Of a DNA stretch of 29,376 nt, positions 1 through 29,376 are shown one piece after another. A program made the translations under genes and the position numbers. The notes under the pieces were generated by a model. The model was not told the DNA's origin. It did not search any database and saw only the letters and a program-made list of their open reading frames with translations. Each line of letters begins with the position of its first letter. The first letter of the stretch is position 1. Origin of the DNA: a virus. The stretch lies in the IMG/VR virus record IMGVR_UViG_3300031857_024670, positions 1-29,376 of that record, one strand, 5' to 3'.

Positions 1-126
1 ATTAACGAGGAATACCAGGAAATAGAATTTGATTATCTAATGATTCCATCAAAAGACTTAGAAGAAGATGAAGAGATAATCTCTCATCCTAAGATAGCGA
101 TCTTGAACTTAATAAAAGAAGATTAG
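1..126 (+). CDS. 3' end of an unidentified plus-strand gene
   Basis: An open frame enters from the left edge and runs 41 codons to a TAG at 124-126. The visible C-terminus is acidic (runs of Glu and Asp) and ends in I-K-E-D. No start is visible and no domain can be recognised. Its stop overlaps by four bases the stop of the minus-strand gene at 123-767, so the two genes converge with no room for a separate terminator. Function unknown. Confidence 0.6.
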   Translation: MNEEYQEIEFDYLMIPSKDLEEDEEIISHPKIAILNLIKED

Positions 127-767
127 CGATTTAAGTCAGCTAAAAACTTATCCATTTCTTCTTTAGTTAATCCTAGTGGATTTTCAGCATCAGTTGGATT
201 TAGACCATACTCATCAGACTCTTCAGATCCTGTTCTACCAGAACCTTCATATCCTCTTAATCTAGCTTCAATTTCCTTAATATCAGATGTAGCTAAAGGT
301 AATCCTTTATCATCGTATGGGGTAGGATAATCAGTTTCATCCGTTCCTTCCGGATAAGTGTCTTCTGGATAGTCTTCAGGCATGAATCCTTCTTCTGGTT
401 CATCGTTTTCGTTTACAAAACGACTAAAAGAAACAACGTTCGTGTTTTCGTCTATTTCTCCAACCTCAACCGTTGGATATGCAGTCAAGTATGGATCAGG
501 ATAAGTAAAAGGTTTTTTACCTTCTTGTTTGTACACCAAGTCATGAGTCATTGCCTTATATGTAGAGTCCCATACTTTATGTGAGAATGCAGGATCGCGT
601 TCAACAGTTCTGCGATATTGAGCAAGCTTAGGGCTCTTATCTATTGACTTACCCTTAGCATCTCTTGAAGGAATAGCTGATTTAGGTCCTCCGAAGCCAG
701 GCTTCTTAAGGTCCATGTAATCTTCAAATCCCAATAAGTCTCTTCTGTGTGTGTTGAACATTTCCAT
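123..767 (-). CDS. Hypothetical acidic protein, 214 aa, in tail/virion operon
   Basis: I do not recognise this protein. It starts M-E-M-F-N-T-H-R-R-D-L-L-G-F-E-D-Y. Residues 1-95 are mixed charge with many Lys and Asp. Residues 100-200 are strongly acidic and rich in Glu, Asp, Pro, Tyr and Thr, so probably disordered, and the C-terminus is a short charged helix (L-T-K-E-E-M-D-K-F-L-A-D-L-N-R). There is no signal peptide or membrane segment. The start lies four bases after the stop of the gp19-like tail tube gene upstream on the same strand, so the two are probably co-transcribed and translationally coupled. A virion or tail-assembly role is inferred from position only. A second Met two codons later could also be the start. 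Confidence 0.75.
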   Translation of the reverse strand: MEMFNTHRRDLLGFEDYMDLKKPGFGGPKSAIPSRDAKGKSIDKSPKLAQYRRTVERDPAFSHKVWDSTYKAMTHDLVYKQEGKKPFTYPDPYLTAYPTVEVGEIDENTNVVSFSRFVNENDEPEEGFMPEDYPEDTYPEGTDETDYPTPYDDKGLPLATSDIKEIEARLRGYEGSGRTGSEESDEYGLNPTDAENPLGLTKEEMDKFLADLNR

Positions 768-771
768 ATTC

Positions 772-1347
772 TTATACGTTTATTTGTCCGATTCTAGTTT
801 CGATCCAGTAATCGGCTCTATACTTCATACTAAGTTCATATATTCCAGTCGCTGTGTAGTCCAGCTCCATTGACTTAAGTCCACCGTTTGGAATGATTGA
901 TGGAAACTTAAACTCTCTAAAGATCTCACCAGCCTTGTTAAAGATAACTACTGCACATTCACCTACGTAATTTCTTTTAAGACCTTGGGCACCGCTTTGT
1001 GGATTGTAAACTATATCGTTCCAAGCTCTTAAGATGTTGTAAACGTATGCGTCATTCTCCTCATTCAAGTTGACAGTAAAGCTAATGTCAATGTCCGCTG
1101 TAGTAGTGTCTGGAACCGATGCAGCAAAGCTACGCTTTGCGAACTTGTACTCTTGATCAACTAACTGACCTGCCGAATTAACATCAGGTAGACCCGATAT
1201 CTTAGTTACGTGTTCAACGAGTAAAGCAACGTTTGGTCCACTGACTACCGGTGGAGGCGTAAGAATTACTTCAAATTGGTTTTGGTAGATCGGTTCATAG
1301 TAATTAACCGCTGCCGTCGAGTTTGTCCAATACGGTAAACCTGCCAT
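772..1347 (-). CDS. T4 gp19-like tail tube protein
   Basis: The 191-aa product resembles contractile-tail tube subunits of the T4 gp19 family, which stack as hexamers to form the inner tube through which DNA passes. The fit rests on size (T4 gp19 is about 163 aa) and overall pattern: an early N-Q-F-E-V-I-L strand, a K-I-S-G-L-P element, a central D-I-D-I-S-F-T-V strand followed by an acidic helix (N-E-E-N-D-A-Y-V-Y-N-I-L), and a C-terminal Y-E-L-S-M-K-Y-R-A-D-Y-W-I-E strand that matches the shape of the gp19 ending ('...F-E-V-T-L-A-L-D-Y-W-E'). It is preceded by an ATAAATAA late-promoter-like element and followed at four bases by the 214-aa gene. I made this call from remembered family patterns, without an alignment. 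Confidence 0.7.
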   Translation of the reverse strand: MAGLPYWTNSTAAVNYYEPIYQNQFEVILTPPPVVSGPNVALLVEHVTKISGLPDVNSAGQLVDQEYKFAKRSFAASVPDTTTADIDISFTVNLNEENDAYVYNILRAWNDIVYNPQSGAQGLKRNYVGECAVVIFNKAGEIFREFKFPSIIPNGGLKSMELDYTATGIYELSMKYRADYWIETRIGQINV

Positions 1348-1367
1348 TTTGTGTAGATTATTTTTAG

Positions 1368-1375
1368 TTATTTAT
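1368..1375 (-). promoter_or_regulatory. Candidate late promoter element ATAAATAA
   Basis: Read on the minus strand, ATAAATAA lies 20 nt before the ATG of the tail tube gene, in the 44-nt gap after the 425-aa gene. It is one base off the T4 late promoter core TATAAATA, and the same 8-mer recurs 15-18 nt before three other minus-strand genes in this window. Promoter function is inferred. Confidence 0.45.
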
Positions 1376-1391
1376 TTTTCTTTCCAGTGAA

Positions 1392-2669
1392 TTATCCACC
1401 TTTTGTTTTTTCGCTAGGAGGAATTGCTTTTGCAATTTCAGTAGAAGTCTCTTCGTCTGATTCAGCTTCACCGCTTTCCTCTTCTCCTTCTTCTGGTTCA
1501 ATTACAGGAGTCGATCCTTTTTCCTTGAATATTTCGTCAAAATCAATTTCTGTTTTAAATCCTACTTGCGCTGATCTGTTATTGTAAGTATCGATCTTTG
1601 CAGAGTCTCCTGAGAATTCAAGATAAAGAGAAGGTAATAATGTTCTAAATATCAAGTCATTTGCGTTATCGATAGGATCATACATCATTGCCTTCGAGAT
1701 AGGTGGAACAGTTTCGTTGTCTATCGCCATTCCATCAAACGGAGCACCGCTTGCATAGATCTTAAATCCATTCCAAGAATTTATGGGCTGTCCGTCTAAA
1801 GTATCTACCATTCCAGTAGAAAGCTTTAAGGTACACGTAGGTCTTCCTGAGTCTACACTACTTGTTGATATCTCCCTAAGAACGACTCTTTTTGCTTCGA
1901 ATCGTATCTGTATAGTAGTTCCTTTAAAGTATTTGTCGTTTATCGCCTTTCTTTCTTCTGAAGTAGGTGGAACGTTAACTGGCTCTGGATTAGGATTCTC
2001 CTGTACTACAGGCGGTTTTTCTTCCTCTTCTGCAGTTTCTTCAGTGTTTTGGGATTCTCCATCAGTCGTCATTAGTTGTTGAGAACCTCCAGTGGTCGTT
2101 AGTTGTTGAGAACCTCCAGTAGTCGCCGGTAGGTTTGAAGAGTCAGCTTCATTCTTGGCTCCAGGTAAAGCTATCTGTTTTTGTCCTTGGCCAATTTCAC
2201 CAGCCACTGTTGAATCTTCGCTCGGCTTGTTCTTGTTCTTTGCTTCTTCAGCCTTTCTTAAAGCTTCAGTAAAATCGATGTTAGCTAGTTCATCTTCTTC
2301 TGGTGGAACTATGTCAGGAATTCCGCCTCCGATAGGGTCTTTTTGAGTAGACGCTATTCCGTTTATCTCATCAGCGTAGCCCTTAGAAAAAGCCATCTTA
2401 ATGTATTCAGTAGCAAGATCTAACTTTCTCTTGAATAGATTGACTTCACTAAGTACTACGTAATTTAGGGTAGCATAACCCTCCATGAATTTTAGGTCTG
2501 GATAAACGTCTACTTGATGTAGCTTTCCTTCTACCCAACGTTGATCATATTTAGCTTCGCCGTCAACTATTGACCATCTCATGTCATAACTTAAGATCGC
2601 TTGAAAAACAAAGCCGCCGTCTTTTATTTCTGAGGCGTCGTCATAAGAATTTTCAAATAGCTTATGCAT
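1392..2669 (-). CDS. Hypothetical virion-associated protein with low-complexity linker, 425 aa
   Basis: Not recognised. The N-terminal 110 residues look folded (mixed alpha/beta, aromatic rich: S-Y-D-M-R-W, V-D-V-Y-P-D-L-K-F). Residues about 115-245 are a long low-complexity linker rich in Glu, Gln, Thr, Ser, Asn and Pro, holding a tandem 9-residue repeat (T-T-G-G-S-Q-Q-L-T). Residues about 245-390 again look folded (K-G-T-T-I-Q-I-R-F-E-A-K-R-V-V-L). The last 35 are Glu/Ser rich. There is no signal peptide or membrane span. It overlaps the upstream 87-aa gene by eight bases and sits just before the tail tube gene, so a structural or assembly role is likely by context. A two-domain protein joined by a flexible tether is the most that can be said. 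Confidence 0.75.
   Translation of the reverse strand: MHKLFENSYDDASEIKDGGFVFQAILSYDMRWSIVDGEAKYDQRWVEGKLHQVDVYPDLKFMEGYATLNYVVLSEVNLFKRKLDLATEYIKMAFSKGYADEINGIASTQKDPIGGGIPDIVPPEEDELANIDFTEALRKAEEAKNKNKPSEDSTVAGEIGQGQKQIALPGAKNEADSSNLPATTGGSQQLTTTGGSQQLMTTDGESQNTEETAEEEEKPPVVQENPNPEPVNVPPTSEERKAINDKYFKGTTIQIRFEAKRVVLREISTSSVDSGRPTCTLKLSTGMVDTLDGQPINSWNGFKIYASGAPFDGMAIDNETVPPISKAMMYDPIDNANDLIFRTLLPSLYLEFSGDSAKIDTYNNRSAQVGFKTEIDFDEIFKEKGSTPVIEPEEGEEESGEAESDEETSTEIAKAIPPSEKTKGG
2072..2125 (-). repeat. 27-bp tandem repeat, two copies, in the 425-aa gene
   Basis: Two adjacent 27-bp copies (2072-2098 and 2099-2125) differ by a single base. They encode T-T-G-G-S-Q-Q-L-(T/M) twice in the disordered linker, and a degenerate third copy follows (T-T-D-G-E-S-Q). 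The unit is in frame, so copy number could vary without breaking the gene. Confidence 0.8.
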
Positions 2670-2925
2670 TTCGTTCTTTTCTGTCTCGGGTTCTTCTATA
2701 ATTCTTCCAGATCTCGTTATAGATGTTACACGAAGCTCCTAAGAAGTTAATGATTCCGACGTATTTTTTCTTGTCTTCACCATCCATGTTAGCAATCTTA
2801 ACACCCAATCGCTTGGCGTCGTTCACCGTCAACTCTTCGTCTTCGTCTTTTCCGACTAGCTTTTTGAGATCGCCCTTCTTTTCAAATAGAGCGTATTGTT
2901 CAAATCTTTCGATTGCTCTTTTCAT
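2662..2925 (-). CDS. Hypothetical charged helical protein, 87 aa
   Basis: Not recognised. The protein is highly charged, Lys/Glu/Asp rich and predicted by eye to be helical. It starts M-K-R-A-I-E-R-F-E-Q-Y and ends in a basic segment (R-R-T-R-D-R-K-E-R-N-A). The middle is acidic (G-K-D-E-D-E-E-L). One Cys is present and there is no membrane span. It begins 11 bases after the stop of the 75-aa gene and its end overlaps the 425-aa gene by eight bases, so it belongs to the same minus-strand operon. Small charged proteins beside structural genes are often assembly factors, but nothing in the sequence proves that here. Confidence 0.7.
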   Translation of the reverse strand: MKRAIERFEQYALFEKKGDLKKLVGKDEDEELTVNDAKRLGVKIANMDGEDKKKYVGIINFLGASCNIYNEIWKNYRRTRDRKERNA

Positions 2926-2936
2926 TTAAGGTTAAA

Positions 2937-3164
2937 TTATTTACCTACGATATTCTTCTTCTTAGCAGTTGCCATGTAAGATTTAGTGTACTTATCGATG
3001 TGAGGAGTACCTTTTCCTTTTACAGGACCTTCAACTAAACCTTGATTAAGTTTTGCAGAACCGTTTTTGTCATGAGCTGCAACGTTAGCTTTACCTCTAT
3101 AACCAGACTCTGCTCTTTTGAAAGCTGCCATGAACTGATTGTAATTCATAACTGGATTTGCCAT
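2937..3164 (-). CDS. Hypothetical small basic protein, 75 aa
   Basis: Not recognised. The protein is basic and rich in Lys, Gly, Ala and Asn (M-A-N-P-V-M-N-Y-N-Q-F-M-A-A-F at the start, A-K-K-K-N-I-V-G-K at the end). The Gly-rich centre probably lacks a stable fold. It is the first gene of the left minus-strand operon and has an ATAAATAA late-promoter-like element 18 nt before its ATG, so it is probably expressed late. The basic charge would suit nucleic-acid or scaffold binding, but this is only a guess. Confidence 0.65.
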   Translation of the reverse strand: MANPVMNYNQFMAAFKRAESGYRGKANVAAHDKNGSAKLNQGLVEGPVKGKGTPHIDKYTKSYMATAKKKNIVGK

Positions 3165-3182
3165 TGTATCTTAATTTTTTTA

Positions 3183-3190
3183 TTATTTAT
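3183..3190 (-). promoter_or_regulatory. Candidate late promoter element ATAAATAA
   Basis: On the minus strand ATAAATAA is followed by TAAAAAAA and lies 18 nt before the 75-aa gene, inside the 95-bp divergent gap between that gene and the DNA glycosylase gene. It is the same 8-mer as at 1368, 11440 and 15179. I could not identify a convincing plus-strand promoter in the rest of this gap. Confidence 0.45.
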
Positions 3191-3259
3191 CTTTTAATCT
3201 AAGCTTTTTTCCTGTAATTAAAAGTTTAAGTGTTAAAGAATTTTTAGTATTCTTATGTT

Positions 3260-4069
3260 ATGCCGGAATTAGCAGAAATACGAATAATGTCAGACTATAT
3301 AAATGATGTCTGCGATAACAAAGACTTTACTAGCATTTCTTTTTCTGAAAGTGCAGTTGCTAGGAAGCTAGGAATAGTTCAACCTTCAGACCTTCAGGTA
3401 TTTCGAATATCTGCGGAAGCCAGAGGAAAAGAACTGCTTCTTTCCATCATTCAAGGAGAAATCTTTATGAAGATGAGCTTCTCTATGGGAATGTCAGGTC
3501 ACTGGAAGTGGATTAATGCGGGTGAAGAGCCTCCAAAACACACGCACGTTAAGTTTAATGCAATTGGATTCTCATCGTTGTGTCTAGTCGATGTACGTAG
3601 ATTCGCAAAATGGAAGGTAGTTGAAAGTTGGTCTCAAAACAGAGGGCCTTGTCCTGTAGAAGAGCATGATTCTTTTTTAGAGAACATTAGTGATAACTTG
3701 AAAAGATCCGCATTTTCAAAACCAATATGTGAAGTGTTACTAGACCAAAGATATTTCAATGGAATAGGCAACTATCTTAGGGCAGAGATACTATATCGTG
3801 CCTCTCAAGATCCATTTGAGGAAGCTAGAAAGGCCTTAACTAAAAATCCATTGATCACCGAATTATGTAAAAGACTTCCTCTAGAAGCCTATCAATTAGG
3901 TGGAGGCCAGTTAAAGGATTGGGAGAGTCCATTTAAGATTCCAAGGTTTAGTTTTGGGCAGTGGATCCAATGTTATGGAAAGTCTCAAAAAAAGATAGAT
4001 GGGACTGGGCGAGCCATTTGGTATCACGATAGCCAATTAAAACCAAAAGCCGATCTCTTAGTTCTATAG
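3260..4069 (+). CDS. NEIL1-like Fpg/Nei DNA glycosylase with zincless finger
   Basis: This is a base-excision glycosylase/AP lyase of the Fpg/Nei family, which removes oxidised bases using the N-terminal proline. Visible features are the M-P-E-L start (Pro2, Glu3), A-R-G-K-E-L with the conserved Lys57, D-V-R-R-F at 111-115, and the H2TH DNA-binding helix segment around N-G-I-G-N-Y-L-R-A-E-I-L-Y-R (167-180). The C-terminus lacks the four Cys of the usual zinc finger; instead Q-C-Y-G-K then G-R-A-I-W-Y (250-255) retains the finger Arg251. This is the zincless-finger arrangement of animal NEIL1, and many blocks match human NEIL1 as I remember it (R-I-S-A-x-A-R-G-K-E-L, P-I-C-E-x-L-L-D-Q-R). The length, 269 aa, is typical of bacterial Fpg and shorter than NEIL1. 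It is the first gene of the plus-strand DNA block and probably repairs phage DNA. Confidence 0.92.
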   Translation: MPELAEIRIMSDYINDVCDNKDFTSISFSESAVARKLGIVQPSDLQVFRISAEARGKELLLSIIQGEIFMKMSFSMGMSGHWKWINAGEEPPKHTHVKFNAIGFSSLCLVDVRRFAKWKVVESWSQNRGPCPVEEHDSFLENISDNLKRSAFSKPICEVLLDQRYFNGIGNYLRAEILYRASQDPFEEARKALTKNPLITELCKRLPLEAYQLGGGQLKDWESPFKIPRFSFGQWIQCYGKSQKKIDGTGRAIWYHDSQLKPKADLLVL

Positions 4070-4089
4070 AAAGAATTAAATTAAACAAG

Positions 4090-4260
4090 ATGCGATTTAG
4101 ATTTCTAAAACCAAAGTTTAGTAAGAGGGAAGAGGAGATAGTGAAAGTATGTTGTGAAACGACTTTAAAGTCAATACTAAAAAGACAAAAAGAGGGAAAG
4201 ACTCAACCCATTGAAGATGAAGTTGCAGTTGATCTTAAAACGATCATAGAAAAGATATAG
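4090..4260 (+). CDS. Hypothetical small protein, 56 aa
   Basis: A short ORF fills the gap between the glycosylase and helicase genes. It starts with ATG at 4090 (M-R-F-R-F-L-K-P-K-F) and stops with TAG immediately before the helicase ATG at 4261. The product is charged, with a basic N-terminus, a Cys-Cys pair near residues 21-22 and an acidic then mixed C-terminal half ending T-I-I-E-K-I. The exact abutment of its stop with the next start supports it being a real, translationally coupled gene. No family recognised. Confidence 0.6.
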   Translation: MRFRFLKPKFSKREEEIVKVCCETTLKSILKRQKEGKTQPIEDEVAVDLKTIIEKI

Positions 4261-5862
4261 ATGGCAAATAGCGCAGAGATTGAACTTGAGTTTGAACCTA
4301 GAGAACAACAGGCTCAAATACTGGAATTCGTAAAAAACGAAATAGATTCCGGTAAGAAGTTCATAATGATCGATGCACCGACTGGTGTAGGTAAATCATA
4401 CGCAGCTGTCATGATCTCTGAATGGTATCGTAATGGGTTTGCTAAAAAGGCAAAGATCGATATCTTAACAAACACGAAATTACTGCAAGAACAATACATA
4501 AGAGACTTTCCGTTTGCAGCTAACCTTAAAGGCAAAAGTAATTATTGGTGTAGGACACACAGCATGAATTGTGGAGAAGCAACAGTATTGAATCAAGCAG
4601 CCAAATCAAGCTGCACCGCTTGTCCATATAAGGTAGCTCAAGGTAGATTCTTACGTAGCCCACTTAGCATCACAAACTTTCACCTGATCACGGCATATTC
4701 AATGTATTCGCCAGACATGTTGGCTGAACGTAAGTCTAGGCTCTTGATAATAGATGAGGCTCACTCTTTTGAAGAGACCTTTTGTGATTTCATCTCATCA
4801 GTATACTCAGAACGTTCTTTAAAGCTTCTTGAGATATGGAGAGACTGGATGGAGAAAGACCTAGAAAACATAACTTCTCTTAACGAGTTATCTGAGTATG
4901 TCGCTGATGTCCTAATTCCTTTGTTGGGAGATAGGGCTGAGGAACTCATAACTGAGGCAAAGGAGATAAGAAACAAAAAGAAGAAGCTTGAACTACTAAG
5001 AAAGGCAGACCATGCCGATAAGGCTCTTTGTAAGTTCGGCAGATTCGTAAAAGATAAAGAAAACTACGAGAGCAATTGGATCTTTGAAAAGGATCTCGAT
5101 CAGTTTGGTAAAATAAGGATCCTAGCGGAACCTATTTGGGGAAACATATATCTAAATGATCTATTTTGGAGAGAGTATGATCACGTGATTATGATGTCCG
5201 GTACCATTCTTGATCGGGACCTTTTCTCTTTTATTATGGGAATAGAAGGCGAAGACGTTAGTTATCTAAGCCTTCCTTGCCCTTTTAAACCTGAGAAAAG
5301 ACCAGTCATCTATGCAAAATTCGGCAAGATGTCTTATTACAATAAGAAGGACACCTTCAGTAGAGCAGTTCCAATCATAGACGTGATTCTTAAGAAAAAT
5401 TATCAGGTGAAAGGAATAATACACACGTCTACCTATGAATTCAGTAACTGGATAAAGTCCTCAATTGAAGATGCTAGGTTGATATTCCACGATTCTTCCA
5501 CTAGGGAAGCTTCTTTAGAAAAACACCTAAAGTCTGAAAAAAGCACAGTGCTGGTCTCACCGTCTATGATTAATGGAATAGACTTAAAGGACGATTTTTC
5601 TAGGTTCCAAGTGATTCTTAAGGTTCCTTTTCCGAACCTCATGAGTAAAAAGATAAAAAAGAGGCTTGAAACTCGTCCAGAATGGTACAATTGGAAGGCC
5701 CTGATCGACATTTTACAGGCTTATGGTAGATCAATAAGAAACGAGGAAGATTGGGCAGAGACCTACATTCTTGACGAATGTTTTGATCAGATCCTACAGA
5801 CCACTGACGTTCCTACCTATTTTAAAGAGGCACTAAAGATAAAAAAATTAGCGAAAAAGTAA
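4261..5862 (+). CDS. DinG/XPD-type superfamily 2 DNA helicase with Fe-S cluster
   Basis: The 533-aa product is an ATP-dependent helicase of the XPD/DinG (Rad3-like) group. Walker A is A-P-T-G-V-G-K-S at 39-46 and the DEAH box is at 165-168 (I-I-D-E-A-H). Between them lie four cysteines, C97, C104, C118 and C121, with the spacing expected for the 4Fe-4S cluster that marks this group. Motif III-like S-G-T-I-L follows around 315, and motif VI is Q-A-Y-G-R-S-I-R-N at 486-494 with both arginines. XPD/DinG enzymes unwind 5'-3' and can process R-loops and displaced strands; that polarity is family knowledge. It abuts the 56-aa gene upstream and shares one base (TAATG) with the topoisomerase large subunit downstream, suggesting co-expression in replication or recombination. 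Confidence 0.93.
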   Translation: MANSAEIELEFEPREQQAQILEFVKNEIDSGKKFIMIDAPTGVGKSYAAVMISEWYRNGFAKKAKIDILTNTKLLQEQYIRDFPFAANLKGKSNYWCRTHSMNCGEATVLNQAAKSSCTACPYKVAQGRFLRSPLSITNFHLITAYSMYSPDMLAERKSRLLIIDEAHSFEETFCDFISSVYSERSLKLLEIWRDWMEKDLENITSLNELSEYVADVLIPLLGDRAEELITEAKEIRNKKKKLELLRKADHADKALCKFGRFVKDKENYESNWIFEKDLDQFGKIRILAEPIWGNIYLNDLFWREYDHVIMMSGTILDRDLFSFIMGIEGEDVSYLSLPCPFKPEKRPVIYAKFGKMSYYNKKDTFSRAVPIIDVILKKNYQVKGIIHTSTYEFSNWIKSSIEDARLIFHDSSTREASLEKHLKSEKSTVLVSPSMINGIDLKDDFSRFQVILKVPFPNLMSKKIKKRLETRPEWYNWKALIDILQAYGRSIRNEEDWAETYILDECFDQILQTTDVPTYFKEALKIKKLAKK

Positions 5863-7733
5863 TGGCTAAAAAATCAATAGAAAGCAAGTATCAAAAACTA
5901 ACAGACACAGAACACGTTCTTCTTAGACCGTCCATGTATATTGGATCTGTTGCGATTCATACTGGTGATCAATACCTATATGATGGCGAAAAGGTGACGA
6001 TTGAAGAAGTTCACTACAATCCAGGATTCATTAAGATCTTTGATGAGATCGTTTCAAACTCAGTGGATGAACACAGAAGAAATCCCAAGTTAAACGAGAT
6101 CAGAGTCACAATAAACCTAGACACAAATGGAATAATCGTTTGGGACAATGGTGGTATCCCAGTAGAGAAGCACCCAGTCCACAAAGAATGGATTCCAGAA
6201 ATGATTTTCTCTAACCTAAAGGCCGGTTCAAACTTCGATGACACTGAGCAACGAACGGTTGCTGGAACAAACGGTGTCGGTTCCACATTAACTAACATAT
6301 TTAGCAAGACTTTCTCAATATCTACCTGTGACGGCACCAATCGATTTGAACAGACCTTCACAAATAACATGAGCAAACGGTCTACTGCTAAGATCAATCC
6401 TGCAAAAAGAGGATTTACTGAAATCGAGTTCTTTCCAGACCTAGAAAGATTCAAGATGAAGAAAATCGATGAAAAATCGTTTCAAATACTCTTTAAGAGA
6501 TGCTTAGACCTAGTCGCATGTAACAATAGACTTACCTTAAAGCTGACCAAGATAAAAGACGGTCAAAAAAAGGACTTTGTGCTTAAGTTTAAGAGCTTTG
6601 ATGAATACATCAAGCTTTATGCAGATGAGTACTTCTTTGAAGAGACTAAAAACTGGAAGATAGGTTTTGCTAAGTCAGAAAATGGCTTTCAAAACGTAAG
6701 TTTCGTCAATTCTGTTCACACTAAAGATGGCGGAACTCACGTAGAATACATCACAAATCAACTCATAGCTCAGCTAAGAGAGATGATTAAGAAAAAGCAC
6801 AGAGTTGAGGTAAAACCTAGCGATATTCGTAACCATCTCTATGTCTTTATCGATTCTACCATCATAAATTCCTTCTTTAGCTCACAGACAAAAGAAAAAC
6901 TGATAACTGAAGTAAAAGATTTCGGCACTAGACATGAGGTTACTGATAAGTTAGCCAAACTTGTGTTCAAGTCCGAAATAATTCAGTCAGTCTTAGACTG
7001 GGTTGAGAAAAAAGCCCTAGCCCAAGAACGAGCTGAGCTTAGAAAGCTAAATAGTAACCTAGACAAGACCAAGATTCCCAAACTAATCGATGCCCAACGA
7101 AAGGGCGATCGCGGAGTCTGTGTTTTAGGAATATATGAAGGTCTTTCTGCTCTTTCTGCAGTTCGTAAGTTTAGAGACACACAAACGGTTGGTGCTTTTC
7201 CACTAAAGGGTAAGTTTATCAACGTTAGTGAGATGAAAAGCTCCGAAATCATCAAAAACGATGAGGCCGTTCAGTTAATGGCTTCACTAGGCTTGAAACT
7301 AGGCGAAGAACCAAACAGTTTACGATATGGAAGGATCTATATCTACACAGATGCTGATCCAGACGGTAATTCGATCGCTTCTCTTCTCATAAACTTCTTC
7401 GATAGGTATTGGCCTGAGCTCTTTGATCAGGGTAGAGTCTATAAGGTGATGACTCCGTTAGTTGTTGCCAAAAAAGGCACGAAGGCACTTAATTTTTACA
7501 CAAACGATGAGTTTGAAAAGTGGAGTAAAAAGAACCAAGTAAGCTCTTGGGAAATAGAATACAAAAAGGGACTTGCTGCGTTAGAGGATAGCGAATACGA
7601 AGAGATAATCAAGAATCCATACTTAGTACAGCTAAAGAACGACAAAGACTATAAAGAATCACTACAGGCCTGGTTCGGAGGAGATTCTAAACCTAGAAAG
7701 GAGAGGATCTTAGCAAATAATGAAGATGAATGA
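5862..7733 (+). CDS. DNA topoisomerase II large subunit (T4 gp39-like)
   Basis: This 623-aa protein combines the ATPase and TOPRIM regions of a type IIA topoisomerase. The GHKL ATPase motifs are D-E-I-V-S-N (Glu62, Asn66), D-N-G-G-I-P (95-100) and G-T-N-G-V-G-S-T (135-142). The TOPRIM metal site is Glu426 (Y-E-G-L-S-A) and D-A-D-P-D-G (497-502), followed by a Y-K-K-G-L-A segment near 567. Together with the small subunit at 8195-9553 it would pass one duplex through another, needed for replication. In T4 itself this polypeptide is split into gp39 and gp60; here it is one uninterrupted frame, as in many T4 relatives. It is shorter than bacterial GyrB/ParE C-terminally. The ATG shares its A with the helicase stop, and its own stop overlaps the 36-aa membrane protein gene (ATGA). 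Confidence 0.95.
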   Translation: MAKKSIESKYQKLTDTEHVLLRPSMYIGSVAIHTGDQYLYDGEKVTIEEVHYNPGFIKIFDEIVSNSVDEHRRNPKLNEIRVTINLDTNGIIVWDNGGIPVEKHPVHKEWIPEMIFSNLKAGSNFDDTEQRTVAGTNGVGSTLTNIFSKTFSISTCDGTNRFEQTFTNNMSKRSTAKINPAKRGFTEIEFFPDLERFKMKKIDEKSFQILFKRCLDLVACNNRLTLKLTKIKDGQKKDFVLKFKSFDEYIKLYADEYFFEETKNWKIGFAKSENGFQNVSFVNSVHTKDGGTHVEYITNQLIAQLREMIKKKHRVEVKPSDIRNHLYVFIDSTIINSFFSSQTKEKLITEVKDFGTRHEVTDKLAKLVFKSEIIQSVLDWVEKKALAQERAELRKLNSNLDKTKIPKLIDAQRKGDRGVCVLGIYEGLSALSAVRKFRDTQTVGAFPLKGKFINVSEMKSSEIIKNDEAVQLMASLGLKLGEEPNSLRYGRIYIYTDADPDGNSIASLLINFFDRYWPELFDQGRVYKVMTPLVVAKKGTKALNFYTNDEFEKWSKKNQVSSWEIEYKKGLAALEDSEYEEIIKNPYLVQLKNDKDYKESLQAWFGGDSKPRKERILANNEDE

Positions 7734-7840
7734 AGTATTACAACGAACACCAACGTGCTCCAAAGTTTATAGCGATTTGGCTGATCGGAATAATAGGCAT
7801 CGTTTCCATAGTTTGGTGGTTAGTTAGAACTTTTTTATGA
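7730..7840 (+). CDS. Small single-span membrane protein, 36 aa
   Basis: The ATG at 7730 overlaps the topoisomerase stop in an ATGA, and the frame runs 36 codons to TGA at 7838-7840. The product has a charged N-terminus (M-K-Y-Y-N-E-H-Q-R-A-P-K) and then about 22 hydrophobic residues rich in Ile, Val and Trp (from F-I-A-I-W-L-I-G), ending R-T-F-L. This is a textbook single membrane span with the basic end predicted inside. Function unknown. The four-base overlap and strong hydrophobic pattern support a real gene despite its size. Confidence 0.6.
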   Translation: MKYYNEHQRAPKFIAIWLIGIIGIVSIVWWLVRTFL

Positions 7841-7874
7841 TTTCAGAGTAGAACATAAAAAATAACCTAAATTT

Positions 7875-8210
7875 ATGATTCTTTCAGACTTCAAAAAACT
7901 AATTGAGCTGTCGGTGATGCGCTCCAAAAAAATCGACGCTGCGTTCGAAGTCGGAATAGACCTACTAGACTTTACTGATACTGGTAACGAGATTTCCAAC
8001 CTTTTATTATCACAAATACTTACTACTGATGGCCTAGATTGGTATAATTGGTTTATGTATGAAAAAGGGGCAATCAATGATGGAATCGGTAGAGAAGACA
8101 TAAAGGCCTATTCTACAACTGATGAGGAAGAGGTAGAAATAATAGCAAACGTTGACGAGCTCTTCGATTACTTAAAAACTAACAAATATTTTAAATGCGA
8201 CCAGAAGTAA
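7875..8210 (+). CDS. Hypothetical acidic protein, 111 aa
   Basis: Not recognised. The protein is acidic and largely helical by eye: an N-terminal M-I-L-S-D-F-K-K-L-I-E-L helix, a central aromatic segment (D-W-Y-N-W-F-M-Y-E-K) and an acidic C-terminal half (T-T-D-E-E-E-V-E) ending D-E-L-F-D-Y-L-K. There is no membrane span or signal. Its last 16 bases overlap the start of the topoisomerase small-subunit gene in another frame, so the two are probably translationally coupled. It lies between the two topoisomerase subunit genes, which may or may not reflect a shared role. Confidence 0.75.
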   Translation: MILSDFKKLIELSVMRSKKIDAAFEVGIDLLDFTDTGNEISNLLLSQILTTDGLDWYNWFMYEKGAINDGIGREDIKAYSTTDEEEVEIIANVDELFDYLKTNKYFKCDQK

Positions 8211-9553
8211 AGACTATAACTCAATACTTAGATACTGACTATAAAGAATACGCAAAATACGTCGTTGAAGAAAGAGCAATCCCTTCAGTGATAGACGGCT
8301 TTAAGCCTACTCAAAGAAAGATAATATTCGTCGCAAATAGGGTCTGGAGGACTGGAAATGAGAAGCCATTGAAGATATTCCAACTCGCAGGAAAGGTTGC
8401 CTCAGATGCTCACTATCATCACGGTGACGGATCTCTAAACGGCGCTATAATTACTATGGCACAAAAGTTTAAAAATTCAATGCCTGTGTTAGATTCAATA
8501 GGACAGTTCGGTTCCTTACGTTCTCCAGAAGCAGGTGCTCCTCGATACATATCCACCAAGCTACATCCCAACTTTAGACTGCTTTACAAGGACTTTGAAC
8601 TGTTAGAGTCTAGACACGAGGAAGGTAATGAAATAGAACCCATGTTCTTCTTACCCATAATTCCAACTGTTCTCCTAAACGGAGGAAGTGGAATCGCTGT
8701 AGGCTTTGCGACAAACATCCTAAACCGAAACCCAATCAACCTAATTGATGCTTGTCTAAAGAAGCTTGAGGGTAAAAGGTTTGAAGACCCTTCTCCATGG
8801 TATCTAGAATTTAATGGAGAGTGTATCCAATCACCAGACTCTCACCTTTCTTGGATATTTAGAGGTAAGTATGAGATAAAAAACACATCAACTGTTGCTG
8901 TTTCTGAATTACCTCCATCCGTCACTTATGAGAAGTTTGACCAGCATCTGATCAACATTGAGGAAAAACGCAGCATTGCAGCATACGAAAACAACTGTAA
9001 GTCTAACATCAACTACACCATAAAGTTTAGAAGGGAAGACCTAAAGACCATCAAAGATTCAGTCAAGCTAGAACGACTTCTAAAGATGGAAGAAAAACAG
9101 ACTGAAAACTTTACCGTTCTTGATGAAAACGGCCAACTTAAGATATTTACCACAGCCAAAGAGATAATCGAGTATTTCGTTGACTTTAGATTGAGCTATT
9201 ACTCAAAAAGAAAGGCTCACATAATAAACAAGCTAGAGTCAGAACTCTTGGTGTTATCAAATAGAGCACGTTTCATTAAGGCAATAATCGATGGGGAACT
9301 AGTGGTAAACAACGTTCCTAAGAGTCAAATCATACTTTACTTAGAGACTGCTGATTTTGATCAAGTAGATGGTTCTTACAATTACTTACTAAACATGGCA
9401 ATCCATACCTTGACTCTAGAAAAGTTTCAAGAGTTGCTAAACCAGTTAGAAGGTAAGGAAGCAGAGTTAGAGAAAATTAGAAGCATTGAGCCCATTCAAA
9501 TGTATAAAAGTGATCTTTTAGAGCTAAAAAAGGCCTTGAATAAAACTTTTTAA
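8195..9553 (+). CDS. DNA topoisomerase II small (medium) subunit, T4 gp52-like
   Basis: The 452-aa product is the DNA breakage-rejoining subunit of a type IIA topoisomerase, equivalent to the N-terminal part of GyrA/ParC and to T4 gp52. Recognisable parts are the early R-A-I-P-S-V-I-D-G-F-K-P-T-Q-R-K-I segment (28-43), the H-Y-H-H-G-D-G-S-L element (73-81), and G-Q-F-G-S-L-R-S-P-E-A-G-A-P-R-Y with catalytic Tyr118, which attacks the phosphodiester. A later G-S-G-I-A-V-G-F-A-T-N block matches the conserved G-x-A-V-G-M-A-T region. No C-terminal beta-pinwheel is present, as expected for a T4-type enzyme that relaxes rather than supercoils. It pairs with the 5862-7733 product. The start ATG lies inside the end of the preceding gene. 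Confidence 0.95.
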   Translation: MRPEVKTITQYLDTDYKEYAKYVVEERAIPSVIDGFKPTQRKIIFVANRVWRTGNEKPLKIFQLAGKVASDAHYHHGDGSLNGAIITMAQKFKNSMPVLDSIGQFGSLRSPEAGAPRYISTKLHPNFRLLYKDFELLESRHEEGNEIEPMFFLPIIPTVLLNGGSGIAVGFATNILNRNPINLIDACLKKLEGKRFEDPSPWYLEFNGECIQSPDSHLSWIFRGKYEIKNTSTVAVSELPPSVTYEKFDQHLINIEEKRSIAAYENNCKSNINYTIKFRREDLKTIKDSVKLERLLKMEEKQTENFTVLDENGQLKIFTTAKEIIEYFVDFRLSYYSKRKAHIINKLESELLVLSNRARFIKAIIDGELVVNNVPKSQIILYLETADFDQVDGSYNYLLNMAIHTLTLEKFQELLNQLEGKEAELEKIRSIEPIQMYKSDLLELKKALNKTF

Positions 9554-9588
9554 TTTCTTCCAAGTATAACTAGCATAAAACATACAAA

Positions 9589-9885
9589 ATGAAAATCACG
9601 TTATTAGTACTTTTTTTATCTTCAGGATTAGCCTTTGCTCAAGCAAACTTTGTTAGTAATGACCTAGTTGTTTCTAACTTAGAGAGAGACACAGTTTACA
9701 TCAAGAACGATCCTACTGGTAAAAACATCTATCGGTCTTGGATCTATGATCCATACTACCATGGAAAAAAGGTCACTCCAATACTCGTAGACGACTTAAC
9801 AGTCTATCATCAAAGATATGAAATATTAGCAGAATCGACAGCGATTGAGTCTAAAAGAAAAAAGAAGTCTAGAAACAAGAGATGA
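9589..9885 (+). CDS. Small secreted protein with signal peptide, 98 aa
   Basis: The N-terminus is a clear Sec signal peptide: M-K-I-T, then a hydrophobic core (L-L-V-L-F-L-S-S-G-L) and a probable signal peptidase I site after A-F-A at residue 17. The mature part, about 80 residues, is rich in Tyr, Asp and Val, probably beta-structured (Y-I-K-N-D-P-T-G, R-S-W-I-Y-D-P-Y-Y-H-G), and ends in a very basic tail (K-R-K-K-K-S-R-N-K-R). No lipobox Cys is present. It would act in the periplasm or outside the host cell. Its stop overlaps the AAA+ ATPase start by ATGA, so the two are coupled. Possible roles include lysis, superinfection exclusion or envelope modification, none proven here. Confidence 0.75.
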   Translation: MKITLLVLFLSSGLAFAQANFVSNDLVVSNLERDTVYIKNDPTGKNIYRSWIYDPYYHGKKVTPILVDDLTVYHQRYEILAESTAIESKRKKKSRNKR

Positions 9886-10871
9886 TGGGAAAAAATAAAG
9901 CGATTAAAACACGAATCGATATAGCCGAAGAACTAAGTAACTTAGACATCATGCTTGAAGGGAATGCTTCAAAACCAAACGAAGTTGATGATACAAAAAA
10001 GGTTTCCTGTTGGAGACCCTTGTCTGACGGTGAATATTGTCCTGCCCACGCAACGATAGCATCAGTTCCTTCAGGCCTATACGAACCTGTCTACAATAGG
10101 GACGTAAATCAAGTCATCTTAAAACGTCTTCCATTTAAGACCGATGAACTGTATGAGTTACCTTCTGCTGAGATCCAAGAGATCCTTTCTGACATCAACC
10201 GATTTTGGGAAAGCAAAGAACTCTATAGCAATTATAAGTTCGTTCACAAGAGAGGTATTCTTCTATATGGCGAGCCGGGTTGCGGTAAGTCTGGAATCAT
10301 ACAGCTCTGCGTTAAGCAAATCATTCAGCTTGGAGGACTTGTGATAAACATCAAGGACGAAGATTCAGTAGATTACTTTATCGATTTCATGCCCTTGTTT
10401 AGAAGCATCGAGCCGACTAGGCCGATCGTAGTAATCCTTGAAGACTTGGAAGCAATTGCCGGAGAAGGCAAGTATGCAACCAGCCAATTGCTAAATATTT
10501 TAGACGGAGTTAAGCAGATAGAAAACGTTGTCTACATCGCTACGACCAATTATCCAGAAAAACTAGAAGAACGTATCTCTAATCGTCCGTCTAGATTTGA
10601 CCGTAGATATCAGGTTGACATGCCTAATTCTGAGATCAGGGAGGCATACCTAAGAGCAAAACTAGGAAAAAAGATAGAAGATATAGACGTGGTTCGTTGG
10701 ATAAAGAGAACAGAGGACATGTCCCTATCCCACCTAAAAGAACTAGTCATATCAGTATTCCTATTAGATAAGACGTTCGATGAGGCGATTGCCTTGCTTG
10801 AAGGCATGAAGGTCAAACCTAAAATAAAAAAGCCTAACGAAAAAACGATAGGCTTTAGTTCTAAAGATTGA
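9882..10871 (+). CDS. AAA+ ATPase, BCS1-like
   Basis: A classical AAA module occupies residues about 95-265. Walker A is G-E-P-G-C-G-K-S at 130-137. The Walker B strand ends V-V-I-L-E-D (183-188), an Glu-Asp order I associate with the BCS1-like branch of AAA proteins. Sensor 1 is T-T-N (221-223), and arginine-finger residues lie in R-P-S-R-F-D-R-R (235-242). The N-terminal 90 residues include a Cys/His patch (C43, C53, H56) that may form a small adaptor. The C-terminal lid is charged and helical. AAA proteins hexamerise and remodel or thread protein substrates; the substrate here is unknown. It ends the plus-strand DNA block, and its 3' end overlaps a terminator acting on the opposing transcript. 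The ATG at 9885 is an equally good start. Confidence 0.88.
   Translation: MMGKNKAIKTRIDIAEELSNLDIMLEGNASKPNEVDDTKKVSCWRPLSDGEYCPAHATIASVPSGLYEPVYNRDVNQVILKRLPFKTDELYELPSAEIQEILSDINRFWESKELYSNYKFVHKRGILLYGEPGCGKSGIIQLCVKQIIQLGGLVINIKDEDSVDYFIDFMPLFRSIEPTRPIVVILEDLEAIAGEGKYATSQLLNILDGVKQIENVVYIATTNYPEKLEERISNRPSRFDRRYQVDMPNSEIREAYLRAKLGKKIEDIDVVRWIKRTEDMSLSHLKELVISVFLLDKTFDEAIALLEGMKVKPKIKKPNEKTIGFSSKD
10821..10856 (-). terminator. Rho-independent terminator of the minus-strand operon
   Basis: Read on the minus strand, an 8-bp stem AAAGCCTA/TAGGCTTT (10829-10836 paired with 10849-10856) encloses a 12-nt loop and is followed by TTTATTTT. The T tract sits on the correct side only for minus-strand transcripts, so it should end transcription leaving the 121-aa gene at 10885. 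It lies wholly inside the 3' coding end of the plus-strand AAA gene. Confidence 0.65.
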
Positions 10872-10884
10872 CTGGAAATAGATT

Positions 10885-11250
10885 CTATTGTAGAGTCAAT
10901 AGATATTTAAGCTTGTTGATTTCTGCTAACATCTCGTCACGCAGGTTTAATAAGTCAGTATCCTTATTAGAATCTAATTGATTGTCTAGAGACAATAAGA
11001 ACTCACAAATTACTCCTAAGAACTCGTCTTGGTCCATCTCACCGATGTTTACTAAGTTAATAGAATCGTCCTGTTCGATGATTACTCTACCGTATTTTCC
11101 CATATAGATCTCAGTAAAGCTATCTACTAGGCCGTCTAGAACCTCATACGCTTCTCCGTATGCAACGTGTTTTGCATATGATTTGGTCTGCCAGTGTAAG
11201 ACCTTTAGTTGCGAAAGTATGCCTAAAAAGGCTGATGCAAATGTTGCCAT
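10885..11250 (-). CDS. Phage helical protein, DUF5856/Dps-like appearance, 121 aa
   Basis: A compact helical protein. The N-terminal block F-L-G-I-L-S-Q-L-K-V-L-H-W-Q-T-K-S-Y-A-K (8-27), followed by H-V-A-Y-G-E-A-Y-E-V-L-D-G-L-V-D, resembles the first helices of Dps/ferritin-like proteins (L-H-W-x-x-K ... H-x-x-F-E-x-x-Y-x-x-x-D). It also fits a phage family I remember as DUF5856. The later helices (F-L-L-S-L-D-N-Q-L, L-A-E-I-N-K-L-K-Y-L-L) complete a four-helix pattern. Whether a metal site exists cannot be decided by eye. The start overlaps nothing and lies six bases after the stop of the holin-like gene, so both are probably on the same transcript, ending at the 10821-10856 terminator. Confidence 0.7.
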   Translation of the reverse strand: MATFASAFLGILSQLKVLHWQTKSYAKHVAYGEAYEVLDGLVDSFTEIYMGKYGRVIIEQDDSINLVNIGEMDQDEFLGVICEFLLSLDNQLDSNKDTDLLNLRDEMLAEINKLKYLLTLQ

Positions 11251-11256
11251 TATTCC

Positions 11257-11424
11257 TTATGCTTTGTTTTTTTCAACAATTGACCAGATGGTACCAACCA
11301 AGGTAATTATTCCACCAATAACTTCGTTTGAAGTAGATTCATCAACGATTCCTTTCATGATTAAGAGACCGCCTATAAAAGTTAAGCAGTGTCTTACTAT
11401 TCCGATTACTTGTTCTTTATTCAT
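11257..11424 (-). CDS. Holin-like small membrane protein, 55 aa
   Basis: The ATG at 11424 opens 55 codons to TAA at 11257-11259. The product has two hydrophobic stretches: R-H-C-L-T-F-I-G-G-L-L-I-M-K-G (11-25) and E-V-I-G-G-I-I-T-L-V-G-T-I-W-S-I-V (34-50), joined by a short acidic turn and ending in E-K-N-K-A. The pattern R-H-x-L-T-x-x-G-G-x-L-x-x-K-G and V-G-x-x-x-T-L-x-G-x-x-W-S is what I remember for the Pam3 gp28 family of putative phage holins. Holins form inner-membrane lesions that time lysis. It follows a terminator and an ATAAATAA element, implying its own late promoter. No endolysin is visible in the window. If not a holin it is at least a two-span membrane protein. Confidence 0.7.
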   Translation of the reverse strand: MNKEQVIGIVRHCLTFIGGLLIMKGIVDESTSNEVIGGIITLVGTIWSIVEKNKA

Positions 11425-11439
11425 CTTTGTTCGTTTTAT

Positions 11440-11447
11440 TTATTTAT
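11440..11447 (-). promoter_or_regulatory. Candidate late promoter element ATAAATAA
   Basis: On the minus strand this reads GGGATAAATAAATAAAAC, so the element occurs twice in overlapping registers (11440-11447 and 11436-11443), 15 nt before the holin-like ATG. It lies directly downstream of the capsid gene terminator at 11461-11486, exactly where a new promoter would be needed. Confidence 0.5.
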
Positions 11448-11460
11448 CCCTATAAACAAG

Positions 11461-11486
11461 AAAAAGGAACCCGAAGGTTCCTTTTT
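11461..11486 (-). terminator. Strong UUCG-loop terminator after the capsid gene
   Basis: A perfect 11-bp inverted repeat AAAAAGGAACC/GGTTCCTTTTT encloses four bases. On the minus strand the loop is TTCG closed by a C-G pair, the very stable UUCG tetraloop, and the stem ends in a T tract (TTTTTCTTGTTT). It is 20 nt after the stop of the major capsid gene, so it should terminate or stabilise the 3' end of that abundant message. The A/T symmetry means it could also act on plus-strand transcripts. Confidence 0.85.
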
Positions 11487-11506
11487 CCTTTATAGTTAGT
11501 TTAATA

Positions 11507-13144
11507 CTAGCTAAAGTTTGCAGGTGCAACACCACCAGTAAGAACTGCGATATCACCTTGGATATCCATGTTAACATACTGTGTTTCAGGGTGCCATCCA
11601 GCTTCAGTAATCGCGTAACGAGATTTCATACCGATTTTTGGAGAGAATGTACCCTCTGCGATAGTCTGAAGAGATTCAGCCATGATGTACGGCATGAATT
11701 TAACTCCAGGCTCTTCGTCAGCACCTTTACGACCGATAGCAAGTCTAGTATCTCCCCAAGATAAGTTAGGGTCAACATAAACTTGTACACCGTAAACTTT
11801 ACCAGCAGGGTAAAGGTTTCCAGCAACACCAGTCATATCAGTTGGAACTTGTGCGATTGAGTAACCAGCAACATCAGCCAATGCAGAAGCAAGGCGTCCG
11901 TTAGTTACCATGAAAGTACCAGCTCCGAAACGTCCTCTGTGGTAGATCAAGTTAGCAAGTTCAAGAACTTTAGTAACTAATCTACGTTGCAATGTAGAAA
12001 CGTTTTCGAAACCTCCTGTACCTGTAGAAAGGTCAAGAGTTGTGATTCCAGCACCTTCAACTAGGTCGATCTCAGCATTGTGAACATCAGCCATTTGGAA
12101 TACACGGTCAACAAGTTGCTTGTTGATAGATTGAGCAAGATCGTTTACTGCAACGTTCTCTAACATAGAGATAACGTCGTAGTTCCATACTCTGTTCAAG
12201 TCTTGGATCTGCTCAACTGTTGCTGAGATAGAAACTTGGTCAGTTCTAGCTTCAACAAACTTAGTGAACATTCTTAGACCCATTTGACGGAACTTAGAGT
12301 TCTCACCAGCCTCACGAGACATTCCGTTAGGAACAGTACCAGTAGTAGGAAGGTATGAACCGCTAAAGTCAGTACCTGCATAGTCAGCATCTGAAACTGA
12401 AGTGAAACCAGAGATATGGTTTTCTAAAGCAGAAACTAATGCAACACCAGTAGTAGCACCTGAAGCGTTACCTCCGATTGTAACTGTGTTACCTACGATT
12501 GAATTAGCAAGGGTGTTTGTACCAGCATCTGATACTACCTTAGCGATCAATTGACCGTCTACGCGAGAGTAACCTACGAAGTGAAGTGTAAAGTCACCAG
12601 CACCAGAACCACTCACTGTGATTGCATCACCAGGAGTTGCAGTAGGGAAATCGTCTGCGTATGCACCTTCGATCTTAACTAAATAAGGATCAAAGTCACC
12701 AGCACCAGTTCTACCACCTGCATATAGATAATCCAAGTATGGAAGGAATCCAACTGGAGAATCCATAGGGATTACAGGAACTAGGTCAAAACCAATAGTT
12801 TTAGCAGCAACTTGAATCGCTACTGGTAACAAAGATGGGAACTTATCACCTGAACCAGAGTCAGAGTAAGAGTTCTTTGCACCACCAGTAAATGGAGTTT
12901 GAGAAGCTGTAGGAGCTACTGGGTTACCCATGAATCCACCAAGAGATCCAGGAGTTTGTAAAAATACGCCAGGAGCAGTTTGTTCGAACAATGGAGTAGC
13001 GTTATCAAAGATCGCGTGGTTGTGAGCATACTCAGCTAACCATGGAGTCTTTGCAACGTCTGCACCATATCCTTCCAAAATCGGCTTCCAGGTGTTTGTC
13101 AAACGATTGTCGCTTGAACGTCTGAAAATTTTTGTACGTGCCAT
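11507..13144 (-). CDS. Major capsid protein, T4 gp23-like
   Basis: The 545-aa product matches T4 gp23, the HK97-fold shell protein, in length (521 aa in T4) and pattern. F-P-S-L-L-P-V-A-I-Q-V at 102-112 and the V-I-P-M-D-S-P-V-G-F-L segment (123-133) parallel the gp23 block around P-M-T-G-P-V-G. The long spine-helix region near 285-350 (M-F-T-K-F-V-E-A-R-T-D-Q, then I-N-K-Q-L-V-D-R-V) and the late M-G/K-S-R-Y-A-I-T motif also fit. Residues about 150-270 are Gly/Thr/Val rich and beta-like, in the position of an inserted surface domain. (L/I)-x-E motifs at Glu24, Glu38 and Glu54 could be prohead-protease sites, comparable to removal of the first 65 residues in T4. It lies downstream of the protease-scaffold gene and ends at a strong terminator. 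Its leader lacks an exact ATAAATAA. Confidence 0.93.
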   Translation of the reverse strand: MARTKIFRRSSDNRLTNTWKPILEGYGADVAKTPWLAEYAHNHAIFDNATPLFEQTAPGVFLQTPGSLGGFMGNPVAPTASQTPFTGGAKNSYSDSGSGDKFPSLLPVAIQVAAKTIGFDLVPVIPMDSPVGFLPYLDYLYAGGRTGAGDFDPYLVKIEGAYADDFPTATPGDAITVSGSGAGDFTLHFVGYSRVDGQLIAKVVSDAGTNTLANSIVGNTVTIGGNASGATTGVALVSALENHISGFTSVSDADYAGTDFSGSYLPTTGTVPNGMSREAGENSKFRQMGLRMFTKFVEARTDQVSISATVEQIQDLNRVWNYDVISMLENVAVNDLAQSINKQLVDRVFQMADVHNAEIDLVEGAGITTLDLSTGTGGFENVSTLQRRLVTKVLELANLIYHRGRFGAGTFMVTNGRLASALADVAGYSIAQVPTDMTGVAGNLYPAGKVYGVQVYVDPNLSWGDTRLAIGRKGADEEPGVKFMPYIMAESLQTIAEGTFSPKIGMKSRYAITEAGWHPETQYVNMDIQGDIAVLTGGVAPANFS

Positions 13145-13172
13145 TTGTTAAAATGATTTTTTTTAGTTTTTG

Positions 13173-14429
13173 TTATTTTCGAAGATCTGCAGATCTCTGT
13201 AGATTTTCTAGATAACTATGAGAGTAACCTCTCTGCATCTCAACTACCTGATTAACAGGCATCATACCTTCTGTACTTTGGCTTTCGTTGAGTTGTTGCA
13301 ATTTATTTTGTTGTTTACCTTCTTCAATTCTGTATTGTACTCCTCTTAGGTCCATTTCGTCCCAAAACGCTTTGGCTTGGTAAGGAGTGTTTACTGTGTA
13401 AAGTTGAGCTTTAGCGTGGATTCTGTTCTTTTCGCTCTCGTTCATTTCAGACCATAGTGACTTGTAATCAACTGGCATGAATCTAACATAGTTAGGAACG
13501 TTTTCGTTTTTGTGATTAAGAACTGCTTCCATGATTCCTAATACATCGTTCTCATTGAACCATAGGGAACCGTTAAGAGCTTCAACGATTGCTTGTTTGC
13601 TGTCTGTGTCTAGACCGTGGAAAGACTTCTTGTTGTTTTCGCTCATAACCTTTAAGAAAGGATATTTACCTTCAAGAACAGCCTTAGCTGAAGAACTGTT
13701 GACTTCAGTGATAACTGCATCTACTTTAGAGATTAGGTTATCGATTGAAGTAGACTCGTTTAATCCAGCAACTCCACCAAGAACGCTTCTTCCACCTACT
13801 ACTGTTCCTCCGTTAAGAGATTCAGCGATGTATTCAGAGTATCCGATGTTTTGATCAAGCCTTTCAGCAATATACTGTGCGTAATCGCGGTTAGCATTGA
13901 TGTTTTCTCCAAGGTATTCAGCAAATTCGATCATGCGATTTGCTCCTTGTCCGATGTACTCAGAGTATTGTAATCCTTTGTCTAATTCTTCTGCTAAATA
14001 GTTTTGGTATTTTACAGAGTTATTTAAAGTCTTGATAGAGCTGTTTAAGTTTTCTTTCAAGTACTCAGAGTAATTGATGTTATCGTTTAACTTCTCAGCT
14101 AAGTAATCTTGATGGTTGATTGATTCGTTCAATTTTTTACCAAGGTAGCTAGAGTATTCGATACCGTGATTAGTAGTCTCAGCCACATGCTCAGAGTATC
14201 TAATAGATTCGTTCAATTTGTTTGATAAGTAGTCAGCGTAGTTTACGACTCCTTCTAGTTGCTCAGCCAAGTAGTTAACAAAACCTACAAGTTGAGAATC
14301 AGATCCACCATTATCAGTCGACTCAAGAATAGATTTATGTTTCTTCAACTCTTGCTTAAGACCACTGAACTGTGATTTAAGAACCTCTGAATATTGGTTC
14401 ATTTGTTCTTGTGTTACAAAATTAGACAT
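13173..14429 (-). other. Possible nested scaffold-only product from internal ATG
   Basis: Within the protease-scaffold gene the codon for Met245 (14427-14429) starts M-S-N-F-V-T-Q-E-Q-M, just after the protease domain and a Ser/Asn-rich linker. Translation from here would give a 418-residue scaffold without the protease. The leader before it is A-rich (AAAAAAATAACGAAAGC), like other leaders in this genome, and an ATAAATAA element lies 64 nt upstream. Lambda C/Nu3 and herpesvirus UL26/UL26.5 use this nested layout. This is a proposal and no expression data are available. Confidence 0.3.
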
Positions 14430-15161
14430 GCTTTCGTTATTTTTTTGCGTCTTAATTGCTTCTTGGAATGATATTCCTGAGCCATTTTCTAAATTATTTA
14501 TCTTGTAGACTTTGTAATTATTCGCAAAGTTTAAACTTTCCGATATGTCTACTAGCTGGTTTGCGCTAACTATTGAGCTTTCCTTTAATGCGTTGTAGCT
14601 CTCAGTCACCATTGAAAAATTATGCTTAAGTGATTCGTTCACTCCTGATTTAACTGAACTAAGCACAGCTTCTGTGAATCCAGGTTCTCCGACCAAGTCG
14701 TAAGTAAAGATTCTCTGTAGGTGTACCTTACCGCTCTCATTAACTTGTCCAGCCGCTCTTGAAGAAACTGAAAGCTGAACTCCACCATCGATAAGAGCTT
14801 TTGCTATTCTACCGTTTGGCGTGTTTTCTAAGATTCTAAGTCTGATGTTTACCTTGCTTCCACCGTCGTAGTTTAAAGCTTCAATTATGTGAGAAGCACT
14901 CTTTAGTGAAACTTCAAAGTTTTGTGGGTGATCAAGCTCTCCTACTAATTGTCTTTTGGAGATCTTTTCGTTAAGGTAGGTTAGGTGAGGAAGATATTCT
15001 TCTTTCTCGTAAACTCTACGATTGTTGTTCATTTGGCCAAAGATGGCACAAACTCCTTCTAGTACAGTTGAACCTGGTGCAGCGTTTTGAACTTGTAATT
15101 TCTGCCCAACGTTCTCTACTATAAGTAGCCAATCATTGTTCTTTGAATTTGAGTTTGACAA
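13173..15161 (-). CDS. Prohead protease-scaffold fusion protein, 662 aa
   Basis: Residues about 10-180 are a T4 gp21-type (peptidase S80, herpesvirus-assemblin-like) prohead protease: V-C-A-I-F-G-Q-M-N-N-N-R-R-V-Y, then G-E-L-D-H-P with His78, then Q-L-S-V-S-S-R-A-A-G with the nucleophilic Ser133 or 134, and D-L-V-G-E-P-G-F. Residues about 245-305 are helical; 306-452 hold ten 14-residue repeats plus a half unit, predicted coiled coil. A Gly-rich hinge (about 451-466) leads to a charged C-terminal region to 662. In T4 the protease (gp21) and the scaffold (gp22) are separate; here one chain carries both, so the scaffold should place the protease inside the prohead. The start codon is TTG at 15161: an in-frame stop lies two codons upstream and the next Met (44) is inside the protease. 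It precedes the capsid gene. Confidence 0.88.
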   Translation of the reverse strand: MSNSNSKNNDWLLIVENVGQKLQVQNAAPGSTVLEGVCAIFGQMNNNRRVYEKEEYLPHLTYLNEKISKRQLVGELDHPQNFEVSLKSASHIIEALNYDGGSKVNIRLRILENTPNGRIAKALIDGGVQLSVSSRAAGQVNESGKVHLQRIFTYDLVGEPGFTEAVLSSVKSGVNESLKHNFSMVTESYNALKESSIVSANQLVDISESLNFANNYKVYKINNLENGSGISFQEAIKTQKNNESMSNFVTQEQMNQYSEVLKSQFSGLKQELKKHKSILESTDNGGSDSQLVGFVNYLAEQLEGVVNYADYLSNKLNESIRYSEHVAETTNHGIEYSSYLGKKLNESINHQDYLAEKLNDNINYSEYLKENLNSSIKTLNNSVKYQNYLAEELDKGLQYSEYIGQGANRMIEFAEYLGENINANRDYAQYIAERLDQNIGYSEYIAESLNGGTVVGGRSVLGGVAGLNESTSIDNLISKVDAVITEVNSSSAKAVLEGKYPFLKVMSENNKKSFHGLDTDSKQAIVEALNGSLWFNENDVLGIMEAVLNHKNENVPNYVRFMPVDYKSLWSEMNESEKNRIHAKAQLYTVNTPYQAKAFWDEMDLRGVQYRIEEGKQQNKLQQLNESQSTEGMMPVNQVVEMQRGYSHSYLENLQRSADLRK
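13806..14246 (-). repeat. Fourteen-residue (42-bp) scaffold repeat array
   Basis: Residues 306-452 of the protease-scaffold protein split cleanly into ten 14-residue units plus one 7-residue half unit (I-K-T-L-N-N-S, 376-382). Consensus is I-x-Y-S-E-Y-L-A-E-x-L-N-x-x. Fourteen residues equal two heptads, which suits a continuous helix or coiled coil, and the half unit keeps heptad phase. At DNA level the copies have diverged while the protein pattern is kept, so this is an old, selected array. Most units include (L/I)-x-E, the T4 gp21 cleavage consensus. Confidence 0.85.
14494..14501 (-). promoter_or_regulatory. Internal ATAAATAA element in protease-scaffold gene
   Basis: The same 8-mer found in four gene leaders occurs here on the coding strand, over the codons for K-I-N-N-L (near residues 220-224). 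It precedes the in-frame ATG at 14429 by 64 nt, further than the 15-20 nt seen elsewhere, so it may be coincidence in AT-rich DNA. Confidence 0.25.
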
Positions 15162-15178
15162 AGCCTAAAAATTTTTTA

Positions 15179-15186
15179 TTATTTAT
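15179..15186 (-). promoter_or_regulatory. Candidate late promoter element ATAAATAA
   Basis: Minus-strand ATAAATAATAAAAA lies 17 nt before the TTG start of the protease-scaffold gene, in the 52-nt gap after the DnaJ gene. The flanks closely match the copy at 3183-3190 (both ATAAATAATAAAAAA). Confidence 0.5.
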
Positions 15187-15213
15187 TAAAGCTATTGTCA
15201 ATTTTTCTGAGTT

Positions 15214-16191
15214 TTATTCTTTTACCGACTCAAATAACTCCTTTATTTTGGATTTATTTTCATCGTTCATTTCTTCTATTGGGGGTAAGATAACGTCTAT
15301 TTTTACTATGTAATCTCCACGTTCACTCTTAGAGATGGCCAAACCTTCACCTGCGACCACAAACTTTATCTTGCTAAGGTTTTTAGGATAGTTTAGGCTA
15401 GCTTCATACTTTTTACCGTTTATCGCCTCTACTCTAATCTTTTCGTTTTCAACTATCGCTGAAACGAATGGGACTTCTAACTTATGAATGATGTTCTTGT
15501 CTTCAATGGAGACTCCTTCTTCCATTTCTATCTTTATCTTAATTATCACATCACCCATTACTGGAACAGCTTCTATTTCTCCCCAAATGTTGGGTGCACT
15601 GTGCATTTCTTCGTGACCCAGCTTTCCTAGCCTAACTGATGTCCAGTATTCTGAACCCTCCTTCTTTATCGTTACCGAAGTCTTCTTTAGGTCGAACTCG
15701 AAACTAACAGTCTTTTCCTCATTTTCTAAAAAGTACTTGATCTTGTCTTCATAGCTTATCTTTCTTCTAGAAAATGCTACTTCTACTTTGGTTCCAGTAA
15801 AAGCCTCGCGTACGCTTATCACCCTTTCGACTATTACATCCAACTGTTCTAAGTTTGGCGGATTATGAGTTCTTCCTTGAGACTTCTTTCCTCTTTCATT
15901 GTTTCTTCTTCGCCAATCGTTGAATCCATCTCCTGAAAAGTCATTTACGAAATCATCAAAGCTAAACTTAAAGTCTCTTTTATTTGGGTTCGTCCTTATG
16001 TCGTATGCTTTCTTTTTATCGGGATCCGATAAGATCGAATATGCGTCAGTGATCCTTTTAAACTTTTCTTCGGCCTCCTTACTTCCGTTGTTCTTGTCAG
16101 GGTGCCATTGCTTTGCTAGGACTCTATATGCTTTTTTTATCTCATCTATTGAAGCGGTTCGACCTAAGCCTAACGTGGAATAGTGATCCAT
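15214..16191 (-). CDS. DnaJ/CbpA-like J-domain co-chaperone
   Basis: Residues 1-65 form a complete J domain (D-H-Y-S-T-L-G-L at the start, H30-P31-D32 in W-H-P-D-K, Y-S-I-L-S-D-P near 52-58), which would stimulate the ATPase of host DnaK. A Lys/Arg and Phe/Asp-rich linker (about 68-105) replaces the G/F region. There is no Cys-rich zinc finger, so this is the type B (CbpA-like) architecture. The C-terminal 200 residues have the beta-rich DnaJ C-terminal pattern, including [10 protein letters not shown] near 280-289 and G-D-Y-I-V-K-I-D-V. The length, 325 aa, is normal for the class. It is the first gene of the capsid-assembly block, so help with folding or assembly of capsid proteins is a reasonable inference. 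Its start is back to back with the glycan island. Confidence 0.9.
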
Positions 16192-16251
16192 TTAATGGGA
16201 TTTTTTTCTAAACTATTTTATATTATATTGTATAAGAAAAAAAAGTTCTAC

Positions 16252-16866
16252 ATGGGACTAGTAAAGAACCTTAAGGATTTCATGAAGATACACGAAGGAG
16301 AAAAGATCATCGTGTGCGGTTGTGGAACATCCCTTGAAAAACTTAGGAACCACCATGAAGAGTACATAACGATAGGTGTCAATGACGTTCCCGCCATGTT
16401 CGATCCTACTTATCTGTTAGTCACCGACCATCCGGGCAGGTTTTACGGTAAGCGAAAAGAGCTAGTTCAAAACTCTAGTGCAAAGTATCTTTTTACTTGC
16501 ACCAAGGGTTGGAGACACCCAAACCTAGTTCATTTTGAGCTTGGTTCCAAAGAGCTAAAGAGCCTAGATAGCGATTCTAGAATAGACCATTTTTTAAACT
16601 CACCATATGTTGCAGTAAGCCTAGCCTACAAGATGGGAGCAAAGCATATAGGTCTTCTTGGAGTAGACTTCACAAATGGCCACTTCTACAATCGAGACGA
16701 CGGTTCTCATCCATTGATAAAGGCGAATTACCTTAGGCGTCTAAATTCAGCATATCAAGTAATGGTCAACGAGTTAGCCAAAAGAGGAACTTCACTCTAT
16801 AACCTAAGCGACATCAGTAAGATTGAGATTCCAAAGATCTCTCTAGAAAAATTTAAAGAGCTATGA
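16252..16866 (+). CDS. Nucleotide-sugar or glycosyl transfer protein, DUF115/GT42-like N-terminus
   Basis: First gene of the glycan island, 204 aa from the ATG at 16252. An in-frame ATG at 16183 would overlap the divergent DnaJ start and add a hydrophobic, Lys-rich leader that looks non-coding, so I prefer the inner one. The core begins E-K-I-I-V-C-G-C-G-T-S-L-E-K-L (near 17-31), a Rossmann-like strand-loop like the G-x-G-P-S-L motif of DUF115 and GT42 (sialyltransferase) proteins. Y-I-T-I-G-V-N-D-V and Y-L-L-V-T-D-H-P follow, then I-G-L-L-G-V-D-F. It overlaps the NeuA-like gene by ATGA. A role in handling or transferring the activated sugar is plausible, but family membership is not firm. 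Confidence 0.7.
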   Translation: MGLVKNLKDFMKIHEGEKIIVCGCGTSLEKLRNHHEEYITIGVNDVPAMFDPTYLLVTDHPGRFYGKRKELVQNSSAKYLFTCTKGWRHPNLVHFELGSKELKSLDSDSRIDHFLNSPYVAVSLAYKMGAKHIGLLGVDFTNGHFYNRDDGSHPLIKANYLRRLNSAYQVMVNELAKRGTSLYNLSDISKIEIPKISLEKFKEL

Positions 16867-17501
16867 AGATAATAATCCCAGCTAGGGAAGGATCTAAAGG
16901 TTTTCCTCACAAGAACAGAAAACTCTTTAAGTATACAGTACAGTCTATTCCAGTAGCAGTTAGGGAAAACGTTTACGTGACTAGTGATGATACTAAGATA
17001 CTTAAGATGGCCAAAAATTCTGGCTTTAATTGTATAGAACGACCTGCAGACTTAGCACAAGACACGACCTCAATGAAAGAGGTGATCGTTCATGCCTTAA
17101 GCGAAATGAAGGTGGACGACAACGAGCTAGTAGCAGTACTGTATCTCACCTATCCTGAGAGAAGATGGATAGACTTGATGGATGCTGTTGCGTTTTACCT
17201 CATAATGGAACCCGCAATGCCAGTAAGCTCTCTTCTCTGTAAAAAGAAGGTAAAGAGCAACCCTTTTCTCTGCATGTACGATCTTGGACATAGAGGTAAA
17301 CAAATCATAAAACACGATCTATATCGTCGTCAAGACTATTTAGATTGCTTCGAGCTATCTCACTTCATCGTTTTGTTACGACCTGGGAACATAGATAACC
17401 TAAACAACAATCTCTATGATAGCGAAACCTTGTTTTGGGAGATTGAGGACAAAGTCGATGTCGACCATGAAAAAGATTTTTTAAAGATTAATGCGAACTG
17501 A
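16863..17501 (+). CDS. neuA: CMP-nonulosonate (sialate) cytidylyltransferase, NeuA-like
   Basis: The enzyme would activate a sialic-acid-type sugar with CTP to CMP-sugar. The diagnostic N-terminal motif is I-I-P-A-R-E-G-S-K-G-F-P-H-K-N (3-17), the CTP-binding loop of acylneuraminate cytidylyltransferases. V-T-S-D-D-T-K-I-L (39-47), E-R-P-A-D-L-A-Q-D (59-67) and the acidic E-I-E-D-K-V-D-V-D (near 193-201) are further family landmarks. The length, 212 aa, is slightly under the usual 220-230. The substrate cannot be fixed from sequence: sialic, legionaminic, pseudaminic or a related acid, or possibly a Kdo-type sugar. It overlaps the gene before by four bases and the gene after by eleven. With the NeuB-like synthase at 27821 it brackets the island. 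Confidence 0.88.
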   Translation: MKIIIPAREGSKGFPHKNRKLFKYTVQSIPVAVRENVYVTSDDTKILKMAKNSGFNCIERPADLAQDTTSMKEVIVHALSEMKVDDNELVAVLYLTYPERRWIDLMDAVAFYLIMEPAMPVSSLLCKKKVKSNPFLCMYDLGHRGKQIIKHDLYRRQDYLDCFELSHFIVLLRPGNIDNLNNNLYDSETLFWEIEDKVDVDHEKDFLKINAN

Positions 17502-19038
17502 TATAAGTGTAACTATAGAATTATCTGAAGATACTTCAATGCTGACTAAGGTCAGTTTAAAGTCTTTTATAGAACACAATAAATGGTTTAATGGAACAGT
17601 TTATCTTTTGACATTTACTGATCTTCCTATTAAAACCAAGACTCTATCTGAAATAAAAATGATTTATCCTCAAATCGAAGTATTGAACATTACTGACGAT
17701 AGGATAATAGCAAGAGCGATCTCTTCAATTAAATCAAATAGCAAGGAAGTTTTTTCGAGTCTGATCGACTGTTTAAAGTTAGGAGCTCTGTTAATAGATG
17801 GGAATGTTTTATACTTGTCACACAGGTCACTCTTTCTTTCTAGCGTTGAATTCATGTTAAGCGAACGCGAAATAATAGTCTCTCAAATATTGAATTCTGA
17901 TTCCTCCTCTATTTTTTACATGACCGATAACATAGACAAGTCTTCTATGTTAACTAACATTTGTAATTCTCTCATGATGGAAGATTCCTTTTTCTCAAAG
18001 AGAAAAATAGACTTAGCGTTCTCTACTGAATTTAAGAAAGCGTCTTCTATACAATTCATACCTGCATCTAAAGCATCAACTTCTTCCAATTATTCAGATC
18101 GATATTTTACAAAACTTAAAGCCAATTTAAGTGAACTTGCATGCCTTCATTTTGAAGAAAAGATGCTAAACAGTCCATTGCACACAAAAATAAACCAGTT
18201 ATGGTTACATAAGGCCAGAAACGTCAAGTTATTTACTAATAAACCTGCAAGCGTTGAGCACCGTAATGTCTTAACCAAGACGTCTAATCTAGAATACATA
18301 AAGTCTACTGTCTCTATCTCAGACGTTGAGAAAAACTTTAAAGTCTCAGTAATAATACCTGCATATAAAGCAGAAGCTTATATCGAAGAGTGTTTAGATT
18401 CAATAATAAGACAGACGACATCAGCCGAACTTGAAATTTTAATCGGTATTGATAACTGTGAATCTACTTTGAAAAGACTTAAACAAATAAAAAACAAATA
18501 CCCTAACCTTAGGGTATTTTATTCTAATAGTTCTTTGGGTGCATACGTCATGCGAAACACTCTTAGTGAAATGGTAAAACATGATCACATACTTTTCTTT
18601 GACGCTGACGATATCATGATTCCATCAATGATTTCATCAATCTTAAGAAAATACAAAAATTCAAGTCCAGTTAGATTCAAATACATCAACTTTAATCAGG
18701 GAGAAGATCCAATTAAGAGGATCTCCCCTCATCCTAAACCTTCACACGGTGTTTTCTTTATATCACGTAATCTATTCAATAGAATTGGAGGATTTCAAAA
18801 CTGGCCGTGTGGAGCAGACACTGAATTCATGAAAAGGTGCAGCGTCAATAAGATACACGACACAATAATAAACGCCCCTCTTTTCTACAGAAGAATTCAC
18901 TCAACTAGTCTGACTCAAAATCCAGAAACAGGTTATCGTTCTAATGTAAGGTCCCAGATAAACCTAAGAATAAAAAACATGATAGATTGGAGCATTCCTA
19001 TCCATAGAGTAACTTCAAAAATAAGTCAGATTCAATGA
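17491..19038 (+). CDS. Two-domain protein with C-terminal family 2 glycosyltransferase
   Basis: Residues about 283-500 are a GT2 (GT-A fold) domain: V-S-V-I-I-P-A-Y-K-A-E-A-Y-I-E-E (285-300) and the metal/nucleotide-sugar motif D-A-D-D at 371-374, then G-G-F-Q-N-W-P-C-G-A-D-T-E-F (near 434-447). Residues 1-280 are a separate domain with a nucleotide-fold-like start (I-S-V-T-I-E-L-S-E-D) and L-L-I-D-G-N-V-L-Y-L-S (100-110), faintly like GT8 enzymes but with no clear D-x-D, so it may be an inactive or unknown transferase-like domain. The GT2 domain is a close paralogue of the whole protein at 20370-21074. It overlaps NeuA by 11 bases and the next gene by ATGA. Confidence 0.88.
   Translation: MRTDISVTIELSEDTSMLTKVSLKSFIEHNKWFNGTVYLLTFTDLPIKTKTLSEIKMIYPQIEVLNITDDRIIARAISSIKSNSKEVFSSLIDCLKLGALLIDGNVLYLSHRSLFLSSVEFMLSEREIIVSQILNSDSSSIFYMTDNIDKSSMLTNICNSLMMEDSFFSKRKIDLAFSTEFKKASSIQFIPASKASTSSNYSDRYFTKLKANLSELACLHFEEKMLNSPLHTKINQLWLHKARNVKLFTNKPASVEHRNVLTKTSNLEYIKSTVSISDVEKNFKVSVIIPAYKAEAYIEECLDSIIRQTTSAELEILIGIDNCESTLKRLKQIKNKYPNLRVFYSNSSLGAYVMRNTLSEMVKHDHILFFDADDIMIPSMISSILRKYKNSSPVRFKYINFNQGEDPIKRISPHPKPSHGVFFISRNLFNRIGGFQNWPCGADTEFMKRCSVNKIHDTIINAPLFYRRIHSTSLTQNPETGYRSNVRSQINLRIKNMIDWSIPIHRVTSKISQIQ
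18496..18519 (+). other. Intragenic perfect hairpin followed by T-rich tract
   Basis: AAATACCCTAA and TTAGGGTATTT form an 11-bp perfect inverted repeat around CC, followed by TATTCTAAT. It lies inside the GT2 coding region (codons for K-Y-P-N-L-R-V-F-Y). The shape is terminator-like and it could cause partial termination or affect RNA processing. It may also be chance. Confidence 0.4.
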
Positions 19039-19622
19039 AACATTCAATAGTAACTAGGATAAATTTTACAGACCTTTCTCTAATGGGTGAATATTTAAAG
19101 ATCACCAAAGAGATACTCATACCTGCATTAAAGTCTCAAACAGTAAAGGCTTTTGAGTGGATAGTTCTCACAAATGTTGAAACACTAGACATATTGAAAT
19201 CTGAATTAGACTATCCATTCACTCCACTCTTTAGTAACCCTGAGTGTCACTCTTATCTAATCAAAAATAATATCAATATTCAGACTAGACATGACTGTGA
19301 CGATTATATGTCTCCTAACTACGTTGAGGAAATACAAAGGCTCTACTTACAAAACCGTAAAAGACATAAGACTTTTTTGATACAGGCACAACCGACACAA
19401 CTATTGTATCAAACCGGAGAAGAGATTGAGCTTAAACCTTATAGTAATCAAAGGTGCTCAATGTTTCTTTCTTTATGTCAAGAAAAAGTAGAAAATCACA
19501 TTTTTGAAAGAAAGCACATCCAGATGTATGAAATAACTAGCACAGTAATAACTATTCCGACTGGTTATGCTAAGTGGGTGATACACGGAAAAAACAGATC
19601 AGTTCTTGAAAAAAAGAAATAA
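19035..19622 (+). CDS. Putative glycosyltransferase, rhamnosyltransferase-like (GT-A), 195 aa
   Basis: Features point to a short GT-A transferase resembling the putative rhamnosyltransferase family (as I remember PF11316): I-L-I-P-A-L-K-S-Q-T-V-K-A-F-E-W-I-V-L-T-N (27-47) then T-R-H-D-C-D-D-Y-M-S (84-93), where D87-C-D89-D90 would be the metal/nucleotide-sugar motif. The C-terminal third has no recognisable signature and ends basic (L-E-K-K-K). It is shorter than typical members (about 250-300 aa), so it may be reduced. It overlaps the preceding gene by ATGA and is followed after two bases by another glycosyltransferase gene. Confidence 0.7.
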   Translation: MKHSIVTRINFTDLSLMGEYLKITKEILIPALKSQTVKAFEWIVLTNVETLDILKSELDYPFTPLFSNPECHSYLIKNNINIQTRHDCDDYMSPNYVEEIQRLYLQNRKRHKTFLIQAQPTQLLYQTGEEIELKPYSNQRCSMFLSLCQEKVENHIFERKHIQMYEITSTVITIPTGYAKWVIHGKNRSVLEKKK

Positions 19623-19624
19623 AA

Positions 19625-20389
19625 ATGGATTCTAAAAAACTAGACATATGTGTGGTTACATACAACCGATTAGAATATTTAAAGCTTTGCGTGTGGTCTA
19701 TACTTGCTTCTACTAAAGTAGACTATAGATTGTTTGTGATATCCGACAATTCTACTGATGGAACAAATGAATGGCTCCTTGAAATGAAAGATCTTGGGAA
19801 GATAGATGAAGTCATAATAAATCCTGAAAATTTGGGTAGTGCTGAGTCCTTTAACAAAGTAATAAGAGCAACTTCTTCAGAGTATTTTGTGATGACTTGT
19901 GATGACATGTGGTTTCATAGAGGCTGGGATCACGCATGTCTTAGAATACTAAAAGAGAAACAAGATTGCGGATTAGTCACCTTTTTCAATTTTCCAATAA
20001 ATCCAAACGATACTCAACTTAAAGTGATAAATGACCACACGTACTTTAGACAAAGCACAGGCCTAGGTTCTACTATGATTAATAGAGAGCTTTTTGATGC
20101 GACCGGCGGATTCTTTTTACCAGAAGGTTTAAAGATGGGATATTTTGCTAGGGAGTTTTGTAAAAAAACAGCAGGCACTAAGTTAAGCAGAAAAAAACAG
20201 TATCTGACCAATCCTTTCTATTCTGAACAAATGGATCGACACAACCCTGGAAGCACAGAAAAGCTTCCTCCCAAGTTGTCACAAGAACACTTTTATACAG
20301 AATACAATAATAGGCGAGGATCCGAAAAGCGGAAGTATCTAGCCAACACAAATTTTCCTGTCAAATCAAATGAAAAACCTAAAAAATAA
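19625..20389 (+). CDS. Family 2 glycosyltransferase, 254 aa
   Basis: The GT2 pattern is clear: L-D-I-C-V-V-T-Y-N-R-L-E-Y-L (6-19), V-I-S-D-N-S-T-D-G-T (38-47), P-E-N-L-G-S-A-E-S-F-N (67-77) and the acidic pair T-C-D-D-M-W (91-96), which would bind the metal and nucleotide-sugar. G-L-G-S-T-M-I and G-G-F-F follow in the acceptor region. No membrane span is present, so a soluble enzyme acting at the cytoplasmic face or on a soluble acceptor. Donor and acceptor are unknown. The C-terminal tail is Lys-rich. Its end overlaps the next transferase gene by 20 bases in another frame. Confidence 0.9.
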   Translation: MDSKKLDICVVTYNRLEYLKLCVWSILASTKVDYRLFVISDNSTDGTNEWLLEMKDLGKIDEVIINPENLGSAESFNKVIRATSSEYFVMTCDDMWFHRGWDHACLRILKEKQDCGLVTFFNFPINPNDTQLKVINDHTYFRQSTGLGSTMINRELFDATGGFFLPEGLKMGYFAREFCKKTAGTKLSRKKQYLTNPFYSEQMDRHNPGSTEKLPPKLSQEHFYTEYNNRRGSEKRKYLANTNFPVKSNEKPKK

Positions 20390-21074
20390 AATAGGAGTCA
20401 GCGTAATAATCTCAGCTCATTCAGCTGAGTCTTATATTGAGGAGTGTGTGACCTCAATCGCAGCTCAGACCTATTTTAAAGATTTTAAAGACTATGAGAT
20501 ATTAGTTGGAGTAGATGGCTGTTTGTCCACATTAAACGAGATGATCAGGCTTAAAGAAACTATCAAGAACTTAAAAGTGTTGTGGTTTCCAGTTAATTCA
20601 GGCCCATATTTAGTCTTCAACACCCTAGTATCAGTGTGTAACTTTGAAGCAGTCTCAGTTTTTGGCGCAGACGACATAATGGATAAAACTTTTGTTGAAC
20701 ACAATATAAGTCTCTTAAAAAACAAGTCTTGCGTTTTTGCAAGAGGCGCCAATTTTAATCATCCAAACAAGGAAGAAATCACTAGAGAATACAATCCAGA
20801 CGGGGTGATCACATTCAACCGACTTGACTTTTTGTCGGTGAACGGCTTTGAAAAGTGGAGATGCGGAGCGGACAGCGACCTTAAAGTCAGATTCAAGATA
20901 GCAGGTTTAGACTTGATCAATTCTAAGTCTACCACCTTTTTACGTAGGGTTCATGAAAACAGTCTGACTTCCAGTCGAAGCAAGTATGGATTTGGTGGAG
21001 AATACCGAAAAAAAATACAAGCAATAGTCCGATCTAGAACCAACGCCAAAATAAAACTACAGTGTTCTTTCTAA
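20370..21074 (+). CDS. Family 2 glycosyltransferase, paralogue of the 17491-19038 C-terminal domain
   Basis: A 234-aa single-domain GT2 protein. V-S-V-I-I-S-A-H-S-A-E-S-Y-I-E-E-C (10-26) and V-F-G-A-D-D-I-M (97-104) give the nucleotide-sugar site. Many segments match the C-terminal domain of the 515-aa protein: Y-I-E-E-C, E-I-L-V-G-V-D, N-G-F-E-K-W-R-C-G-A-D-S-D versus G-G-F-Q-N-W-P-C-G-A-D-T-E, R-R-V-H-E-N-S-L-T versus R-R-I-H-S-T-S-L-T. The two probably arose by duplication. The metal motif is G-A-D-D here rather than D-A-D-D, which may alter donor use. It starts inside the end of the previous gene. Confidence 0.88.
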   Translation: MKNLKNKIGVSVIISAHSAESYIEECVTSIAAQTYFKDFKDYEILVGVDGCLSTLNEMIRLKETIKNLKVLWFPVNSGPYLVFNTLVSVCNFEAVSVFGADDIMDKTFVEHNISLLKNKSCVFARGANFNHPNKEEITREYNPDGVITFNRLDFLSVNGFEKWRCGADSDLKVRFKIAGLDLINSKSTTFLRRVHENSLTSSRSKYGFGGEYRKKIQAIVRSRTNAKIKLQCSF

Positions 21075-21095
21075 CTATCAAATAATTTGACATAT

Positions 21096-21818
21096 ATGAA
21101 GCCTAAACTAATATTTTTAACTTGTACTTTTAATAGACCTAATATTACTAAAATTTTTAGAGATAATCTACTAGATATACAAAATAAGACCAAAGATTTA
21201 TTTGAATTTGTTAATATCGTAATCGATAGTGATAATAGTAATTATGACATATTTAAAGATCATAGCTCCTTCATTTATCATAATCATGACAATTTACCAG
21301 TATCAAATAAATGGAATTATGGTAGTTCTCTATGTAGCTCTATAGACTTTGATTATATCATAATAATTGGCTCAGATGATATATTAGATGAATCAATATT
21401 GATTAAATATTATGAATATATGATAGCTGGCTATGACTTTATCGGAATATTAGATCTATATGTTTACAATATTCTTACTGATAACTTATATTATTGGTCA
21501 GGTTATTCTGAGCCTATTCGAAAAGGCGAAACTATTGGATTAGGTCGATGTTTATCTAAACAGCTTGTTAAAAAATTAAACTATAATTTATGGCACAATA
21601 ATAAAAATAAAGGCCTTGATTCTAGTATGAATACTAAAATTAACAATTTGTCAAATATCAAAAAAATAACTTTCTATTCTAAAGACATTGGGATCTGCTG
21701 CGATATTAAAAGTGAAACTAATATCACTTCATTTTCTAAACTAAGTAAAAAAATGGATAAAGTTAATCAAACTGCTACTAAATATAAAAAAATAAAATCA
21801 ATGATTTATGAAAATTAA
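21096..21818 (+). CDS. Glycosyltransferase-like protein (GT-A), AT-rich gene
   Basis: The 240-aa product starts M-K-P-K-L-I-F-L-T-C-T-F-N-R-P-N, a GT-A opening strand with an N-R-P loop, and has I-I-I-I-G-S-D-D-I-L-D at 88-98 as the likely metal/nucleotide-sugar motif. I choose the ATG at 21096 over an in-frame TTG at 21087 because the ATG lies exactly before the conserved first strand. Base composition is noticeably more AT-rich than flanking genes (13 G/C of 60 at 21181-21240, against 23 of 60 at 16861-16920), a sign of separate origin. It overlaps the next gene by 11 bases. Acceptor and donor unknown. Confidence 0.82.
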   Translation: MKPKLIFLTCTFNRPNITKIFRDNLLDIQNKTKDLFEFVNIVIDSDNSNYDIFKDHSSFIYHNHDNLPVSNKWNYGSSLCSSIDFDYIIIIGSDDILDESILIKYYEYMIAGYDFIGILDLYVYNILTDNLYYWSGYSEPIRKGETIGLGRCLSKQLVKKLNYNLWHNNKNKGLDSSMNTKINNLSNIKKITFYSKDIGICCDIKSETNITSFSKLSKKMDKVNQTATKYKKIKSMIYEN

Positions 21819-22596
21819 TCAAGTCTATATTTCAGAAGGCTTAGAAAGTAATTTCGGCGACGATTTTAGGAATTATTGGAACTTAAATAAGTATTTTAAC
21901 CCAAATCTTCCATCCATATTTTTAGGAATATACACTGATCTAGACCGTCGTATTTTAACTGAACATCAAGCTACTTCAATTATTATTTTTGGCGGTTCTG
22001 ATTTAACTCGTGTTAAATCTATTAAGCTAGTTAAATCATTAGTTGATTCGGGTAAGTCATTTACCCTTGCGTATCCCGGTCATTTTTCAAAATACCTATA
22101 TGACAATAAAATTAAGCACAAACAATTACATTTAGCAGTTAAAGATTATTCAAGTTATAAACCGTCTCCGTTAGGTGATAAAATATATGTTTATCGCGGA
22201 ATAAACGGAGGTAAAGATGACTATTATGGATGGAATGAGATTGCTACGATCTTATCTAAAACATTTGGATCTAGTTCAATACTTTATACGAATAACCAGC
22301 CTCATGAATTATTGATTAGTAATTTTTATGAAAGGTGCTTTGTATACATTAAACCTAATCCCAGTGGAGGCTGTACAAGTATGTTTGAATTAGGCATGAT
22401 GGGCCGCACCACAATAGGTAAAGGACATAGTAATCTTGGAAACTTTATTGAATATTCTAACACTAATGATTTAATAGATTTAATTAAAATAGAATCACAG
22501 TTTATAGGTAAAGTAAGAGAAGACGTTTCACTAAATACGCGTAATTCATTCATTGGACCTGAATGGCTAGATTTAGAATTTTGGAAAAATAATTAA
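21808..22596 (+). CDS. GT-B-type glycosyltransferase-like protein, 262 aa
   Basis: The protein looks like a short group 1 (GT4-like, GT-B fold) transferase. Its C-terminal half has Y-I-K-P-N-P-S-G-G-C-T-S-M-F-E-L-G-M-M-G-R (about 185-205), resembling the donor-binding G-G-x-x-x-x-x-x-E-A-M-A-x-G block with Glu in place, followed by Y-S-N-T-N-D-L-I-D-L-I. The N-terminal half has S-I-I-I-F-G-G-S-D-L-T and F-T-L-A-Y-P-G-H-F-S-K strands. It is shorter than standard GT4 enzymes (about 350-400 aa). The gene is AT-rich like its neighbours. Four bases separate it from the WbqC-like gene. Family assignment is moderate. Confidence 0.72.
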   Translation: MKINQVYISEGLESNFGDDFRNYWNLNKYFNPNLPSIFLGIYTDLDRRILTEHQATSIIIFGGSDLTRVKSIKLVKSLVDSGKSFTLAYPGHFSKYLYDNKIKHKQLHLAVKDYSSYKPSPLGDKIYVYRGINGGKDDYYGWNEIATILSKTFGSSSILYTNNQPHELLISNFYERCFVYIKPNPSGGCTSMFELGMMGRTTIGKGHSNLGNFIEYSNTNDLIDLIKIESQFIGKVREDVSLNTRNSFIGPEWLDLEFWKNN

Positions 22597-22600
22597 AGAT

Positions 22601-23287
22601 ATGAATAACGTTGCTATCTGTCAGTCTAATTATATTCCATGGAGAGGATATTTTGATCTAATTGCAAGTGCTGACGTATTTGTTATCTATGATGAAGTCC
22701 AATATACTAAAAATGACTGGCGAAATCGCAACTTAATTAAAACAGCAACTGGTCTATCGTGGCTCACTGTTCCAGTAAGAAGAGAATCTATACATCAAAA
22801 AATAAATGAGACTTTAACTATGTCGACTGGTTGGGAAAGAAAGCACATAACTGCACTAACATTAAATTATTCTAAGTCTCCATTTTTTCAAACATATAAA
22901 GATGAAATATTTAAAATATACGAAAATTTTACTTCTTTATCTAACCTGAATGTCAATATGATAAAAAAAATATGTGAGATTTTAATGATAGATACTAAAA
23001 TAATAGATTCATCTGACTTGTGTTTAAGCGGCGATCGTAATTCAAAGTTAATTGATGCTTGCATAAAATTAAGTGCAACCACCTACATATCTGGTCCATC
23101 TGCTTCTTGTTATTTAGATACCGCCGCTTTTAACTTAAATAATATAAATGTTAACTGGATAGATTATTCAGGTTACTTAGAATATCCGCAAAGATTCGGC
23201 ACATTTATCGGAAATGTCAGCATATTAGATTTAATATTTAATGTTGGTCCAAATTCTAAAAATTATTTAAAATATACAACGCCATGA
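22601..23287 (+). CDS. WbqC-family protein of surface-glycan clusters
   Basis: The 228-aa product carries the WbqC-like signature: V-A-I-C-Q-S-N-Y-I-P-W-R-G-Y-F-D-L-I (4-21), V-I-Y-D-E-V-Q-Y-T-K-N-D-W-R-N-R-N (28-44), and a late Y-I-S-G-P-S-A-x-x-Y-L-D segment (about 164-175) followed by Y-P-Q-R-F-G-T-F. Members occur in bacterial O-antigen and capsule loci and their reaction is, as far as I know, not settled; acyl or amino-acid decoration of sugars has been considered. It overlaps the epimerase gene by ATGA, so the two are translated in step and may modify the same sugar. The length is normal for the family. Confidence 0.9.
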   Translation: MNNVAICQSNYIPWRGYFDLIASADVFVIYDEVQYTKNDWRNRNLIKTATGLSWLTVPVRRESIHQKINETLTMSTGWERKHITALTLNYSKSPFFQTYKDEIFKIYENFTSLSNLNVNMIKKICEILMIDTKIIDSSDLCLSGDRNSKLIDACIKLSATTYISGPSASCYLDTAAFNLNNINVNWIDYSGYLEYPQRFGTFIGNVSILDLIFNVGPNSKNYLKYTTP

Positions 23288-24321
23288 AAAAAGATAAAAT
23301 AATTATTTTTGGGGCTTCAGGTTTTATAGGAACATATTTGATTGACTCATTATTAGACAAAAACTATCACGTATTGGCAATAGATTCAGACGATTCGCTA
23401 TTTGAATATTACTCAAATAAAAAAATAGATTGTTTGCGACTAGATTTACGAGATTCTGACAAGTTTAATGAAATTGATAGTACAAATTGTACAACAGTTA
23501 TACAACTAGCTGCTCTCCAGCCTTCCAATTATAACCCAATGAAACATTCACCTAAGGATTACCTTGAGATCAATGCAGTCGGTACTCTTAACGTTTTAGA
23601 ATTTTGTAAAGACCGAAATATTCCTAAGATAATTTATGCAATGTCACATAGGAACACGTCTGGACATTGGGGAAAGATGAGCAAAGTAAGAGAGTCAGAT
23701 GGCATCTCACAAGAATACTTAGGTGAATACTCGATGTTTAGTATAGCTGAAAGTTGCGCTCACGAATGTGTAAAACATTACAGTGAAAGCTATAATATTA
23801 ACTCAATAGTTTTTAGGCTCCCTCCTGTTTATGGATACGGTCCTCACTTAGATATATTCAAAGGAGGAACACCGATACGGACTGGTTTTCAAACCTTTAT
23901 AGATCGTGCAATTTTAGGAAAAGCAATAGAGGTTTGGGGAAATCCAAACATAGGAAGAGATATCATATATGTTAAGGACGTTGTTTCAGCATTTATTTGT
24001 GCAATTACTTCAGATTCTGCAAATGGGCTCTATAATATATCTTCAAGTTATTCTCTAACTCTCTTAGAAGAAATTAAGACTATCATTGAGGTGTTTAACC
24101 AGACGAATAACGTTGAGTTATTATTCTTTCCCGAAAAAACAAATTTTATAGACTGCTTTGTGTATGACAACAGTAAAGCAAAATTAGAACTAAATTGGGC
24201 TCCAAAGTATAACTTTAAAAGTATGCTAATTGACTACAAAAAAGAAAAAGAATCTAATAAATTCAGTTTCTTAATAGAAAAAAGAAAAAAAATGTTTGAT
24301 GAATATGGAAAAAGGATATGA
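23284..24321 (+). CDS. Extended SDR NAD-dependent epimerase/dehydratase-like protein with altered active site
   Basis: The 345-aa product is a nucleotide-sugar epimerase/dehydratase-type SDR. The NAD loop is G-A-S-G-F-I-G (10-16), followed by the V-L-A-I-D acidic strand end (30-34), V-I-Q-L-A-A (72-77), R-L-P-P-V-Y-G-Y-G-P (178-187) and I-Y-V-K-D-V (228-233), all family landmarks. The expected catalytic Y-x-x-x-K is not seen: aligning backward from the R-L-P-P-V-Y-G block, the Tyr position is Phe152 and the Lys position Glu156 (M-F-S-I-A-E-S); Tyr149 is followed by Ser at +4. It may be inactive, binding-only, or use other residues. It overlaps WbqC by ATGA and its end overlaps the acyltransferase. 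Confidence 0.87.
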   Translation: MKKDKIIIFGASGFIGTYLIDSLLDKNYHVLAIDSDDSLFEYYSNKKIDCLRLDLRDSDKFNEIDSTNCTTVIQLAALQPSNYNPMKHSPKDYLEINAVGTLNVLEFCKDRNIPKIIYAMSHRNTSGHWGKMSKVRESDGISQEYLGEYSMFSIAESCAHECVKHYSESYNINSIVFRLPPVYGYGPHLDIFKGGTPIRTGFQTFIDRAILGKAIEVWGNPNIGRDIIYVKDVVSAFICAITSDSANGLYNISSSYSLTLLEEIKTIIEVFNQTNNVELLFFPEKTNFIDCFVYDNSKAKLELNWAPKYNFKSMLIDYKKEKESNKFSFLIEKRKKMFDEYGKRI

Positions 24322-24844
24322 ATTAGATGGAATTGAATTCATGGGCGAAAATGTAAAGGATAAATTAGCATCATGTGGCACAAATGTTAAAATTTATCCT
24401 ATGGCAAAAATAGTATCTCCTCATCTTGTTGAATTAGCAGATGACTGTAGAATTGGAGACTTTGTGTTTATCTTAGGCGGCACTGGTGTTAAAATCGGTA
24501 AAAATACTGATGTTCAGCCTCATACTACCTTTTGGGGAGGAGGCCGCACTATAATCGGAGATAGAGTATCTACTGGCCCAGGAACAGTATTTTTATCTGC
24601 TACGTATTCTCACGCGGAGGGTCTAAAAATGGTTGATGGGTTATCTGAAGGTTCAACTGATACTTTAGGTGGTGTTTTGGAAGTAGGTGATGATGTATAC
24701 ATCGGTGCAAAGAGTGTAATAATGCCAGTTAAAATAGGTGAAGGCGCAGTAATAGGTGCAAATAGCTTCGTTAACAAAGATCTAGATCCTTGGGGCATTT
24801 ATGTAGGCAGCCCAGCTAAAAAAATAGGTGAAAGAAAAAAATAA
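24299..24844 (+). CDS. Left-handed beta-helix (hexapeptide) acyltransferase
   Basis: From about residue 35 the sequence shows the (I/V/L)-G-x-x-x-x hexapeptide rhythm: I-G-D-F-V-F, I-G-K-N-T-D-V, I-G-D-R-V-S, V-G-D-D-V-Y-I-G-A-K-S-V-I, I-G-E-G-A-V-I-G-A-N-S-F-V, ending Y-V-G-S-P-A-K-K-I-G. This is a LbH O- or N-acyltransferase that would transfer acetyl or another acyl group from a CoA donor to a sugar. Y-S-H-A-E-G near residue 100 provides a His in the position often catalytic. I choose ATG 24299, which lies inside the end of the epimerase gene; ATG 24305 is also possible and an in-frame TTG at 24296 is less likely. It may add the N-acyl group of the nonulosonic acid or decorate the finished glycan. 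Confidence 0.9.
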   Translation: MNMEKGYELDGIEFMGENVKDKLASCGTNVKIYPMAKIVSPHLVELADDCRIGDFVFILGGTGVKIGKNTDVQPHTTFWGGGRTIIGDRVSTGPGTVFLSATYSHAEGLKMVDGLSEGSTDTLGGVLEVGDDVYIGAKSVIMPVKIGEGAVIGANSFVNKDLDPWGIYVGSPAKKIGERKK

Positions 24845-24852
24845 TAAAAGTT

Positions 24853-25488
24853 ATGCCGATTAAATTACACAATCCTTATAAGATAGTTCAAATGTTCGAA
24901 GAGGAACTTGCTGAGTATACTGGTTCTAAGTATGCAGTAGCAGTTGATAGCTGTACAAGCGCTCTATTCTTGTGCTGCACTTACCTAAAGGTAAAAGAGG
25001 TAACTATCCCATCACACACATATCTTTCCGTTCCTATGAGCATACTACAAGCCGGTGGTGAAGTCGTATTTGACTGTAGTGTTCAAGCTAATCAGTGGAC
25101 TGGTGCATATCGACTTTCTCCCTATCCGATATATGATGCAGCGAAGAGATTTACTTCAAATATGTACGTTCCAGATAGTTTTATGTGTCTTTCATTTCAC
25201 ATAAAGAAGAAGCTTGGAATAGGAAAAGGCGGAGCAATATTAACTGATGATCCAGACGCAGTTGCGTGGTTTAAAAAGGCAAGGTATGAAGGTAGAAGCG
25301 AAAAGTTCTATAAAGAAGACGATGTTACAAGTATTGGTTGGAATATGTACATGACTCCACAAGAAGCTGCCCATGGATTAGCTTTAATGCAAAACTATCC
25401 AGAGCATAATAGTGATTTAGAGGAAGTCAACGGTTATCGTGATCTTACCGAATTCACAATATTTAAAAATAACAAAAGAATATTATGA
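24853..25488 (+). CDS. Short DegT/DnrJ/EryC1-type sugar aminotransferase
   Basis: A PLP-dependent sugar aminotransferase of the DegT family, but only 211 aa against the usual 360-400. The N-terminal catalytic half is recognisable: Y-T-G-S-K-Y-A-V-A-V-D-S-C-T-S-A-L (22-38), V-T-I-P-S-H-T-Y-L-S (50-59), the PLP-contacting Asp95 in Y-D-A-A-K, and S-F-H-I-K-K-K-L-G-I-G-K-G-G (114-127) with the Schiff-base Lys among 118-120. The C-terminal small domain, which closes over the sugar, is largely absent, and the frame ends normally without visible frameshift remnants (the dehydrogenase ATG overlaps its stop). It may be a reduced functional enzyme or a non-catalytic relative. It would put an amino group on a keto-sugar. 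Confidence 0.85.
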   Translation: MPIKLHNPYKIVQMFEEELAEYTGSKYAVAVDSCTSALFLCCTYLKVKEVTIPSHTYLSVPMSILQAGGEVVFDCSVQANQWTGAYRLSPYPIYDAAKRFTSNMYVPDSFMCLSFHIKKKLGIGKGGAILTDDPDAVAWFKKARYEGRSEKFYKEDDVTSIGWNMYMTPQEAAHGLALMQNYPEHNSDLEEVNGYRDLTEFTIFKNNKRIL

Positions 25489-26303
25489 AAATTTCAGTAA
25501 TTGGACTCGGCTTTGTCGGGTCAGCGATGTTTGAGAGCTTTAAACAAAACGGGGTGACCGACCTAACCGGTTATGACAAATACAAAAAAATAGGTTCTCT
25601 AGACGCTTGTCTAGCCTCAGAAATAATCTTCTTAGCCTTACCCACTCCATACCAAGAGAGCAAGGCAGAATACGACAAATCAGCGATCGAAGAGACCCTA
25701 TTGTACTTATCAGAGAATGATTTTTCTGGTCTAGTTGTGATCAAAAGCACAGTAGAGCCTGAGACGACTGTTAACTTCTCAAATAAGTTTGAAAACCTTT
25801 CGTTACTTCACAATCCTGAGTTCTTAACTGAACGTACTGCCTTAGCCGATTTTAATAATCAGAAGCATGTGGTCCTAGGCGCCACTTCGACTTGTGGAAA
25901 TACTCAACTTAAGGACGCAATCAAATTTTACTCAAAATTTTATCCAAATGCTAAGATCTCTATCTGTAACTCTACAGAATCTGAAAGCATGAAGATATTT
26001 GCAAATTCTTTCTACTCAGTAAAGGTTCAGTTCTTTAATGAGCTCTACTTGCTTTGTGAAAAGTCAGGTTGTGACTATGCTACCGTAAAGTCACTGATGT
26101 TAGAAAACGGTTGGGTAAACCCAATGCACACCCAGGTCCCAGGACCGGATGGGCTCTTAAGTTATGGAGGTTCGTGTTTTCCAAAGGACACAAACGCTCT
26201 TCTCAAATACATGAAAAAGTATGATACTCCATCCAAGGTCTTGGAGGCAACTATACTAGAAAGAAATGAAATCAGACCTGACAAAACCAACATCATAGAC
26301 TAA
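25485..26303 (+). CDS. Short UDP-glucose/GDP-mannose dehydrogenase-like protein
   Basis: Residues match the first two domains of the nucleotide-sugar dehydrogenases that make uronic acids with NAD. The NAD loop is G-L-G-F-V-G (7-12); H-N-P-E-F-L-T-E-R at 109-117, Lys170 and Asn174 in S-M-K-I-F-A-N-S, and the catalytic Cys231 in G-G-S-C-F-P-K-D are all present. The total of 272 aa is well below the usual 390-430, and the C-terminal UDP-binding domain is missing. All visible catalytic residues are intact, so the oxidation chemistry could survive with an altered substrate. The ATG overlaps the aminotransferase stop (ATGA), and its own stop shares a base with the next start. Confidence 0.88.
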   Translation: MKISVIGLGFVGSAMFESFKQNGVTDLTGYDKYKKIGSLDACLASEIIFLALPTPYQESKAEYDKSAIEETLLYLSENDFSGLVVIKSTVEPETTVNFSNKFENLSLLHNPEFLTERTALADFNNQKHVVLGATSTCGNTQLKDAIKFYSKFYPNAKISICNSTESESMKIFANSFYSVKVQFFNELYLLCEKSGCDYATVKSLMLENGWVNPMHTQVPGPDGLLSYGGSCFPKDTNALLKYMKKYDTPSKVLEATILERNEIRPDKTNIID

Positions 26304-27130
26304 TGAAACTTGGAGTATCGTACATAGTGTTTGATGGAGTAGAGCTCCTAGAACATTCAATCAAACAGATAAGAAAGCACGTAGACTATGTGCAAGTAAT
26401 CTATCAGTCTACCTCATGGTTTGGTCACCAGATCAAGAACGAAGACCTAATTACTTTGAACTCCTTAAAATTAAAGGGCCTAGTCGACGAACTTACTAAG
26501 TTTTCTGACTTCACGCCTTTAAAGGACACCTTAGCAAACTCAATAGCTAAATCTAAAGTCTATGAAAAGTCCAAGAGAGAGCTTGGTTTAAAGAGCGCCC
26601 TAAAGAAAGGATGTACTCACTATTTGTGTATGGATGTTGATGAATTTTACATAGAAGACGAGTTTGCAAGAGCTAAGAATAAGATCGAAGAGAACGATTA
26701 TGGTCTTACTGCAGTACGATTCATAAATTACGTAAATATTCCTACTCTACACAGAGGCTACGACCCATCTAGAGTCCCTTTTATCTGTAAGATAAGCAAT
26801 TCGTCTATGATGACAAGTCGATTCTTTGTAAAATGTGATCCTACTAGGGGAATAGCATCAAAGGTAGAAACTACACACGAATTTGATACAGAGTCTATAA
26901 CCATGCACCATATGGAGTCAGTAAGAAAGGACTTAAAGACTAAATATGAGGCAACTACTCGTGCAATATTTAAGAGGACCGACATGAAAACCTTACTTGA
27001 AAACATAAAAAAAGTAAGTCACACTAGACCTGAATTAGATTTCAATAAGATCATATTTCCAGCACTAGGCAAAATAAGGCTTAAGTCTTGTGATAACATA
27101 TTTGAAATACCTTATGAAAATTGGAAATAA
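26303..27130 (+). CDS. Putative glycosyltransferase with D-V-D motif, 275 aa
   Basis: The product begins K-L-G-V-S-Y-I-V-F-D-G-V-E-L-L-E-H-S-I (2-20), a GT-A-like first strand and helix, and has Y-L-C-M-D-V-D-E-F-Y at 107-116 with Asp111 and Asp113 as a D-x-D metal site. This layout resembles GT2/GT92-type proteins ('DGVELLE ... D-x-D-E-F'). The second half (S-R-F-F-V-K-C, M-H-H-M-E-S-V-R-K-D) could supply the acceptor site; the His pair would fit a late metal ligand. Donor and acceptor unknown. It shares a base with the dehydrogenase stop (TAATG) and is followed by another transferase after ten bases. Confidence 0.75.
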   Translation: MKLGVSYIVFDGVELLEHSIKQIRKHVDYVQVIYQSTSWFGHQIKNEDLITLNSLKLKGLVDELTKFSDFTPLKDTLANSIAKSKVYEKSKRELGLKSALKKGCTHYLCMDVDEFYIEDEFARAKNKIEENDYGLTAVRFINYVNIPTLHRGYDPSRVPFICKISNSSMMTSRFFVKCDPTRGIASKVETTHEFDTESITMHHMESVRKDLKTKYEATTRAIFKRTDMKTLLENIKKVSHTRPELDFNKIIFPALGKIRLKSCDNIFEIPYENWK

Positions 27131-27140
27131 TCGATGAATC

Positions 27141-27824
27141 ATGTCTAAAATTGTCTTAGAATTCACAACAACTGCTTGTAATAGACCGTCTGTTTTAAAT
27201 TCAACATATTCTTCATATTCAAAAAATCTTAAAGGAGTAGATTTTGAAAAGAGTAGGCTCTATTTAAACGTTGACCCTTCCCCAGACTCCACTGACATTG
27301 ATAAAGTTGAGGAAGTTGCTAAGCGATACTTCGGAGAAGTTATAGTAAACTATCCAACTACTTCTAACTTCTCAGCCGCTGCTTTCTGGTGTTTTTCTCA
27401 AGTAAAAGGGGACATGTTCTTTCATTTAGAAGACGATTGGCACTTGACTCGAGAAGTTGACATACACCGAATGATTTCAAAATTAGGAAATTCTAATCTT
27501 CAGTGTATCCTTAATAAGAAACGAACACCGGTTACCTCAAGAGAGCGTGGCGAACCTAGTTTTGTTCCATCTCTAATATCTACTAGATACTGGCAAAAAT
27601 ACTTAGTCGGCTTCGATTTAAGTAGCAATCCTGAATACCAAATGAAAATTAAGTTTAGAAACAAGTCTACTGCTCTTTTTGAGAACAGATCAGTCGACTA
27701 TGACTCTTCTAAGGAACTATCAAAAGACATAGGTCGTTTGTGGTTGACTAAAAATGGCTTAGCTAGAAATTACAAACAAGGAACCTCATGGTCTCCTTGG
27801 ATAAATTGGAAAAAAAGAAAATGA
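27141..27824 (+). CDS. Putative glycosyltransferase (GT-A), 227 aa
   Basis: A compact GT-A-like protein: L-E-F-T-T-T-A-C-N-R-P-S-V-L-N (6-20) has the N-R-P loop common to this island's transferases, Y-L-N-V-D-P-S-P-D (41-49) is the second strand, and F-F-H-L-E-D-D-W-H-L (93-102) has the acidic E-D-D motif. The C-terminus is basic and aromatic (W-S-P-W-I-N-W-K-K-R-K), possibly for membrane-surface or acceptor contact. It ends in an ATGA overlap with the NeuB-like synthase. No specific family recognised beyond the fold. Confidence 0.75.
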   Translation: MSKIVLEFTTTACNRPSVLNSTYSSYSKNLKGVDFEKSRLYLNVDPSPDSTDIDKVEEVAKRYFGEVIVNYPTTSNFSAAAFWCFSQVKGDMFFHLEDDWHLTREVDIHRMISKLGNSNLQCILNKKRTPVTSRERGEPSFVPSLISTRYWQKYLVGFDLSSNPEYQMKIKFRNKSTALFENRSVDYDSSKELSKDIGRLWLTKNGLARNYKQGTSWSPWINWKKRK

Positions 27825-28705
27825 AAACACAAATCATTGCTGAAATAGGTCTTAACTATGCTTACGGTAAGGACTCTCTTCTTTTCATGAATAACATTAA
27901 AAGACTCATTGACGTTGCTGTGATTGCTGGATGTGATTACGTTAAGTTTCAAAAAAGAAACCCAGACACGTGTGTGCCTGAGAAAGAAAAGAACAAACCC
28001 AAGTCTGTTCCTTGGAGAAAAGAAGAAACGACTTATCTTCAATATAAAAAGGACATAGAGCTTTGGGAAAGGGAATACGATGAAGTAGACGATTATTGTA
28101 GAGAAAAGGGAATCTCATGGTTCGCATCAGTCTGGGACAAAGAGTCAGTCGATTTCATGAGAAGGTATCACAGTAGGCTACCTAACGGAAAACATGGAGT
28201 TATGGTAAAGATTCCATCTGCCCTAATAACTGACCTTGATCTTCTTACTTATGCAAACGAATGCTGTGATGAAGTTGTGATCTCAACAGGAATGAGTAAT
28301 CAAGCTGAGATTGATATTGCAATAATGACGGCTCAACCTGGAGTCGTGTTTCATACCAATTCCACCTATCCTGCACCAACTCACGAATTAAAGCTAGATT
28401 ATTTGACTTACCTTAAACACATAGCTAGCGAGTTTGACCGACCTTTTGAGATAGGTTACTCTGGTCATGAATTTGGCCTTACTACAACGATCGCGGCGTC
28501 AGTAATAGGAGCTACTTGGATAGAAAGACACATAACACTAGACCGAACTCTTTGGGGTAGCGACCAGATGGCCTCAGTTGAACCTCAAGGTCTCATTAAA
28601 TTGGTAAAGAGCATAAGGGATATCGAGTCCTCTCGTGGAGGCTATGAGGCTAGGAAGGTTTTACCTTCTGAAATGGAAAAAAGAAAAACGCTTAGAGGAA
28701 AATAA
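27821..28705 (+). CDS. neuB: Sialic-acid-type synthase, NeuB/SpsE-like, without SAF domain
   Basis: The enzyme would condense phosphoenolpyruvate with an N-acyl-hexosamine to give a nonulosonic acid. Markers are I-I-A-E-I-G-L-N-Y (5-13), A-G-C-D-Y-V-K-F-Q-K (36-45), V-V-I-S-T-G-M-S-N (about 155-163), H-T-N-S-T-Y-P-A-P-T (179-188), I-G-Y-S-G-H-E-F-G (211-219) and E-R-H-I-T-L-D-R (237-244), all in NeuB order. The start at 27821 overlaps the previous stop (ATGA) and puts the first conserved strand at residue 4; an upstream in-frame ATG at 27788 would add a Lys-rich leader and is less likely. At 294 aa it stops after the TIM barrel and lacks the C-terminal antifreeze-like (SAF) domain found in most NeuB enzymes of about 345 aa. 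Confidence 0.93.
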   Translation: MKTQIIAEIGLNYAYGKDSLLFMNNIKRLIDVAVIAGCDYVKFQKRNPDTCVPEKEKNKPKSVPWRKEETTYLQYKKDIELWEREYDEVDDYCREKGISWFASVWDKESVDFMRRYHSRLPNGKHGVMVKIPSALITDLDLLTYANECCDEVVISTGMSNQAEIDIAIMTAQPGVVFHTNSTYPAPTHELKLDYLTYLKHIASEFDRPFEIGYSGHEFGLTTTIAASVIGATWIERHITLDRTLWGSDQMASVEPQGLIKLVKSIRDIESSRGGYEARKVLPSEMEKRKTLRGK

Positions 28706-28715
28706 TAAGAATCAA

Positions 28716-29021
28716 ATGTCCAAGAAGATAACGATTAAGAAGGTTCTTCAATTCATAGAAGGAAACGCAAAGATGTTCGGCGATTACATCGATCTTCTGC
28801 CTCATCATGAAAAAGAGCAGGTGATATATCGAAGCTGGGTCTGTCGCGATGAATGCATGGAAGTAGGTTACTGCAAACACTGTGGCTGTTCTGTTCCAGG
28901 CAAGCTATACGTTAAGGAGTCCTGTAACGACGGAGAGCTCTTCCCTGACATGATGAATGAGTCAGCTTGGGAAGCATACAAAGAGGAAAAAAAAATAAAC
29001 ATGGATGAGATACTTCATTGA
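28716..29021 (+). CDS. Small Cys-rich (zinc-ribbon-like) protein, 101 aa
   Basis: From the ATG at 28716 (M-S-K-K-I-T-I-K-K-V) the product has a helical N-terminal half and a Cys-rich centre: C-R-D-E-C then Y-C-K-H-C-G-C-S-V-P-G-K and E-S-C-N-D-G (about residues 45-75). The Cys spacing suggests one metal-binding knuckle. F-P-D-M-M follows and the C-terminus is charged. An upstream in-frame ATG at 28635 lies inside the NeuB gene and is less likely. It sits ten bases after NeuB and overlaps the HAD gene by 17 bases. I recall similar uncharacterised phage proteins but no function; it may be unrelated to glycan synthesis. Confidence 0.75.
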   Translation: MSKKITIKKVLQFIEGNAKMFGDYIDLLPHHEKEQVIYRSWVCRDECMEVGYCKHCGCSVPGKLYVKESCNDGELFPDMMNESAWEAYKEEKKINMDEILH

Positions 29022-29304
29022 CATTGACGACACCATACTTGAGCTAATCAATAAACAGGATTATGCCTCTGCCGTTGGGATACCTGAAGCGATAGCTAAG
29101 GTAAACTCTCTCTATGACGAGGGTCACACAATAATCCTATGGACTGCTCGAGGAACCGTTACAGGCAAGGATTGGTCGGAACTCACAAAGTCACAGCTTC
29201 TTCACTATGGGGTAAAGCATCACGAATTACGATTCGGTAAACCTGCATATGACGTCTTTATTGACGATAAGGCAATAAACGCTAGAGAATGGCTGAAGAG
29301 TTAA
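29005..29304 (+). CDS. Minimal HAD-superfamily phosphatase, 99 aa
   Basis: A very small HAD hydrolase with all four motifs: D-I-D-D-T (6-10, nucleophile Asp6 and acid/base Asp8), W-T-A-R-G-T (46-51, Thr47), Lys79 in G-K-P-A-Y-D, and V-F-I-D-D-K (84-89, metal Asp87/88). It lacks any large cap domain (C0 type), which favours larger or protein-bound substrates or assembly into oligomers. Similar short HAD proteins occur in capsule and nucleotide-sugar loci. A natural role here is removal of a sugar phosphate, for example the 9-phosphate formed by phosphate-using NeuB variants, but that is inference. Its start lies inside the end of the Cys-rich gene and its end overlaps the next ORF. Confidence 0.88.
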   Translation: MRYFIDIDDTILELINKQDYASAVGIPEAIAKVNSLYDEGHTIILWTARGTVTGKDWSELTKSQLLHYGVKHHELRFGKPAYDVFIDDKAINAREWLKS

Positions 29305-29376
29305 GAGTACTAGTATTAGGAAACGATCCACAAATAAATCAAATAGACTTTTCAAAGTTAGATCGTAACGTAATCA
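29289..29376 (+). CDS. 5' end of a putative GT42/DUF115-like gene
   Basis: The ATG at 29289 opens a frame that runs off the right edge (29 codons visible). It begins M-A-E-E-L-R-V-L-V-L-G-N-D-P-Q-I-N-Q-I-D. The V-L-G-N-D-P-x-I-N-x-I-D-F-S-K-L pattern resembles the opening strand and loop of GT42 sialyltransferases and related DUF115-like proteins (G-N-G-P-S-L). It overlaps the HAD gene by 16 bases, so the island continues beyond the window. Too little is visible for a firm call. Confidence 0.55.
   Translation, partial: MAEELRVLVLGNDPQINQIDFSKLDRNVI

Follow-up and report, generated by a model that had tools for sequence, protein, structure and literature searches.

Glycosyltransferases are known from phages, some of which glycosylate their own virions. 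Cyanophages such as P-SSM2 have glycan/LPS gene clusters in T4-like genomes, similar to the island described here, and we know of no such cluster with a NeuB−NeuA−sialyltransferase core. Moraphages and other huge aquatic phages are large, freshwater, T4-related, DnaJ-bearing phages with Bacteroidota hosts and four core glycosyltransferase orthogroups. The text of the paper describing them nowhere mentions NeuB, sialic or neuraminic (PMC12619734). In bacteria, the genes of Maf transferases accompany NeuA/NeuB-type synthesis genes, and the enzymes use CMP-sugars to modify Ser/Thr residues of proteins (PMC3426422, PMC11339370). The KDN pathway, found in Bacteroides (BT1713-1715) and Prymnesium parvum, is composed of a 9-phosphate synthase, a HAD phosphatase and a CMP-sugar synthetase, and needs only Man-6-P and PEP (PMC6200933).

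Here we analyzed a 29-kb fragment of viral DNA (29,376 nt, record IMGVR_UViG_3300031857_024670; hereafter, the window) with a glycan island at 16252-29376. The phage resembles moraphages in its large size, T4 relatedness, DnaJ and glycosyltransferases. We consider it probable that the island belongs to the phage and serves nonulosonic-acid glycosylation, with a constant core combined with cargo that can be exchanged, and that it has a fixed place next to the capsid genes in a huge-phage lineage. As far as the literature was searched, a phage making and attaching its own sialic-acid-like sugar has not been described, and neither 50,697 phage records nor the searched literature yielded a comparable system from a phage.

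Layout of the island and its capsid-side neighbors

According to the ORF listing, island genes occupy the plus strand and overlap without a break from 16183/16252 to 29304. The earlier note described about 17 tightly packed plus-strand genes; packing and strand are as it stated, but region 16252-29376 holds 18 complete same-strand genes and the start of a 19th, of which the contig end leaves bases 29289-29376, encoding the first 29 residues. Judging by homologue alignments, translation probably starts at 16252 in the first gene (the second Met, as in several relatives), at 27821 in NeuB and near 28716 in p13610.

11507..13144, minus: major capsid protein (T4 gp23 family), locus anchor; phrog_138, E = 1e-33
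13173..15161, minus: prohead protease (S77/S80-type); PF03420, E = 1e-10
15214..16191, minus: DnaJ-like chaperone, divergent boundary gene of the island, position conserved; PF00226, E = 8e-27
16252..16866, plus: core, stand-alone transferase of predicted Maf/DUF115-GT42 fold; AF2 pLDDT 88.7; phrog_4603 (alpha-2,3-sialyltransferase), E = 3e-6
16863..17501, plus: core, NeuA, compact CMP-nonulosonate synthetase; PF02348, E = 1.9e-8; PDB 1eyr, E = 5e-8
17491..19038, plus: cargo, GT2 glycosyltransferase; PF00535, E = 3e-19
19035..19622, plus: cargo, rhamnosyltransferase-like; PF11316 (Rhamno_transf), E = 5e-8
19625..20389, plus: cargo, GT2; PF00535, E = 3e-20
20370..21074, plus: cargo, GT2; PF00535, E = 2e-10
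21087..21818, plus: cargo, GT2-like by eye; no Pfam/NCBIfam match; 90% nucleotide identity to related locus L023
21808..22596, plus: cargo, GT-B-like by eye; no Pfam/NCBIfam match; conserved in relatives
22601..23287, plus: cargo, WbqC family; PF08889, E = 4e-73
23284..24321, plus: cargo, extended SDR/epimerase-like; PF01370, E = 1e-38
24296..24844, plus: cargo, hexapeptide acyltransferase; PF00132, E = 7e-15
24853..25488, plus: cargo, miniature DegT aminotransferase, 211 aa; PF01041, E = 6e-25
25485..26303, plus: cargo, miniature nucleotide-sugar dehydrogenase (UGD), 272 aa; PF03721 and PF00984
26303..27130, plus: semi-conserved, glycosyltransferase-like (GTf) by eye; no library match; in about 20 NeuB loci
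27141..27824, plus: semi-conserved, glycosyltransferase-like (GTg) by eye; no Pfam match
27821..28705, plus: core, NeuB-family nonulosonate synthase, SAF-less subfamily; PF03102, E = 9.9e-60; catalytic residues intact
28716..29021, plus: core boundary, p13610, small, Cys-rich, Zn-ribbon-like; phrog_13610, E = 9e-19
29005..29304, plus: core, capless HAD phosphatase (EcbF/BcbF-like); motifs DIDDT, TARG, K, DD; PDB 9iqw, E = 1e-14
29289..29376, plus: core, second transferase, predicted CstII/GT42 fold, first 29 residues; translation and AF2 model of its homologue from locus L002

Profile searches identified the gp23-like head protein, prohead protease and DnaJ, so that the island does adjoin a capsid block, as the earlier note had proposed; both subunits of topoisomerase II were also identified in the window. 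Closest to the capsid protein are those of huge phages with 460-640 kb genomes and of Lak phages. The label "T4-like" thus holds in the sense of T4 relatedness and a gp23-like head protein, but the nearest relatives are huge/Lak phages rather than Straboviridae. The lineage carrying the module consists of huge, T4-related phages that probably infect Bacteroidota. In a gene-neighborhood search the capsid-adjacent arrangement recurred in about 32 distinct contigs, and therefore the island is not a chance assembly; among related capsid loci the module is present at 32 of 65.

The constant core among relatives consists of the Maf/sialyltransferase-fold transferase, NeuA, NeuB, p13610, the HAD phosphatase and the CstII-fold transferase. 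The exchangeable cargo includes WbqC, SDR, acyltransferase, DegT and UGD. The enzymes listed earlier alongside NeuA and NeuB are all present, and of these HAD is in the conserved part; the other five (aminotransferase, acyltransferase, SDR, WbqC and dehydrogenase) vary between relatives and are not necessarily involved in the nonulosonic route. In the SDR, Ser replaces the lysine of the YxxxK motif (YSMFS, motif alignment), and the best NCBIfam match is LegB (86 of 475 bits). DegT retains the PLP lysine motif (SFHIKK), and its best NCBIfam matches, PseC/LegC, are below cut-off (PseC, 58 of 424 bits). SDR and DegT thus do not reach the equivalog levels of LegB/PseB and LegC/PseC that would mark a legionaminic/pseudaminic pathway. 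The nucleotide-sugar dehydrogenase (UDPG_MGDP_dh, E = 2e-18) is devoid of the C-terminal domain. Judging from sequence, cargo has been swapped between related phages, which shows as mosaic identity: WbqC, SDR and DegT are 90-96% identical, whereas NeuA and NeuB are 77-80% identical.

Core enzymes and the candidate 9-phosphate route

HMM searches placed both NeuB and NeuA in sialate families, in agreement with the earlier assignment. NeuB scores 202 bits against PF03102 (gathering cut-off 22.1), covering profile positions 1-238 of 241, and its catalytic and metal-binding residues, E8, K42, K130, H216 and H237 when counted from the 27821 start, do not vary among 29 phage sequences. All 29 aligned phage NeuBs stop before the SAF (antifreeze-like) domain, the one from the window ending with RKTLRGK, and SAF is absent from the records of 22 relatives. 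In this the phage protein departs from canonical bacterial N-acetylneuraminate synthase, which has a C-terminal SAF domain. The best NCBIfam match, TIGR03569 (173.8 bits), and PseI TIGR03586 (120.3 bits) are both below their equivalog cut-offs of 399.65 and 340.25, respectively. The absence of SAF alone proves nothing, because NeuB relatives with intact SAF, such as human NANS, can also take phosphorylated substrates. NeuB of this kind occurs in only three of the 50,697 phage records. A phage with this much of a nonulosonate pathway is very unusual, as had been anticipated. NeuA scores 34.8 bits against Pfam CTP_transf_3 (PF02348; cut-off 22.6), and the signature motifs IIPARxGSKG..KN and DVDxxxDF are present in the alignment; its best NCBIfam match, PseF (51.3 bits), is below the equivalog cut-off of 205.7.

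The HAD protein has four HAD motifs (by eye), is not KdsC-like and weakly matches EcbF/BcbF capsule phosphatases, its closest PDB sequence being a "Capsule biosynthesis protein" (9iqw, E = 1e-14). In 29 of 46 distinct loci it is encoded within 411 bp of NeuB, mostly downstream and in some cases upstream; none was found in the available sequence of L048 and L031. Bacterial SAF-less NeuBs, in which the KFQKRxPxxCVP and TPWG motifs of phage NeuBs recur, directly follow HADs resembling KDN-9-P phosphatase (161 of 180 bits) or NeuA-KdsC fusions, and bacterial neighbors of the phage-type subfamily match the model of the Bacteroides BT KDN-9-P phosphatase. A related phage locus, L033, encodes NeuB followed by a NeuA-HAD fusion, the NeuA part of which matches 9t4z (E = 4e-39) and 1qwj (E = 2e-30), while the HAD part is 59% identical to HAD of the window. 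The genomic link to a nonulosonate-9-phosphatase that characterizes KDN-9-phosphate-type synthases is thus found both in bacterial neighbors and in the L033 fusion. At the level of sequence, these two observations point to a 9-phosphate route from hexose-6-P and PEP, and we propose that the conserved HAD may act as the nonulosonate-9-phosphatase. The candidate set of steps would be the same as in the KDN pathway, but the phage HAD is smaller and EcbF/BcbF-like.

The earlier remark that precursor enzymes could not be recognized stands: no curated Pse/Leg enzyme is present, and NeuC-type hydrolyzing epimerase is absent in 22 relatives, their three PF02350 matches being WecB-type. A 9-phosphate route would explain the absence of NeuC. 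Considering that the SAF-less NeuB group is tied to 9-phosphatases and that HAD is conserved, ordinary mannose-6-phosphate of the host, or a hexose-6-P like it, may be all that is needed. The phage likely does draw on a host precursor, as suggested earlier, and hexose-6-P would enter via SAF-less NeuB and HAD.

The earlier note counted roughly nine transferase-like proteins; the two sialyltransferase-fold enzymes bracketing the island had gone unrecognized. The AF2 model of the first gene product is most similar to Maf transferases (DUF115; Magnetospirillum Maf 5mu5, Aeromonas Maf1, Clostridium CbMaf), with 5mu5 on top (Z = 14.9, 186 residues, rmsd 3.4), followed by HPPK (Z = 12.1) and CstII (Z = 11.2); Maf-like and HPPK folds are related, and function is not deducible from fold alone. 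Its score against Maf PF01973 is 23.7 bits, below the cut-off of 34.6. Unlike Maf, the phage protein is only ~204-227 aa long, lacks the other Maf domains and is encoded next to a capsid gene, not flagellin. A full-length Maf architecture was rejected (227 vs 632 aa; N- and C-terminal regions missing). The terminal transferase has complete homologues in about 40 loci. The model of the L002 homologue (pLDDT 92.7) resembles Campylobacter GT42 sialyltransferases CstI/CstII (CstII, Z = 12.9 over 193-195 of 203 residues), and all 12 Foldseek matches below E = 1e-3 are GT42 sialyltransferases. However, sequence identity to CstI/CstII is ~14%, sequence does not assign the protein to GT42, and the top PDB match of its profile, CstII (N-terminal motif), is weak (E = 0.27). 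At L057 NeuA is fused to two terminal-type transferase-like domains; at L027 the Maf-like gene, NeuA and NeuB are contiguous, and at L025 NeuA and NeuB are contiguous with a weaker Maf-like match.

Possible working and acceptor of the glycan

In the working that we propose, SAF-less NeuB, whose class is established, would condense a hexose-6-phosphate of the host, for which mannose-6-phosphate is the likeliest candidate, with PEP; a phosphorylated substrate is suggested by the neighbors and the fusion. HAD would then remove the 9-phosphate to yield a free nonulosonate, with KDN as the leading candidate, which NeuA, given its family and motifs, would convert into a CMP-sugar. The Maf-like and CstII-like enzymes, on the strength of their predicted folds, may carry out the transfer, while about eight soluble glycosyltransferases and sugar-modifying cargo enzymes would assemble the remainder of the glycan or diversify it. 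A Neu5Ac-, legionaminic- or pseudaminic-like sugar made from a non-phosphorylated host precursor, with HAD serving something else, appears rather doubtful. It would fit the best, if below cut-off, NCBIfam matches of NeuB (TIGR03569) and NeuA (PseF), as well as LegB and PseC/LegC being the best matches of SDR and DegT. Yet most NeuB loci lack SDR and DegT, the 22 relatives have no NeuC and only three matches to its family, all WecB-type, the bacterial SAF-less subfamily is tied to 9-phosphatases, and in L033 HAD is fused to NeuA beside NeuB.

The earlier note left virion, host surface and DNA as targets. A virion protein is the likeliest acceptor and would be modified in the cytoplasm as flagellin is by Maf; this view draws on the capsid-side position, soluble enzymes, lack of lipid-carrier machinery and the Maf analogy. 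Families PF01943 (Wzx flippase) and PF02397 (initiating phosphoglycosyl transferase) are absent in 24 relatives, including contigs of 190-380 kb, with positive controls, which suggests a soluble acceptor, probably a virion protein. The same absence disfavors the host surface, as do the conserved position beside capsid genes and the lack of strongly hydrophobic segments in island proteins, except for a borderline N-terminal one in SDR. We therefore regard it as unlikely that the island alters the O-antigen, capsule or S-layer glycan, e.g. to block superinfection, via host lipid carriers or transporters, even though in bacteria the products of nonulosonate clusters mostly end up in surface polysaccharides or on flagella, genes for WbqC, DegT, UGD and rhamnosyltransferase-like proteins are typical of O-antigen loci, and prophage-encoded nonulosonate-modifying enzymes are known to change the host capsule (PMC12053666, PMC6586298). 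That the glycan goes to phage DNA, giving hypermodified bases, or to some other target inside the cell, for instance enzymes of phage or host, is very improbable. DNA is a frequent target of phage glycosyltransferases and was offered as that of the moraphage core glycosyltransferases (PMC12619734), and the island enzymes do look soluble; however, no base-modifying enzyme was seen within the 29-kb stretch, and Maf, which the transferase matches best, is a family of protein O-glycosyltransferases. Nor do we know of sialyltransferase-fold enzymes acting on DNA.

Returning to the virion protein as acceptor, we tentatively put forward a bolder version, in which a complete and self-contained KDN-like 9-phosphate pathway would O-glycosylate the phage's own capsid via the two sialyltransferase-fold enzymes, cassette swapping between constant ends would diversify the glycan and so create capsid serotypes, and some sub-lineages would keep the synthase as a dead, selected pseudoenzyme. 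If the proposed module is real, phage particles can bear self-made acidic sugars with serotype-like variation, like bacterial surface serotypes; NeuB, HAD, NeuA and a Maf-like transferase would represent a minimal set for direct protein nonulosonylation; and the widespread SAF-less NeuB subfamily of bacteria and phages would gain a likely substrate class.

Loss among related phages

NeuA and the transferase are missing at 12 of the 65 capsid loci. All that the examined homologues at NeuA-less loci retain is a NeuB remnant that lacks the catalytic residues and nests in the phage clade, and NeuA is absent from five records with such a remnant. As an exception, L151 has NeuA and the transferase alongside a degenerate NeuB. 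Since loci with a full module, with dead NeuB alone and with an empty island form a natural series of losses, function can be tested by comparing them. Even at loci with an empty island, p13610 is kept.

Core and cargo of the island

From position 16252 onwards all genes of the island lie on the plus strand and overlap with one another, and the operon is still open at the contig end. Library searches agree with the earlier note on NeuA, NeuB, WbqC, an SDR, a hexapeptide acyltransferase, a DegT aminotransferase and a sugar dehydrogenase, with the HAD phosphatase recognized by motif, and also place GT2 and rhamnosyltransferase-like genes in the island. None of the island proteins reached equivalog-level cut-offs for Neu5Ac, Pse or Leg enzymes, and thus the sugar cannot be named on families alone.

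Related loci were fetched by NeuB (51), the capsid protein (80) and the first island gene (45), and their genes were mapped with profiles. Of the distinct capsid loci, 65 extend far enough past the DnaJ-like gene to be compared; 32 of these contain the first gene, 31 of them together with NeuA. The remaining capsid loci have a NeuB-like remnant only (12), the small protein p13610 only (3) or none of these genes (18), the last group representing a more distant capsid clade (62-64% identity). Gene order is constant, namely, DnaJ (divergent), Maf-like transferase, NeuA, variable genes, often the glycosyltransferase-like GTf and GTg, NeuB, p13610, HAD and CstII-like transferase. The middle segment ranges from zero in locus L027, where the first three core genes are contiguous, up to ~10 kb. 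WbqC, SDR, acyltransferase, DegT and sugar dehydrogenase (UGD) are found in some relatives only.

Nucleotide identity across the island is mosaic. In comparison with the related loci L006 and L007, it amounts to 90-96% for WbqC-SDR-DegT, 93-95% for GT2a/RhaT and 76-80% for NeuA/NeuB/GTf, and one glycosyltransferase of the window is 90% identical to that of L023, the NeuB of which is at 66%. This pattern resembles cassette exchange of bacterial surface-polysaccharide loci.

Several island proteins have unusual features. The SDR (window 23284-24321) has YSMFS in place of the expected YxxxK, a substitution kept in the close relatives L006, L007 and L054, so that this enzyme may differ from ordinary dehydratases and epimerases. 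The DegT aminotransferase (24853-25488; 211 aa) and the nucleotide-sugar dehydrogenase (25485-26303; 272 aa, without the C-terminal domain) are miniature and have about the same length in relatives, so that the phage versions of sugar enzymes seem to be trimmed to their cores. The small Cys-rich p13610 (28716-29021) lies at the island boundary and is retained in empty islands (L094, L113, L138).

Probable NeuB route and sialyltransferase-fold proteins

Gene association suggests that phage NeuB likely converts a hexose-6-phosphate into a nonulosonate-9-phosphate. This view is based on its HAD/phosphatase neighbours, motifs common with bacterial enzymes and a fusion in phage locus L033. In an alignment of 29 phage NeuBs the catalytic residues are kept in all sequences, and all end where canonical enzymes run into the antifreeze-like SAF domain; no stand-alone SAF domain was found in the records of 22 relatives. 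Related bacterial NeuBs are mostly 285-300 aa. Those tested from Bacteroidota are encoded directly after a HAD having the Bacteroides KDN-9-phosphate phosphatase as its best NCBIfam match (161 bits, cut-off 180), and those of several other phyla after NeuA fused to a KdsC-type HAD. Motifs KFQKRxPxxCVP and TPWG are common to these bacterial relatives and phage NeuBs, and do not occur in a SAF-bearing NeuB. L033 carries NeuB with a NeuA-HAD fusion gene after it; the HAD part shares 59% identity with the HAD of the window, and the NeuA part has matches among CMP-sialate synthetases of known structure (E-values 4e-39 and 2e-30). In 29 of 46 distinct loci, HAD and NeuB are no more than 411 bp apart.

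A NeuC route was considered and rejected: the NeuC-type epimerase family PF02350 gave three matches in 22 relatives, all WecB-type according to NCBIfam and thus not a source of ManNAc. The earlier observation that NeuC is not recognizable holds. The KDN pathway requires only Man-6-P and PEP (PMC6200933); if the 9-phosphate route is correct, a phage without NeuC would lack no step.

For the first and terminal genes fold comparison was the sole informative method. No sequence family can be assigned confidently to the first gene, and phmmer found no match for it in PDB. Its model (pLDDT 88.7) is most similar to Maf (5mu5, Z 14.9), followed by archaeal HPPK, a related fold (Z 12.1), and CstII (Z 11.2), with unrelated rows at 4.6 or below. 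The terminal gene, 29 residues of which are inside the window, is complete in ~40 relatives and has no match in Pfam or NCBIfam. All 12 Foldseek hits of its model (pLDDT 92.7) below an E-value of 1e-3 are GT42 sialyltransferases, and the model aligns with GT42 over almost its full length (Z 12.9). Weak hits had hinted at a second NeuA after HAD; alignment revealed a separate GT42-fold protein. The false signal arose because one NeuA training sequence is a fusion: a single 669-residue frame (L057:10608-12617) comprising NeuA and two GT42-fold-like domains of the terminal-gene type. The same fusion supports a common pathway for NeuA and the transferase-like domain.

NeuB remnants

In the NeuA-less clade, the NeuB homologues examined (253-263 aa, from seven contigs) no longer possess Glu, Lys and His at the catalytic positions:

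L067, 6119-6907: NeuB pseudoenzyme candidate, capsid locus
L069, L073, L074, L078, L081 and L092: NeuB pseudoenzyme candidates, capsid locus

They nest within the phage NeuB clade (support for the enclosing group 98/98, with long branches present) and have dN/dS of ~0.1, at least between close pairs. On these grounds they appear to be pseudoenzymes maintained by selection and not genes in decay. Five remnant-bearing records, up to 176 kb long, lack NeuA, and distant-clade records of 250-271 kb lack NeuA as well as NeuB. Locus L151 is an exception, having NeuA and the transferase together with a degenerate NeuB.

Phage, acceptor and related records

At 29,376 bases, the window corresponds to one complete IMG/VR record. 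The encoded capsid protein is a member of the T4 gp23 group, with its nearest relatives in Lak phages and in huge phages with genomes of 460-640 kb; one IMG/VR contig encodes a 100% identical protein, and many others encode proteins at 70-94% identity. A DNA-level search of annotated phages with the window produced no match and no near relative. Shine-Dalgarno-like motifs precede none of the 23 genes checked, which, together with the nature of the relatives, suggests a Bacteroidota host. A promoter scan gave a signal close to background. DnaJ is also present in the huge aquatic moraphages (PMC12619734), which further resemble the window phage in their freshwater origin, in their Bacteroidota hosts and in several of their core glycosyltransferases. 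The DnaJ-like gene (15214-16191), always flanked by the prohead protease on one side and the island on the other, evolves faster than the adjacent capsid protein (66% vs 90% nucleotide identity to L053) and possibly encodes a capsid-folding chaperone.

Searches of 24 records detected neither the initiating phosphoglycosyl transferase (PF02397) nor the Wzx-type flippase (PF01943) but did detect the positive controls; island proteins have no clear membrane segments. Both observations favour a soluble acceptor modified in the cytoplasm. Maf enzymes act on flagellin, which they glycosylate at Ser/Thr (PMC3426422, PMC11339370). Since the capsid operon adjoins the island, our best guess, about an even call, is a virion protein.

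In 50,697 phage records we found three NeuB and two NeuA matches, and tblastn detected neither the Maf-like nor the terminal transferase. One of the NeuB matches lies in a record filed as a 'phage' under the name Moritella viscosa and looks like host DNA, because nonulosonate clusters have been reported in this species (PMC7371886). A single lysis-module ORF with a NeuB-like domain has been reported for Stenotrophomonas phage DLP4. Searches of the open-access literature yielded neither a phage that produces a nonulosonate of its own for the virion nor any comparable system. Phage glycan clusters and virion glycosylation are already known; the core of this island is, as far as searched, previously undescribed.

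In locus L062 (39063-43040 of the 208-kb phage contig G004), the surroundings of NeuB include genes for enzymes of the WecB-like and PseB/FnlA-like kinds, a combination known from UDP-FucNAc-type synthesis. Two contigs filed as SAR202 and Thermoplasmatales (L186, L191) also encode a Maf-like protein, NeuA and a short NeuB that closely resemble those of the phages; these are possibly misbinned viral contigs or products of gene exchange.
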